Source: Pythium myriotylum (lineage: Eukaryota > Oomycota > Peronosporomycetes > Pythiales > Pythiaceae). From it: a stretch of DNA of 64,000 nt. Positions 1-64,000 of the stretch are shown here, one piece after another. Where the stretch lies: positions 124,001 through 188,000 of the forward strand of contig JALJCQ010000028.1 of assembly GCA_023091665.1 (NCBI GenBank). The letters run 5' to 3'. Under the pieces are notes generated by a model. The model saw only the letters and a program-made list of their open reading frames with translations, did not search any database and was not told the DNA's origin. The translations under genes were made by a program, and so were the position numbers. Positions within the stretch are counted from its first letter, which is position 1. Each line of letters starts with the position of its first letter.

Positions 1-2118
1 GCTCTTGACGATCTTCGCCTCTTTAGCCCTGCAATCATATCTCGTGTCAGGCAACATGCCAACTCACGGCATAGTCGCTTCGCCTCAAAAGTGATCGACC
101 AACAGACTCTCGACAGGCTGCACACCAGTCTGACGAACCAATCCATCATGAATGAGTCCATCCGGCGGTCGCGGGTTCGTAATACGCTCCTCCGGGCAAG
201 GATTCAAATCCCATCTTCATTAAAAGCGGACCCAAACAGTGTGGTGAGTGACGTCCTCGACACTGAGCTACAAGCTTCACTGTCTAAGTACGTTCGTCAA
301 ACTCGGATCTCTCTACCAAAGTTCGTTGAGTTGTGGAGAAACCAAACCGTCGATGACTATCGCCCCAACAAGGATCTCCACGTACATACTCTGGAATCAG
401 TCTGCAAAGGGTATCGTCATCTCGACAGTCTGCTCCAGATTGCTCGAGAAGGTGTCCGCGTCAACGTTAGTCCTCTCCTGCTCCAACGCCCTCCCCCGAG
501 AAATCACTCATCAGCTACCACTCGCATCAACATTCTGCTCAAGAATATCGCAAAAGAACAGCGGGCGGGTCGTGTTCTTGTGCTCGACGCAGATATCCTC
601 CACCTCTGGCCAGAGGTCCATATCAGTCCGTTTGGAGTTGTCGATAAACCCCACACCAATCCCGAGATCGATGGCCGAACCATTCACGACTTGTCATTCC
701 CTGATGGCGCGTCAGTAAACGAAGCAACGCTCCCGGGCTCTTTCCCACGCCCTGCATACCAATCTTGCACCCGTGTTGCTCAAGAAATCTTATCTGTCTC
801 AAAGAAGCATCCCGGTCACGCTGTTCTCGCTGCTGCTAGTGATGTAAACGCTGCTTTCCGACACGTTCCTGTCCACAGCGAGTCAGTGTATTTGTTCGGT
901 GGTTATATCCGAGAGCGTGACCTGCTTGTGATCGACCTCTTTGCGACGTTTGGGTGGACGTTATCCCCTGGGTGCTACGAGATCTTTGGAGGTGCGATAT
1001 CCTTCGTTCATAGCCAACGAAGGAATCTTTGGAGCCCGGATGGGTTCTTCCCATACCACTGGGTAGACGATCACGTCACTGTCGGGGTCGACATCGCCAA
1101 CAACTGCGCTGATATCAACCGTTCGCTTCGCCATGCAATGCTCTCGGTGCTTGGTCCTTCCGCCATAAACGAGAAGAAATTTTCCGGTTGGCGTACTGAA
1201 CTTCAACCTCTCGGGCTGATTTTTAATACTAGGGCGCTTACCGTTTCAATGCCCGAGGCGAAGGTGTCTAAAGCTAAAACTCGCGTAGCTGCTGCGTTCT
1301 CAAGCAAATCGCTGTCTCGCACTTCATACCGCTCACTTCTCGGTTCTCTACGGCATGTTGCTACTTGTTTTCGCCCCGCGCGAGCTTTTCTCCAACGCCT
1401 CCGGCGTTTCGAACCTTCACTACGCCATACTTTTGTCGTGAGGTTGGATGATGACGCCCTCAGTGATCTTCAACGGTGGTGGCTGATCCTGCACGCTGCT
1501 AACTTGAACGGTGTTCCCCTCGAATACTTCGGTTCGCTTCCGGAGCCCGACATTGTGGTTCAAATGGATGCCTCTGATCATGGTCTTTGTGCCCTCGACA
1601 TGACCAACAGGAGGTTCCTCACGTATGTTTTCTCTGACAAAGAAGCTGAACTCATTGCTGCATTTAAGGCGGGAACACCCAATGGCTGTGATATCTACTG
1701 CCGCGAGTTACTCTCCTGCGTGCTCGCCGTTCACACCTGGGGTTCATTCTGGCACGCGCCCGCGCGTCGGCTCCCGGTTCACGTGCACTTTCTCATTGAT
1801 AATACCTCAGCTATTTCTTGGCAAACCCGCATGGCATCCCCAAACCCACGCGCGCAGCTCATGATTCGCTTGCTCGCCTTTTGGGAGGCGCACTTCGGTC
1901 TACGACTGTCTTCTTCACATATTCCAGGAGTTCAGAACGTGTTAGCGTACCTCGGTTCTCGGCAAAACATCGCCGAGAATGTGGTTCGATTTAAATTACT
2001 AACCGATTCTTGGTCACAGGACGCCCCCGCAGCTCGTTGGACCAGTTTAGATCAAACCTGGCGTTCTCTCTGCGAGAGCATTCCGTGGCCGACTCCACCC
2101 TCTATCGCTACAAATTAG
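1..2118 (+). CDS. Reverse transcriptase / RNase H of the Ngaro-like element, 5'-partial
   Basis: The frame is open from base 1, so the true start is left of the window; the GTG at 91 is only an internal codon. RT signatures include VVDKPH, ASDVNAAFRHVP (catalytic Asp) and WVDD at 1060-1071, the YxDD-box equivalent. An RNase H domain follows, with Asp at 1567 (QMDAS), Glu at 1705 (CRELLS) and Asp at 1798 (IDNTSA). The final catalytic position, normally ADxxSR, reads AYLGSR with TAC at 1948-1950, so the last Asp appears to be replaced by Tyr. The 3' end overlaps the start of the recombinase frame by about 109 bases in another frame, as in compact retroelements. Transposition-related; no host role is implied. 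Confidence 0.85.
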   Translation, partial: ALDDLRLFSPAIISRVRQHANSRHSRFASKVIDQQTLDRLHTSLTNQSIMNESIRRSRVRNTLLRARIQIPSSLKADPNSVVSDVLDTELQASLSKYVRQTRISLPKFVELWRNQTVDDYRPNKDLHVHTLESVCKGYRHLDSLLQIAREGVRVNVSPLLLQRPPPRNHSSATTRINILLKNIAKEQRAGRVLVLDADILHLWPEVHISPFGVVDKPHTNPEIDGRTIHDLSFPDGASVNEATLPGSFPRPAYQSCTRVAQEILSVSKKHPGHAVLAAASDVNAAFRHVPVHSESVYLFGGYIRERDLLVIDLFATFGWTLSPGCYEIFGGAISFVHSQRRNLWSPDGFFPYHWVDDHVTVGVDIANNCADINRSLRHAMLSVLGPSAINEKKFSGWRTELQPLGLIFNTRALTVSMPEAKVSKAKTRVAAAFSSKSLSRTSYRSLLGSLRHVATCFRPARAFLQRLRRFEPSLRHTFVVRLDDDALSDLQRWWLILHAANLNGVPLEYFGSLPEPDIVVQMDASDHGLCALDMTNRRFLTYVFSDKEAELIAAFKAGTPNGCDIYCRELLSCVLAVHTWGSFWHAPARRLPVHVHFLIDNTSAISWQTRMASPNPRAQLMIRLLAFWEAHFGLRLSSSHIPGVQNVLAYLGSRQNIAENVVRFKLLTDSWSQDAPAARWTSLDQTWRSLCESIPWPTPPSIATN

Positions 2119-2729
2119 CTCTCAGGCTGTGGCAAGATTTCTGCCGGCTACACCTCCTCGATCCATGGCTCTCTCATCTGAACGAATTCGACGCGGCTAC
2201 AGCCATATCTGGTTTTGTGCTCTCCTGCATTGACCGTGTGCCTCGCCCAAAAGCCTCAACGATTGCCGGCTACCTTCACGGGACCAACCATTTCTTTCAC
2301 GTTCGAGGACACCTATTTCCCTTACGCCACCCACAAGTGCGCCTGCTACTCAACGGCATACAACGTCTCGATGTTCCTCCCATGCAGAAGGCCCCGGTAA
2401 CACCAACTCTACTAGTGGCCTGCTTCAATCATCTCGACCTTCACGCCGTCTCGCAGCAATCCCTTTGGGGGGTCTTGTGCGTGGCGTTCTTCTTTCTGCT
2501 ACGGCGATCCGAGATCGTGGCCACTGGCTCACGATTCAAGTGGTTTGCTCTTCGCGCGTGTGACATCAAGGTTTTCGATAAATACGGCGTTCCCACTCTT
2601 CTCCCGGACAAGGCAACAACCGTGTCGATCTCTTTGCGCGGGTCCAAGGCAAATCAACACGGCCCGCCAGAGGAGCGCTACCTGAACAAGTCCGGACATC
2701 CCTATCTGTGTCCGGTCCTCGGCGCGTTA

Positions 2730-2754
2730 CTGCAAAACATTACTTATAAGCGGC
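2730..2754 (+). repeat. Left terminal inverted repeat of the pogo-like element
   Basis: The repeat begins CTGCAAAACATTAC and continues TTATAAGCGGC. It matches the reverse complement of 3530-3554 at 23 of 25 positions and is preceded directly by the TA duplication. Confidence 0.88.
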
Positions 2755-2887
2755 AAAATTTATAAGCGACACCGAAAAAACCTCACTATTGAGGATGGAC
2801 TCATGGGCATTTCATATAAGCGACATTCCCAAATGGCGGGATTTTTTTTGCCAAAATCGCGCGATACAGTACTCGGAGCCCATCAAA

Positions 2888-3405
2888 ATGGCGCGGACCG
2901 CACGCAACCCCGACAAGCCACCTGCTCCACCTCGCCAGCACGCCCGAGAGGCGGAAACGCCCAAGAAGAAGCTAGAGGTGATCAACTACTTTCGGGAGTC
3001 CCGCCCGGCCTCACTGGTGTCTGCCAGCCGGCAGATGTGTCGTGGTTTCGACCGTACAAGAACAACATGCGCGCGTGCTGGGTGCGGTTCCTACGCCAGC
3101 AGCTTCAAGACCATGGCGCTCGGAACGACGGTACAGCGTTCCGTCTACGAGCGCCAAACAGACGCGATGTCGTGGCGTGGATTCGATCGGCCTGGGACGC
3201 TCTTACTCCAGCAGTGATAGTGAGCGGTTTCAACATGTACGAACACGCAAGCACAGACACTCCCGAAGATCCTACAGTTTCCTACGATGACGTGATTGCG
3301 CGGCTTGAGGAGCACGACGCTATCGAATGCGTCGTCGCTGAAGACGAAGATGTTGTCGAGCGTGGTGTGTCGGATTCCGACTGTGAGTCGGATGTGTCGA
3401 TTTGA
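2888..3405 (+). pseudogene. Remnant pogo-type transposase (HTH head joined to DDE tail)
   Basis: An ATG at 2888 opens a basic N-terminus (MARTARNPDKPP) followed by KKLEVINYFRE, which resembles the pogo/CENP-B-type helix-turn-helix start. From about 3010 the recognisable frame changes to +1 and reads LTGVCQPADVSWFRPYKNN, typical of the end of the DDE_1 endonuclease domain, then an acidic tail to the stop at 3403-3405. The central catalytic region (first two acidic residues) is missing, so no active enzyme is expected. The junction is best explained by an internal deletion. Confidence 0.72.
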
Positions 3406-3529
3406 TGTAAACCCAAAATATACTTTTGTTTCTCAACATTTGCGTTTTGGGTTTGTATGGAACTCAAACATGGGGGTTTTCTCTTTGGGAGGCTCAACGA
3501 GGTTTTTCGTTGAAACAAAAAACACAGGC

Positions 3530-3554
3530 GTCGCTTATATGTAATGTTTTGCAG
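3530..3554 (-). repeat. Right terminal inverted repeat of the pogo-like element
   Basis: Reverse complement of the left end with two mismatches (T/A at position 15, G/A at position 24), followed directly by TA and then by the resumed recombinase frame. Confidence 0.88.
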
Positions 3555-3914
3555 TACTTCTTCTCAGGGCGCACGGCGATCTTCCACCCAAGTGGCCAGC
3601 TGCGACGTTTTCCAATAATGGTTCGCTAGGCTGTGTTTCGACTGACAGTATCGTCTCCGCCCTTCGTTTTGGTGCCAAGAGTATCGGCCTTGACCCAAAC
3701 GAGTTCAGCTGCCATTCGCTCCGTTCTGGTGGAGCCACTCAGATGTATCGAGGCGGAATGAGTGCAACCACTGTGCAGTTTCATGGGCGTTGGGCATCCG
3801 ACACCTTCAAACGCTACATCAAACAGGACCTCCACACATCGCGACATCAATGGTCAGGGGCACAGATTCTATTCGGCGATGCTCATCCTAGGGATGCAAC
3901 ATCCTCATCGGTGG

Positions 3915-4002
3915 GGGCGAGCGTGCTATTAGCACGCTCAGTTGCATTCCTTAGGTTAAGCTTCGCAATAGATCTGTTGTCCCCCAAAGCGAGCTGCCGA
4001 AA
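3915..4002 (+). repeat. Ngaro split direct repeat B1
   Basis: This 88-bp segment is repeated without any visible difference at 4145-4232, 230 bp downstream. It starts with a 10-bp perfect inverted repeat, GAGCGTGCTA / TAGCACGCTC, around a single T, a potential hairpin. Its placement after the recombinase and the single intervening segment (4003-4144) fit the B1-A2-B2 pattern. Confidence 0.85.
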
Positions 4003-4144
4003 TGGTTATTTCCGGTCGCGGAAATTTAGCTTTTGGCTGCGAGCGTGGGATGCCTCGGTTCTCATCCCACCCTCACTTTCGATTCTCCTGCGCCACCAAT
4101 CATCTTCATCTTCTAGCAGCGTCGACGACCCACCCTCCACTCCC

Positions 4145-4232
4145 GGGCGAGCGTGCTATTAGCACGCTCAGTTGCATTCCTTAGGTTAAGCTTCGCAATA
4201 GATCTGTTGTCCCCCAAAGCGAGCTGCCGAAA
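4145..4232 (+). repeat. Ngaro split direct repeat B2, right element end
   Basis: Second copy of the 88-bp repeat with the same 21-bp hairpin at its start. Similarity to the first copy ends at 4232, taken here as the right edge of the retroelement. The recombinase frame stops inside this repeat (TAG 4160-4162). Confidence 0.82.
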
Positions 4233-4500
4233 GGATCAGTTGAAGCGTGGAGGGATTCCTGTGTCTTATCATTTCATTCAAGTAACGGTTCAACCCAGCA
4301 GAGGTAGGTCGTCTCAAAGAATTCGTCGTTGCTTTTGTTTTCACACCGTGCAGAACCTGGAGGCTGGCACCGACCCATAAGACCCATAATAACCCGTATC
4401 TCCTTAATAATGTGTAGATCTCCCCAGCACCCTTATTCTGATCACGCTGTCGTAGATCACTTAAAAGCTGTACTCCATACAGAAGTCCTCCTTTCAACTC
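4233..4500 (-). repeat. Possible LTR-retrotransposon fragment
   Basis: On the minus strand a short frame contains LRQRDQNKGAGEIYTLL. The stretch around 4421-4470 (reverse complement) is similar to 52265-52345, where a related QRDQN peptide occurs before a similar purine-rich stretch. This suggests both are pieces of one dispersed repeat, perhaps the 3' end of an LTR element. No complete LTR ends or target duplication were identified, so the class is uncertain. Confidence 0.35.
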
Positions 4501-4912
4501 AGAGGGTGTTCAGAATCATGTTTCGTAGTCGCGAGTGCGATAATCTCCAAGAATCATAAAACGTTGTCATCAGTACCCATCTTCGTCACTTCGGCCCGTG
4601 GCGCGGATCATCCATCAATAGCGAATTTTGATTCCACAGATCGACGTTAGTGACTCACACGTGACGAGCAATAGAACACCGTAGATTTGCTAGCCGGGAT
4701 GATGGATGCACGGTTGTCAGTTAAGGTTGCATCGCGGCCAAGGAAACGCTCGTCAGCTACTTTCGATGCAAAGTTTAGTCTGGTGTATCAAATCCTACTG
4801 GTCGACGGTCGCTTGAACTCATCGGTGGGGGTTGTGTGCAACGTCAGAACATCCCAATGGCAATGAAACATCCCAATGGCAACGGAAACGAACAGCTTCC
4901 GATCGTTCCACA
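4501..4912. other. Intergenic, no gene seen
   Basis: No convincing coding sequence. A short direct repeat of about 19 bp (AACATCCCAATGGCAA, twice) lies at 4847-4885. The 3' end of pseudogene K1 follows. Confidence 0.5.
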
Positions 4913-7900
4913 TCACTGCTCAGAGTAGATCATATCCAATAAGCGAAGACCCCCCCCCCCCCCCAAGATGCCTCCATAGCCAAGGTTTTCCATAGTCGTC
5001 TTCGCGTGTTCGCCAACACAGCCGCCGTCGCAAAGCCTGCTCAGCACTGGCACAGCACCAGCATCTACAATTTCCTTCGCGATTGATGACTCCAAACTAA
5101 TCACAGAGAGCATGCGCGCGGCTCGATACTTACATTCTTCGGATCCGGTCTTTAAGAGTTCAACCAATGGATAGATACCCCCAGCATTTGCGATCGCGAC
5201 ACGGATCTCATCAGCACCGCAGGCTAGGTTACCGAGCGCATACACAGCAGTTTCTTTGCATGCAGCTGATCCCGTCTTCAAGAGTTCCACCAATGGAGCG
5301 ATACCGCCGGCCTTTGCAATCGCATTTCTGGTCTCAGGAGCGCTTCCTGCGACATTACCAAGCGCAAGCGCGGCGTTTACTTTGCAGGCGCCAGATCCTA
5401 TCGTCAAAAGTTTTATCAACGGGGTGATCCCACCTGCCTTCGATATCGCAACGCTGTTCTCCTCGCAGTTATATGCGACGTTACCGAGTGCAAGTGCCGT
5501 ATACTCGTTGCAGGTAACCGATCCCGTCTTCAAAAGCTCCACCAATGGAGTAATGCCTCCGGCCTTCGCAATGGCTTCTTTACTCTCGAGAGAATTAATG
5601 GCGACGTTACAGATCGCCCGCACGACCTGTTCCACGCAATCTTCCGAGCCCGTTTTCAAGAGTTTTACCAACGGGACTATTGCGTCAGCCATTGCAATCG
5701 TAGCTCTGTTCTCGAACGAGTTAGCGGCAAGATCTGCGAGTGCATAGGACGCACACTGTGTGCTGCGGAGTTCACTAGACGCGAGCAAAGCCACCGAAGG
5801 TCCAATCGATTCTCCCAACAACGCATTTTTTGGCATGTTGGGTCCGTTGGAAATATACCCGAATGCATACGCTGCTGCCGCATTCACTTGGGCGTCATCC
5901 ACCTTCAACAACCGAAGCAACTCAGACACGAAATGATCCACATCGATCTCAGTATCAAGCACGTCGCGACCACAACAGATCGAGAACACCTCAATCGCTT
6001 CCAGTTGGGCCTCACGAGACCTTCGAGGCGCCTCATTCGCATTTTATCGTACAGAGTAGACAACTCGAGGTCATCTGAGTTGCTCAATGCCGCCTTGAGC
6101 TCATTCACATAAAATGTTAAAGAACCAGACAACTCGCTGTTGTTGACACTGTCCAATAGATCGAATGCATACATCTTGCACGCGAAAGGAGCCTCCACGT
6201 TCTCAGCGATTCGTTATATAACAGGTATTCCGCCCTCTTTACACAGTTGAGAATACGTTGTACTTCGGATACCATTCCGAAAGACCCACTTTAAAGCTCG
6301 CAGTTGACGATTTGAGTCTTGCGTCAGATGCAGCACCTCTACTGCCTCGGACACAGACCCAAATATCTCAGTCTCCACAATTTAGTCTGACTTGTCATAC
6401 ACCTTAGTAGACAGGGATGATACCGCCGACGTCCTCGCCAACGCACCATCGACGCTGGAAAAGAAAACACCTGACGGACATACATCATCTCGACTACTCA
6501 AGCCCCTCAACGAGCAAACGACGCTCCGCAAACTTGATCGACTCTCCGGATCCGACCGCGTCATTCTCACAATCAGATCCCACACCTCGTCATCCACACT
6601 ACCCGGGCGACGAGGCAACTCGCCCTCACAGATCATACGCTTCACCACGTCGTTTGAAGATACCTCCTCGTACGGGATCGCGCCTGCAATTGCCTCATAA
6701 ATGCGCATCCCGAACGAGTACACGTCCGACGCAAAAGTCGGCTTCGTGCGGAAACACTCGGGTGCACGCCATCGAATCGCACCACCGCCATCACTGCCAC
6801 CACCATCCTTGTACAAATACGATGCCGTCGGCGACTCTCTCCGGCGACTCAAACCAAAATCACCCACCTTCGCCTTGCCGTCAGCTGTGATCAAGATATT
6901 GTTCAGCTTCATATCACCATGGACGATCTGGTTCTTGTGTAAAAACAGCAGGCCCAGTGCCGCCTCGTACAACAACCGCCACTTCGGTGCCTTATCACCA
7001 TACCGATGCAAATAGTCGCTCATGTTGCCGTACTTCGCGAACTCGCACACGATCAGCGGCGGCGACCGCGTATGGCACGCGCCATACATCTTGATCACGT
7101 GCGGATGGGACAATCCATACCCGATCTCCACCTCCGTCACCAACTGCTTCAGCTACTTGGTCTGATGGATATTGATACCCTCCACCACCTTGACCACGAC
7201 GCTGCAGCCGTCCCACACTGCGTTGTGGATGGTCGCGAACCCACCTCGATCGAGCATCCGAGAACGGAACACGATGTCGCTCTCCGGGATGAACCACGCT
7301 GGAACCTCCAGTAAGTGATCTTGATTGTCCATCCGTGCGGCGAATAGCTCCACCACGGCCCACAGTTCATCCGCCAGTGCATTCCAGCGACCGTACGCTT
7401 GCGCGTGCTTCAGCAGCACGATCGTCTCGCGCGCCATCGACTCATCTGCTTCCAGCACTTCTCTCACATCTCTGATGGATTCGCGCAGCAGATCCACGTG
7501 CGCTCGCTTCCCTTTTTCTATCCGCCGACGCCACTTGTTCTCATCCACGCGCTCGCCCAACGCAACTAGCACGCCATCTAGCCCGCCCACGACCTCGCCG
7601 TTCTCGTTCTTCACACCATACAACTCCGTTACGGCTCTCGCCAGACTCTCCGCCTCGAGCACACGCGACGCCAGCGGCAGCGTCTTCTGTCTCCCCACCA
7701 CGTACACGAGCGTCCCCACGGCCTGCTCCAAGATCTTCTCCGCCCGCTCTCGCGTCTCGCGCGCCACGCCCTCGCTCTCGCTCTTGCTCTCGTTCTCTGT
7801 GGCGTGTCGGAGCGTCGCGAGAACGTCGCGGAAGCGCTTGGCGAGCGGAAGCAGCAGCTCCGTGGCCTCGTGGACCTCACTTTCGCGGCGCGCGAGCTTC

Positions 7901-7932
7901 AACGCCTCCGCGATGTCGTCGTCGAGTCCCAT
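4913..7932 (-). pseudogene. K1: broken helical-domain / TKL kinase / ARM-repeat gene
   Basis: This is colinear with intact paralogues in the window: helical N-terminal domain (7932-7260), kinase (about 7260-6450), linker, ARM region (5989-5000) and a C-terminal cap. The ATG at 7932 matches the start used by the paralogues (MGLDDDIAEALK). The kinase keeps the HGD loop, DFG and APE motifs. Lesions: a TAG at 7153-7155 just after the ATP-lysine segment, a TAA at 6382-6384 after the kinase, a TAA at 6214-6216 and a frameshift near 6038. The ARM part has only six or seven diverged repeats. A run of 15 C (4950-4964) encodes a glycine stretch before the C-terminus. The ARM segment 4913-5989 is still open and could give a truncated peptide, but no promoter for it is seen. 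Confidence 0.85.
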
Positions 7933-7993
7933 CGGAGACCAACAACACGGCGAGTCAACCACCACCAGCACAAAGCAGCCGAAGACGCAGAGC

Positions 7994-8098
7994 CTACGAG
8001 CAAGAGAGACTGGCGGTGGATGCGGAGACCACCGCGTACTGCAGTGTTGTTAGATGGAAGCTTGGAGGGACCGAGAGCATCGGGGAGTGCGGGGGCAT
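7994..8098 (-). other. Upstream ORF of K1
   Basis: A 34-residue ORF starting MPPHSPMLSVPPSF and ending SLSCS, 62 bases before the K1 start. The same short ORF lies upstream of K3, K5 and K7, and in shortened form upstream of K4. It may be a regulatory uORF, or simply recent duplication of 5' leader DNA. Confidence 0.4.
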
Positions 8099-8576
8099 GC
8101 TGTTCTTCGATGGGGAGGGAGGGGGGAAGAGGTCGCGTAGATGAGTAGAGTGGGAGGATGTGGAGTGGGTGGAGGAAGGGAGAGATACTGAGGTAAGATG
8201 AGAGGGGGATGGGAAGTGAAGTGGTGCATTGGATTGTGAATCAGAACCCATTGGGAGGTTGTGGAGCTTGCCATTGCTGTGAGTACAACGTATCGACTTG
8301 GAACCGATACAAGTGGAGGGAGGAGAATGAGGAACTTTTGCATTCTCTGGCCACCCACTCGGGTAAGAATCTAACCCACGATGACAAGATGGTCGCACCT
8401 CTTCGTTGCGTTTGCTCCTCATAGACTTGAACACTCAAGAATTGCCTTCTTGAGTGACTCTCGTGGGTCTATGCAACGCCTTACGATGTTACTTTCAGCT
8501 GCCTTGCATTACCTATAGTTTATCAATCTACAATGCTGTTCTTCTACTCTAACCTCTCCTAGAGGGTGCACTCCCT
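8099..8576. other. Intergenic between P1 and K1
   Basis: P1 trailer followed by K1 upstream DNA, read on the minus strand. The P1 trailer resembles the trailer of P3, P4 and P5 (TCTAGGAGAGGTTAGAGTA). The purine-rich plus strand at 8099-8220 is the CT-rich leader of K1. The CAG acceptor seen in other copies is absent here. Confidence 0.5.
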
Positions 8577-10502
8577 TCACACCTCCCAGTCGTGGTCACT
8601 GATGATCCACGTCTCACTTGCCACGATCTCGTCGCGATTTCGAATAAACTCCCACTTTGCGTGGCTTGCGTTGAACACGTGCACACGGCCGTAGCCATAC
8701 TCCTGCTGAGCGTCCACTCGCCACGGCACGTCGTAGTATCCGACATCGTCGATGTCTGCCCCAGCAGACCCCACCATGATGTGGACTGGCGCGTGGGCCT
8801 TGTGGAGACCGTTCTCCAGCATCTCGAACCGACACTCTTCCCCGTACACCGGACACGTCAACTCGTACGCGTGGTAATGGCCACTGAAGACAGCATCCAC
8901 GACGTACTCGGCCAACAGCTTCTCCAGGTTCTTGCGAAGATACTTGGACACCTTGTTGTCCGACTCGTACTTCTCCGACGTGTACAGGGGTCGGTGCAAG
9001 TGCAGGAACAGCCACGGAGTCTTCTTGCGGTCCACGCTCTTCAAGTCGTTCACGAGCCACTCGTACATCTCCGACCCGGGCGTGTAGTCGTGCTCGCTGC
9101 TGATCATCGTGTGGTGGACGAGTCCCATCTCCGTGCTCCACCAGAACATGCGGTTGCCGTTCGCTGGCATCAAGAACCGCTTGTCCACCGGCACACCGCA
9201 CTCGCCCTGCGAGTCTTGTGCGTAGTTGCCCTCCGATGGGTGGAACCCGTTCGTCTTACCGGCTCCCGACGGGTCTTTGCCCTCGCCGCCACTCACGTAC
9301 ACGTACTCATGGTTGCCGATGCCGACCATGTACGGGATCTCGGCGGCCACGGGCTGGATCAGTGCACCGAACTGGTCCCACAAGTACGTCGAGCCTTTGC
9401 CGTACGACAGATCGCCGACGTGGACAACCGCGACGTAGTTGGCATCTCCATCCTTCAAGTCCATGTCACGACGGATCAGCTCCATGGTCGCGGCCGATCG
9501 CTTCGACGAGTACGGACCGGTCGCGTGGACCGTCCAGTCGCCGAGGTCGCCATACACGAAGAAGCTGGCTGGACCGTCCTGCTTGCCTGGCGTCGGCGGC
9601 GTCTTCAGCTTGAACACTTGACTGCAGGGACCGTCGTCCCTGTTCGCGCCGCTGCACACGCGGTAGTAGTACGTCGATGTATCGTTGAGACCCGAGATCA
9701 CAGCCGAGTACATGATGCCTGGGTTGCGGTAGAGGTGAGCGGCCACGGTCGTCGCCGGAGCCTCGCACATGTCGGACGCGTTGTACGACTCGCCCTTGGC
9801 TGCGATCGCTCGCTTGGTCAGCTGCGTCGCAGACTCGCCGTACTCGACGAACGGGCGATTGGCCGTCTCGCCGCTGACCCACATGACGCGGATCTCGTTC
9901 GCCTTGTCGGTCTTGGCCGCATGCACGTGGAGAGGCTGAAGATGGCCGTCGCGGAACCGGATGAAGGATGAAGTCGCTAGTTTGACGTAAGCGTCGCTGC
10001 CGTTCTGCGTGAAGTACCGGAACTGCCAGGAGCATCGCATGTTGACGAGCGGTCCGAACTTGATCTTGCCGGCGGTGTCAGTCGCATTCGCGTACACGTA
10101 GTCGAGGAACTCGCTGTCTGCCATTTGTGTCGCTTCGTCGTCGACACAGTACGCACCGATCCAGTCCAGTGCTGAGGCTGTGTGCTTGTTATACGTCACC
10201 GTGACGGTGACTGACTCGAGTTGGTCGATGATCGTCTTCGACACTTGCAGCGTGACCGGGGGCGTCTCTTTCAAAGCATGGTATACGACCACACTCACGT
10301 GGATTGCGGGGTTCGTTGTGAACGAGCACCCAGCTCGACGGGGATTTGAACCACAGGGTCCTGCGCCGTCGTGGTAGAGCCAAGCGCCACCACGGACGAT
10401 CTCGTGGGCACGGTTGCGATAGGTGACCTGACTGCCCGATACCAGGCCGCAGAAAGCTGTCGTTGCGAGCAAGACGAGTGTAGCGATGCTTGTTGCAGCC
10501 AT
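8577..10502 (-). CDS. P1: secreted purple acid phosphatase
   Basis: 641 residues starting at the ATG at 10502, chosen because MAATSIATLVLLATTAFCGLVSG is a clear signal peptide and matches the start of P4 and P5. An upstream in-frame ATG would give an unlikely 65-residue extension. The N-terminal half is the PAP fibronectin-like region (DWIGAYC, NMRCSWQFRYF). The C-terminal half is a calcineurin-like metallophosphatase with GDLGDW, VHVGDLSYG, GIGNHEY, HLHRP and GHYHAYE, supplying the expected metal ligands. The protein would hydrolyse phosphate monoesters outside the cell or in the secretory route. It precedes K1 in the same orientation, the module order seen elsewhere in the window. No lesions are visible; there is modest divergence from P4/P5. 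Confidence 0.93.
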   Translation of the reverse strand: MAATSIATLVLLATTAFCGLVSGSQVTYRNRAHEIVRGGAWLYHDGAGPCGSNPRRAGCSFTTNPAIHVSVVVYHALKETPPVTLQVSKTIIDQLESVTVTVTYNKHTASALDWIGAYCVDDEATQMADSEFLDYVYANATDTAGKIKFGPLVNMRCSWQFRYFTQNGSDAYVKLATSSFIRFRDGHLQPLHVHAAKTDKANEIRVMWVSGETANRPFVEYGESATQLTKRAIAAKGESYNASDMCEAPATTVAAHLYRNPGIMYSAVISGLNDTSTYYYRVCSGANRDDGPCSQVFKLKTPPTPGKQDGPASFFVYGDLGDWTVHATGPYSSKRSAATMELIRRDMDLKDGDANYVAVVHVGDLSYGKGSTYLWDQFGALIQPVAAEIPYMVGIGNHEYVYVSGGEGKDPSGAGKTNGFHPSEGNYAQDSQGECGVPVDKRFLMPANGNRMFWWSTEMGLVHHTMISSEHDYTPGSEMYEWLVNDLKSVDRKKTPWLFLHLHRPLYTSEKYESDNKVSKYLRKNLEKLLAEYVVDAVFSGHYHAYELTCPVYGEECRFEMLENGLHKAHAPVHIMVGSAGADIDDVGYYDVPWRVDAQQEYGYGRVHVFNASHAKWEFIRNRDEIVASETWIISDHDWEV

Positions 10503-11698
10503 GGACTTGGTGAATTGCGGAATGCCCCAAACCATGACGGAACCTTGGCTCTCGGAGGAGTCGATCTGGACCAGCCAACTGCTGCTCGAGGGGGACCCAG
10601 GGATGTGATACGAAGTATGTGAAATTCCGGAGCTGATGACCATGGGCCTCGTCGACTCTCCTACCGTAAAGCTCCAGAGCATGCTTTCCGACTGCAACGT
10701 TCCAGAGCAGATTGCCCTTTATGATATTTCCAGGCTTTTGATAGTTCACGCGAAACCGATAACTCCAATAAATGATAACGCTTACAATATTGAGGGCATG
10801 CATTTGTAGATTTTCGCGAGAACACAGGATATGCAGTTACAATCGTGGAGACTGATCCGGATAATGGTTGAGTGGACAAACCTGCAACACCCAATCTGGA
10901 TATCTCAACTTCACTCAGAACGTTCAGTCGATTCCAAAAAATATGTGAACAAGGCACACACACACCTGAACCACGGCCATGTAACCGCCGCATGACGAGA
11001 CGACGCTGCACGGAGGCTCCTATTTTCCAAAACTGGGCAGCATTCGGAGGAACCGCCCTCGGAATTATTCCTGGTTTTGGAAAAGTACGCCAACGATTAC
11101 GAGCATGAAGCTGTTGTGGCATGACTCGAAGCAAACAAAACGTACCAATAGGGCTCGTACTCAATGGTCGGTAATGTCTCTGGATGTGGCACCATGCAGC
11201 GTCAGCAGTCTCCGTGACGGGCGGAGTCCAGTCTATTTATTCAATACTCCAGTACCCGGGTCACAGCGTCACCCAACAAGTCTGGTGATCTAGGCGATTG
11301 GAAATTCGAGCCACGGGACCGATCCCTGTGATTTGACTGGCAGGAGGTTGACATCTATTGAGTTGCGAGTAATTCGAATAACTTTCAGTTCGTATTGCTA
11401 TTTTCGACTCTCAGGGGTCAGCTTAGTGTTGAAGCTGGCGGGATGGAGATTGGAGATTGATTTTCAGGTGGGAGATATCAAGTATTGTCCATAGTCACGC
11501 CGACAATGTCGTAGATTCGAGACCCACGGTGGGCACGGACAGACACGAGCGTGGCAACCCCTCACACTGCTATCGCCTTGCGGCTGCTACGAGAACCTCC
11601 CTCGAGCGACGAGGCTCAGCTCCGGTCACGCTGCGCATTACCTCCTTTTATTCGACGGGGGATCCCGGGGAAACCCCGGGCCGGGAGGCGCCGGGGCC
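10503..11698. other. Intergenic upstream of P1, no gene seen
   Basis: About 1.2 kb without a convincing coding region on either strand. The part next to P1 should hold its promoter. A GC-rich patch with GGGATCCCGGGG symmetry lies near 11660-11700, just before a retroelement remnant. Confidence 0.5.
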
Positions 11699-12119
11699 GT
11701 GATAGTTCGGCTAACTCCCGACAACGTCCACGCCGAAGTCATCTTCTCCGCAGCCATTGCCTACGTAGATCCCTCCACCACAAACAACCAGGCCGAATAC
11801 GAAGGCCTCATAGCCAGTCTCACCGCAGCGTCAGAACACAACTGGACGCCCATCTCGGTCATCGGAGACAGCATGCTCATTATCCGCCAAATGAAGACGT
11901 GCAAGCCCCCGCTCGACGTCACACTCCAAAGCAAATACGCCAGGCCCGCGCAGACTAGCAGACTCCCTCGATATCCGCAGCTGGGGCTACCATCCACGCG
12001 CGGCCAACCTCGCCATTGACGAAAATGCCAGCAGCCAGACGCACCATCCGACTGAACACATCCGGCTCCAGTACATCAAAGCTCCTCCCCGGAGATCTCG
12101 AGCACTGGAGAGAAGGTAG
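11699..12119 (+). pseudogene. Retroelement RNase H fragment, frameshifted
   Basis: Reads TTNNQAEYEGLIASL and VIGDSMLIIRQMK, the NNxAEYxxL and GDSxLIxxQ signatures of type I RNase H in LTR retrotransposons. A one-base loss near 11943 moves the remainder (LADSLDIRSWGYHPRAAN, stop 12117-12119) to the next frame. No RT or integrase is adjacent. It is a relic with no expected function. Confidence 0.7.
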
Positions 12120-12410
12120 CACCTAAAACATCCAGTTGTAGGTTTCTAAATAAGCAAGCCAGTTAGTCACGCCGACGAAGACTTGTGACACTAGTGAGAT
12201 CACATTGCTGCGAAGACTGCGTCGTTCCCACGGGTACAGCCGTCTTCTGTTGAATATGTCCGTACTCGAGGTGATTGGTCAAGTAGGTAAGCCCATCGTT
12301 CCCATCTTGCGCCGACTACATGAACATCGGTTCCCAAAAATTGCAAGCTTCATGCACTCTACCATCCCCCCCCCGTGTTCGGCTAGTCACCGATCAAAAC
12401 GACATGCGAT
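12120..12410. other. Intergenic, no gene seen
   Basis: Probably degenerate retroelement DNA between two RNase H relics. A run of ten C is at 12366-12375. Confidence 0.4.
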
Positions 12411-12461
12411 ACTGATGTGCGAGAGCACCACTCAATCGCCGACAGCTTGGCCAACCATGCG
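12411..12461 (+). pseudogene. RNase H C-terminal relic
   Basis: Reads VREHHSIADSLANHA, the HxxxADxLAN tail typical of retroelement RNase H. It is too short and isolated for more than a relic call. The longer frame spanning 12205-12636 is not considered a gene. Confidence 0.45.
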
Positions 12462-13044
12462 AAAGCCACTTCTCCCGTTAAGTCCATCACTAATGGACTT
12501 GTGGTGTGATGGACCATCACCCCACAGCCACGCAGATCTAGGCTCTTCGCCCCCGACTTACCACACTGGCTGTCAAGCTAAGTTGACCCACGCGGAGGAT
12601 GAAACGCACAGAGCCTCAGCAATTAGGGTACACTAGATTTAATTGCGCTCAATGCTCCTCATGACAAAGTGTCGACGCTTGGTTGCTCCAAAATCGCGAT
12701 CGCCGACCGCGAATTATTCAACTGCAACTGGATTTGGTGTTTGAGAGCGACAAAGTTGATTCGAAGCGAAATGGTATGACGCGAGCTGATTTTCAGAGCA
12801 ACTGCACAACTATAGTAGCGCGATCAGAATATCTCTCCGAGTTGCTTGGGGTACCGTAGAATAGGACCCGAATGAAAGTTATTCGTTCTTGAGCGGCTTA
12901 TGTTAGAGCATCGTGGCGTCGACCGTTCCCAGACACGCACCGAGGCTGACCTTTCACAGCGACCGTCCAGTCCACTGAGGGGTGGCGAACCCGGCAGACT
13001 ACAAGCTGTCGCTTCTGATACGGTCGCACCTCTCGAGCCGCTGC
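12462..13044. other. Intergenic, no gene seen
   Basis: No coding signal or structured repeat recognised. Confidence 0.45.
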
Positions 13045-13379
13045 TGGCTTAGTCGGCCTCGTCTTCTCTGGTCACTACAATTCCTACGAGCGGGCGTGTG
13101 CCGTTTACAAAGGACAGTGTGTGCCGGATCCGAAGCTTGAGCTAGAGCCAGTGGGGGCTCCAATCCACATTATGGTCGGAGCGACAGGCGCGAACAAGGA
13201 TAATGCTGCGTACTACGATGTTCCGTGGCGAGTCGCCGCGCTCATGGACTATGGGTATGGACGTCTCCACATCCACAATGCGAGTCATGCGCGACTTGAA
13301 TTTAATTAAGCGCAATCGCGGGAGAGAGGTGTTTGACTCGACGTGGATAGTGAGCCACCACAACTGGGCGCTGGCGTGA
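13045..13379 (+). pseudogene. P2: C-terminal remnant of a purple acid phosphatase
   Basis: Begins in the GHxH region (FSGHYNSYERAC) and continues through APIHIMVGATGANKD and YYDVPWRVAALMDYGYGRLHIHNASHARLEF, matching the last ~100 residues of P4/P5. The second His of GHYH is Asn. A one-base shift at about 13307 separates LEFN from the remainder, KRNRGREVFDSTWIVSHHNW, ending at 13379. No upstream PAP sequence was found. It lies immediately upstream of K2 in the same orientation, keeping the module order. Confidence 0.8.
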
Positions 13380-14008
13380 AAAGCGTTTGGTGTTCGGATC
13401 GTGAAGACATGAAACTGCTTTTCCCACTCTTGTGTGAGCAAATCGAAAATCGAACCGCTGGAATCGCTCAAGTCGACCGAACTCCAGGGCTGCGCCAACT
13501 CTTCCGTCAGTATCCACAGAGATCAATGTACAACCAAGAATTGAGCGAGTCGCTATGATGTCAAGTCATAGGGAGTTGGGTCCTTCTGGGAAGAGCGAGG
13601 TGGCGACTTGAACGCAACTCCGAAAAGAAGTAGCGGGTCCATCTCATGGGGGCTGGCGCTTGGGAGCAGACACAAAAAACGAGCAAGTGTCCCCTCAATC
13701 GATTGGAGACCTCCAAGAACTTCAGAATCTTCCACGAATGTTTCTAGACAGGTAAGTCAGATTACGACGGTCTCTCCAACAGCGCTCTCCGGAGCTCTTG
13801 AGCTTCAACGGAGAAGAACATCAAGTATTGCAGGTTTCCAGCCATTGCCCAGTCCACCGTGACGTTGCCAGATGGCCAACACGCCAACAGAGATGTGAGA
13901 AAGCGGTCCTTCAGGATCCATCCTCGTCAGCGCGGAGGCGAGTCGCCCCACCCCCGGTGGGAGGGTGGGCATTCGCGCACTTGCTGGCGCCCGCGCAGGT
14001 CGCCCGCC
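13380..14008. other. Upstream region of K2
   Basis: No coding sequence supported. The K2 frame is open from 13859 but without an ATG until 14009, so the conserved-domain start is used. The CT-rich leader and short uORF found before K3-K5 and K7 are not seen here. Confidence 0.5.
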
Positions 14009-17000
14009 ATGCGCCTCTCGCTGTTCCTCGACGAGGTCTCGACACGCGCGCGCCGCGGCTGCGACGTCCACGAGGCCACAGAATTGCTCTCGCCACTCGC
14101 CAAGCGCTTTAATGATGTGCACTCCACCATCAAGAGGATCAAGAGGAACGAGTTTGGTGGAGAGAAAGGCGAGGCGATCCACCGGCGCTTTTGGAAGGCT
14201 GTCGAATGCTTCGATGACACGGCCAAGCTACAGGAGACGATGCCACTGGCCACGCGCGTCCTAAACATCGGGGCGATCGCGGACGCCGTCGCAAACCTTC
14301 ACGGTGTGCTGGACGAGGTGTTAGCGTCAATGGGCGAGCATTCGGGAGTCAATGGCTGGCGCAGCGAATTTGAGAGGGCAAAGCGAGGCCACATCGAGCT
14401 ACTCGAGAAGAAGATCGCCTTGAAGCGTGAAAAACTGTTGCGAGACAGTTCGTTGACCCGCGAAACCATCAAGCTGCTCAAAAATGCAAAGGGGCGAGAC
14501 GATTGGAACGACGTTGCGGAGAAGCTCTGGGCGATCGTCGAGCCACTTGCCTCCGATGACGACGTGCCAGACTCGAGAGACGGGTACATCCCGCCAAATG
14601 AAGTAGTCCTCCGCCCGCAGCCGCGTGGGCGGGGAGGATTCGCGACAGTATACGATGCAAAGTGGAAGGGATCCGATGTCGTAGCCAAGGTGATACACGA
14701 CTTTGACTTGCGTAAACCCAAGCAGCTGGAGCGGCTCCTGAATGAGGCAAGGATCGGGTATCGCCTGTCGCACCCTCATGTGATAAAAGCGCACGGCGTA
14801 TGCCACACTCGAGATCCACCCTTGATCGTGTTCGAGTCCGCAAAGCATGGAAACATGTGTGAGTACCTGATCCACCACAAGGACGAAGCACCAAAGTGGC
14901 GGATGCTGTACCAAGCGGCGCTCGGTTTGCGGTTTTTGCACTCGAAAAGCATTGTTCACGGTGATCTGAAGCTTAACAATTTCTTTGTCATGGCTGACGG
15001 TAGCGTCAAGGTGGGGGATCTTGGATTGAGTCGGGAAAAGACGACGTCGAGAGTGTCCGTGCTGTCGATAGGCAACGTTGACGGCGCTGGTGCGATTCGA
15101 TGGCGTGCACCCGAGTGTTTCGTGTCGAAACCAACGTTTGCATCAGATGTGTATTCGTTTGGGATTTGCATCTACGAGGCGATGGCTGGAAGATATCCGT
15201 ATGGTGAATTGCCGGATGGTGGAGTGAAGATGATGATTTGCAAGGGTGAACTGCCTCTTCGCCCAGATTGTATTGATGACGAAGTGTGGGATCTCATCGA
15301 GAAGATGACGCGAATGAAACCGGAAGAGCGCGTGAGTTTGGACTATGTCGTCCGCGAGCTGGAGTTGCGAAGTGATCGCGAGCGTGAAATGGCCGAGTCA
15401 GATTTGACACCATCGGAAACCCTGTCAACATCTTCCCAGTTTACCGACGACGGGAACCCAGCAAGTGCACGGACGAGTCGTCCGTTGAAGTCGACGGCCG
15501 AGGCGTACCAAGCACTATATCGGACGAAGGAGCCTGATCTTCAGCTCAAAGGATTGAAATGGCTGTATCGATACGGTATCTTGGTTGAGGCCTGTGCTGA
15601 ACTCGCTGAGCTTGATGGAGTTTCCGCCTTGGAAGCGATCGCTTGGAGCTCGGAGACACCTCCTCTCCACAAAATTTACGCGTTCCACATATTGGATGTT
15701 GGAAACCATCGAGCACAGTTCGGCATTTCGTTGGCAAAAATGAAGGACCTTAAGGACACATTGCACCAACCTGACAAGGATGACGTATCTACGTTGGTTT
15801 CTCGAATGAGTTCGGGTAACTCAGATGAAGATCGGCTTGAGGCTCTGGACTTGTTGTCGATGTACTTCTTCCATGACTTTGCTGAAGGAGAAGTTAGCCA
15901 CGGGGCGGTGCTGATCCGGTTTTTGAACTACCCTGATGTCCGTTTTAATGCAGGAGCAGCGATGGCGATAGCCTGTGGAGCCCGTTCCAAGATGGGATCG
16001 GCACTACGCGAGTCAGTAGAAGCGTTGATCACTTTGCTCAAGTCCGAGGAAGATCGCTGCAAGCAGTGCGCAGCGATCTCACTTGCGAATCTCGCTGAGC
16101 GTTCAGTTGATGATGCTGATGCAATCGTCAAAGCTGGCGCACTGGATGTGTTGGTGGATCTTGTGAGTAGGGGATCGAGCGGCTGCAAAGAGCAGGCTAC
16201 ACGCGCACTTGGAAACATCATGGCCAAGCGTCCCGAGGATAGTGCCGGAATCTTGAAGGAGGTTGTCGCGCTGGTGAAAGCCGTGGAGACAGGCTCGGAT
16301 GGGTGCAAACGAGAGACCGCCCGTCTACTTGGTATTCTTTCTGCCAACTCTTACGAGATCCGCGAGATAGTCGTGAAAGCTGGTGCAATTGGCCCTATAC
16401 TGGGGCTTCTGAAGTCAAGTATTGACGAGTCCAAGAAGCTTGCAGCATTTGCTATAGGGAACATTGTTGAAAAGGCATCCGAGATGATGATCGAAGAAAC
16501 TGGTGCAATCTATTCGTTAGCGGACCTTTTAAAAGTGGAATCGTCCTCGTGCAAGGAACAAGCAGCATATGCGCTCGGACAACTCGCCGAAAGATCCCCT
16601 CGCAGCAAGGGTACCATTATTGTGTCCGGCGCAATCATCTCGCTGGTGGGTATGCTACGCATTGACTCTTCTGAGTGTCCTGAAAGGGCAGCCTGCGCAC
16701 TTGCCAACATCGTTTGCGACTCACCAGATATGGGTAATCCGGTCGTCTTCGCTGGTGCCATTGAGCCGTTAGTCACTGTATTGAAGAATGGGTCCGAAGG
16801 CAGCAAACAACAGGCGTGTCGTGCACTTGGCAACTTGGCCTCCACTTCTCTAGATAACAGGATCAAGATCGCGAGCGCAGGTGCTATTGCTTCTCTTGTG
16901 GATCTTCTGGTTGACTTTTCGCAAGTTTGCAAGGAATGGGCTGCTTATTCGCTTTGTAACCTTGCTGTCGATTCTCTCGAGAATCAAAAGAAGATACGAG

Positions 17001-17779
17001 AGGCTCGCGCCGTCCGCCCTCTCGTTGAGTTGTTGAAGTGCCAATCATGTACGACTGACGGTTGGTTGTGGGTTACGCGCGCCCTTGGTCACCTTGCGCT
17101 CGAATCTTGCGAGAGCAAAAGGGAAATCTCAAGTGCCGGGGCCATACGCCCGTTGGTTCAGCTTCTATGTTCGAGCTCAGAGAGTTGCAGAGACTCCGCC
17201 GCTTCCACATTGGCGACGTTGAGCTCGGAATCTTCAAACGTGCGACCAATAATGGAAGCGGGTGCACTCGCTTCTCTTGTGGGTCTTCTTCATGAAGGAT
17301 CGCAAATCTGCAAGGAACGAGCCGCCTGTACGCTATGTAAACTCGCAGCCGATTCACTGGAGAATCAGAAGAAGTTAAGAGAGGCTGGTGCCGTCCGCCC
17401 GCTCATCGACTTGTTGAAGTGTGAATCGAGTGCGGCTGAGGAATGGGTTGTGCTTACTCTTGGTCGTCTTGTCGCCAGCTCACCTGGCATTGAAGTGGAG
17501 ATCCTCGATCCTGGCTTCATCGACCAATTAGTCCAGCTTCTATATTCGGGATCAGAGGATTGCAAGTACTGGGCTGTCTTGATCCTGGAATCACTAGACT
17601 CGGATTCTTCAACTAAGAAACTAGTCGTGGAATGTGGAGCTGTGCCTGCGCTAAGAAGTCTTCGCAAACACCAACGCATCGGCGGCCACGCAAATGCCAC
17701 CTTAAAGAAGCTTGGTTATGGCTCGATCATGCGGTTGTTCAGGTCTAAGCCACCGTCTCGATCTACTCTCCGGAGTTAG
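14009..17779 (+). CDS. K2: helical-domain / TKL kinase / ARM-repeat protein, divergent paralogue
   Basis: 1256 residues from the ATG at 14009 (MRLSLFLDEVSTRARRG), which aligns with the paralogue starts. Residues 1-185 are an all-helical region matching EVHEATELL...KRF of the other copies. The kinase spans about 195-470 with glycine-rich RGRGGFATVY, VVAKV lysine, HGDLKLNN, DLG instead of DFG, and RWRAPE. A variable Ser/Thr-rich linker follows, then about 14 ARM repeats and a C-terminal cap (KLGYGSIMRLF). Unlike K3-K6 the repeats are well diverged at DNA level, with no tandem 126-bp identity, so this looks like the stable form of the family. Likely a cytosolic Ser/Thr signalling kinase with an ARM protein-binding scaffold. 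HGD marks a non-RD kinase, and the DLG change might alter activity. Confidence 0.9.
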   Translation: MRLSLFLDEVSTRARRGCDVHEATELLSPLAKRFNDVHSTIKRIKRNEFGGEKGEAIHRRFWKAVECFDDTAKLQETMPLATRVLNIGAIADAVANLHGVLDEVLASMGEHSGVNGWRSEFERAKRGHIELLEKKIALKREKLLRDSSLTRETIKLLKNAKGRDDWNDVAEKLWAIVEPLASDDDVPDSRDGYIPPNEVVLRPQPRGRGGFATVYDAKWKGSDVVAKVIHDFDLRKPKQLERLLNEARIGYRLSHPHVIKAHGVCHTRDPPLIVFESAKHGNMCEYLIHHKDEAPKWRMLYQAALGLRFLHSKSIVHGDLKLNNFFVMADGSVKVGDLGLSREKTTSRVSVLSIGNVDGAGAIRWRAPECFVSKPTFASDVYSFGICIYEAMAGRYPYGELPDGGVKMMICKGELPLRPDCIDDEVWDLIEKMTRMKPEERVSLDYVVRELELRSDREREMAESDLTPSETLSTSSQFTDDGNPASARTSRPLKSTAEAYQALYRTKEPDLQLKGLKWLYRYGILVEACAELAELDGVSALEAIAWSSETPPLHKIYAFHILDVGNHRAQFGISLAKMKDLKDTLHQPDKDDVSTLVSRMSSGNSDEDRLEALDLLSMYFFHDFAEGEVSHGAVLIRFLNYPDVRFNAGAAMAIACGARSKMGSALRESVEALITLLKSEEDRCKQCAAISLANLAERSVDDADAIVKAGALDVLVDLVSRGSSGCKEQATRALGNIMAKRPEDSAGILKEVVALVKAVETGSDGCKRETARLLGILSANSYEIREIVVKAGAIGPILGLLKSSIDESKKLAAFAIGNIVEKASEMMIEETGAIYSLADLLKVESSSCKEQAAYALGQLAERSPRSKGTIIVSGAIISLVGMLRIDSSECPERAACALANIVCDSPDMGNPVVFAGAIEPLVTVLKNGSEGSKQQACRALGNLASTSLDNRIKIASAGAIASLVDLLVDFSQVCKEWAAYSLCNLAVDSLENQKKIREARAVRPLVELLKCQSCTTDGWLWVTRALGHLALESCESKREISSAGAIRPLVQLLCSSSESCRDSAASTLATLSSESSNVRPIMEAGALASLVGLLHEGSQICKERAACTLCKLAADSLENQKKLREAGAVRPLIDLLKCESSAAEEWVVLTLGRLVASSPGIEVEILDPGFIDQLVQLLYSGSEDCKYWAVLILESLDSDSSTKKLVVECGAVPALRSLRKHQRIGGHANATLKKLGYGSIMRLFRSKPPSRSTLRS

Positions 17780-18050
17780 TTCACACGCAACATCGATGGA
17801 AAAGAGTGGTGCTCGAAGACGGAGAGCTTCATAAGCGTGTCGAACGGATGATATTGTGCGAGATGAAACGAGACCAGTGCGTATCACTCACAACGTCGCT
17901 TACTCAACGAAATGGAGTGAAACCAAGAGAAGAGATCTCGAAACCGGTTTAGAAATCTGGTACCAACGTGAAACAACGGGCATGTCGCACTCGAAGATGA
18001 CAACGGAACGTGATTTCCGCCGTACGCCGTCTTTGCAAGCGCTCGCAGCA

Positions 18051-18422
18051 GCAGCAGCGGTGCGAAATGCATTCTTCGTCCGGTTTCGCGACGGCCACCT
18101 CCAGCGTCTCCACGTGCATGCAGCGAAGACCGATAAGGAGAACGAGATCTGCGTCGCGCAATCGCCCGATCGTCGAGTACGGCGAGTCTGCGATGAGCCT
18201 GACCAAGCGAGAGATCGCCGCCAAGGGCGAGTCATACAACGCATCTGACATGTGCAAGGCTCCCGCAACGATCGTGGCCGCACACCTCTACCGCAACCCG
18301 AGCATCGTGTACTCGGCCGTGATCTCGGATCTCAGCAATGATAGTGGGAGTTTGTTCGAAATCGCGTCGAGATCGTGGCGAGTGAGACGTGGATCATCAG
18401 CGACCACGACTGGGAGGTGTGA
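18051..18422 (+). pseudogene. P3: deleted purple acid phosphatase
   Basis: Three PAP pieces are joined: FFVRFRDGHLQRLHVHAAKT, then (after a frame change) the region equivalent to VEYGESA...YNASDMC...YRNPSIVYSAVISDL, then directly the last ~22 codons (RNRVEIVASETWIISDHDWEV) ending with the TGA at 18420-18422. The whole metallophosphatase core is missing. The trailer after the stop resembles those of intact PAP genes. It sits upstream of K3, as P4 and P5 sit upstream of K4 and K5. Confidence 0.85.
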
Positions 18423-18822
18423 GTGGAGTGCACTCTCTAGGAGAGGTTAGTTAGAGTAATAGGTAGTTAAAAGTTACATCATACGGCTTCATACAGAGAG
18501 AGACCCAATTTCTCAAGTTGCCATGGCGAGCCAAAAGAGTAGTCGCCAATAAAAGCACCAAAACCATCCCACCAAAATCACCGTAGACTTCATGAACTAG
18601 GATCCACCTTGTCGTCTTCTCGATCTCCCACTTTGCTCGACCGAATCAGTGTGACTGGACTATGAGGAGCAAATGCAACGACGAGTGCTGATGCGATCGT
18701 CTTGTTCTCGTGGGTCAGATTCTCACCCCAGCGATCAAAGAATGTGAAAGCTTCCCTATCTCGTCCCCCTACACTGCGAATGCACAGCAGGAACAAGATC
18801 CACAGAACTCTCTTTTCAGTCG
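18423..18822. other. Intergenic between P3 and K3
   Basis: PAP-type trailer followed by unique sequence, then the leader of K3. No gene seen. Confidence 0.5.
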
Positions 18823-18962
18823 GTGAGTCCAGCGAGTCACCCAGCCCACTGATTCACTTCCCATCTCCCTCCCATCTTACCTCAGTATCTCTCGCTTCCT
18901 CCACCCACTCCAAACACTCCCTGTCTACTCATCTACGCGACCTCTTTCACCTCCTTTCCCAG
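18823..18962 (+). other. Candidate 5' leader intron of K3
   Basis: GTGAGT at 18823 and a pyrimidine-rich tract ending TTTCCCAG at 18962 enclose 140 bp. The same donor and acceptor are present before K4 (29789-29930), K5 (40872-41013) and K7 (63869-63730 on the minus strand). The tract also contains an oomycete initiator-like TTCACTTCCC, so it may instead be core promoter. Confidence 0.5.
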
Positions 18963-18993
18963 CAGCAAACGAGACCTCCCACCGAAGAACAGC

Positions 18994-19137
18994 ATGGCCC
19001 CGCACTCCCCGACGCTCTCGGTCCCTCCGAGCTTCCGTCTCATAACAAAACAGGACGCGGTGGTCTCCGCATCCACCGCCAGTCTCTCTTGCTCGTGGGC
19101 TCTGCGTCTTCGGCTGCTTTCTGCTGGTGGTGGTTGA
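18994..19137 (+). other. Upstream ORF of K3
   Basis: A 47-residue ORF beginning MAPHSPTLSVPPSF, in a different frame from K3 and ending 22 bases before its ATG. The first 12 residues recur before K4, K5 and K7, and with changes before K1. It could attenuate translation of the kinase or be passive leader sequence. Confidence 0.4.
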
Positions 19138-19159
19138 CTCGCCGTGGTGTTGGTCTCCG

Positions 19160-22100
19160 ATGGGACTCGACGACGACATCGCCGAGGCCGCTAGGCTCGC
19201 GCGCCGCGAAAGTGAGGTCCACGAGGCCACGGAGCTGCTTCGTTCACTCACCAAGCGCTTCCGTGACGTTCTCGCGGCGCTCCGACACGCCGCCGAGAGC
19301 GAGAGCAAGAGCGAGGGGGAAGGTGTGGCGCGCGAGACGCGAGACAGGGCGGAGAAGATCTTCGAGCAGGCCGTGAGAACGCTCGTGTACGTGGTGGGGA
19401 GACAGAAGACCCTGCCGCTGGCGTCGCGCGTGCTCGAGGCGGAGAGCCTAGCGAGAGACGTGGCGGAGTTGCATGGTGAGAAGAACGAGAAGGGCGAGAG
19501 CGTGGGTGGACTCGATGGCGTGCTGGTTGCGTTGGCTGAGCGCGTGGACGAGAGCAAGTGGCGTCGGCAGTTGGAGCAAGAGAAGCGAGAGCACGTGGAT
19601 CTGCTGCGCGAGTCCATCAGAGAGGTGAGAGAAGTGCTCGGAGCAGATGAGTCGATGGCGCGCGAGACGATCGTGCTGCTGAAGCACGCGCAAGCGTACG
19701 GTCGCTGGAATGCACTGGCGGATGAGCTGTGGGCTGTGGTGGAGCCATTCGCGGCAAGAATGGACAATCAAGATCACTTGCTGGAGTTGCCGGCGTGGTT
19801 CATCCCGGAGAGCGACATCGTGTTCCGTTCTCGGATGCTCGATCGAGGTGGGTTCGCGACCATCCACAACGCAGTGTGGGACGGCTGCAGCGTCGTGGTC
19901 AAGGTGGTGCAGGACATCAATATCCATCAGATTAAGCAACTGAAGCAGTTGGTGACGGAGGTGGAGATCGGGTATGGATTGTCCCATCCGCACGTGATCA
20001 AGATGTATGGCGCGTGCCATACGCGGTCGCCGCCGCTGATCGTGTGCGAGTTCGCGAAGTACGGCAACATGAGCGACTATTTGCATCGGTATGGTGAGAC
20101 GGCGCCTAAGTGGCGGTTGTTGTACGAGGCGGCATTGGGTTTGCAGTTTTTGCACAGGAACAAGATCGTTCATGGTGATATGAAGCTGAACAATATCTTG
20201 ATCACAGCTGACATCAAAGCGAAGGTGGGCGATTTTGGCTTGAGTCGCCGGAGAGAGTCGCCGACGGCATCGTATTTGTACAATGATGGTGGTGGCAGTG
20301 ACGGTGGTGGTGCGATTCGATGGCGTGCACCCGAGTGTTTCCGCACGAAGCCGACGTTTGCGTCGGACGTGTACTCGTTCGGGATGTGCATTTACGAGGC
20401 AGTTGCAGGCGAGATTCCGTACGAAGAGGTGCCTGCGAACAGGGAAGTGCAGCGTATGATCTGTGATGGCGAGTTGCCTTGTCGTCCGGATAATGTGGAT
20501 GATGAGGTGTGGGATCTGATTGAGAGAATGACGCGGTTGGATCCGGAGAGTCGATCTAGTTTGCGGAGCGTCGTGGGTGCGCTGAAGGAGTTGAGCAGCC
20601 GAGAGGATGTGGGTTCGTCTGGTGGTCTTATTGCCACTGTGGATGATAAAGCATCGGTGATGAAGTCGACAACGTTGTCCGAGTGCAGTGTTGGAAGTGT
20701 GAAAGCAAACGAAGTTGTGGTGACTGAGGCGTTTGCGTCTGTGGCCGAGGTAGTCGAAGCGCTGCGTCAGACTGAGGATCCAGGCCGTCAACTACGAGGT
20801 CTAAAATGGATTTTTCGTAACAGCATCGTAGAAGAGACATACGCTCAACTGTTTGCCGATGGCGGAGTCCCTGTTTTGAAACGGATCGCTGAGAACGCGG
20901 ATGCCCCCTTTGCGTTTAAGTTCTACGCACTTGATCTATTGGATAGCATCAACAACAGCGTGCTGTCTGGTTCCATGGCATCTCATGTGAACCAGATCAA
21001 AGCAGCTTTACGTCGGCCTGATGTGGTCGAGTTGTCTGCTCTGTACGATCAGATGGCGGACGAGACGTCACGTGAGGCTCGACTGGAAGCGATCGAAGTG
21101 TTCTCGATCTGTTGTGAACAGAAGCTGATTGATGGTGAGATCAACGTAAATCACATCGTCTTGGAGCTGCTCCGGTTATTGAAGGTTGACGACGCTCAAG
21201 TGAATGCGGCAGCAGCGTATGCGTTTTGTTATATGGCCCACGGAAACAACATGTCGAAGAATGCGTTATTACGAGAATCAATCGGGCCATTAGTGTCTAT
21301 GCTCGAGTCAAGCGAACATCGCAGCAGGCAGTGTGCGTCTCTCGCTCTGGGGAACATCGCCGCTATCTCTCCCGAGAATAGTGTTGTGATTGCGAATGCT
21401 GATGCGATTGTTCCGTTGATTGAACTGCTGAGAACGGGATCTGATGCGTGCAAGGAACGGGCCGCGTATACACTTGGTCAGATCGCTGTAAACTCTTCCG
21501 AGAACAGTGTTGCTGTCGGGAGGGCTGGTGGGATCGCTCTGTTGATTGAGCTGCTGAAGACGGGATCGGATGCCTGCAAAGAAGAGGCCGCGCGTGCACT
21601 CGGTAACGTCGCTGTGAACTCCCCTGAGAACAAAGTTGCGATCGTGAGAGCTGGGGGGATCGTTTCGTTGGTTGAGCTGCTCAAATCGGAATCGTGTGCG
21701 TGCAAACAACGGGCTGCGTATGAACTTGGTCAGGTCGCTTCTGACTCTCCCGAGAATAGTGTTGCTATTGCGAAAGCTGGCGGTATCGCTTTGTTAATTG
21801 AGCTGCTGAGAACAGGATCAGATGCGTGCAAACAACGGGCTGCGTATACACTTGGTCAGATCGCAGTTGACTGTCCCGAGAACTGTATTGCTATTGCGAG
21901 GGCTGGTGGGATCGCTCTGTTGATTGAACGGCTGAAGACGGGATCGGATGCCTGCAAAGAAGAGGCTGCGCGTGCACTCGGTAACGTCGCCGTTGACTCT
22001 CCTGAGAACACAGTTGCTATTGCGAGAGCTGGGGGGATCGTTCCTTTGGTCGAGCTACTGAAGTCGGAATCGGATGCGTCGAAACAATGGGCTGCGTTTG

Positions 22101-24658
22101 CACTTGGTGAGGTCGCGGTTGACTCTCCCGAAAACAGTGTTGCGATTGCGAGGGCTGACGGGATCGCTCCGTTGATTGAGCTGCTGAAGACAGGATTGGG
22201 TGCATGCAAAGAATGGGCTGCATACGCTCTCGGTAATGTCGCTGTGAACTCTCCTGAGAACAAAGTTGTGATCGCGAGAACTGGCGGTATCGCTCCGTTG
22301 ATTGAGCTGCTGAAGACGGGATCGGATCCATGCAGAGAATGGGCCGCGTATGCACTTGGTCAGATCGCTGTAAACTCTTCCAAAAACAGTTTTGCTATTG
22401 CGAGAGCTGGCGGGATCGCTTTGTTGATTGAGCTGCTGAAGACGGGGTCGGATGCCTGCAAAGAAAAGGCCGCGCGTGCACTGGGTAACGTCGCTGTGAA
22501 CTCCCCTGAGAATAAAGTTGCGATCGCGAAGGCTGACGGGATTCCTCTATTGATCAAGCTGCTGAAGACAGGATCGGATGCGCGCAAAGAATGGGCTGTG
22601 TATGCACTTGGTAACGTCACTGTTGACTCTCCCGAGAACAGTCTTACGATCGCGAGGGCTGGCGGGATCGCTCTGTTGATTGAGCTGCTGAGAACGGGAA
22701 CTGATGCGTGCAAAGAATGGGCTGCTTATGCACTTGGTCAGATCGCTGTAAACTCTTCCGAGAACAGTGTTGCTGTCGCGAGGGCTGGTGGTATCGCTCT
22801 GTTGATTGAGCTGCTGAAGACGGGATCGGATGCCTGCAAAGAAGAGGCCGCGCGTGCACTCGGTAACGTCGCTGTGAACTCCCCTGAGAACAAAGTTGCG
22901 ATCGTGAGAGCTGGGGGGATCGTTTCGTTGGTTGAGCTGCTCAAATCGGAATCGTGTGCGTGCAAACAACGGGCTGCGCTTGCACTCGGTAACGTTGCTG
23001 TGAACTCTCCCGAGAATAGTGTTGCTATTGCGAAAGCTGGCGGTATCGCTCCGTTGATTGAGCTGCTAAAGTCTGGTTTGGATCCGTGCATAGAAGAGGC
23101 GACGCGTGCACTTGGTAACGTCGCTGTGAACTGTCCTGACAACAGAGTTCTGATCGCGAGGGCTGGTGGGATCGCTCCGTTGATTGAGCTACTGAAGTCG
23201 GAATCGGATGCGTGTAAACATCGGGCTGCGTATGCACTTGGTAACGTCGCTGTGAACTCTTCCGAGAACAAAGTTTCGATCGCGAGAGCTGGGGGGATCG
23301 TTTCGTTGATTGTGCTGCTGAGGACGGGATCGGATGCATGCAAGGAAGAGGCCGCGCGTGCACTCGGTAACGTCGCTGTTGACTCTCCCGAGATCAGTGT
23401 TGCTGTCGCGAGGGCTGGCGGTATCGCTCCGTTGATTGAGCTGCTGAAGACGGGATCGGATGCCTGCAAAGAATGGGCTGCGCGCGCACTCGGTGACGTT
23501 TGTGGCAACTCCTCGGGAAACCGTGTTGTAATCGTGAGGACTGGCGGGATCGCCCCGTTAATTGAGCTGCTAAAGACAGGATCGGATGCGTGCAAAGAAT
23601 GGGCTGCATACGCACTAGGCAACGTCGCTGTGAACTCTCCCGAGAACAGTCTTACGATCGCGAGGGCTGGCGGGATCGCTCTGTTGATTGAGCTGCTGAG
23701 AACGGGAACTGATGCGTGCAAAGAATGGGCTGCTTATGCACTTGGTCAGATCGCTGTAAACTCTTCCGAGAACAGTGTTGCTGTCGCGAGGGCTGGTGGT
23801 ATCGCTCTGTTGATTGAGCTGCTGAAGACGGGATCGGATGCCTGCAAAGAAGAGGCCGCGCGTGCACTCGGTAACGTCGCTGTGAACTCCCCTGAGAACA
23901 AAGTTGCGATCGTGAGAGCTGGGGGGATCGTTTCGTTGGTTGAGCTGCTCAAATCGGAATCGTGTGCGTGCAAAGAGTGGGCTGCGTATGAACTTGGTCA
24001 GGTCGCTTCTGACTCTCCCGAGAATAGTGTTGCTATTGCGAAAGCTGGCGGTATCGCTTTGTTAATTGAGCTGCTGAGAACGGGATCAGATGCGTGCAAG
24101 GAACGGGCCGCGTATACACTTGGTCAGATCGCTGTTGACTGTCCCGAGAACTGTATTGCTATTGCGAGGGCTGGTGGTATCGCTCTGTTGATTGAACGGC
24201 TGAAGTCGGGATCGGATGCGTGCAAGGAACAGGCTGCGCGTGCACTCGGTAACGTCGGTGGCAACTCCCCTGAGAAGAGAGATGCGATCGTGAAAGCTGG
24301 CGGTATCGCTCCGTTGATTGAACTTCTTAAGACGGGATCAGATGCGTCCAAACAATGGGCTGCGTATGCACTTTGCCAAGTTGCTATTAATTCTCCGGAG
24401 AACAGTGTTGCTATTACGAGGGCTGGCGGGATCGCTCCGTTGATTCAACTGATTAAGACAGGATCAGATGGATGCAGGTTAAAGGCTGCGGACGTTCTCT
24501 CTGCGATGAGTTTGGAGTCGTCGGTTGCGAAGGAAATCATAGATACTGGTGCGGTGCCCGTGTTCAAGAACCTCCGTCACGACAAACGTATTGGCAGACA
24601 CGCGAAGACGATACTGAAGAACCTTGGTTATGGAGGCATGTGGAGGATCTTCGCTTAA
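19160..24658 (+). CDS. K3: helical-domain / TKL kinase / 25-unit ARM-repeat protein
   Basis: 1832 residues from the ATG at 19160 (MGLDDDIAEAARLARRES); the frame is open upstream but lacks an ATG. Residues 1-200 are a predicted helical bundle. The kinase is at about 222-478: RGGFATIH loop, Lys248 (VVVKV), EVEIG helix-C Glu, HGD 338-340, DFG 358-360, APE 390-392. Residues 480-740 form a linker and degenerate ARM repeats. Then come 25 in-frame 42-residue ARM units and a conserved cap (KTILKNLGYGG). No introns are evident in the coding part. Likely an intracellular TKL-type signalling kinase whose ARM array binds peptides or proteins. Nearly identical in its ARM part to K6, including unit number. 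Confidence 0.92.
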   Translation: MGLDDDIAEAARLARRESEVHEATELLRSLTKRFRDVLAALRHAAESESKSEGEGVARETRDRAEKIFEQAVRTLVYVVGRQKTLPLASRVLEAESLARDVAELHGEKNEKGESVGGLDGVLVALAERVDESKWRRQLEQEKREHVDLLRESIREVREVLGADESMARETIVLLKHAQAYGRWNALADELWAVVEPFAARMDNQDHLLELPAWFIPESDIVFRSRMLDRGGFATIHNAVWDGCSVVVKVVQDINIHQIKQLKQLVTEVEIGYGLSHPHVIKMYGACHTRSPPLIVCEFAKYGNMSDYLHRYGETAPKWRLLYEAALGLQFLHRNKIVHGDMKLNNILITADIKAKVGDFGLSRRRESPTASYLYNDGGGSDGGGAIRWRAPECFRTKPTFASDVYSFGMCIYEAVAGEIPYEEVPANREVQRMICDGELPCRPDNVDDEVWDLIERMTRLDPESRSSLRSVVGALKELSSREDVGSSGGLIATVDDKASVMKSTTLSECSVGSVKANEVVVTEAFASVAEVVEALRQTEDPGRQLRGLKWIFRNSIVEETYAQLFADGGVPVLKRIAENADAPFAFKFYALDLLDSINNSVLSGSMASHVNQIKAALRRPDVVELSALYDQMADETSREARLEAIEVFSICCEQKLIDGEINVNHIVLELLRLLKVDDAQVNAAAAYAFCYMAHGNNMSKNALLRESIGPLVSMLESSEHRSRQCASLALGNIAAISPENSVVIANADAIVPLIELLRTGSDACKERAAYTLGQIAVNSSENSVAVGRAGGIALLIELLKTGSDACKEEAARALGNVAVNSPENKVAIVRAGGIVSLVELLKSESCACKQRAAYELGQVASDSPENSVAIAKAGGIALLIELLRTGSDACKQRAAYTLGQIAVDCPENCIAIARAGGIALLIERLKTGSDACKEEAARALGNVAVDSPENTVAIARAGGIVPLVELLKSESDASKQWAAFALGEVAVDSPENSVAIARADGIAPLIELLKTGLGACKEWAAYALGNVAVNSPENKVVIARTGGIAPLIELLKTGSDPCREWAAYALGQIAVNSSKNSFAIARAGGIALLIELLKTGSDACKEKAARALGNVAVNSPENKVAIAKADGIPLLIKLLKTGSDARKEWAVYALGNVTVDSPENSLTIARAGGIALLIELLRTGTDACKEWAAYALGQIAVNSSENSVAVARAGGIALLIELLKTGSDACKEEAARALGNVAVNSPENKVAIVRAGGIVSLVELLKSESCACKQRAALALGNVAVNSPENSVAIAKAGGIAPLIELLKSGLDPCIEEATRALGNVAVNCPDNRVLIARAGGIAPLIELLKSESDACKHRAAYALGNVAVNSSENKVSIARAGGIVSLIVLLRTGSDACKEEAARALGNVAVDSPEISVAVARAGGIAPLIELLKTGSDACKEWAARALGDVCGNSSGNRVVIVRTGGIAPLIELLKTGSDACKEWAAYALGNVAVNSPENSLTIARAGGIALLIELLRTGTDACKEWAAYALGQIAVNSSENSVAVARAGGIALLIELLKTGSDACKEEAARALGNVAVNSPENKVAIVRAGGIVSLVELLKSESCACKEWAAYELGQVASDSPENSVAIAKAGGIALLIELLRTGSDACKERAAYTLGQIAVDCPENCIAIARAGGIALLIERLKSGSDACKEQAARALGNVGGNSPEKRDAIVKAGGIAPLIELLKTGSDASKQWAAYALCQVAINSPENSVAITRAGGIAPLIQLIKTGSDGCRLKAADVLSAMSLESSVAKEIIDTGAVPVFKNLRHDKRIGRHAKTILKNLGYGGMWRIFA
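21386..24535 (+). repeat. ARM minisatellite-like array of K3, 25 x 126 bp
   Basis: The PL(I/V) codons at the first and last units are separated by exactly 24 x 126 bp. Units keep the core xAGGIxxLIELLKTGSDAC. They vary at the residues corresponding to x, y and z in CKExAAyALGzI: x = R, E, W, K or Q; y = Y, R, F or L; z = N, Q, E or D. All units are in frame and contain no stop. Confidence 0.92.
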
Positions 24659-25305
24659 TATGCGTCAGCGTAGTGATGCAGAACGATCTGAAGCAGTCCC
24701 TTTCCGTTCTCTTTTGGGTACTTTGTCGTTTCACAAAAACCCGAGCAATGGAGTAAAGCGATCGCCGGCCAGTCCGGTCTGAGTCGCAATATTTCACTTC
24801 TTTGTCGCAAGCAGCTGACGAGTGCGATCGATTTCTGTGGCCGCTGATGCAACCGCAACTGACAAACATGCAAATGGTTTATCATTCTCGATCGTTGCTC
24901 CGGTCTTGCGAAGAAGATAACGGCGACACTAGAGTTTTTCGTAGCTCGAAAGTCGAGCCGTGACGAAGATATTGATGAAGGCTAACGCTGATTTCTGCGG
25001 GTGTATATGAAGCGACAAACGAAGCCAGCACCTAGCCAGGTGGTCATGTACAGGTACTCGCCTTTTTGAAGTCCGGTCTGTGGCACGCGTGGCGATATTG
25101 CTTGCACATCAACAGTATTTCGATCAACGCCAGAGGTTCATGCAAGGTCTACTCAGCATCCCTGGCTCGCGAAAGAATTGAGCAGATACGACCGTGGCTG
25201 GCGCACCACACATATCGCTTGCATGGTACGTCGTCGCGTTTGCTCGTGCCTTCTCTCAGAAGAACGACCGTATCACACGAAAGGCTCGAGATAAATCGCA
25301 CTGGT
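24659..25305. other. K3 trailer and Q1 downstream region
   Basis: Closely matched by 56003-56600 downstream of K6, so it was duplicated with it. AGTAAA at 24755 may be a weak polyadenylation signal where K4/K5 have AATAAA. The part from about 25066 is the decayed 3' continuation of Q1 on the minus strand. Confidence 0.55.
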
Positions 25306-25995
25306 TCACGAGACGCGAGACTGCGTTGGATCCTGTGTCATAGCCAGGTGGACTTGCTGTGGCTGGGTTGCTCCCGCTTGAAACCTCACGCACTCGCTCT
25401 CCGCGAGCTTCGCATAGGTGGTCGACGAGTCCAGTGACGCGAAGAACCGGAACTGCCACACGCAGCGCATGTTCGTGAGCGGCCCGACCGGCACCGAGTC
25501 GACGCTTTTGCCGCCGGTCCACCTCCAGTCAATGTAGTCGTGGTCTGCCGATAGATAGGTCTCGTTGTCCATGCAGTACGCGCCGATCCAGTCGCTCTCG
25601 GTCCCTGGTCGTCCGTGCACCTGGTACGAGACCGTGAGCTTGTCCATGTGGTCGATCGTCGTGCTCGACACACGCATGGTCACTCGCGGCACTGCATCCA
25701 ATTGCACTGCGTCGGTGTCTTCCCATCGCGCGACTCGCTGTCGAAAGGCCGTGAAGAGCGGATTCGTGGGCTCTTTCTCTCGATCAACAAAACTGCAGCG
25801 CGACAACGCGCACGGCGCGGCGTCGAGCTCGGCGTGGAGCGTCCACGCGCCGCCGCGACGCGCGTTGTCGACGTGGCGCGCGGCGTGCGAGGCGCTGGCC
25901 ACTGGCAGCAGCAGCAGCAGCAGGGCGACGAGCATCGTGGGCGATGTCGAGGCTCGCTTCCATCGACGACCTTTGGCGCCAGTTGGTGTAGCCAT
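25306..25995 (-). pseudogene. Q1: N-terminal purple acid phosphatase remnant
   Basis: Starts at the ATG at 25995 (MATPTGAKGRRWKRA, then a hydrophobic MLVALLLLLLPVASASHA signal segment) and matches the PAP N-terminal region (DWIGAYCMDNET, DYIDWRW, PLTNMRCVWQFRFF). Compared with Q2/Q3, a Trp codon has become TGA (VSW to VS-stop), ending the frame before the metallophosphatase domain. Downstream sequence retains recognisable PAP-like DNA to about 25150. It lies head-to-head with P4 across 687 bp. Confidence 0.8.
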
Positions 25996-26682
25996 GACCT
26001 CTGAGAGATGATATGGCGTCGCTGGTGGGGGCATCTTCTGCAGAGCAGGCGAGCTGAACGACCTCAATGAGTCTGTTTCCCCGTGTAAACCGATACGGTC
26101 GCGACGATTCGTTTCGACCGACGCGAGGCAGCTGTACCCATCATCAAAGGGCCAGCAGGGTGTCCACGTATGCGACAACAGAGGTCCGCTCTGTTGGACA
26201 CACGGAGCCCTGTCCTTGCGCCCAGGAGCGTGGCTTTTCTATGTCGACTCACCTAATCCAGTTCTAAGAACCCACTATCAACTCATACAAGTGATCTTCA
26301 TGCCTCCATCCACTGCAATACCACGCACTTCAGCCATCCCGAAAGGGACTCCGATCCGTCGGGAGCCTCGACATCAACTCTCACAGGTCCCATCAGTCAA
26401 CTCACCTCTCCATGGAGCCATGAGCTCACTTGACGGTGAGTCACGCCGTCGCAGATGCCACTCGGCCGTGTCCCAGTGATCAGCGGCACAGGAAGACAAC
26501 GCGCCGCGAGTCCAACGGCCGCCGCAGCGGATGCCGCTCCGTCGCGCGTCGCTCTCGCTCTCGCGCACGAGCAGTTTCCGAGCCTCCGCCTTCCCAGGTG
26601 AGCCGTTTCTCGGACCAACCGCCGCGAGGACGATGACGGTTCCGGATCGCGCCATTCCGCTATTATCCGCCTTCTCCATCTC
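25996..26682. promoter_or_regulatory. Divergent intergenic region between Q1 and P4
   Basis: A shared upstream region for minus-strand Q1 and plus-strand P4; the same arrangement occurs at 37527-38189 (Q2/P5). Relative to that copy it has an extra stretch of about 27 bp near 26107-26134. No precise promoter element can be assigned. Confidence 0.5.
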
Positions 26683-28626
26683 ATGGCTGCAACAAGTATC
26701 GCGACGACGCTCGTGCTGTTGGCCGCGACAGTGCTCAGTGGCTCACCAGTGGTCACTGGAGCTGCTAACGTCACTTTCCGCAACCGCGCCCACGAGATCG
26801 TCCGTGGAGGCGCTTGGCTCTACCACGACGGCGCAGGACCGTGTGGGTCCGACCCGCACCGAGCTGGATGCTCGTTCTCAGCGAACGCTGCGACTGCCCA
26901 CGTGAGCGTGGCTGCGAGCCAGGCCCCGCAGGGCTCGCTCTCGGTCGCGCTGCAAGTCTCCAAGACGGTCATCGACCAACTCGAGTCGGTGAACGTCAGC
27001 GTGACGTACAGCAGCAAGTACACAGCTACGGCGCTCGACTGGATCGGTGCGTACTGTGTCGACGACGAAGCGACACCGATGGCCGACAGCGAGTTCCTCG
27101 ACTACGTGTACGCGAATGCGACCGACAGCGCCGGCAAGATCAAGTTCGGGCCGCTCGTCAACATGCGCTGCTCTTGGCAGTTCCGGTACTTCACGCAGAA
27201 CGGCAGCGACGCCTACGTCAAGCTGGCTACTTCGTCCTTCATCCGGTTCCGCGACGGCCACCTCCAGCCTCTCCACGTGCATGCGGCCAAGACCGAGAAG
27301 GCGAACGAGATCCGCGTCATGTGGGTCAGCGGCGAGACGCCCAATCGCCCGTTCGTCGAGTACGGCGAGTCTGCGACGCAGCTGACCAAGCGAGCGATCG
27401 CAGCCAAGGGCGAGTCGTACAACGCGTCCGACATGTGCGAGGCTCCGGCGACGACCGTGGCCGCTCACCTCTACCGCAACCCAGGCATCATGTACTCGGC
27501 TGTGATCTCGGGTCTCAACGATACATCGACGTACTACTACCGCGTGTGCAGCGGCGCGAACAGGGACGACGGTCCCTGCAGTCAAGTGTTCAAGCTGAAG
27601 ACGCCGCCGACACCAGGCAAGCAGGACGCTCCAGCCAGCTTCTTCGTGTATGGCGACCTCGGCGACTGGACGGTCCACGCGACCGGTCCGTACTCGTCGA
27701 AGCGATCGGCCGCGACCATGGAGCTGATCCGTCGTGACATGGACTCGAAGGATGGAGATGCCAACTACGTCGCGGTTGTCCACGTCGGCGATCTGTCGTA
27801 CGGCAAAGGCTCGACGTACTTGTGGGACCAGTTCGGTGCACTCATCCAGCCCGTGGCCGCCGAGATCCCGTACATGGTCGGCATCGGCAACCATGAGTAC
27901 GTGTACGTGAGTGGCGGCGAGGGCAAAGACCCGTCGGGAGCTGGCAAGACGAACGGGTTCCACCCATCGGAGGGCAACTACGCGCAAGACTCGCAGGGCG
28001 AGTGCGGTGTGCCGGCGGACAAGCGGTTCTTGATGCCAGCGAACGGCAACCGCATGTTCTGGTGGAGCACGGAGATGGGACTCGTCCACCACACGATGAT
28101 CAGCAGCGAGCACGACTACACGCCCGGGTCGGAGATGTACGAGTGGCTCGTGAACGACTTGAAGAGCGTGGACCGCAAGAAGACTCCGTGGCTGTTCCTG
28201 CACTTGCACCGACCCATGTACACGTCGGAGAAGTACGAGTCGGACAACAAGGTGTCCAAGTATCTTCGCAAGAACCTGGAGAAGCTGTTGGCCGAGTACG
28301 TTGTGGATGCTGTCTTCAGTGGCCATTACCACGCGTACGAGTTGACGTGTCCGGTGTACGGCGAGGAGTGTCATTTTGAGATGCTGGAGAACGGTCTCCA
28401 CAAGGCCCACGCGCCAGTCCATATCATGGTGGGGTCTGCTGGGGCAGACATCGACGATGTCGGATACTACGATGTGCCATGGCGAGTGGATGCACAGCAG
28501 GAGTATGGCTACGGCCGTGTGCACGTGTTCAACGCAAGCCACGCGAAGTGGGAGTTTGTTCGAAATCGCGACGAGATCGTGGCGAGTGAGACGTGGATCA
28601 TCAGCGACCACGACTGGGAGGTCTGA
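26683..28626 (+). CDS. P4: secreted purple acid phosphatase
   Basis: 647 residues. A signal peptide (about residues 1-26) is followed by the PAP fibronectin-like domain (DWIGAYC at 119-125) and the metallophosphatase domain. Metal-ligand motifs: GDLGDW (Asp325), VGDLSY (Asp370, Tyr373), GNHE 402-405, HLH 507-509 and GHYHAY 547-552. All expected ligands are present, so it should be an active secreted acid phosphatase. It is nearly identical to P5, the two differing by a few residues (for example SGSPV/SGSPL, GETPN/GETAN). It precedes K4 by 1.5 kb in the same orientation and faces Q1 head-to-head. Confidence 0.95.
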   Translation: MAATSIATTLVLLAATVLSGSPVVTGAANVTFRNRAHEIVRGGAWLYHDGAGPCGSDPHRAGCSFSANAATAHVSVAASQAPQGSLSVALQVSKTVIDQLESVNVSVTYSSKYTATALDWIGAYCVDDEATPMADSEFLDYVYANATDSAGKIKFGPLVNMRCSWQFRYFTQNGSDAYVKLATSSFIRFRDGHLQPLHVHAAKTEKANEIRVMWVSGETPNRPFVEYGESATQLTKRAIAAKGESYNASDMCEAPATTVAAHLYRNPGIMYSAVISGLNDTSTYYYRVCSGANRDDGPCSQVFKLKTPPTPGKQDAPASFFVYGDLGDWTVHATGPYSSKRSAATMELIRRDMDSKDGDANYVAVVHVGDLSYGKGSTYLWDQFGALIQPVAAEIPYMVGIGNHEYVYVSGGEGKDPSGAGKTNGFHPSEGNYAQDSQGECGVPADKRFLMPANGNRMFWWSTEMGLVHHTMISSEHDYTPGSEMYEWLVNDLKSVDRKKTPWLFLHLHRPMYTSEKYESDNKVSKYLRKNLEKLLAEYVVDAVFSGHYHAYELTCPVYGEECHFEMLENGLHKAHAPVHIMVGSAGADIDDVGYYDVPWRVDAQQEYGYGRVHVFNASHAKWEFVRNRDEIVASETWIISDHDWEV

Positions 28627-28881
28627 AGGGGGTGCACCTCTGAGGAAAGGTTAGAGTAGAAGAACAGCATTGTAGATTGGTAAACTATAGGTACTGCAAG
28701 GTAGTTCAACGTAACATCATAAGGCCTTCCAGAGAGAGACCACGAGAATAGAAGGCAATTCTTGAGATTCCGAGTGAACGCAACGACGAGAGTTGCTTGT
28801 TCTGATGGGTTAACTTACCCCAGCAAGCGATCAGAAAATGCGAAAGCTCATCTTCCTGCTCTCGGCTTCTCGTAGCACGCG

Positions 28882-29112
28882 TTATTGCCGTGCATGTGAA
28901 TGATCTCGACAATGTGCATGACGAGCATTTGCTGGAGGACTGTATTCTTGTGCTCGTTGGCCCCGACAGACGCCCTGTTGATTGAAATTTTGTGACGACA
29001 CGACCTTGCGCACTTTAATCTCGCCCTTTTCGTACTTTGGCACTTTGGGCTTAATCATCAGCGAGACGACCAGCGGCGCCATGACGCGCTCGATGAGCAC
29101 AGGTACGACCAC
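28882..29112 (-). pseudogene. Possible remnant of an unrelated coding sequence
   Basis: The minus strand reads VPVLIERVMAPLVVSLMIKP then KVPKYEKGEIKVRKVVSS; after a likely frame change near 28970 it reads EHKNTVLQQMLVMHIVEIIH. The composition looks protein-like rather than random. The family is not recognised. An identical copy is at 40389-40619. Confidence 0.3.
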
Positions 29113-29299
29113 GCTTGCTGACGCTGCTCGAGCTCAGTGAACGGATCTCTCTTGATAGCACGAGCAACACGCTTGGAAACACTATTCAGCACAAGAAAGC
29201 TCACGTTGCATCATCATCGTCGCCTGCGTGACTGCTCCATCGATTGTGAACATCGGCTCCTGCCACGACGCCGGAGAAACAAAGCTTCTCGATCATTCG

Positions 29300-30011
29300 A
29301 CGTCGACGGTCGCGACATCCACAGCAGCACGGAAGCAAGATCCACAGAACTCTCTTTTCAGTCGGTGAGTCCAGCGAGTCACCCAGCCCAACTGATTCAC
29401 TTCCCATCCCCCTCTCATCTTACCTCAGTATCTCTCGCTTCCTCCACCCACTCCACACGCTCCCTGTCTACTCATCTACGCGACCTCTTCCCTCCTCCTT
29501 TCCCAGCAGCAAACGAGACCTCCCACCGAAGAACAGCATGGCCCCGCACTCCCCGACGCTCTCGGTCCCTCCGAGCCTCCCTTGCTCGGGAGGTAGACAT
29601 CATACACGGGGTTGGCGAGCTTGTAGTTTCTAGCGAGTCGTCTTACACGGCGTAGAAGCGAGCGCAACGAGGAGTGTTCTGGCGAGTCAAAGGCTCACCC
29701 GCTGGGGGGATCGGAGAATATAATAGCTCCTCTCACTTCCATCCACAGCAGCACGGAAGCAAGATCCACAGAACTCTCTTTTCAGTCGGTGAGTCCAGCG
29801 AGTCACCCAGCCCAACTGATTCACTTCCCATCCCCCTCTCATCTTACCTCAGTATCTCTCGCTTCCTCCACCCACTCCACACGCTCCCTCTCTACTCATC
29901 TACGCGACCTCTTCCCTCCTCCTTTCCCAGCAGCAAACGAGACCTCCCACCGAAGAACAGCATGGCCCCGCACTCCCCGACGCTCTCGGTCCCTCCTCCT
30001 TCCGTCTCATA
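29300..30011 (+). promoter_or_regulatory. Duplicated leader/promoter of K4
   Basis: The leader block (CACAGCAGCACGGAAGCAAG through GTGAGT, the CT-rich tract, TTTCCCAG and the MAPHSP uORF start) occurs at about 29316-29580 and again at 29741-29998. Between them is a 160-bp segment containing ATATAATA (29718-29725) that also occurs upstream of K7 and, in part, at 52322-52413. K5, otherwise the twin of K4, has only one leader copy. The proximal donor GTGAGT is at 29789, the acceptor ends at 29930 and the short uORF is 29962-30012. Confidence 0.6.
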
Positions 30012-30126
30012 ACAAAACAGGACGCGGTGGTCTCTGCATCCACCGCCAGTCTCTCCTGCTTGTAGGCTCTGCGTCTCCAGCTGCTTTGTGCTGGTGGTGG
30101 TTGACTCGCCGTGGTGTTGGTCTCCG

Positions 30127-33100
30127 ATGGGACTCGACGACGACATCGCGGAGGCGTTGAAGCTCGCGCGCCGCGAAAGTGAGGTCCACGAAGCTACGGA
30201 GCTGCTGCTTCCGCTCGCCAAGCGCTTCCGCGACGTTCTCGAGACGCTCCGACACGCCGCCGAGAGCGCGAGCGAGGGCGTGGCGCGCGAGACGCGAGAC
30301 AGGGCGGAGAAGATCTTGGAGCAGGCCGTGAGAACGCTCGCGTACGTGGTGGGGAGACAGAAGACGCTGCCGCTGGCGTCGCGCGTGCTGGAGGCGGAGA
30401 GTCTGGCGAGGTCCGTGGCGGAGATGCATGGCGAGAAGAACGAGAAGGGCGAGATCGTGGGTGGTCTGGATGGCGTGCTGGCTGCGCTGGGCGAACGCGT
30501 GGACGAGAACAAGTGGCGTCGGCGGCTGGAGCAAGAGAAGCGAGAACACGTGGATCTACTGCGCGGATCTATCAGAGATATGAGAGAAGTGCTCGTAGCA
30601 GATGAGTCGATGGCGCGCGAGACGATCGTGCTGCTGAAGCACGCGCAAGCGTACGGTCGCTGGAATCCACTGGCGGATGAGCTGTGGGGCATGGTGGAGC
30701 CATTCGCCGCACCGATGGACAATCAAGATCACTTACTGGAGGTTCCAGCGTGGTTCATCCCGGAGAGCGACATCGTGTTCCGTTCTCGGATGCTCGATCG
30801 AGGTGGGTTCGCGACCATCCACAACGCAGTGTGGGACGGCTGCAGCGTCGTGGTCAAGGTGGTGGAGGGTATCAATATTCATCAGACCAAGCAACTGGAG
30901 CAGTTGGTGACGGAGGTGGAGATCGGGTATGGATTGTCCCATCCGCACGTGATCAAGATGTATGGCGCGTGCCATACGCGGTCGCCGCCGCTGATCGTGT
31001 GCGAGTTCGCGAAGTACGGCAACATGAGCGACTATTTGCATCGGTATGGTGAGAAGGCACCGAAGTGGCGGTTGCTGTACGAAGCGGCGTTGGGTTTGCA
31101 GTTTTTGCACAGGAACAAGATCGTCCATGGTGATATGAAGCTGAACAATATCTTGATCACAGCTGACGGCAAGGCGAAGGTGGGCGATTTTGGCTTGAGT
31201 CGCCGGAGAGAGTCGCCGACGGCATCGTATTTGTACAATGATGGTGGTGGCAGTGACGGTGGTGGTGCGATTCGATGGCGTGCACCCGAGTGTTTCCGCA
31301 CGAAGCCGACGTTTGCGTCGGACGTGTACTCGTTCGGGATGTGCATTTACGAGGCAGTTGCAGGCGAGATTCCGTACGAAGAGGTGCCTGCGAACAGGGA
31401 AGTGCAGCGTATGATCTGTGATGGCGAGTTGCCTTGTCGTCCGGATAATGTGGATGACGAGGTTTGGGAGTTGATTGAGAGAATGACGCGATCAGATCCG
31501 GAGTGTCGATCAAGTTTGCGGAGCGTCGTGGGTGCGCTGAAGGAGTTGAGCAGTCGAGATGATTTATGTTCGTCTGGAGTTCCCGTTGCCACTCCGGATA
31601 GTGCATCGGCGATGAAGTCGCCAGCTTTGCCCGAGTGCATTGTTGGAAGTGTGAACGCAGACGAAGTTGTGGAGACAGACGCGTTTGGGTCGGTCTCGCA
31701 GGCAGTCGAGGCGCTGCGGCAGACTGAGGACCCAGGTCGTCAACTGCGAGCTTTGAAGTGGGCTTTCCGTAACGGCATCTCACAAGAGATATACGCTCAA
31801 CTGTTTGCCGATGGCGGAGTCCCTGTTTTGAAGCGGATCGCTGAGAGCGCGGAGGCCCCCTCCGCATACAAGTTCTACGCATTTGATATATTGGATAGCA
31901 TCAACAACAGCGTGTTGTCTCGCTCCATGACATCTCTTGTGAACCAAATCAAAGCTACTTTGCATCGGCCAGATGAGGTCGAGTTGTCTGCTCTGTACGA
32001 TCAGATGGCGGACGAGACGTCTCGTGAGGCTCGACTGGAAGCGATCGAAGTGTTCTCGATCTGTTGTGAACAGAAGCTGATTGATGGTGAGATCAACGTG
32101 AATCATATCGTGTTGGAGCTGCTCCGGTTGTTGAAAGTTGACGACGCTCAAGTGAATGCGGCAGCAGCGAATGCGTTTGGTTATATGGCCCACGGAAACA
32201 ACATGTCGAGGAATGCGTTGTTACGAGAATCCATCGGGGCATTGGTGTCTATGCTCGAGTCGAGTGGACATCGCAGCAGGCAGTGTGCGTCTCTCGCACT
32301 GGGAAACCTTGCCGGTCTCTCTTCTGAGAACAGAGCTGCTATCGCGAGGGCTGGCGCGATTGTTCCGTTGATTGAGCTGTTGAAGTCGGGATCGGATGCG
32401 TGTAAACAATGGGCCGCGTATGCACTCGGTAACATCGGTGCCAACTCTCCTGAGAACAGTGTTGCTGTCGCGAGGGCTGGCGCGATTGTTCCGTTGGTTG
32501 AGATGTTGAAGTCGGGATCGGAAGCGTGTAAACAATGGGCCGCGCGTGCACTCGGTAACATCGGTGCCAACTCTCCTGAGAACAGTGTTGCTATCGCGAG
32601 TGCTGGTGGGATTGTTCCGTTGATTGAGCTGTTGAAGTCGGGATCGGATGCGTGCAAGCAACAGGCCGCGCGTGCACTCGGTAACATCGGTGGCAACTCT
32701 CCTAAGAACAGTGTTGCTATCGCGAGTGCTGGTGGGATTGTTCCGTTGGTTGCGCTGTTGGAGTCGGGATCGGATGCGTGCAAGCAACAGGCCGCGCGTG
32801 CACTCGGTAACATCGGTGCCAACTCTCCTGAGAACAGTGTTGCTATCGCGAGTGCTGGCGCGATTGTTCCGTTGGTTGAGCTGTTGAAGTCGGGATCGGA
32901 TGCGTGTAAACAATGGGCCGCGGGTGCACTCGGTAACATCGGTGGCAACTCTCCTGAGAACAGTGTTGCTGTCGCGAGGGCTGGCGCGATTGTTCCGTTG
33001 GTTGAGCTGTTGAAGTCGGGATCGGATGCGTGTAAACAATGGGCCGCGTATGCAGTTGGCCAGGTCGCTGTTGGCTCTCTTGAGAACAGTGTTGCTATCG

Positions 33101-35499
33101 CGAGTGCTGGTGGGATTGTTCCGTTGGTTGAGCTGTTGGAGTCGGGATCGGATGCGTGCAAGCAACAGGCCGCGCGTGCACTCGGTAACATCGGTGGCAA
33201 CTCTCCTAAGAACAGTGTTGCTATCGCGAGTGCTGGTGGGATTGTTCCGTTGGTTGCGCTGTTGGAGTCGGGATCGGATGCGTGCAAGCAACAGGCCGCG
33301 CGTGCACTCGGTAACATCGGTGCCAACTCTCCTGAGAACAGTGTTGCTATCGCGAGTGCTGGCGCGATTGTTCCGTTGGTTGAGCTGTTGAAGTCGGGAT
33401 CGGATGCGTGTAAACAATGGGCCGCGGGTGCACTCGGTAACATCGGTGGCAACTCTCCTGAGAACAGTGTTGCTGTCGCGAGGGCTGGCGCGATTGTTCC
33501 GTTGGTTGAGCTGTTGAAGTCGGGATCGGATGCGTGTAAACAATGGGCCGCGTATGCAGTTGGCCAGGTCGCTGTTGGCTCTCTTGAGAACAGTGTTGCT
33601 ATCGCGAGTGCTGGTGGGATTGTTCCGTTGATTGAGCTGTTGGAGTCGGGATCGGATGCGTGCAAGCAACAGGCCGCGCGTGCACTCGGTAACATCGGTG
33701 GCAACTCTCCTAAGAACAGTGTTGCTATCGCGAGTGCTGGTGGGATTGTTCCGTTGGTTGCGCTGTTGGAGTCGGGATCGGATGCGTGCATGCAAGAGGC
33801 CGCGCGTGCACTCGGTAACATCGGTGCCAACTCACCCGAGAACAGAGTTGCTATCGCGAGGGCTGGCGCGATTGTTCCGTTGATTGAGCTGTTGGAGTCG
33901 GGATCGGATGCGTGTAAACAATGGGCCGCGTATGCAGTTGGCCAGGTCGCTGTTGGCTCTCCTGTGAACAGTGTTGCTATCGCGAGGGCTGGCGTGATTG
34001 TTCCGTTGGTTGAGATGTTGAAGTCGGGATCGGATGCGTGCATGCAAGAGGCCGCGCGTGCACTCGGTAACATCGGTGCCAACTCACCCGAGAACAGAGT
34101 TGCTATCGCGAGGGCTGGCGCGATTGTTCCGTTGATTGAGCTGTTGAAGTCGGGATCGGAAGCGTGTAAACAATGGGCCGCGCGTGCACTCGGTAACATC
34201 GGTGCCAACTCTCCTGAGAACAGGGTTGCTATCGCGAGTGCTGGCGCGATTGTTCCGTTGATTGAGCTGTTGAAGTCGGGATCAGATGCGTGCAAGCAAC
34301 AGGCCGCGTATGCACTCGGTAACATCGGTGCCAACTCTCCTGAGAACAGTGTTGCTGTCGCGAGTGCTGGCGCGATTGTTCCGTTGGTTGAGCTGTTGAA
34401 GTCGGGATCGGATGCGTGCAAGCAACAGGCCGCGCGTGCACTCGGTAACATCGGTGCCAACTCTCCTGAGAACAGGGTTGCTATCGCGAGTGCTGGCGCG
34501 ATTGTTCCGTTGATTGAGCTGTTGAAGTCGGGATCGGATGCGTGTAAACAATGGGCCGCGCGTGCACTTGGCCAGGTCGCTGTTGGCTCTCTTGAGAACA
34601 GTGTTGCTATCGCGAGGGCTGGCGCGATTGTTCCGTTGGTTGAGCTGTTGAAGTCGGGATCGGATGCGTGCATGCAAGAGGCCGCGTATGCACTCGGTAA
34701 CATCGGTGCCAACTCTCCTGAGAACAGTGTTGCTGTCGCGAGGGCTGGCGCGATTGTTCCGTTGATTGAGCTGTTGAAGTCGGGATCGGAAGCGTGTAAA
34801 CAATGGGCCGCGCGTGCACTCGGTAACATCGGTGCCAACTCTCCTGAGAACAGGGTTGCTATCGCGAGTGCTGGCGCGATTGTTCCGTTGATTGAGCTGT
34901 TGAAGTCGGGATCAGATGCGTGCAAGCAACAGGCCGCGTATGCACTCGGTAACATCGGTGCCAACTCTCCTGAGAACAGTGTTGCTGTCGCGAGTGCTGG
35001 CGCGATTGTTCCGTTGGTTGAGCTGTTGAAGTCGGGATCGGATGCGTGCAAGCAACAGGCCGCGCGTGCACTCGGTAACATCGGTGGCAACTCTCCTGAG
35101 AACAGTGTTGCTATCGCGAGTGCTGGCGCGATTGTTCCGTTGGTTGAGCTGTTGAAGTCGGGATCGGATGCGTGCAAGCAACAGGCCGCGCGTGCACTCG
35201 GTAACATCGGCGGCATTTCTCCTGAGAACAGTGTTGCTATCACGAGGGCTGGCGGGATCCCTCCGTTGATTCAACTGCTTAAGACAGGATCAGATGAATG
35301 CAGGTTAAAGGCCGCGGACGTTCTCTCTGCGATGAGTTTCGAGTCGTCTGTTTCGAAGGAAATCGTAGATGCTGGTGCGGTGGCCGTCTGCATGAACCTC
35401 CGTCACGACCACCGTATTCGCAGACACGCGAAGACGATACTGAAGAACAGTGGTTATGAAGGCATCTGGGGAGTCTTCGCTTATTCTGCACCAGCGTAG
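30127..35499 (+). CDS. K4: helical-domain / TKL kinase / 24-unit ARM-repeat protein
   Basis: 1790 residues from the ATG at 30127 (MGLDDDIAEALKLARRES). Helical N-terminal domain, then a kinase with RGGFATIH, VVVKV, HGDMKLNN, GDFG and RWRAPE, a linker, degenerate ARM repeats, 24 nearly identical 42-residue ARM units, and a cap ending GIWGVFAYSAPA. The units are of the IVPLIELLKSGSDACKQ type, different from the K3/K6 type. An AATAAA lies 78 bp after the stop. Expected cytosolic non-RD kinase with an ARM binding array; substrate and ligand unknown. Its twin K5 has the same ends but 24 additional units. Confidence 0.92.
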   Translation: MGLDDDIAEALKLARRESEVHEATELLLPLAKRFRDVLETLRHAAESASEGVARETRDRAEKILEQAVRTLAYVVGRQKTLPLASRVLEAESLARSVAEMHGEKNEKGEIVGGLDGVLAALGERVDENKWRRRLEQEKREHVDLLRGSIRDMREVLVADESMARETIVLLKHAQAYGRWNPLADELWGMVEPFAAPMDNQDHLLEVPAWFIPESDIVFRSRMLDRGGFATIHNAVWDGCSVVVKVVEGINIHQTKQLEQLVTEVEIGYGLSHPHVIKMYGACHTRSPPLIVCEFAKYGNMSDYLHRYGEKAPKWRLLYEAALGLQFLHRNKIVHGDMKLNNILITADGKAKVGDFGLSRRRESPTASYLYNDGGGSDGGGAIRWRAPECFRTKPTFASDVYSFGMCIYEAVAGEIPYEEVPANREVQRMICDGELPCRPDNVDDEVWELIERMTRSDPECRSSLRSVVGALKELSSRDDLCSSGVPVATPDSASAMKSPALPECIVGSVNADEVVETDAFGSVSQAVEALRQTEDPGRQLRALKWAFRNGISQEIYAQLFADGGVPVLKRIAESAEAPSAYKFYAFDILDSINNSVLSRSMTSLVNQIKATLHRPDEVELSALYDQMADETSREARLEAIEVFSICCEQKLIDGEINVNHIVLELLRLLKVDDAQVNAAAANAFGYMAHGNNMSRNALLRESIGALVSMLESSGHRSRQCASLALGNLAGLSSENRAAIARAGAIVPLIELLKSGSDACKQWAAYALGNIGANSPENSVAVARAGAIVPLVEMLKSGSEACKQWAARALGNIGANSPENSVAIASAGGIVPLIELLKSGSDACKQQAARALGNIGGNSPKNSVAIASAGGIVPLVALLESGSDACKQQAARALGNIGANSPENSVAIASAGAIVPLVELLKSGSDACKQWAAGALGNIGGNSPENSVAVARAGAIVPLVELLKSGSDACKQWAAYAVGQVAVGSLENSVAIASAGGIVPLVELLESGSDACKQQAARALGNIGGNSPKNSVAIASAGGIVPLVALLESGSDACKQQAARALGNIGANSPENSVAIASAGAIVPLVELLKSGSDACKQWAAGALGNIGGNSPENSVAVARAGAIVPLVELLKSGSDACKQWAAYAVGQVAVGSLENSVAIASAGGIVPLIELLESGSDACKQQAARALGNIGGNSPKNSVAIASAGGIVPLVALLESGSDACMQEAARALGNIGANSPENRVAIARAGAIVPLIELLESGSDACKQWAAYAVGQVAVGSPVNSVAIARAGVIVPLVEMLKSGSDACMQEAARALGNIGANSPENRVAIARAGAIVPLIELLKSGSEACKQWAARALGNIGANSPENRVAIASAGAIVPLIELLKSGSDACKQQAAYALGNIGANSPENSVAVASAGAIVPLVELLKSGSDACKQQAARALGNIGANSPENRVAIASAGAIVPLIELLKSGSDACKQWAARALGQVAVGSLENSVAIARAGAIVPLVELLKSGSDACMQEAAYALGNIGANSPENSVAVARAGAIVPLIELLKSGSEACKQWAARALGNIGANSPENRVAIASAGAIVPLIELLKSGSDACKQQAAYALGNIGANSPENSVAVASAGAIVPLVELLKSGSDACKQQAARALGNIGGNSPENSVAIASAGAIVPLVELLKSGSDACKQQAARALGNIGGISPENSVAITRAGGIPPLIQLLKTGSDECRLKAADVLSAMSFESSVSKEIVDAGAVAVCMNLRHDHRIRRHAKTILKNSGYEGIWGVFAYSAPA
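32338..35361 (+). repeat. ARM array of K4, 24 x 126 bp
   Basis: The first and last units are separated by exactly 23 x 126 bp. A four-unit higher-order block (504 bp) marked by GGNSPKN recurs at about 32690, 33194 and 33698. Variable helix-3 residues are x = W, Q or E; y = Y, R or G; z = N or Q. The rest of the unit is almost invariant at DNA level. Confidence 0.93.
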
Positions 35500-35576
35500 T
35501 GATGCGAAACCATATGAAGCTGTTTTTTCCGTTCTCTCTTGGATACTCTGTCGTTTCACACAAACCCGAGCAATGG

Positions 35577-35582
35577 AATAAA
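35577..35582 (+). terminator. Polyadenylation signal of K4
   Basis: AATAAA 78 bp downstream of the K4 stop; the equivalent position in K3 and K6 reads AGTAAA. Confidence 0.45.
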
Positions 35583-36071
35583 GCGATCGTCGACCAGAAG
35601 GGTCTGAGGCTCCATGCTTCACTTTTTTATTTTATTTTCAGGCAACTGACGAGTGCAAAAGATTTCTGTGGTCGCTGAGGCAACCGTAACTGACAGCAGT
35701 GTACTCTGTCTGTCATTCTCGACCGTTCCTCTAGTCTTGTTGCAGTGATCGAGATGGATCGGTAAAGATACAAGCAACACTGGAATGTTGTTCTTCGACG
35801 ACCTTGACGGAGAGATTGATTGAGGCTAATGCTGAGTTCCGCGGGTGTACATGAGGTGGTATTGTGAGATTCAACTTATTTGTCCAAATGAATAGCAAAT
35901 CTGGCAGATTTAGAGCTTCAAATTGCGTATATAACCCTCAAGAAACGTATAAATACGCGAAGTAACCCCTGTTAGTTTGAAAACTGCATTCTTGATCCCC
36001 GATTAACGCGTGGTGGTCTGCTTTCAAATCGGTTGGACGCAGATTTGTGCTTGTCGACCGCCAGAAAGCCG
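35583..36071. other. K4 trailer and spacer
   Basis: No gene seen. AT-richer spacer with scattered AACCC motifs; almost identical to 49691-50179 downstream of K5. Confidence 0.5.
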
Positions 36072-36398
36072 TTACCCGAGCGGCATTCTGCCAGAACAAG
36101 ACTCCAAATCGTCCACCGGCAAATTTATATTTATATGCTCTACAGTCTCACAGTGAAGGTAGGCGAGATTGGGAAGACCAGCCGCACCACTATTTTTTTT
36201 TCGTTCGTAGAAATGTGTTCGACGACGTGGGGCGGGTACGACGTCCGCCGACCGCGCGCCTTCGCGAGCACGTGACTGCTTGAACCAGCGCCCCAAAGCT
36301 CGTGACGACACTCCTAGAATTCGAGCGACAGTGGCCTCTGGCACAGCATAGGCGTACACGAGCGTCACTGCCAACCACCTAAGCTCGCTCCCGTACAT
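36072..36398 (-). CDS. Small HTH protein or transposase fragment
   Basis: 108 residues from the ATG at 36398 (MYGSELRWLAVTLVYAY). The segment VPEATVARILGVSSRALGRWFKQ has the spacing of a homeodomain-like helix-turn-helix of the kind found at the start of IS630/Tc1-type transposases. The basic tail that follows shows no catalytic domain, so this is probably a transposon fragment rather than a regulator. A second copy is at 50180-50506; a one-codon difference upstream changes the reading before this Met, which supports the internal start. Confidence 0.4.
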   Translation of the reverse strand: MYGSELRWLAVTLVYAYAVPEATVARILGVSSRALGRWFKQSRAREGARSADVVPAPRRRTHFYERKKNSGAAGLPNLAYLHCETVEHININLPVDDLESCSGRMPLG

Positions 36399-36503
36399 GG
36401 GCCTCCCACACCACACAATCTCCGATTTCCAATGACGTAACCGATTCGTACCCTTCATAACCCTACTTTGTAACCCTTATTTACACCCGTTTCGCGCGGC
36501 AGA

Positions 36504-37526
36504 TTAAGAGCCTGGTGTGGGCGGCAAATAACTCAAATCCCACAATAAATGAAGTTCGCTCCTAATCAGAGGAACATATACTCGGCTTTGATGTCCGGTC
36601 TGTGGAACGCGCGGTGATGTAACTTCCGTATGAACAGTGTTTGGCCAACGCCAGAGATTCACACGAGGTCTACACAGCATTCCTGGCTCGCGAAAGAATT
36701 GAGCAGATACGACCGTGGCTGGCGCGCTACACGTATCGCTTGCATGGTACGTCGTCGCGTTTGCTCGCGCTTTCTTGTGCAAGTTCTCAGAAGAACGACC
36801 GTGCCACACGAAAGGCTCGAGACAAGTCACACTGGTCCATGAGACGCGAGACTGCGTTGGATCCTGTGTCATAGCCAGGTGGACTTGCTGTGGCTGGGTT
36901 GCTCCCGCTTGAAATCTCGCGCAGTCGCTCTCCGCGAGCTTCGTATAGGTCGTCGACGAGTCCAGTGACGCGAAAAACCGGAACTGCCACACGCAGCGCA
37001 TGTTCGTGAGCGGCCCGAACGGCACCGAGTCGACGCTTTTTCCGTCGGTCCACCTCCAGTCAATGTAGTCGTGGTCTTGCGATGGAGAGGTCTCGTTGCC
37101 CATGCAGTCCGCGCCGATCCAGTCGTTCTCGGTCCCTGGTCGTCCGTGCACCTGGTACGAGACCGTGAGCTTGTCCATGTGGTCGATCGTCGTGCTCGAC
37201 ACACGCATGGTCACTCGCGGCACTGCATCCAATTGCACTGCGTCGGTGTCTTCCCATCGCGCGACTCGCTGTCGAAAGGCCGTGAAGAGCGGATTCGTGG
37301 GCGCGTGGTCTCCGTCGGCAAAGCTGCAGCGCGACAACGCGCACGGCGCGGCGTCGAGCTCGGCGTGGAGCGTCCACGCGCCGCCGCGACGCGCGTTGTC
37401 GACGTGGCGCGCGGCGTGCGAGGCGCTGGCCACTGGCAGCAGCAGCAGCAGCAGAGGGAAGTGCATCGTGGGCGATGTCGAGGCTCGCTTCCATCGACGA
37501 CCTTTGGCGCCAGTTGGTGTAGCCAT
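36504..37526 (-). pseudogene. Q2: truncated purple acid phosphatase-like ORF
   Basis: The ATG at 37526 begins MATPTGAKGRRWKRA with the hydrophobic stretch MHFPLLLLLLPVASASHA. The 340-residue frame covers the PAP N-terminal region (NMRCVWQFRFF, SWTSVTCLEPF, YHASDTCSAPATVVSAQFFREPGM), then runs into unrelated residues to the stop at 36504. The metallophosphatase domain is absent, so no catalysis is expected, although the frame is open and could give a small secreted protein. Twin of Q3. Confidence 0.75.
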
Positions 37527-38189
37527 GACCTCTGAGAGATGATATGGCGTCGCTGGTGCGGGCAGTGTCTGCAGAGCAGGCGAGCTGAACGACCTCAATG
37601 AGTCTGTTTCCCCGTGTAAACCGATACGGTCGCGACGATTGTACCCATCATCAAAGGGCCAGCAGGGTGTCCACGTATGCGACAACAGAGGTCCGCTCTG
37701 TTGGACACACGGAGCCCTGTCCTTGCGCCCAGGAGCGTGTCTTTTCTATGTCGACTCACCTAATCCAGTCCAAATAGCCCACCATCAACTCATACAAGTG
37801 ATCTTCATACCTCTATCCACTGCAATACCACGCACTTCAGCCATCCCGAAAGGGGCTCCGATCCGTCGGGAGCCTCGACATCAACTCTCACAGGTCCCAT
37901 CAGTCAACTCACCTCTCCATGGAGCCATGAGCTCACTTGACGGTGAGTCACGCCGTCGCAGATGCCACTCGGCCGTGTCCCAGTGATCAGCGGCACAGGA
38001 AGACAACGCGCCGCGAGTCCAACGGCCGCCGCAGCGGATGCCGCTCCGTCGCGCGTCGCTCTCGCTCTCGCGCACGAGCAGTTTCCGAGCCTCCGCCTTC
38101 CCAGGTGAGCCGTTTCTCGGACCAACCGCCGCGAGGACGATGACGGATCCGGATCGCGCCATTCCGCTATTATCCGCCTTCTCCATCTC
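37527..38189. promoter_or_regulatory. Divergent intergenic region between Q2 and P5
   Basis: Same arrangement as 25996-26682: head-to-head, about 660 bp, with closely similar sequence. Likely shared promoter region; elements not resolved. Confidence 0.5.
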
Positions 38190-40133
38190 ATGGCTGCAAC
38201 AAGTATCGCGACGACGCTCGTGCTGTTGGCCGCGACAGTGCTCAGTGGCTCGCCACTGGTCACTGGAGCGGCTAACGTCACTTTCCGCAACCGCGCCCAC
38301 GAGATCGTGCGTGGAGGCGCTTGGCTATACCACGACGGCGCAGGACCGTGTGGGTCCGACCCGCACCGAGCTGGATGTTCGTTCTCAGCGAATGCTGCGA
38401 CTGCCCACGTGAGCGTGGCTGCGAGCCAGGCCCCGCAGGGCTCGCTCTCGGTCGCGCTGCAAGTCTCCAAGACGGTCATCGACCAACTCGAGTCGGTGAA
38501 CGTCAGCGTGACGTACAGCAGCAAGTACACAGCTACGGCGCTCGACTGGATCGGTGCGTACTGTGTCGACGACGAAGCGACACCGATGGCCGACAGCGAG
38601 TTCCTCGACTACGTGTACGCGAATGCGACCGACAGCGCCGGCAAGATTAAGTTCGGACCGCTCGTCAACATGCGCTGCTCTTGGCAGTTCCGGTACTTCA
38701 CGCAGAACGGCAGCGACGCGTACGTCAAGCTAGCGACTTCGTCCTTCGTCCGGTTCCGCGACGGCCACCTCCAGCCTCTCCATGTGCATGCGGCCAAGAC
38801 CGAGAAGGCGAACGAGATCCGTGTCATGTGGGTCAGCGGCGAGACGGCCAATCGCCCGTTCGTCGAGTACGGCGAGTCTGCGACGAAGCTGACCAAGCGA
38901 GCGATCGCAGCCAAGGGCGAGTCGTACAACGCGTCCGACATGTGCGAGGCTCCGGCGACGACCGTGGCCGCACACCTCTACCGCAACCCAGGCATCATGT
39001 ACTCGGCCGTGATCCCGGGTCTCAACGACGCATCGACGTACTACTACCGCGTGTGCAGCGGCGCGAACAGGGACGACGGTCCGTGCAGTCAAGTGTTCAA
39101 GCTGAAGACGCCGCCGACACCAGGCAAGCAGGACGCTCCAGCCAGCTTCTTCGTGTACGGCGACCTCGGCGACTGGACGGTCCACGCGACCGGTCCGTAC
39201 TCGTCGAAGCGATCGGCCGCGACCATGGAGCTGATCCGTCGTGACATGGACTCGAAGGATGGAGATGCCAACTACGTCGCGGTTGTCCACGTCGGCGATC
39301 TGTCGTACGGCAAAGGCTCGACGTACTTGTGGGACCAGTTCGGTGCACTCATCCAGCCCGTGGCCGCCGAGATCCCGTACATGGTCGGCATCGGCAACCA
39401 TGAGTACGTGTACGTGAGTGGCGGCGAGGGCAAAGACCCGTCGGGAGCTGGCAAGACGAACGGGTTCCACCCATCGGAGGGCAACTACGCGCAAGACTCG
39501 CAGGGCGAGTGCGGTGTGCCGGCGGACAAGCGGTTCTTGATGCCAGCGAACGGCAACCGCATGTTCTGGTGGAGCACGGAGATGGGACTCGTCCACCACA
39601 CGATGATCAGCAGCGAGCACGACTACACGCCCGGGTCGGAGATGTACGAGTGGCTCGTGAACGACTTGAAGAGCGTGGACCGCAAGAAGACTCCGTGGCT
39701 GTTCCTGCACTTGCACCGACCCATGTACACGTCGGAGAAGTACGAGTCGGACAACAAGGTGTCCAAGTATCTTCGCAAGAACCTGGAGAAGCTGTTGGCC
39801 GAGTACGTTGTGGATGCTGTCTTCAGTGGCCATTACCACGCGTACGAGTTGACGTGTCCGGTGTACGGCGAGGAGTGTCATTTTGAGATGCTGGAGAACG
39901 GTCTCCACAAGGCCCACGCGCCAGTCCATATCATGGTGGGGTCTGCTGGGGCAGACATCGACGATGTCGGATACTACGATGTGCCATGGCGAGTGGATGC
40001 ACAGCAGGAGTATGGCTACGGCCGTGTGCACGTGTTCAACGCAAGCCACGCGAAGTGGGAGTTTGTTCGAAATCGCGACGAGATCGTGGCGAGTGAGACG
40101 TGGATCATCAGCGACCACGACTGGGAGGTCTGA
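38190..40133 (+). CDS. P5: secreted purple acid phosphatase
   Basis: 647 residues, colinear with P4. The N-terminal signal peptide (LVLLAATVLSGSPLVTGAANV), the PAP N-terminal domain and the complete set of metallophosphatase motifs (GDLGDW, VGDLSY, GNHE, HLHRP, GHYHAY) are present at the same residues. The few differences from P4 include SFVRF for SFIRF and NDAST for NDTST. The second half of the gene is almost identical to P4 at DNA level, indicating very recent duplication or conversion. It is followed by K5 at 1.08 kb. Expected secreted acid phosphatase. Confidence 0.95.
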   Translation: MAATSIATTLVLLAATVLSGSPLVTGAANVTFRNRAHEIVRGGAWLYHDGAGPCGSDPHRAGCSFSANAATAHVSVAASQAPQGSLSVALQVSKTVIDQLESVNVSVTYSSKYTATALDWIGAYCVDDEATPMADSEFLDYVYANATDSAGKIKFGPLVNMRCSWQFRYFTQNGSDAYVKLATSSFVRFRDGHLQPLHVHAAKTEKANEIRVMWVSGETANRPFVEYGESATKLTKRAIAAKGESYNASDMCEAPATTVAAHLYRNPGIMYSAVIPGLNDASTYYYRVCSGANRDDGPCSQVFKLKTPPTPGKQDAPASFFVYGDLGDWTVHATGPYSSKRSAATMELIRRDMDSKDGDANYVAVVHVGDLSYGKGSTYLWDQFGALIQPVAAEIPYMVGIGNHEYVYVSGGEGKDPSGAGKTNGFHPSEGNYAQDSQGECGVPADKRFLMPANGNRMFWWSTEMGLVHHTMISSEHDYTPGSEMYEWLVNDLKSVDRKKTPWLFLHLHRPMYTSEKYESDNKVSKYLRKNLEKLLAEYVVDAVFSGHYHAYELTCPVYGEECHFEMLENGLHKAHAPVHIMVGSAGADIDDVGYYDVPWRVDAQQEYGYGRVHVFNASHAKWEFVRNRDEIVASETWIISDHDWEV

Positions 40134-41210
40134 AGGGGGTGCACCTCTGAGGAAAGGTTAGAGTAGAAGAACAGCATTGTAGATTGGTAAACTATAGGTA
40201 CTGCAAGGTAGTTCAACGTAACATCATAAGGCCTTCCAGAGAGAGACCACGAGAATAGAAGGCAATTCTTGAGATTCCGAGTGAACGCAACGACGAGAGT
40301 TGCTTGTTCTGATGGGTTAACTTACCCCAGCAAGCGATCAGAGAATGCGAAAGCTCATCTTCCTGCTCTCGGCTTCTCGTAGCACGCGTTATTGCCGTGC
40401 ATGTGAATGATCTCGACAATGTGCATGACGAGCATTTGCTGGAGGACTGTATTCTTGTGCTCGTTGGCCCCGACAGACGCCCTGTTGATTGAAATTTTGT
40501 GACGACACGACCTTGCGCACTTTAATCTCGCCCTTTTCGTACTTTGGCACTTTGGGCTTAATCATCAGCGAGACGACCAGCGGCGCCATGACGCGCTCGA
40601 TGAGCACAGGTACGACCACGCTTGCTGACGCTGCTCGAGCTCAGTGAACGGATCTCTCTTGATAGCACGAGCAACACGCTTGGAAACACTATTCAGCACA
40701 AGAAAGCTCACGTTGCATCATCATCGTCGCCTGCGTGACTGCTCCATCGATTGTGAACATCGGCTCCTGCCACGACGCCGGAGAAACAAAGCTTCTCGAT
40801 CATTCGACGTCGACGGTCGCGACATCCACAGCAGCACGGAAGCAAGATCCACAGAACTCTCTTTTCAGTCGGTGAGTCCAGCGAGTCACCCAGCCCAACT
40901 GATTCACTTCCCATCCCCCTCTCATCTTACCTCAGTATCTCTCGCTTCCTCCACCCACTCCACACGCTCCCTCTCTACTCATCTACGCGACCTCTTCCCT
41001 CCTCCTTTCCCAGCAGCAAACGAGACCTCCCACCGAAGAAGAGCATGGCCCCGCACTCCCCGACGCTCTCGGTCCCTCCGAGCTTCCATCTAACAACGCT
41101 GCAGGACGCGGTGGTCTCTGCATCCACCGCCAGTCTCTCCTGCTTGTAGGCTCTGCGTCTCCAGCTGCTTTGTGCTGGTGGTGGTTGACTCGCCGTGGTG
41201 TTGGTCTCCG
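40134..41210. promoter_or_regulatory. P5 trailer and K5 leader
   Basis: Contains the conserved PAP trailer, a copy of the unrecognised minus-strand remnant (40389-40619), one leader block with GTGAGT at 40872 and TTTCCCAG ending at 41013 (142-bp candidate intron), and a 34-residue uORF at 41044-41148 (MAPHSPTLSVPP). Confidence 0.55.
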
Positions 41211-44200
41211 ATGGGACTCGACGACGACATCGCGGAGGCGTTGAAGCTCGCGCGCCGCGAAAGTGAGGTCCACGAAGCTACGGAGCTGCTGCTTCCGCTC
41301 GCCAAGCGCTTCCGCGACGTTCTCGAGACCCTCCGACACGCCGCCGAGAGCGCGAGCGAGGGCGTGGCGCGCGAGACGCGAGACAGGGCGGAGAAGATCT
41401 TGGAGCAGGCCGTGAGAACGCTCGCGTACGTGGTGGGGAGACAGAAGACGCTGCCGCTGGCGTCGCGCGTGCTGGAGGCGGAGAGCCTAGCGAGAGACGT
41501 GGCGGAGTTGCATGGTGAGAAGAACGAGAACGGCGAGAGCGTGGGTGGACTCGATGGCGTGCTGGTTGCGTTGGGTGAGCGCGTGGACGAGAGCAAGTGG
41601 CGTCGGCAGTTGGAGCAAGAGAAGCGAGAGCACGTGGATCTGCTGCGCGAGTCCATCAGAGAGGTGAGAGAAGTGCTCGGAGCAGATGAGTCGATGGCGC
41701 GCGAGACGATCGTGCTGCTGAAGCACGCGCAAGCGTACGGTCGCTGGAATGCACTGGCGGATGAGCTGTGGGCTGTGGTGGAGCCATTCGCGGCAAGAAT
41801 GGACAATCAAGATCACTTGCTGGAGTTGCCGGCGTGGTTCATCCCGGAGAGCGACATCGTGTTCCATTCTCGGATGCTCGATCGAGGTGGGTTCGCGACC
41901 ATCCACAACGCAGTGTGGGACGGCTGCAGCGTCGTGGTCAAGGTGGTGCAGGACATCAATATCCATCAGATTAAGCAACTGAAGCAGTTGGTGACGGAGG
42001 TGGAGATCGGGTATGGATTGTCCCATCCGCACGTGATCAAGATGTATGGCGCGTGCCATACGCGGTCGCCGCCGCTGATCGTGTGCGAGTTCGCGAAGTA
42101 CGGCAACATGAGCGACTATTTGCATCGGTATGGTGAGACGGCGCCTAAGTGGCGGTTGTTGTACGAGGCGGCATTGGGTTTGCAGTTTTTGCACAGGAAC
42201 AAGATCGTTCATGGTGATATGAAGCTGAACAATATCTTGATCACAGCTGACGGCAAGGCGAAGGTGGGCGATTTTGGCTTGAGTCGCCGGAGAGAGTCGC
42301 CGACGGCATCGTATTTGTACAATGATGGTGGTGGCAGTGACGGTGGTGGTGCGATTCGATGGCGTGCACCCGAGTGTTTCCGCACGAAGCCGACGTTTGC
42401 GTCGGACGTGTACTCGTTCGGGATGTGCATTTACGAGGCAGTTGCAGGCGAGATTCCGTACGAAGAGGTGCCTGCGAACAGGGAAGTGCAGCGTATGATC
42501 TGTGATGGCGAGTTGCCTTGTCGTCCGGATAATGTGGATGACGAGGTTTGGGAGTTGATTGAGAGAATGACGCGATCAGATCCGGAGTGTCGATCAAGTT
42601 TGCGGAGCGTCGTGGGTGCGCTGAAGGAGTTGAGCAGTCGAGATGATTTATGTTCGTCTGGAGTTCCCGTTGCCACTCCGGATAGTGCATCGGCGATGAA
42701 GTCGCCAGCTTTGCCCGAGTGCATTGTTGGAAGTGTGAACGCAGACGAAGTTGTGGAGACAGACGCGTTTGGGTCGGTCTCGCAGGCAGTCGAGGCGCTG
42801 CGGCAGACTGAGGACCCAGGTCGTCAACTGCGAGCTTTGAAGTGGGCTTTCCGTAACGGCATCTCACAAGAGATATACGCTCAACTGTTTGCCGATGGCG
42901 GAGTCCCTGTTTTGAAGCGGATCGCTGAGAGCGCGGAGGCCCCCTCCGCATACAAGTTCTACGCATTTGATATATTGGATAGCATCAACAACAGCGTGTT
43001 GTCTCGCTCCATGACATCTCTTGTGAACCAAATCAAAGCTACTTTGCATCGGCCAGATGAGGTCGAGTTGTCTGCTCTGTACGATCAGATGGCGGACGAG
43101 ACGTCTCGTGAGGCTCGACTGGAAGCGATCGAAGTGTTCTCGATCTGTTGTGAACAGAAGCTGATTGATGGTGAGATCAACGTGAATCATATCGTGTTGG
43201 AGCTGCTCCGGTTGTTGAAAGTTGACGACGCTCAAGTGAATGCGGCAGCAGCGAATGCGTTTGGTTATATGGCCCACGGAAACAACATGTCGAGGAATGC
43301 GTTGTTACGAGAATCCATCGGGGCATTGGTGTCTATGCTCGAGTCGAGTGGACATCGCAGCAGGCAGTGTGCGTCTCTCGCACTGGGAAACCTTGCCGGT
43401 CTCTCTTCTGAGAACAGAGCTGCTATCGCGAGGGCTGGCGCGATTGTTCCGTTGATTGAGCTGTTGAAGTCGGGATCGGATGCGTGTAAACAATGGGCCG
43501 CGTATGCACTCGGTAACATCGGTGCCAACTCTCCTGAGAACAGTGTTGCTGTCGCGAGGGCTGGCGCGATTGTTCCGTTGGTTGAGATGTTGAAGTCGGG
43601 ATCGGAAGCGTGTAAACAATGGGCCGCGCGTGCACTCGGTAACATCGGTGCCAACTCTCCTGAGAACAGTGTTGCTGTCGCGAGGGCTGGCGCGATTGTT
43701 CCGTTGGTTGAGATGTTGAAGTCGGGATCGGAAGCGTGTAAACAATGGGCCGCGCGTGCACTCGGTAACATCGGTGCCAACTCTCCTGAGAACAGTGTTG
43801 CTATCGCGAGTGCTGGTGGGATTGTTCCGTTGATTGAGCTGTTGAAGTCGGGATCGGATGCGTGTAAACAATGGGCCGCGTATGCAGTTGGCCAGGTCGC
43901 TGTTGGCTCTTCTGAGAACAGAGTTGCTATCGCGAGTGCTGGCGGGATTGTCCCGTTGATTGAGCTGTTGAAGTCGGGATCGGAAGCGTGTAAACATTGG
44001 GCCGCGTATGCACTTGGGCAAGTGGTTGTGAACTCTCCTGAGAACAGGGTTGCTATCGCGAGTGCTGGCGCGATTGTTCCGTTGGTTGAGCTGTTGAAGT
44101 CGGGATCGGATGCGTGTAAACAATGGGCCGCGCGTGCACTTGGCCAGGTCGCTGTTGGCTCTTCTGAGAACAGTGTTGCTATCGCGAGGGCTGGCGTGAT

Positions 44201-47200
44201 TGTTCCGTTGGTTGAGATGTTGAAGTCGGGATCGGATGCGTGCATGCAAGAGGCCGCGCGTGCACTCGGTAACATCGGTGCCAACTCACCCGAGAACAGA
44301 GTTGCTATCGCGAGGGCTGGCGCGATTGTTCCGTTGATTGAGCTGTTGAAGTCGGGATCGGATGCGTGTAAACAATGGGCCGCGTATGCACTCGGTAACA
44401 TCGGTGCCAACTCTCCTGAGAACAGGGTTGCTATCGCGAGTGCTGGCGCGATTGTTCCGTTGGTTGAGCTGTTGAAGTCGGGATCGGATGCGTGTAAACA
44501 ATGGGCCGCGGGTGCACTCGGTAACATCGGTGGCAACTCTCCTGAGAACAGTGTTGCTGTCGCGAGTGCTGGCGCGATTGTTCCGTTGGTTGAGCTGTTG
44601 AAGTCGGGATCGGATGCGTGTAAACAATGGGCCGCGGGTGCACTCGGTAACATCGGTGGCAACTCTCCTGAGAACAGTGTTGCTGTCGCGAGGGCTGGCG
44701 CGATTGTTCCGTTGATTGAGCTGTTGAAGTCGGGATCAGATGCGTGCAAGCAACAGGCCGCGTATGCACTCGGTAACATCGGTGCCAACTCTCCTGAGAA
44801 CAGTGTTGCTGTCGCGAGTGCTGGCGCGATTGTTCCGTTGGTTGAGCTGTTGAAGTCGGGATCGGATGCGTGCATGCAAGAGGCCGCGTATGCACTCGGT
44901 AACATCGGTGCCAACTCTCCTGAGAACAGTGTTGCTGTCGCGAGGGCTGGCGCGATTGTTCCGTTGGTTGAGCTGTTGAAGTCGGGATCGGATGCGTGCA
45001 TGCAACAGGCCGCGCGTGCACTCGGTAACATCGGTGCCAACTCTCCTAAGAACAGTGTTGCTATCGCGAGTGCTGGTGGGATTGTTCCGTTGGTTGCGCT
45101 GTTGGAGTCGGGATCGGATGCGTGCAAGCAACAGGCCGCGCGTGCACTCGGTAACATCGGTGCCAACTCTCCTAAGAACAGTGTTGCTATCGCGAGTGCT
45201 GGTGGGATTGTTCCGTTGATTGAGCTGTTGGAGTCGGGATCGGATGCGTGTAAACAATGGGCCGCGTATGCAGTTGGCCAGGTCGCTGTTGGCTCTCCTG
45301 TGAACAGTGTTGCTATCGCGAGGGCTGGCGTGATTGTTCCGTTGGTTGAGATGTTGAAGTCGGGATCGGATGCGTGCATGCAAGAGGCCGCGCGTGCACT
45401 CGGTAACATCGGTGCCAACTCACCCGAGAACAGAGTTGCTATCGCGAGGGCTGGCGCGATTGTTCCGTTGATTGAGCTGTTGAAGTCGGGATCGGATGCG
45501 TGTAAACAATGGGCCGCGTATGCACTCGGTAACATCGGTGCCAACTCTCCTGAGAACAGGGTTGCTATCGCGAGTGCTGGCGCGATTGTTCCGTTGGTTG
45601 AGCTGTTGAAGACGGGATCGGATGCGTGCAAGCAACATGCCGCGTATGCACTCGGTAACATCGGTGCCAACTCTCCTGAGAACAGTGTTGCTATCGCGAG
45701 TGCTGGCGCGATTGTTCCGTTGGTTGAGCTGTTGAAGTCGGGATCGGATGCGTGTAAACAATGGGCCGCGGGTGCACTCGGTAACATCGGTGGCAACTCT
45801 CCTAAGAACAGTGTTGCTGTCGCGAGGGCTGGCGCGATTGTTCCGTTGGTTGAGCTGTTGAAGACGGGATCGGATGTGTGCATGCAAGAGGCCGCGTATG
45901 CACTCGGTAACATCGGTGCCAACTCTCCTGAGAACAGTGTTGCTGTCGCGAGGGCTGGCGCGATTGTTCCGTTGGTTGAGCTGTTGAAGTCGGGATCGGA
46001 TGCGTGCAAGCAACAGGCCGCGCGTGCACTCGGTAACATCGGTGCCAACTCTCCTGAGAACAGGGTTGCTATCGCGAGTGCTGGCGCGATTGTTCCGTTG
46101 ATTGAGCTGTTGAAGTCGGGATCAGATGCGTGCAAGCAACAGGCCGCGCGTGCACTCGGTAACATCGGTGCCAACTCTCCTAAGAACAGTGTTGCTATCG
46201 CGAGTGCTAGTGGGATTGTTCCGTTGATTGAGCTGTTGGAGTCGGGATCGGATGCGTGTAAACAATGGGCCGCGTATGCAGTTGGCCAGGTCGCTGTTGG
46301 CTCTCCTGTGAACAGTGTTGCTATCGCGAGGGCTGGCGTGATTGTTCCGTTGGTTGAGATGTTGAAGTCGGGATCGGATGCGTGCATGCAAGAGGCCGCG
46401 CGTGCACTCGGTAACATCGGTGCCAACTCACCCGAGAACAGAGTTGCTATCGCGAGGGCTGGCGCGATTGTTCCGTTGATTGAGCTGTTGAAGTCGGGAT
46501 CGGATGCGTGTAAACAATGGGCCGCGTATGCACTCGGTAACATCGGTGCCAACTCTCCTGAGAACAGGGTTGCTATCGCGAGTGCTGGCGCGATTGTTCC
46601 GTTGGTTGAGCTGTTGAAGACGGGATCGGATGCGTGCAAGCAACAGGCCGCGCGTGCACTCGGTAACATCGGTGGCAACTCTCCTAAGAACAGTGTTGCT
46701 ATCGCGAGTGCTGGTGGGATTGTTCCGTTGGTTGCGCTGTTGGAGTCGGGATCGGATGCGTGCAAGCAACAGGCCGCGCGTGCACTCGGTAACATCGGTG
46801 CCAACTCTCCTAAGAACAGTGTTGCTATCGCGAGTGCTAGTGGGATTGTTCCGTTGATTGAGCTGTTGGAGTCGGGATCGGATGCGTGTAAACAATGGGC
46901 CGCGTATGCAGTTGGCCAGGTCGCTGTTGGCTCTCCTGTGAACAGTGTTGCTATCGCGAGGGCTGGCGTGATTGTTCCGTTGGTTGAGATGTTGAAGTCG
47001 GGATCGGATGCGTGCATGCAAGAGGCCGCGCGTGCACTCGGTAACATCGGTGCCAACTCACCCGAGAACAGAGTTGCTATCGCGAGGGCTGGCGCGATTG
47101 TTCCGTTGATTGAGCTGTTGAAGTCGGGATCGGAAGCGTGTAAACAATGGGCCGCGCGTGCACTCGGTAACATCGGTGGCAACTCTCCTGAGAACAGGGT

Positions 47201-49607
47201 TGCTATCGCGAGTGCTGGCGCGATTGTTCCGTTGATTGAGCTGTTGAAGTCGGGATCGGATGCGTGTAAACAATGGGCCGCGCGTGCACTTGGCCAGGTC
47301 GCTGTTGGCTCTCTTGAGAACAGTGTTGCTATCGCGAGGGCTGGCGCGATTGTTCCGTTGGTTGAGCTGTTGAAGTCGGGATCGGATGCGTGCATGCAAG
47401 AGGCCGCGTATGCACTCGGTAACATCGGTGCCAACTCTCCTGAGAACAGTGTTGCTGTCGCGAGGGCTGGCGCGATTGTTCCGTTGATTGAGCTGTTGAA
47501 GTCGGGATCGGATGCGTGTAAACAATGGGCCGCGGGTGCACTCGGTAACATCGGTGGCAACTCTCCTAAGAACAGTGTTGCTGTCGCGAGGGCTGGCGCG
47601 ATTGTTCCGTTGGTTGCGCTGTTGAAGACGGGATCGGATGTGTGCAAGCAACATGCCGCGTATGCACTCGGTAACATCGGTGCCAACTCTCCTGAGAACA
47701 GTGTTGCTATCGCGAGGGCTGGCGCGATTGTTCCGTTGATTGAGCTGTTGAAGTCGGGATCGGATGCGTGTAAACAATGGGCCGCGCGTGCACTCGGTAG
47801 CATCGGTGCCAACTCTCCTGAGAACAGTGTTGCTATCGCGAGTGCTGGCGCGATTGTTCCGTTGATTGAGCTGTTGAAGTCGGGATCAGATGCGTGCAAG
47901 CAACAGGCCGCGTATGCACTCGGTAACATCGGTGCCAACTCTCCTGAGAACAGTGTTGCTGTCGCGAGTGCTGGCGCGATTGTTCCGTTGGTTGAGCTGT
48001 TGAAGTCGGGATCGGATGCGTGCAAGCAACAGGCCGCGTATGCACTCGGTAACATCGGTGCCAACTCTCCTGAGAACAGTGTTGCTGTCGCGAGTGCTGG
48101 CGCGATTGTTCCGTTGGTTGAGCTGTTGAAGTCGGGATCGGATGCGTGTAAACAATGGGCCGCGCGTGCACTTGGCCAGGTCGCTGTTGGCTCTCTTGAG
48201 AACAGTGTTGCTATCGCGAGGGCTGGCGCGATTGTTCCGTTGGTTGAGCTGTTGAAGTCGGGATCGGATGTGTGCAAGCAACATGCCGCGTATGCACTCG
48301 GTAACATCGGTGCCAACTCTCCTGAGAACAGTGTTGCTATCGCGAGGGCTGGCGCGATTGTTCCGTTGATTGAGCTGTTGAAGTCGGGATCGGAAGCGTG
48401 TAAACAATGGGCCGCGCGTGCACTCGGTAACATCGGTGCCAACTCTCCTGAGAACAGGGTTGCTATCGCGAGTGCTGGCGCGATTGTTCCGTTGATTGAG
48501 CTGTTGAAGTCGGGATCAGATGCGTGCAAGCAACAGGCCGCGTATGCACTCGGTAACATCGGTGCCAACTCTCCTGAGAACAGTGTTGCTGTCGCGAGTG
48601 CTGGCGCGATTGTTCCGTTGGTTGAGCTGTTGAAGTCGGGATCGGATGCGTGCATGCAAGAGGCCGCGTATGCACTCGGTAACATCGGTGCCAACTCTCC
48701 TGAGAACAGGGTTGCTATCGCGAGTGCTGGCGCGATTATTCCGTTGGTTGAGCTGTTGAAGTCGGGATCGGATGCGTGCATGCAAGAGGCCGCGTATGCA
48801 CTCGGTAACATCGGTGCCAACTCTCTTGAGAACAGTGTTGCTATCGCGAGGGCTGGCGCGATTGTTCCGTTGGTTGAGCTGTTGAAGTCGGGATCGGATG
48901 CGTGCATGCAAGAGGCCGCGTATGCACTCGGTAACATCGGTGCCAACTCTCCTGAGAACAGTGTTGCTGTCGCGAGGGCTGGCGCGATTGTTCCGTTGAT
49001 TGAGCTGTTGAAGTCGGGATCGGAAGCGTGTAAACAATGGGCCGCGCGTGCACTCGGTAACATCGGTGGCAACTCTCCTGAGAACAGTGTTGCTGTCGCG
49101 AGTGCTGGCGCGATTGTTCCGTTGGTTGAGCTGTTGAAGTCGGGATCGGATGCGTGCAAGCAACAGGCCGCGCGTGCACTCGGTAACATCGGTGCCAACT
49201 CTCCTGAGAACAGTGTTGCTGTCGCGAGTGCTGGCGCGATTGTTCCGTTGGTTGAGCTGTTGAAGTCGGGATCGGATGCGTGCAAGCAACAGGCCGCGCG
49301 TGCACTCGGTAACATCGGCGGCATTTCTCCTGAGAACAGTGTTGCTATCACGAGGGCTGGCGGGATCCCTCCGTTGATTCAACTGCTTAAGACAGGATCA
49401 GATGAATGCAGGTTAAAGGCCGCGGACGTTCTCTCTGCGATGAGTTTCGAGTCGTCTGTTTCGAAGGAAATCGTAGATGCTGGTGCGGTGGCCGTCTGCA
49501 TGAACCTCCGTCACGACCACCGTATTCGCAGACACGCGAAGACGATACTGAAGAACAGTGGTTATGAAGGCATCTGGGGAGTCTTCGCTTATTCTGCACC
49601 AGCGTAG
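41211..49607 (+). CDS. K5: helical-domain / TKL kinase / 48-unit ARM-repeat protein
   Basis: 2798 residues, the largest gene in the window. Start ATG at 41211. Same order as K4: helical domain, kinase (RGGFATIH, VVVKV, HGDMKLNN, GDFG, RWRAPE), linker, degenerate ARM, 48 ARM units, cap ending FAYSAPA. The first ~85 and the post-kinase residues match K4, but residues of about 41480-42240 match K3, a conversion tract. Despite 6 kb of tandem repeats there is no stop or frameshift, implying selection for an open frame. Role inferred: an intracellular kinase with an unusually long ARM superhelix for ligand recognition or scaffolding. Confidence 0.92.
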   Translation: MGLDDDIAEALKLARRESEVHEATELLLPLAKRFRDVLETLRHAAESASEGVARETRDRAEKILEQAVRTLAYVVGRQKTLPLASRVLEAESLARDVAELHGEKNENGESVGGLDGVLVALGERVDESKWRRQLEQEKREHVDLLRESIREVREVLGADESMARETIVLLKHAQAYGRWNALADELWAVVEPFAARMDNQDHLLELPAWFIPESDIVFHSRMLDRGGFATIHNAVWDGCSVVVKVVQDINIHQIKQLKQLVTEVEIGYGLSHPHVIKMYGACHTRSPPLIVCEFAKYGNMSDYLHRYGETAPKWRLLYEAALGLQFLHRNKIVHGDMKLNNILITADGKAKVGDFGLSRRRESPTASYLYNDGGGSDGGGAIRWRAPECFRTKPTFASDVYSFGMCIYEAVAGEIPYEEVPANREVQRMICDGELPCRPDNVDDEVWELIERMTRSDPECRSSLRSVVGALKELSSRDDLCSSGVPVATPDSASAMKSPALPECIVGSVNADEVVETDAFGSVSQAVEALRQTEDPGRQLRALKWAFRNGISQEIYAQLFADGGVPVLKRIAESAEAPSAYKFYAFDILDSINNSVLSRSMTSLVNQIKATLHRPDEVELSALYDQMADETSREARLEAIEVFSICCEQKLIDGEINVNHIVLELLRLLKVDDAQVNAAAANAFGYMAHGNNMSRNALLRESIGALVSMLESSGHRSRQCASLALGNLAGLSSENRAAIARAGAIVPLIELLKSGSDACKQWAAYALGNIGANSPENSVAVARAGAIVPLVEMLKSGSEACKQWAARALGNIGANSPENSVAVARAGAIVPLVEMLKSGSEACKQWAARALGNIGANSPENSVAIASAGGIVPLIELLKSGSDACKQWAAYAVGQVAVGSSENRVAIASAGGIVPLIELLKSGSEACKHWAAYALGQVVVNSPENRVAIASAGAIVPLVELLKSGSDACKQWAARALGQVAVGSSENSVAIARAGVIVPLVEMLKSGSDACMQEAARALGNIGANSPENRVAIARAGAIVPLIELLKSGSDACKQWAAYALGNIGANSPENRVAIASAGAIVPLVELLKSGSDACKQWAAGALGNIGGNSPENSVAVASAGAIVPLVELLKSGSDACKQWAAGALGNIGGNSPENSVAVARAGAIVPLIELLKSGSDACKQQAAYALGNIGANSPENSVAVASAGAIVPLVELLKSGSDACMQEAAYALGNIGANSPENSVAVARAGAIVPLVELLKSGSDACMQQAARALGNIGANSPKNSVAIASAGGIVPLVALLESGSDACKQQAARALGNIGANSPKNSVAIASAGGIVPLIELLESGSDACKQWAAYAVGQVAVGSPVNSVAIARAGVIVPLVEMLKSGSDACMQEAARALGNIGANSPENRVAIARAGAIVPLIELLKSGSDACKQWAAYALGNIGANSPENRVAIASAGAIVPLVELLKTGSDACKQHAAYALGNIGANSPENSVAIASAGAIVPLVELLKSGSDACKQWAAGALGNIGGNSPKNSVAVARAGAIVPLVELLKTGSDVCMQEAAYALGNIGANSPENSVAVARAGAIVPLVELLKSGSDACKQQAARALGNIGANSPENRVAIASAGAIVPLIELLKSGSDACKQQAARALGNIGANSPKNSVAIASASGIVPLIELLESGSDACKQWAAYAVGQVAVGSPVNSVAIARAGVIVPLVEMLKSGSDACMQEAARALGNIGANSPENRVAIARAGAIVPLIELLKSGSDACKQWAAYALGNIGANSPENRVAIASAGAIVPLVELLKTGSDACKQQAARALGNIGGNSPKNSVAIASAGGIVPLVALLESGSDACKQQAARALGNIGANSPKNSVAIASASGIVPLIELLESGSDACKQWAAYAVGQVAVGSPVNSVAIARAGVIVPLVEMLKSGSDACMQEAARALGNIGANSPENRVAIARAGAIVPLIELLKSGSEACKQWAARALGNIGGNSPENRVAIASAGAIVPLIELLKSGSDACKQWAARALGQVAVGSLENSVAIARAGAIVPLVELLKSGSDACMQEAAYALGNIGANSPENSVAVARAGAIVPLIELLKSGSDACKQWAAGALGNIGGNSPKNSVAVARAGAIVPLVALLKTGSDVCKQHAAYALGNIGANSPENSVAIARAGAIVPLIELLKSGSDACKQWAARALGSIGANSPENSVAIASAGAIVPLIELLKSGSDACKQQAAYALGNIGANSPENSVAVASAGAIVPLVELLKSGSDACKQQAAYALGNIGANSPENSVAVASAGAIVPLVELLKSGSDACKQWAARALGQVAVGSLENSVAIARAGAIVPLVELLKSGSDVCKQHAAYALGNIGANSPENSVAIARAGAIVPLIELLKSGSEACKQWAARALGNIGANSPENRVAIASAGAIVPLIELLKSGSDACKQQAAYALGNIGANSPENSVAVASAGAIVPLVELLKSGSDACMQEAAYALGNIGANSPENRVAIASAGAIIPLVELLKSGSDACMQEAAYALGNIGANSLENSVAIARAGAIVPLVELLKSGSDACMQEAAYALGNIGANSPENSVAVARAGAIVPLIELLKSGSEACKQWAARALGNIGGNSPENSVAVASAGAIVPLVELLKSGSDACKQQAARALGNIGANSPENSVAVASAGAIVPLVELLKSGSDACKQQAARALGNIGGISPENSVAITRAGGIPPLIQLLKTGSDECRLKAADVLSAMSFESSVSKEIVDAGAVAVCMNLRHDHRIRRHAKTILKNSGYEGIWGVFAYSAPA
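43422..49469 (+). repeat. ARM array of K5, 48 x 126 bp
   Basis: The first and last units are separated by exactly 47 x 126 bp, twice the unit number of K4. Units are near-identical apart from the helix-3 variable residues (x = W, Q, E or H; y = Y, R or G; z = N or Q, once S). Multi-unit blocks recur, for example the WYQ-ERN-WYN series near 45244, 46256 and (in part) 46886. Confidence 0.93.
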
Positions 49608-49684
49608 TGATGCGAAACCATATGAAGCTGTTTTTTCCGTTCTCTCTTGGATACTCTGTCGTTTCACACAAACCCGAGCAATGG

Positions 49685-49690
49685 AATAAA
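49685..49690 (+). terminator. Polyadenylation signal of K5
   Basis: AATAAA 78 bp after the K5 stop, identical in context to K4. Confidence 0.45.
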
Positions 49691-50179
49691 GCGATCGTCG
49701 ACCAGAAGGGTCTGAGGCTCCATGCTTCACTTTTTTATTTTATTTTCAGGCAACTGACGAGTGCAAAAGATTTCTGTGGTCGCTGAGGCAACCGTAACTG
49801 ACAGCAGTGTACTCTGTCTGTCATTCTCGACCGTTCCTCTAGTCTTGCTGCAGTGATCGAGATGGATCGGTAAAGATACAAGCAACACTGGAATGTTGTT
49901 CTTCGACGACCTTGACGGAGAGATTGATTGAGGCTAATGCTGAGTTCCGCGGGTGTACATGAGGTGGTATTGTGGGATTCAACTTATTTGTCCAAATGAA
50001 TAGCAAATCTGGCAGATTTAGAGCTTCAAATTGCGTATATAACCCTCAAGAAACGTATAAATACGCGAAGTAACCCCTGTTAGTTTGAAAACTGCATTCT
50101 TGATCCCCGATTAACGCGTGGTGGTCTGCTTTCAAATCGGTTGGACGCAGATTTGTGCTTGTCGACCGCCAGAAAGCCG
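49691..50179. other. K5 trailer and spacer
   Basis: Almost identical to 35583-36071; no gene seen. Confidence 0.5.
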
Positions 50180-50506
50180 TTACCCGAGCGGCATTCTGCC
50201 AGAACAAGACTCCAAATCGTCCACCGGCAAATTTATATTTATATGCTCTACAGTCTCACAGTGAAGGTAGGCGAGATTGGGAAGACCAGCCGCACCACTA
50301 TTTTTTTTTCGTTCGTAGAAATGTGTTCGACGACGTGGGGCGGGTACGACGTCCGCCGACCGCGCGCCTTCGCGAGCACGTGACTGCTTGAACCAGCGCC
50401 CCAAAGCTCGTGACGACACTCCTAGAATTCGAGCGACAGTGGCCTCTGGCACAGCATAGGCGTACACGAGCGTCACTGCCAACCACCTAAGCTCGCTCCC
50501 GTACAT
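50180..50506 (-). CDS. Small HTH protein or transposase fragment, second copy
   Basis: Same 108 residues as the copy at 36072-36398, beginning MYGSELRWLAV and containing the HTH VPEATVARILGVSSRALGRWF. Preserved by block duplication; probably non-functional transposon debris. Confidence 0.4.
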   Translation of the reverse strand: MYGSELRWLAVTLVYAYAVPEATVARILGVSSRALGRWFKQSRAREGARSADVVPAPRRRTHFYERKKNSGAAGLPNLAYLHCETVEHININLPVDDLESCSGRMPLG

Positions 50507-50612
50507 GGGCCTCCCACACCACCACAATCTCCGATTTCCAATGACGTAACCGATTCGTACCCTTCATAACCCTACTTTGTAACCCTTATTTACACCCGTT
50601 TCGCGCGGCAGA

Positions 50613-51635
50613 TTAAGAGCCTGGTGTGGGCGGCAAATAACTCAAATCCCACAATAAATGAAGTTCGCTCCTAATCAGAGGAACATATACTCGGCTTTGA
50701 TGTCCGGTCTGTGGAACGCGCGGTGATGTAACTTCCGTATGAACAGTGTTTGGCCAACGCCAGAGATTCACACGAGGTCTACACAGCATTCCTGGCTCGC
50801 GAAAGAATTGAGCAGATACGACCGTGGCTGGCGCGCTACACGTATCGCTTGCATGGTACGTCGTCGCGTTTGCTCGCGCTTTCTTGTGCAAGTTCTCAGA
50901 AGAACGACCGTGCCACACGAAAGGCTCGAGACAAGTCACACTGGTCCATGAGACGCGAGACTGCGTTGGATCCTGTGTCATAGCCAGGTGGACTTGCTGT
51001 GGCTGGGTTGCTCCCGCTTGAAATCTCGCGCAGTCGCTCTCCGCGAGCTTCGTATAGGTCGTCGACGAGTCCAGTGACGCGAAAAACCGGAACTGCCACA
51101 CGCAGCGCATGTTCGTGAGCGGCCCGAACGGCACCGAGTCGACGCTTTTTCCGTCGGTCCACCTCCAGTCAATGTAGTCGTGGTCTTGCGATGGAGAGGT
51201 CTCGTTGCCCATGCAGTCCGCGCCGATCCAGTCGTTCTCGGTCCCTGGTCGTCCGTGCACCTGGTACGAGACCGTGAGCTTGTCCATGTGGTCGATCGTC
51301 GTGCTCGACACACGCATGGTCACTCGCGGCACTGCATCCAATTGCACTGCGTCGGTGTCTTCCCATCGCGCGACTCGCTGTCGAAAGGCCGTGAAGAGCG
51401 GATTCGTGGGCGCGTGGTCTCCGTCGGCAAAGCTGCAGCGCGACAACGCGCACGGCGCGGCGTCGAGCTCGGCGTGGAGCGTCCACGCGCCGCCGCGACG
51501 CGCGTTGTCGACGTGGCGCGCGGCGTGCGAGGCGCTGGCCACTGGCAGCAGCAGCAGCAGCAGGGCGACGAGCATCGTGGGCGATGTCGAGGCTCGCTTC
51601 CATCGACGACCTTTGGCGCCAGTTGGTGTAGCCAT
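50613..51635 (-). pseudogene. Q3: truncated purple acid phosphatase-like ORF
   Basis: Identical to Q2 along its 340 residues except for the signal segment, which reads MLVALLLLLLPVAS (as in Q1) rather than MHFPLLLLLLPVAS. It lacks the metallophosphatase domain. The PAP gene that should face it has been deleted. Confidence 0.75.
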
Positions 51636-52441
51636 GACCTCTGAGAGATGATATGGCGTCGCTGGTGCGGGCAGTGTCTGCAGAGCAGGCGAGCTGAACG
51701 ACCTCAATGAGTCTGTTTCCCCGTGTAAACCGATACGGTCGCGACGATTGTACCCATCATCAAAGGGCCAGCAGGGTGTCCACGTATGCGACAACAGAGG
51801 TCCGCTCTGTTGGACACACGGAGCCCTGTCCTTGCGCCCAGGAGCGTGTCTTTTCTATGTCGACTCACCTAATCCAGTCCAAATAGCCCATCATCAACTC
51901 ATACAAGTGATCTTCATACCTCTATCCACTGCAATACCACGCACTTCAGCCATCCCGAAAGGGGCTCCGATCCGTCGGGAGCCTCGACATCAACTCTCAC
52001 AGGTCCCATCAGTCAACTCACCTCTCCATGGAGCTACGAGCTCACTTGACTCTGAGTCATCGTGGGACTCGCCGTCGCAGATGCCACTCGGCCGTGTCCC
52101 AGTGATCAGCGGCACGATAAGAATTTATGTTGGTGTCGTGGCTGTTTTGGTTATCTGTTGCGGTGATCATCGCATTCGACGTTATGTGAAGACAACTCCA
52201 AACCATCTTGGTCATCATTGCGTTGGAGGCTACTAAGGACGACTCCAAAGACCCTTTGCGCCGGAAAACTTCTGTAAGGAGCAGGGTTTCTCGCGAACTC
52301 CTACAGCGTGATCAGAATAGGGTTGCTCGGGAGGTAGACATCATACACGGGGTTGGCGAGCTTGTAGTTTCTAGCGAGTCGTCTTACACGGCGTAGAAGC
52401 GAGCGCAACGAGGACGTGAGGCTCGACTGGAAGCGATCGAA
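51636..52441. other. Chimeric junction region: PAP lost, K6 5' end replaced
   Basis: Up to about 52110 the sequence follows the Q2/P5 intergenic region. At 52112-52320 it switches to unrelated DNA with a retroelement-like QRDQN peptide (similar to minus-strand 4421-4500). At 52322-52413 it matches the K4 upstream segment at 29581-29672, then joins directly to codons of the K6 ARM region at 52415. The expected PAP gene, K6 leader and kinase domain (about 4 kb) are missing. Confidence 0.7.
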
Positions 52442-55400
52442 GTGTTCTCGATCTGTTGTGAACAGAAGCTGATTGATGGTGAGATCAACGTGAATCATAT
52501 CGTGTTGGAGCTGCTCCGGTTATTGAAGGTTGACGACGCTCAAGTGAATGCGGCAGCAGCGTATGCGTTTTGTTATATGGCCCACGGAAACAACATGTCG
52601 AAGAATGCGTTATTACGAGAATCCATCGGGCCATTAGTGTCTATGCTCGAGTCAAGCGAACATCGCAGCAGGCAGTGTGCGTCTCTCGCTCTGGGGAACA
52701 TCGCCGCTATCTCTCCCGAGAATAGTGTTGTGATTGCGAATGCTGATGCGATTGTTCCGTTGATTGAACTGCTGAGAACGGGATCTGATGCGTGCAAGGA
52801 ACGGGCCGCGTATACACTTGGTCAGATCGCTGTAAACTCTTCCGAGAACAGTGTTGCTGTCGGGAGGGCTGGTGGGATCGCTCTGTTGATTGAGCTGCTG
52901 AAGACGGGATCGGATGCCTGCAAAGAAGAGGCCGCGCGTGCACTCGGTAACGTCGCTGTGAACTCCCCTGAGAACAAAGTTGCGATCGTGAGAGCTGGGG
53001 GGATCGTTTCGTTGGTTGAGCTGCTCAAATCGGAATCGTGTGCGTGCAAACAACGGGCTGCGTATGAACTTGGTCAGGTCGCTTCTGACTCTCCCGAGAA
53101 TAGTGTTGCTATTGCGAAAGCTGGCGGTATCGCTTTGTTAATTGAGCTGCTGAGAACAGGATCAGATGCGTGCAAACAACGGGCTGCGTATACACTTGGT
53201 CAGATCGCAGTTGACTGTCCCGAGAACTGTATTGCTATTGCGAGGGCTGGTGGGATCGCTCTGTTGATTGAACGGCTGAAGACGGGATCGGATGCCTGCA
53301 AAGAAGAGGCTGCGCGTGCACTCGGTAACGTCGCCGTTGACTCTCCTGAGAACACAGTTGCTATTGCGAGAGCTGGGGGGATCGTTCCTTTGGTCGAGCT
53401 ACTGAAGTCGGAATCGGATGCCTGCAAAGAATGGGCTGCGTTTGCACTTGGTGAGGTCGCGGTTGACTCTCCCGAAAACAGTGTTGCGATTGCGAGGGCT
53501 GACGGGATCGCTCCGTTGATTGAGCTGCTGAAGACAGGATTGGGTGCATGCAAAGAATGGGCTGCATACGCTCTCGGTAATGTCGCTGTGAACTCTCCTG
53601 AGAACAAAGTTGTGATCGCGAGAACTGGCGGTATCGCTCCGTTGATTGAGCTGCTGAAGACGGGATCGGATCCATGCAGAGAATGGGCCGCGTATGCACT
53701 TGGTCAGATCGCTGTAAACTCTTCCAAAAACAGTTTTGCTATTGCGAGAGCTGGCGGGATCGCTTTGTTGATTGAGCTGCTGAAGACGGGGTCGGATGCC
53801 TGCAAAGAAAAGGCCGCGCGTGCACTGGGTAACGTCGCTGTGAACTCCCCTGAGAATAAAGTTGCGATCGCGAAGGCTGACGGGATTCCTCTATTGATCA
53901 AGCTGCTGAAGACAGGATCGGATGCGCGCAAAGAATGGGCTGTGTATGCACTTGGTAACGTCACTGTGAACTCTCCCGAGAACAGTCTTACGATCGCGAG
54001 GGCTGGCGGGATCGCTCTGTTGATTGAGCTGCTGAGAACGGGAACTGATGCGTGCAAAGAATGGGCTGCTTATGCACTTGGTCAGATCGCTGTAAACTCT
54101 TCCGAGAACAGTGTTGCTGTCGCGAGGGCTGGTGGTATCGCTCTGTTGATTGAGCTGCTGAAGACGGGATCGGATGCCTGCAAAGAAGAGGCCGCGCGTG
54201 CACTCGGTAACGTCGCTGTGAACTCCCCTGAGAACAAAGTTGCGATCGTGAGAGCTGGGGGGATCGTTTCGTTGGTTGAGCTGCTCAAATCGGAATCGTG
54301 TGCGTGCAAACAACGGGCTGCGCTTGCACTCGGTAACGTTGCTGTGAACTCTCCCGAGAATAGTGTTGCTATAGCGAAAGCTGGCGGTATCGCTCCGTTG
54401 ATTGAGCTGCTAAAGTCTGGTTTGGATCCGTGCATAGAAGAGGCGACGCGTGCACTTGGTAACGTTGCTGTGAACTGTCCTGACAACAGAGTTCTGATCG
54501 CGAGGGCTGGTGGGATCGCTCCGTTGATTGAGCTACTGAAGTCGGAATCGGATGCGTGTAAACATCGGGCTGCGTATGCACTTGGTAACGTCGCTGTGAA
54601 CTCTTCCGAGAACAAAGTTTCGATCGCGAGAGCTGGGGGGATCGTTTCGTTGATTGTGCTGCTGAGGACGGGATCGGATGCATGCAAGGAAGAGGCCGCG
54701 CGTGCACTCGGTAACGTCGCTGTTGACTCTCCCGAGATCAGTGTTGCTGTCGCGAGGGCTGGCGGTATCGCTCCGTTGATTGAGCTGCTGAAGACGGGAT
54801 CGGATGCCAGCAAAGAATGGGCTGCGCGCGCACTCGGTGACGTTTGTGGCAACTCCTCGGGAAACCGTGTTGTAATCGTGAGGACTGGTGGGATCGCCCC
54901 GTTAATTGAGCTGCTAAAGACAGGATCGGATGCGTGCAAAGAATGGGCTGCATACGCACTTGGCAACGTCGCTGTGAACTCTCCCGAGAACAGTCTTACG
55001 ATCGCGAGGGCTGGCGGGATCGCTCTGTTGATTGAGCTGCTGAGAACGGGAACTGATGCGTGCAAAGAATGGGCTGCTTATGCACTTGGTCAGATCGCTG
55101 TAAACTCTTCCGAGAACAGTGTTGCTGTCGCGAGGGCTGGTGGTATCGCTCTGTTGATTGAGCTGCTGAAGACGGGATCGGATGCCTGCAAAGAAGAGGC
55201 CGCGCGTGCACTCGGTAACGTCGCTGTGAACTCCCCTGAGAACAAAGTTGCGATCGTGAGAGCTGGGGGGATCGTTTCGTTGGTTGAGCTGCTCAAATCG
55301 GAATCGTGTGCGTGCAAACAACGGGCTGCGTATGAACTTGGTCAGGTCGCTTCTGACTCTCCCGAGAATAGTGTTGCTATTGCGAAAGCTGGCGGTATCG

Positions 55401-56002
55401 CTTTGTTAATTGAGCTGCTGAGAACAGGATCAGATGCGTGCAAACAACGGGCTGCGTATACACTTGGTCAGATCGCAGTTGACTGTCCCGAGAACTGTAT
55501 TGCTATTGCGAGGGCTGGTGGGATCGCTCTGTTGATTGAACGGCTGAAGTCGGGATCGGATGCGTGCAAGGAACAGGCTGCGCGTGCACTCGGTAACGTC
55601 GGTGGCAACTCCCCTGAGAAGAGAGATGCGATCGTGAAAGCTGGCGGTATCGCTCCGTTGATTGAACTTCTTAAGACGGGATCAGATGCGTCCAAACAAT
55701 GGGCTGCGTATGCACTTTGCCAAGTTGCTATTAATTCTCCGGAGAACAGTGTTGCTATTACGAGGGCTGGCGGGATCGCTCCGTTGATTCAACTGATTAA
55801 GACAGGATCAGATGGATGCAGGTTAAAGGCTGCGGACGTTCTCTCTGCGATGAGTTTGGAGTCGTCGGTTGCGAAGGAAATCATAGATACTGGTGCGGTG
55901 GCCGTGTTCAAGAAACTTCGTCACGACAAACGTATTGGCAGACACGCGAAGACGATACTGAAGAACCTTGGTTATGGAGGCATGTGGAGGATCTTCGCTT
56001 AA
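52442..56002 (+). pseudogene. K6: 5'-truncated ARM-only copy, 25 units
   Basis: The ARM frame begins at codons equivalent to REARLEAIEVFSICC and is open to the stop at 56000-56002. Its length (3561 bp from VFSICC) is exactly that of the same part of K3, with about a dozen substitutions. An in-frame TAG lies at 52394 just before the junction, and the first ATG is at 52577 (MAHGNNMSKNALL). If transcribed, a protein of about 1141 residues of pure ARM repeats could be made. The helical domain and kinase are absent. The open frame may simply reflect recent origin. Confidence 0.75.
52730..55879 (+). repeat. ARM array of K6, 25 x 126 bp
   Basis: Same 25 units in the same order as K3. Differences are short patches at helix-3 positions, for example CKEWAAF for SKQWAAF in unit 6 and CKQRAAYE for CKEWAAYE in unit 21. 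Confidence 0.92.
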
Positions 56003-56599
56003 TATGCGTCAGCGTAGTGATGCAGAACGATCTGAAGCAGTCCCTTTCCGTTCTCTTTTGGGTACTTTGTCGTTTCACAAAAACCCGAGCAATGGAGTAA
56101 AGCGATCGCCGGCCAGTCCGGTCTGAGTCGCAATATTTCACTTCTTTGTCGCAAGCAGCTGATGAGTGCGATCGATTTCTGTGGCCGCTGATGCAACCGC
56201 AACTGACAAACATGCAAATGGTTTATCATTCTCGATCGTTGCTCCGGTCTTGCGAAGAAGATAACGGCGACACTAGAGTTTTTCGTAGCTCGAAAGTCGA
56301 GCCGTGACGAAGATATTGATGAAGGCTAACGCTGATTTCTGCGGGTGTATATGAAGCGACAAACGAAGCCAGCACCTAGCCAGGTGGTCATGTACAGGTA
56401 CTCGCCTTTTTGAAGTCCGGTCTGTGGCACGCGTGGCGATATTGCTTGCACATCAACAGTATTTCGATCAACGCCAGAGGTTCATGCAAGGTCTACTCAG
56501 CATCCCTGGCTCGCGAAAGAATTGAGCAGATACGACCGTGGCTGGCGCACCACACATATCGCTTGCATGGTACGTCGTCGCGTTTGCTCGTGCCTTCTC
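56003..56599. other. K6 trailer and Q4 downstream region
   Basis: Duplicate of 24659-25255; no gene seen apart from decayed PAP-like DNA on the minus strand. Confidence 0.5.
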
Positions 56600-57340
56600 T
56601 CAGAAGAACGACCGTATCACACGAAAGGCTCGAGATAAATCGCACTGGTTCACGAGACGCGAGACTGCGTTGGATCCTGTGTCATAGCCAGGTGGACTTG
56701 CTGTGGCTGGGTTGCTCCCGCTTGAAATCTCGCGCAGTCGCTCTCCGCGAGCTTCGTATAGGTCGTCGACGAGTCCAGTGACGCGAAAAAACCGGAACTG
56801 CCACTCGCAGCGCATGTTCGTGAGCGGCCCAACCGGCACCGAGTCGACGCTTTTCCCGTCAGTCCACCTCCAGTCAATGTAGTCGTGGTCTGCCGATGGA
56901 GAAGTCTCGTTGTCCATGCAGTACGCGCCGATCCAGTCGTTCTGGTTCCCTGGTCGTCCGTGCAACTGGTACGAGACCGTGAGCTTGTCCATGTGGTCGA
57001 TCGTCGTGCTCGACACACGCATGGTCACTCGCGGCACTGCATCCAATTGCACTGCGTCGGCGTCTTCCCATCGCGCGACTCGCTGTCGAAAGGCCGTGAA
57101 GAGCGGATTCGTGGGCGCATGGTCTCCGTCGGCAAAGCTGCAGCGCGACAACGCGCACGGCGCGGCGTCGTGCTCGGCGTGGAGCGTCCACGCGCCGCCG
57201 CGACGCGCGTTGTCGACGTGGCGCGCGGCGTGCGAGGCGCTGGCCACAGGCAGCAGCAGCAGCAGCAGAGGGAAGTGCATCGTGGGCGGTGTCGAGGCTC
57301 GCTTCCATCGACGACCTTTGGCGCCAGTTGGTGTAGCCAT
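56600..57340 (-). pseudogene. Q4: N-terminal purple acid phosphatase remnant, frameshifted
   Basis: The ATG at 57340 begins MATPTGAKGRRWKRA with MHFPLLLLLLPVAS. Homology is kept to MRCEWQFRFF, where an extra A in an A-run (about 56786-56792) shifts the frame; the correct frame continues ASLDSSTTYTKLAESDC and then meets the same TGA as Q1. No phosphatase domain. It matches Q1, consistent with duplication of the K3-Q1 block as K6-Q4. Confidence 0.8.
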
Positions 57341-57861
57341 GGCCTCTGAGAGATGATATGACGTAGGGAGTTCTCCGGGGAATGCGAGCTCAACGACCTC
57401 AATAGTTGTAATGTTGCATGTTGCATGTCTCTACTAGTTCTGTGATCACCGAGCGACCACGAGTGGTTCCCTATGCAATCAGTTGTCCCGGTGACTTAGC
57501 AAAACTAGGCCTGCCAAGGATCAGTTCATTCCGTTCGTTCTGCATTTTGCTAAATACAACTCAGTTCCAGTCAGTCCACTTGGGCCTCACCATTGCAATA
57601 GTACTGGTCCTTGAACTTGTCTCATGAGTCATGAGCCGAAGACGAGAGACGCAATTTTGTGAGACCAAGGTAACGCGTACAGCGCGTGTATTTTTTCATA
57701 AATCACAACCAGCCGAGAGAGGAAATCCAGTCGTTTCCAGTGCGATTTTCCGTCTTGAAATCCGACATCTTATTGAAGAGAACGACCCTCCCAATGTTCA
57801 CGTGTCAATGTTGGGTCCGAGTACAATAGTGCCTGTGTGAGGGTGGTGGGGGTGGATGGTC
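57341..57861. other. Intergenic, no gene seen
   Basis: Upstream of Q4 and downstream of the phosphoinositide phosphatase gene. Similarity to the other Q upstream regions stops at about 57360, so the duplication boundary is here. Confidence 0.5.
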
Positions 57862-60800
57862 CTAGGTCTTGCCCGACTTGTACGTGGCCACGGGCGGCTT
57901 GTAGCAGTCGGGCAGCATCTTGCGCTGCATTTCGTTGAAAGCGAACTTGGTGCTCTGGGTGTTGAGGAAGACGTTCTTGCGTACGACGCCAAAGAGCCGC
58001 ATGGTCGCACACAGCTTCATCCCGTGGCTAACGCGCAGCCGCGAGCAGCAGAGCCGCGCCTGCTCGAGCGTGACAGACATGGCTGTGCGATCTTTGCCCG
58101 ACTTGCTGCACGTCACGCGCGCGCCGCCGAGCGCGCGACAAAAGTCGGACGTGTCCATAAGCAGCGCCACATTCTTTTTGAATTGGTTCGAACTCGAGCA
58201 CACGTGCTGCTCGATCTTCGTGAGGAGGTCGTCTAGCGTCTTGAGGATGCCGTTCTCCCCTCGCACGTCCGGGTGGATCTTCGAGATACGGTCGCGCGCT
58301 ACATTATCCGCGTCGTGGACACGACGGAAGATGCTGTAGATCTCCTTGAGCTCCTCGAGGTTCTCGCGGTTGATACGATCCTGGACTTTGACGGTCTGCG
58401 ACTTGAGCGCGTGCACAAGCGACTGCTTCTCGTTCACACCCTGCGTAAACAGCACGCACCGCATTCGGAAAGGCTTGCCTGATGCCAGCAGCGTAGGTAG
58501 TACCTCCAGCTGCGCGTCAGTCACACCCATGGTCACGAGCAGATACGCCGGCAATGACGACGTGTCGCGTATTGCACCATCCAGTTCTGTACTACCAGTG
58601 GCTACGCGGCGCTCAGGCGGCGCGTAGGTCTTGACCGAAAAGTATTGGCCGGACACGCTGTTCTTCGGGCTGTGGCGTCGGAATTGCACGAAGACGTTGC
58701 GCAGCCACTTTGCACCGGCCGCGAAGTCCTCGAGCATGCCCACTTCCTTGCCCTGAGTGCTCAGCAGCGACTCAAAATGAATGAGAAAGCCGAACCAAGT
58801 TGCGTATTCAAGCTGAAGCTTGTGATTCTCACTGCCGAGCACGGCGAGGTCAAGAGACGCGAGGATGCAGGCCATTGCAGCCGACAGGGTCTGGCTCGCG
58901 ATGATGTCGAGCCGATCCTTGAGCTCGAGCCGCGAGCGCAACGCGGACACTGAATCAATGCCGTCATTTGCACGATTGCTGCTGCTGTTGGACGAGCGGC
59001 TTCGGCGTCCAAGCTGCGTACCGAGAAGCGACGCGCGCTCGTGCTTATTCTCGCTCGCGGTCTGTGCATCGTCATCTGAGTATCCCGAGTGGTTCGCACG
59101 GGACGCGTCGATGACCGACGTGGTGGAGGGAAACCCACCGTTCGTGAAGCCCTTGGTGTGAGCTGCCGGGCAGCCCATGGTCATGGTATGCCAAACGAAT
59201 TGAGTCGGGTTTTGCGGCTGGTGTACGCGAAGGAACTGGTCCTGCATGTTGGTCGGCAGGAATTGCCACAGATCGAGGCTTGTATACGTGCTGCGCTTGA
59301 ATGGCGCAACAACTTCACTGGCGTCTGCGCTGCTCTGGCTCTCGTCGACGGCGCCTGTTTTGCTCTTGATTTTGACACTCATTGCAAGCACCTGATGAGC
59401 CGCGTGCGCGAAGACTTTCGAGTCACTCGCTTCATCCATGAGCAGTTTATCCTGCTTCATGAGGAACTGGCGCTGTCGCAAGTACTCCTCGAGCTTTTTC
59501 CGGTAGAACTCGAGCTCGACAGTCGCGAGCGTCGATATCTCCTTGTCTCCATTGGCGTCCACCTGTTTCTGCAAAACACGCGCTCGCTTTAATGCTGTCT
59601 CCCCGAGAAAGTCGAGGAATGCGAGTGGCAGCGCGAAGGTCGAGCGTGGTGCTCGGAGGATCTCATCCACGACAAAAAGTCGAGCATGTGACGGCGCCTC
59701 GCTCCCGGACGTGAGAAATGACCCGTTCTCCACGAAAGCATGCATCATGACGTTGTTGTCGGCCATAGCGACTGCATCGTCCTCGCTCGTCAGTGCCGTC
59801 GGCAGCAGGTACTTGGACGCGGCCATGTCGACACCCGACGTCGGCAGCACGGTTTGCAGCGGTACAGCAGGGAAGGCCTGAACCACGATATGCACAGCAT
59901 TGCTGTCGAGCGGCACGAGGCTGATGGAGGAGCTCGTCTTGGTCGGCGCCAAGCGCAGTGACGGCGGCGGCTCGCTCGTGTTCGAGAGCAGATCGTGGAA
60001 CGAGGAGCTCTTCTCGGCGATTGAGATGATTCGCGGGGCGCCGAGCGTCGTGAGGTTGTCATCGATGAAGCACTGACCGAGCCCCACAGTCGTGCAGCCC
60101 GAGGCCGATGCCATCATACGGTAGAGCGTGAAGCGGAGCTGGTCGAAGCGCGTGAGATCAGCTGGGAGCACGACGCTGAAAGTCACACGGATAGGTGAGC
60201 TATCCGTCTGCTGCGCCGCCGCGGCTGGCACGATGCGCACCGAGTCGGTCGTGCCGAGCTCGGCCGTGGCCTTGGTCGTGGCGTTATAACCGACGACCTT
60301 GACACAGTAGCAGAGCTTGTCGCCGGCTGTCTCGCTGCGGCTCAGCAGCTTGCTATGGCGCCCGACGGCAAGCTCGAGCACGAGATCGTACGCGCCGGGC
60401 TTGCTCGTCGGGCGCGAGCAGCGCGTCGCCGTGGTCGGGTCGCGGTCGGCAAACACGGTCGACTGGCGAAACGTTTCGGCGCGCAGCGCGTCGATGAGTT
60501 GCTGGCAGGCGTCCATCCATCGCTGCTGGTTGTCGCGGGTCTCGGTCTCGAGCAGCAGCGACGCGGCGTCCGTGCGCAGCTGGAAGCGGTAGGGCGCGTG
60601 GCCGTGGTTGCTCTTGTCGAGCACGAGCGTGTCGCCCGAGATCGCGATCGTGCCCAGCAGCTCGAGATTCTCCTCCGACTTGTAGTAGTTCAGGCTCGGC
60701 ACGTCCTGACGGAGGAGGAAGAAGCGCTGTCGGTCATATAACCACCTATGTGAGTCCCCACGCTCCCACTGAGTCCCGCTTCTCAACGCACCGTCTTCCA

Positions 60801-63542
60801 GTTGCGTCGCCACGAGCCCTGCTTCGTGAGCGTGCCGGCGCGAAGCACGTCGTCGGCCGTGAACTTGGTCGCCCCCGACTCGGCGGGCGTGCGGCTGCGG
60901 CCCTTGAGCACATTGATCATGTGCGACCGCTCCTTGGTCTCATACACTTCGCCCGTGAACTTGCCGTGGCGCGAGCACATATTGCCCGACCGCCTCTCTC
61001 CGCGCTGTTGCTGGAACGTGGCCGACTCTTTCGCCGTCGTGCCGTCGTCCATAGCAACACTGTTCTCGGGGGTATCAACACCGACCTCACCACGCGCATA
61101 CGCAGCCCATTGTTTACACGCATCCGATCCCGTCTTGAACAGTTCAATCAACGGAACGATCCCGCCAGCTTTCGCGATCGCATCTTTATTTTCAGGAGAT
61201 GTGCCACCGACGTTACCGAGGGCACGCGCGGCCTGTTCCTTGCACGCATCCGATCCGGTCTTGAGCAGTTCAACCAACGGAACAATCGCGCCAGCCCTCG
61301 CGATAGCAACGTTGTTCTCAGAAGAGAGACCGGCAAGGTTTCCCAGTGCTAGAGACGCACACTGCCTGCTGCGATGTTCACTCGACTCGAGCATAGACAC
61401 CAATGGCCCGATGGATTCTCGTAATAACGCATTCTTCGACATGTTTCCGTGGGCCATGTAACCAAACGCATTCGCTGCTGCCGCATTCACTTGAGCGTCG
61501 TCAACTTTTAACAACCGAAGCAGCTCCAACAAGATGTGATTCACGCTGACGTCGTAATCGAACAATTTGTGTTTACAGCATATCGAGAACAATTCGATCG
61601 CTTCCAGTCGAGCCTCACGTGACGTCTCGTCCGCCATCTGATCGTACAAAGCAGACAACTCGACCTCATCTGGCCGATGCAAAGTAGCTTTGATCTGGCT
61701 CATGAGAGATGTCATGGAACCCGACAACGCGCTGTTGTTGATGCTATCCAATAGATCAAATGCGTAGAACTTGTACGCGAAGGGGGCGTCCGCGTTCTCA
61801 GCGATTCGTTTCAAAACAGGTATTCCGCCATCGGCAAACAGTTGAGCGTATGTGTCTTGTGAAATGCCGTTACGGAAAGCCCACTTCAACGCTCCCAGTT
61901 GACAACCTGGGTCACCAGTCTGACGCAGCGCTTCGACTACCTTGGACACAGACGCAAACGCCTCAGTTACCACAACCACGTTTGCTTCCACGCTTCCAAC
62001 ACTGCAACCAGACAAAACTGTCGATTTCATCACCGATGCTTTATCATCCACAGTAGCAATAAAAGCACCAGACAAACACAAATTCTCTCGACTGCTCAAC
62101 TCCTTCAGCGCACCCACGACGCTCCGCAAACTAGATCGACTCTCCGCATCCGATCGCGTCATTCTCACAATCAGATCCCACACGTCGTCATCCACATTAT
62201 CCGGACGACGAGGTAGCTCGCCCTCACAGATCATACGCTTCACCACATTGTTTGAAGATACCTCCTCGTACGGAATCGAGCCCGCAACTGCCTCGTAAAT
62301 GCACATCCCGAACGAGTACACGTCCGACGCAAACGCCGGCTTCGTGCGGAAACACTCCGGTGCACGCCAACGAATCGCACCACCACCGTCACTGCCACCA
62401 CCATCATTGTACAAATAAGATGCCGTCGGCGACTCTCTCCGGCGACTCAAGCCAAAATCGCCCACCTTCGCCTTGCCGTCAGCTGTGATCAAGATATTGT
62501 TCAGCTTCATATCACCATGAACGATCTTGTTCCTGTGCAAAAACTGCAAACCCAATGCCGCCTCGTACAACAACCGCCACTTCGGTGCCTTATCACCATA
62601 CCGATGCAAATAGTCGCTCATGTTGCCGTACTTCGCGAACTCGCACACGATCAGCGGCGGCGACCGCGTGTGGCACGCGCCATACATCTTGATCACGTGC
62701 GGATGGGACAATCCATACCCGATCTCCACCTCCGTCACCAACTGCTCCAGTTGCTTGGTCTGATGAATATTGATGTCCTGCAACACCTTGACCACGACAC
62801 TGCAACCGTCCCACATTGCGTTGTGGATGGTCGCGAAGCCACCTCGATCGAGCATCCGAGAACGGAACACGATGTCGCTCTCCGGGATGAACCACGCTGG
62901 CAACTCCAGCAGGTGATCTTGATTGTCCATCGGTGCGGCGAATGGCTCCACCATGGCCCACAGCTCATCCGCAAGTGCATTCCAGCGACCATACGCTTGC
63001 GCGTGCTTCAGCAGCACGATCGTCTCGCGCGCCATCGACTCATCTGCTCCGAGCTCTTCTCTCATATCTCTGATAGATTCGCGCAGCAGATCCACGTGCT
63101 CTCGCTTCTCTTGCTCCAACTGCCGACGCCACTTGCTCTCGTCCACGCGCTCACCCAACGCAACCAGCACGCCATCGAGCCCACCCACGCTCTCGCCGTT
63201 CTCGTTCTTCTCGCCATGCATCTCCGCCACGTCTCTCGCTAGGCTCTCCGCCTCCAGCACGCGCGACGCCAGCGGCAGGGTCTTCTGTCTCCCCACCACG
63301 TACACGAGCGTTCTCACGGCCTGCTCGAAGATCTTCTCCGCCCTCTCTCGCGTCTCGCGCGCCACGCCCTCGCTCTCGCTCTTGCTCTCGCATTCGCTCT
63401 CGCGCTCTATGGTGTGTCGGAGCGCCGCGAGAACGTCGCGGAAGCGCTTGGTGAGTGAACGAAGCAGCTCCGTGGCCTCGTGGACCTCACTCTCGCGGCG
63501 CGCGAGCCTCGCGGCCTCCGCGATGTCGTCGTCGAGTCCCAT
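57862..63542 (-). CDS. K7-INPP4: predicted kinase-ARM-PH-INPP4 phosphatase fusion
   Basis: Two exons, 63542-60792 (917 codons) and 60726-57862 (954 codons and stop), give about 1871 residues. Exon 1 encodes the helical domain, the TKL kinase (RGGFATIH, HGDMKLNN, GDFG, RWRAPE), linker, degenerate ARM and only two array-type ARM units, then switches within ENSVAM to DDGTTAKES, probably the original start of the phosphatase gene. A PH domain spans the intron (GTLTKQGSWRRNWKT, then RFFLLRQ...RWMDACQQLIDAL). A C2-like region (YDLVLELAVGRHSKLL) and an INPP4-type domain ending CSKSGKDRTAMSVTLEQ follow. Known INPP4 enzymes remove the 4-phosphate from PI(3,4)P2. Alternatively two transcripts could exist, the PH-INPP4 one starting at the Met of SVAM. 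Confidence 0.75.
60727..60791 (-). other. Intron in the PH domain of the K7-INPP4 gene
   Basis: 65 bp, GTGCGT donor (60791 on the minus strand) and GACCGACAG acceptor, phase 0 after codon Thr. Reading through gives TGA after two codons, while splicing restores the continuous PH motif NWKT-RFFLL. The branch region contains CTCAC. Confidence 0.85.
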
Positions 63543-63593
63543 CGGAGACCAACACCACGACGAGTCAACCACCAGCAGCACAAAGCAGCCGAC

Positions 63594-63698
63594 CTACGAG
63601 CAGGAGAGACTGGCGGTGGATGCGGAGACCACCGCGTCCTGCAGCGTTGTTAGATGGAGGCTCGGAGGGACCGAGAGCGTCGGGGAGTGGGGGGCCAT
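63594..63698 (-). other. Upstream ORF of K7
   Basis: A 34-residue ORF starting MAPHSPTLSVPPS and ending SLSCS, 51 bases before the K7 ATG. Confidence 0.4.
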
Positions 63699-63729
63699 GC
63701 TGTTCTTCGGTGGGAGGTCTCGTTTACTG

Positions 63730-64000
63730 CTGGGAAAGGAGGGAGATGAGGTCGCGTAGATGAGAAGAGGGAGAAGGAGTGGAGTGGGTGGAGGAAGCGA
63801 GAGATACTGAGGTAAGATGAGAGGGGGATGGGTTGTGAATCAGTGGGCTGGGTGACTCGCTGGACTCACCGACTGAAAAGAGAGTTCTGTGGATCTTGCT
63901 TCCGTGCTGCTGTGGATGGGAGTGAGAGGAGCTATTATATTCTCCGATCCCCCCAGCGGGTGAGCCTTTGACTCGCCAGAACACTCCTCGTTGCGCTCGC
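63730..64000 (-). promoter_or_regulatory. K7 leader and promoter region
   Basis: Minus strand: the segment ending GCTCACCCGCTGGGG and GGAGAATATAATAGCTCC matches 29672-29740 upstream of K4. Then come CACAGCAGCACGGAAGCAAG, the donor GTGAGT (63869) and the acceptor TTTCCCAG ending at 63730, a 140-bp candidate leader intron. The TATAATA may be a core promoter element. Any PAP partner of K7 would lie beyond the right edge. Confidence 0.5.

What the first reader, a model, noticed from the sequence alone, without database searches (positions are those of the whole stretch)
21386..55879. ARM repeats vary at three groove positions: a possible combinatorial recognition code
Seen: within the 42-residue units of K3-K6 almost everything is constant, while three helix-3 residues in the frame C-K-Q-x-A-A-y-A-L-G-z-I vary. 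K4 reads WYN, WRN, QRN, QRN, WGN, WYQ, QRN, QRN, WGN, WYQ, QRN, ERN, WYQ, ERN, WRN, QYN, QRN, WRQ, EYN, WRN, QYN, QRN, QRN, cap. K3 uses R, E, W, K, Q / Y, R, F, L / N, Q, E, D. Known: in importin-alpha and designed ARM proteins the pattern E-x-x-W-x-x-x-N on helix 3 lines the peptide groove, and these three sites align with x, y and z. Inference: unit shuffling generates different peptide-binding ladders, as proposed for high-internal-conservation repeats of fungal NLRs. I know of no description of this for an oomycete kinase-ARM family.
Basis: partly seen in the sequence, partly recalled or inferred. Interest (0 to 1): 0.92.

Follow-up and report, generated by a model that had tools for sequence, protein, structure and literature searches.

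The report
Shuffling ARM-repeat kinases in an oomycete
A cluster of oomycete kinases carries long arrays of very similar armadillo repeats that differ mostly along one stripe inside the binding groove, and a cell-death-protein-like domain at the other end, so they could be self-contained recognition receptors, although the same stripe is also the most variable one in about half of the other armadillo arrays compared.

Summary
K4's 23 triplets plus cap and K3's residue sets match the finding exactly, and the three sites map gaplessly onto positions 30/33/37 of peptide-bound designed ARM proteins. Corrections: other sites vary too, and the better pattern is a four-site helix-3 stripe (22, 25, 29, 32); K6 has no kinase but is a truncated 98.7% copy of K3's array. 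Units are shuffled: K4 and K5 share nine identical units in different orders. A Nothophytophthora relative has a separate array of similar units varying at 25, 29 and 32.

Against a special code: the same stripe is the most variable in 55 of 107 ARM-array proteins compared, including three highly repetitive arrays without a kinase; the newest unit differences are not enriched at the three sites (4 of 48); dN/dS above 1 depends on tree and array. Diversifying selection is suggestive, not shown. Best reading: an all-in-one receptor-kinase family with a shuffled recognition groove, analogous to fungal NLRs with highly conserved repeats. New variant of a known kind.

The parts
19160..24658 (+). 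K3: uninterrupted ORF of 1832 aa: N-terminal helical domain, kinase, pre-ARM region, 25-unit array
   Evidence: ORF; 88% identical to K4 over residues 1-724; array units
21395..24544 (+). K3 ARM array, 24 units + cap; x=R/E/W/K/Q, y=Y/R/F/L, z=N/Q/E/D
30127..35499 (+). K4: uninterrupted ORF of 1790 aa, bundle-kinase-ARM
   Evidence: ORF; Pfam PK_Tyr_Ser-Thr 1.8e-47 at residues 221-469 and 24 Arm stretches
30127..30756 (+). K4 N-terminal domain (residues 1-210): probable MLKL-like four-helix bundle plus following helices
30787..31533 (+). K4 kinase domain (residues 221-469) with VVVK, HGDMKLNN and DFG present
32347..35370 (+). K4 ARM array, 23 units + cap
   Evidence: first 14 units modelled, pLDDT 92.3
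41211..49607 (+). K5: uninterrupted ORF of 2798 aa, bundle-kinase-ARM; residues 1-724 97% identical to K4
43431..49478 (+). K5 ARM array, 47 units + cap
   Evidence: nine nucleotide-identical units shared with K4 in other order
52415..56002 (+). K6: truncated copy: end of pre-ARM region + 25-unit array, no kinase; near copy of the K3 array
   Evidence: 98.7% identity of 52414-57364 to 21070-26019; tblastn of K4 residues 1-724 finds only residues 633 onward here
14009..17779 (+). K2: ORF of 1256 aa, same architecture with old, diverged ARM units (mean unit identity 0.30)
60783..63542 (-). K7: ORF of 919 aa, bundle-kinase and about three ARM units
4916..7932 (-). K1: broken family copy (three in-frame stops reported)

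Best explanation
K2-K5 and K7 (plus nine further uninterrupted copies outside the window) are intracellular receptor-like kinases built as MLKL-like four-helix bundle, TKL kinase with intact catalytic motifs, long ARM solenoid. Shown: kinase and ARM parts, the cluster, unit duplication and shuffling, high unit identity in the young arrays, and standing diversity concentrated on the helix-3 stripe 22/25/29/32 that includes the peptide-groove positions. Likely: the bundle's kinship to MLKL. Inferred: the groove binds extended peptides or flexible protein segments; unequal exchange between units changes the order of groove residues and so the ligand; ligand binding on the array releases or clusters the kinase, whose phosphorylation frees the bundle to act at membranes, giving signalling or cell death in non-self recognition. 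Functionally this would be an oomycete analogue of fungal NLRs with highly conserved repeats, with a kinase in place of the NOD.
For: Gapless structural match to a designed ARM-peptide complex placing x,y,z at 30/33/37 (Glu30, Trp33 and concave asparagines as binding residues in passages of PMC4756613). Stripe 22/25/29/32 is the top helix-face stripe in K4+K5, K3, the C28:229963 array and the Nothophytophthora relative P0261, with quadruple ranks 6, 155 and 10 of 111,930 and 13 of 101,270. In P0261, 25/29/32 is rank 1 of 10,660 triples. Pooled amino-acid change rate at x,y,z exceeds that of the other 39 codons (P 2.6e-11, or 7e-4 with the tree from all codons). Eight of 12 x-y combinations occur in K4+K5. 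Nine identical units shared by K4 and K5 in different order. N-terminus: MLKL chains are ranks 1-4 and 7 among 670 chains aligned; a profile of seven relatives' N-termini finds seven MLKL sequences, best E 1.6e-6, and nothing else below E 0.6; of ten relatives scanned with Pfam, four pass MLKL_N (P0009, P0101, P0112; P0001), four fall just below (P0005, P0110, P0116, P0261).
Confidence: 0.48

Rival explanations
1. Tolerance, not a code: helix-3 groove sites are the least constrained exposed sites of any ARM solenoid. Units were homogenised by concerted evolution and the old alternative residues at x,y,z simply drift and are shuffled; the array is a scaffold of no variable specificity.
For: Stripe 22 ranks first in 55 of 107 ARM arrays, among them three highly repetitive arrays without a kinase; newest differences not enriched at x,y,z, 4 of 48; amino-acid rate at x,y,z about equals the synonymous rate in K3 (2.77 v 2.98) and in the pooled all-codon tree (4.55 v 4.36); in old units x,y,z entropy ranks are 4, 7, 16.
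Against: In K4+K5 the rate at x,y,z exceeds the synonymous rate (2.84 v 0.53, P 6e-10; all-codon tree 1.29 v 0.56, P 0.014). The main variants are radical and two or more base changes apart (TGG v CAG or GAG at x; CGT v TAT at y). Relative to old units, positions 22 and 32 keep the largest excess diversity in young units (residual z 2.1 each), though 25 only 1.0.
Confidence: 0.34
2. Fixed-ligand kinase scaffold: long arrays give avidity or span, for example on a cytoskeletal or zoospore structure, and length rather than residue order matters.
For: Best Foldseek matches of the array include axonemal ARM proteins (8j07, 9cpc). Subfamily OS1, which holds the one ARM-TKL kinase listed for P. infestans, falls from 13 to 2 members in a downy mildew (PMC3019232 passages).
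Against: Designed ARM proteins match as well or better by Z; fixed ligands do not explain differing residue ladders between K4 and K5.
Confidence: 0.11
3. Decaying tandem cluster: most copies are young duplicates on their way to loss and the arrays are recombination by-products.
For: Broken copies: K1 (3 stops), C28:191635-197880 with the same TAG in three units, C28:205087 with one TAG, and kinase-less K6.
Against: Fourteen of about 18 copies keep uninterrupted kinase-ARM frames, including the 2798-aa K5; catalytic motifs intact in K4.
Confidence: 0.07

Closest known systems
Oomycete-specific TKL kinases, Oomycete Subfamily 1 (PITG_10645 with 10 C-terminal ARM domains; PMC3019232 passages)
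   Same: TKL kinase with C-terminal ARM repeats; TKL genes often clustered
   Different: There one ARM-TKL kinase is listed, and the passages read mention no N-terminal executioner-like domain and no shuffled arrays; here about 18 copies in one cluster with up to 47 very similar units
Fungal NLRs with high-internal-conservation repeats (PMC4986451 passages)
   Same: Very similar repeats, unit-number differences, exchange between paralogs, variable sites on the concave face
   Different: WD/ANK/TPR (and HEAT in some STAND proteins) with a NOD; here ARM with a kinase and no NOD found; positive selection reported there with several isolates, here only suggestive
MLKL, animal (2msv, 4btf) and plant AtMLKL2/3 (6lba, 6ka4)
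   Same: N-terminal four-helix bundle followed by further helices and a kinase fold
   Different: Here catalytic motifs are present (MLKL is a pseudokinase) and a long ARM array follows
Importin-alpha and designed ARM proteins (5aei and others)
   Same: 42-residue units, groove positions 30/33/37 aligned without gap
   Different: Here x is mostly W/Q/E/R and y mostly Y/R instead of the E and W ladder; ligand unknown
Nothophytophthora sp. Chile5 P0261 (BBJ28_00016079)
   Same: Same three-part plan, array of similar units (mean identity 0.66, best pair 0.95), hypervariable groove stripe
   Different: x nearly fixed as W; variation at 25, 29, 32; array 48% identical to that of K4; MLKL_N 26.8 bits, just under the cut-off of 27

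Membership tests
Oomycete TKL kinase with C-terminal ARM | Tyr/Ser-Thr-like (TKL) kinase domain | tested here: met
   PF07714 1.8e-47 in K4; PDB matches EGFR, RET, CTR1, BRAF (best 60 of 1565 shown)
Oomycete TKL kinase with C-terminal ARM | ARM repeats C-terminal to the kinase | tested here: met
   24 Arm stretches in K4, 44 in K5
Oomycete TKL kinase with C-terminal ARM | Placement in Oomycete Subfamily 1 by kinase tree | not tested
   PITG sequences were not fetched; no kinase tree was built
MLKL family | N-terminal four-helix bundle with MLKL fold | tested here: inconclusive
MLKL family | Catalytically dead kinase-like domain | tested here: not met
   VVVK, HGDMKLNN, DFG present in K4; no activity assay
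Fungal NLR with highly conserved repeats | NACHT/NB-ARC nucleotide-binding domain | tested here: not met
   No such Pfam family at E<=0.1 in the four window proteins scanned
Fungal NLR with highly conserved repeats | Repeats over 85% identical over at least 100 aa | tested here: inconclusive
   Mean identity of each unit to its best other unit 0.95 in K5, 0.92 in K4, 0.85 in K3; mean over all pairs 0.78, 0.76, 0.65: K5 and K4 pass by the first measure, none by the second; the paper's own measure was not rerun
Fungal NLR with highly conserved repeats | Positive selection at binding-face sites | tested here: inconclusive
   depends on tree and array
Fungal NLR with highly conserved repeats | Repeat-number polymorphism between isolates | not testable with these tools
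   One assembly only; paralogs K4/K5 differ in number and order
Importin-alpha type peptide-binding ARM | Helix-3 groove positions 30/33/37 aligned and conserved asparagine at the third | tested here: met
   Positions aligned without gap; z is N in 64 of 107 distinct young units
Importin-alpha type peptide-binding ARM | Binding of an extended peptide | not testable with these tools
   needs a binding assay

The most novel reading that the evidence does not exclude
Oomycetes have an innate-immunity or allorecognition system of single-chain receptors in which an ARM groove, rewritten by unit shuffling, controls an attached active kinase that triggers an attached MLKL-type bundle: necroptosis compressed into one polypeptide, with exchangeable sensor repeats. 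MLKL_N with kinase also occurs with TPR in Lagenidium P0001; the two ankyrin kinases scanned (P0002, P0013) show no MLKL_N.
Probability: 0.27. Interest if true: 0.93.

Novelty: new variant of a known kind. Interest (0 to 1): 0.65.

Why it matters
Among the papers listed in my searches (listings, plus passages of PMC10197012) I saw no intracellular non-self recognition system of oomycetes, and the P. infestans kinome paper remarks that an innate immune response is not known there (PMC3019232 passage). If these kinases are receptors, they give oomycetes a counterpart of NLRs made of other parts, extend MLKL-type domains to oomycete kinases with sensor repeats, and offer natural ARM arrays with many groove combinations for reading out a peptide-recognition code.

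Tried and rejected
1. Positive selection as proven. Pairwise pN/pS at x,y,z was 19 against 0.86 elsewhere in K4+K5, but this counts shared ancestry many times. Minimal mutation counts gave Fisher p 0.05-0.2. Tree counts gave 1.8e-7 before correcting for how few synonymous sites these codons have; after correction the pooled result was 9e-4 or 0.42 depending on the tree. I therefore do not claim it. Caps and K6 (near copy of K3) were left out of these counts.

2. Recent turnover at x,y,z. Looked for among unit pairs at most two codons apart (32 pairs): 4 of 48 amino-acid differences, about the 3.4 expected by chance. The same pairs show 48 non-synonymous and 2 synonymous differences, but they are not independent.

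3. Groove variability as a special feature. Rejected. There I took the 120 best-listed hits (of 379); 13 with fewer than 8 usable units were dropped; stripe 22 was first in 55 of 107 (1 in 32 expected if stripes were alike). Of the five with mean unit identity of 0.45 or more it was first in three, none of them a kinase. In that mapping P0261 ranked second with 9 usable units, against first with 15 hand-registered units.

4. K3 against K6 as a natural test: 18 codon differences, 7 amino-acid changing, one at x; clustered, so conversion is likely, and too few to use.

5. Close relatives of the window genes in public proteins: kinase-bearing hits reach at most 48% identity, one non-kinase array 51% (the lists show the best 97, 120 and 120). 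The species was not identified; 'oomycete' rests on the best named kinase hits being Lagenidium, Phytophthora and Nothophytophthora.

6. Papers: listings; passages only of PMC3019232, PMC4617103, PMC4986451, PMC12881547, PMC4756613, PMC10197012. None of what I saw describes kinase-ARM recognition arrays or MLKL-type domains in oomycetes. The library holds no preprints and lacks most subscription journals.

Full report
WHAT IS THERE. The window is bases 124001-188000 of contig C28 in a 58.7-Mb assembly of 55 contigs. It holds tandem copies of one gene family. K3 (19160-24658), K4 (30127-35499) and K5 (41211-49607) are long uninterrupted frames with a kinase domain followed by 42-residue armadillo (ARM) units. 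K2 (14009-17779) has the same plan with old, diverged units; K7 (60783-63542, minus) has only about three units; K1 (4916-7932, minus) is broken; K6 (52415-56002) is an array without a kinase, a 98.7% copy of the end of K3. Outside the window the cluster goes on to about position 327000: of 18 places on C28, 14 keep an uninterrupted kinase-ARM frame, three are broken (K1, 191635-197880, 205087-208449) and K6 lacks the kinase. The best named kinase relatives are from Lagenidium, Phytophthora and Nothophytophthora, at most 48% identical, so I call the source an oomycete; its name is not known to me.

THE OBSERVATION. Among 46 distinct K4+K5 units the three sites together have more amino-acid diversity than all but 18 of 11,480 triples; in K3 all but 8. 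Weighted by how radical the changes are, x is first and y second in K4+K5. The main variants are two or more base changes apart (TGG against CAG or GAG at x; CGT against TAT at y), with hardly any synonymous variation at these codons in K4+K5. The better description is a stripe on helix 3, positions 22, 25, 29 and 32. Of all stripes spaced i, i+3, i+7, i+10 it is the most variable in K4+K5, K3, the array at C28:229963-234315, all young units together and all old units together.

SHUFFLING. Units were numbered by nucleotide identity. K4 and K5 share nine identical units in different order; blocks such as 4-5-6 and 12-13 in K4 and 11-23 in K5 recur. Eight of 12 possible x-y pairs occur in K4+K5. 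A broken paralog outside the window carries the same stop in three separate units, so units are copied even there. Unit order between isolates could not be examined.

IS IT SELECTION? This is where the evidence is mixed. Amino-acid changes per non-synonymous site at x,y,z exceed those of the other 39 codons in the pooled set of 78 units (6.9 v 2.4, P 2.6e-11; 4.55 v 2.48, P 7e-4 when x,y,z also shape the tree); in K3 P is 3e-4 or 0.02, in K4+K5 5e-6 or 0.23. Against the synonymous rate of the unit the pooled result is 6.9 v 4.3 (P 9e-4) or 4.55 v 4.36 (P 0.42); K4+K5 alone 2.84 v 0.53 (P 6e-10) or 1.29 v 0.56 (P 0.014); K3 shows no excess (all). Recombination between units violates the tree model, so these P values are rough. 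Among the newest pairs of units, 4 of 48 amino-acid differences are at x,y,z, which is chance. The most important control is: in 107 proteins with ARM arrays (from the 120 best-listed hits, mostly unnamed sources, kinases and non-kinases) the same stripe is the most variable in 55, and the median rank is 1; this includes the highly repetitive non-kinase arrays P0286, P0264 and P0272. Groove variability is thus a general habit of ARM solenoids. What distinguishes this family is the combination: very similar, shuffled units that keep radical alternatives on the groove stripe, joined to a kinase and an MLKL-like bundle.

AN INDEPENDENT CASE. Nothophytophthora protein P0261 has the same three-part plan and 15 full ARM units of high similarity (mean identity 0.66, best 0.95). 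Its triple 25, 29, 32 is rank 1 of 10,660, with Q/E/Y/K/L/C at 25, N/K/V/I/Q at 29 and L/K/E/T/I/R/G at 32, while 22 is W in 12 of 15. The other kinase-ARM proteins examined have more diverged units (mean identity 0.45 or less).

MECHANISM. I think it most likely (0.48) that these are single-chain intracellular receptors: ARM groove as sensor, kinase as switch, bundle as membrane-acting output. Shown: parts, cluster, shuffling, stripe. Inferred: ligand binding, kinase release, bundle action. The main rival (0.34) is tolerance of groove sites in a scaffold. A fixed-ligand or flagellar scaffold and a merely decaying cluster are less likely.

COMPARISON AND NOVELTY. ARM-bearing TKL kinases of oomycetes are known (PITG_10645; PMC3019232, passages), and highly conserved, exchanging repeats with concave-face selection are known in fungal NLRs (PMC4986451, passages). 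The combination here (MLKL-like bundle, kinase with intact motifs, shuffled ARM array) I did not see in print in the listings. It is a new variant of a known kind. It is not an MLKL (catalytic motifs intact) and not an NLR (no NOD found).

Noticed in passing
window 60783-63542 (-) and 57862-60516 (-): K7's array ends after about three units and runs into a stretch that looks like the start of a PH domain, just upstream of an INPP4-like phosphatase frame: possible fusion of a kinase-ARM copy with a phosphatase gene (domain names recalled, not tested).
   Followed up: no
contig C28:191635-197880 (-), outside the window: A roughly 30-unit array in which the same in-frame TAG at the x codon recurs in three separate units, showing that units are copied in a broken gene.
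   Followed up: partly
window 32181-35243 (-) and 43265-49351 (-): Antisense frames of 1020 and 2028 aa open through most of the K4 and K5 arrays; most simply a by-product of repeating one stop-free unit.
   Followed up: no
window 8577-10682 (-), 26683-28626 (+), 38190-40133 (+): Three very similar acid-phosphatase-like genes (name recalled) interleaved with the kinases; the stretch around two of them is duplicated (25055-29580 and 36579-41087, 97% identical).
   Followed up: partly
window 21395-24418 against 52739-55762: K3 and K6 arrays differ at 18 codons, clustered in a few units, as expected of gene conversion.
   Followed up: partly
P0101 (Phytophthora fragariae), P0001 (Lagenidium giganteum): P0101 holds two MLKL_N stretches and two kinase stretches; P0001 holds MLKL_N, three kinase stretches and TPR repeats, suggesting exchangeable sensor repeats on a related core.
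   Followed up: partly
window 1-2118 (+): Reverse-transcriptase/RNase H-like frame at the window edge (recalled resemblance).
   Followed up: no
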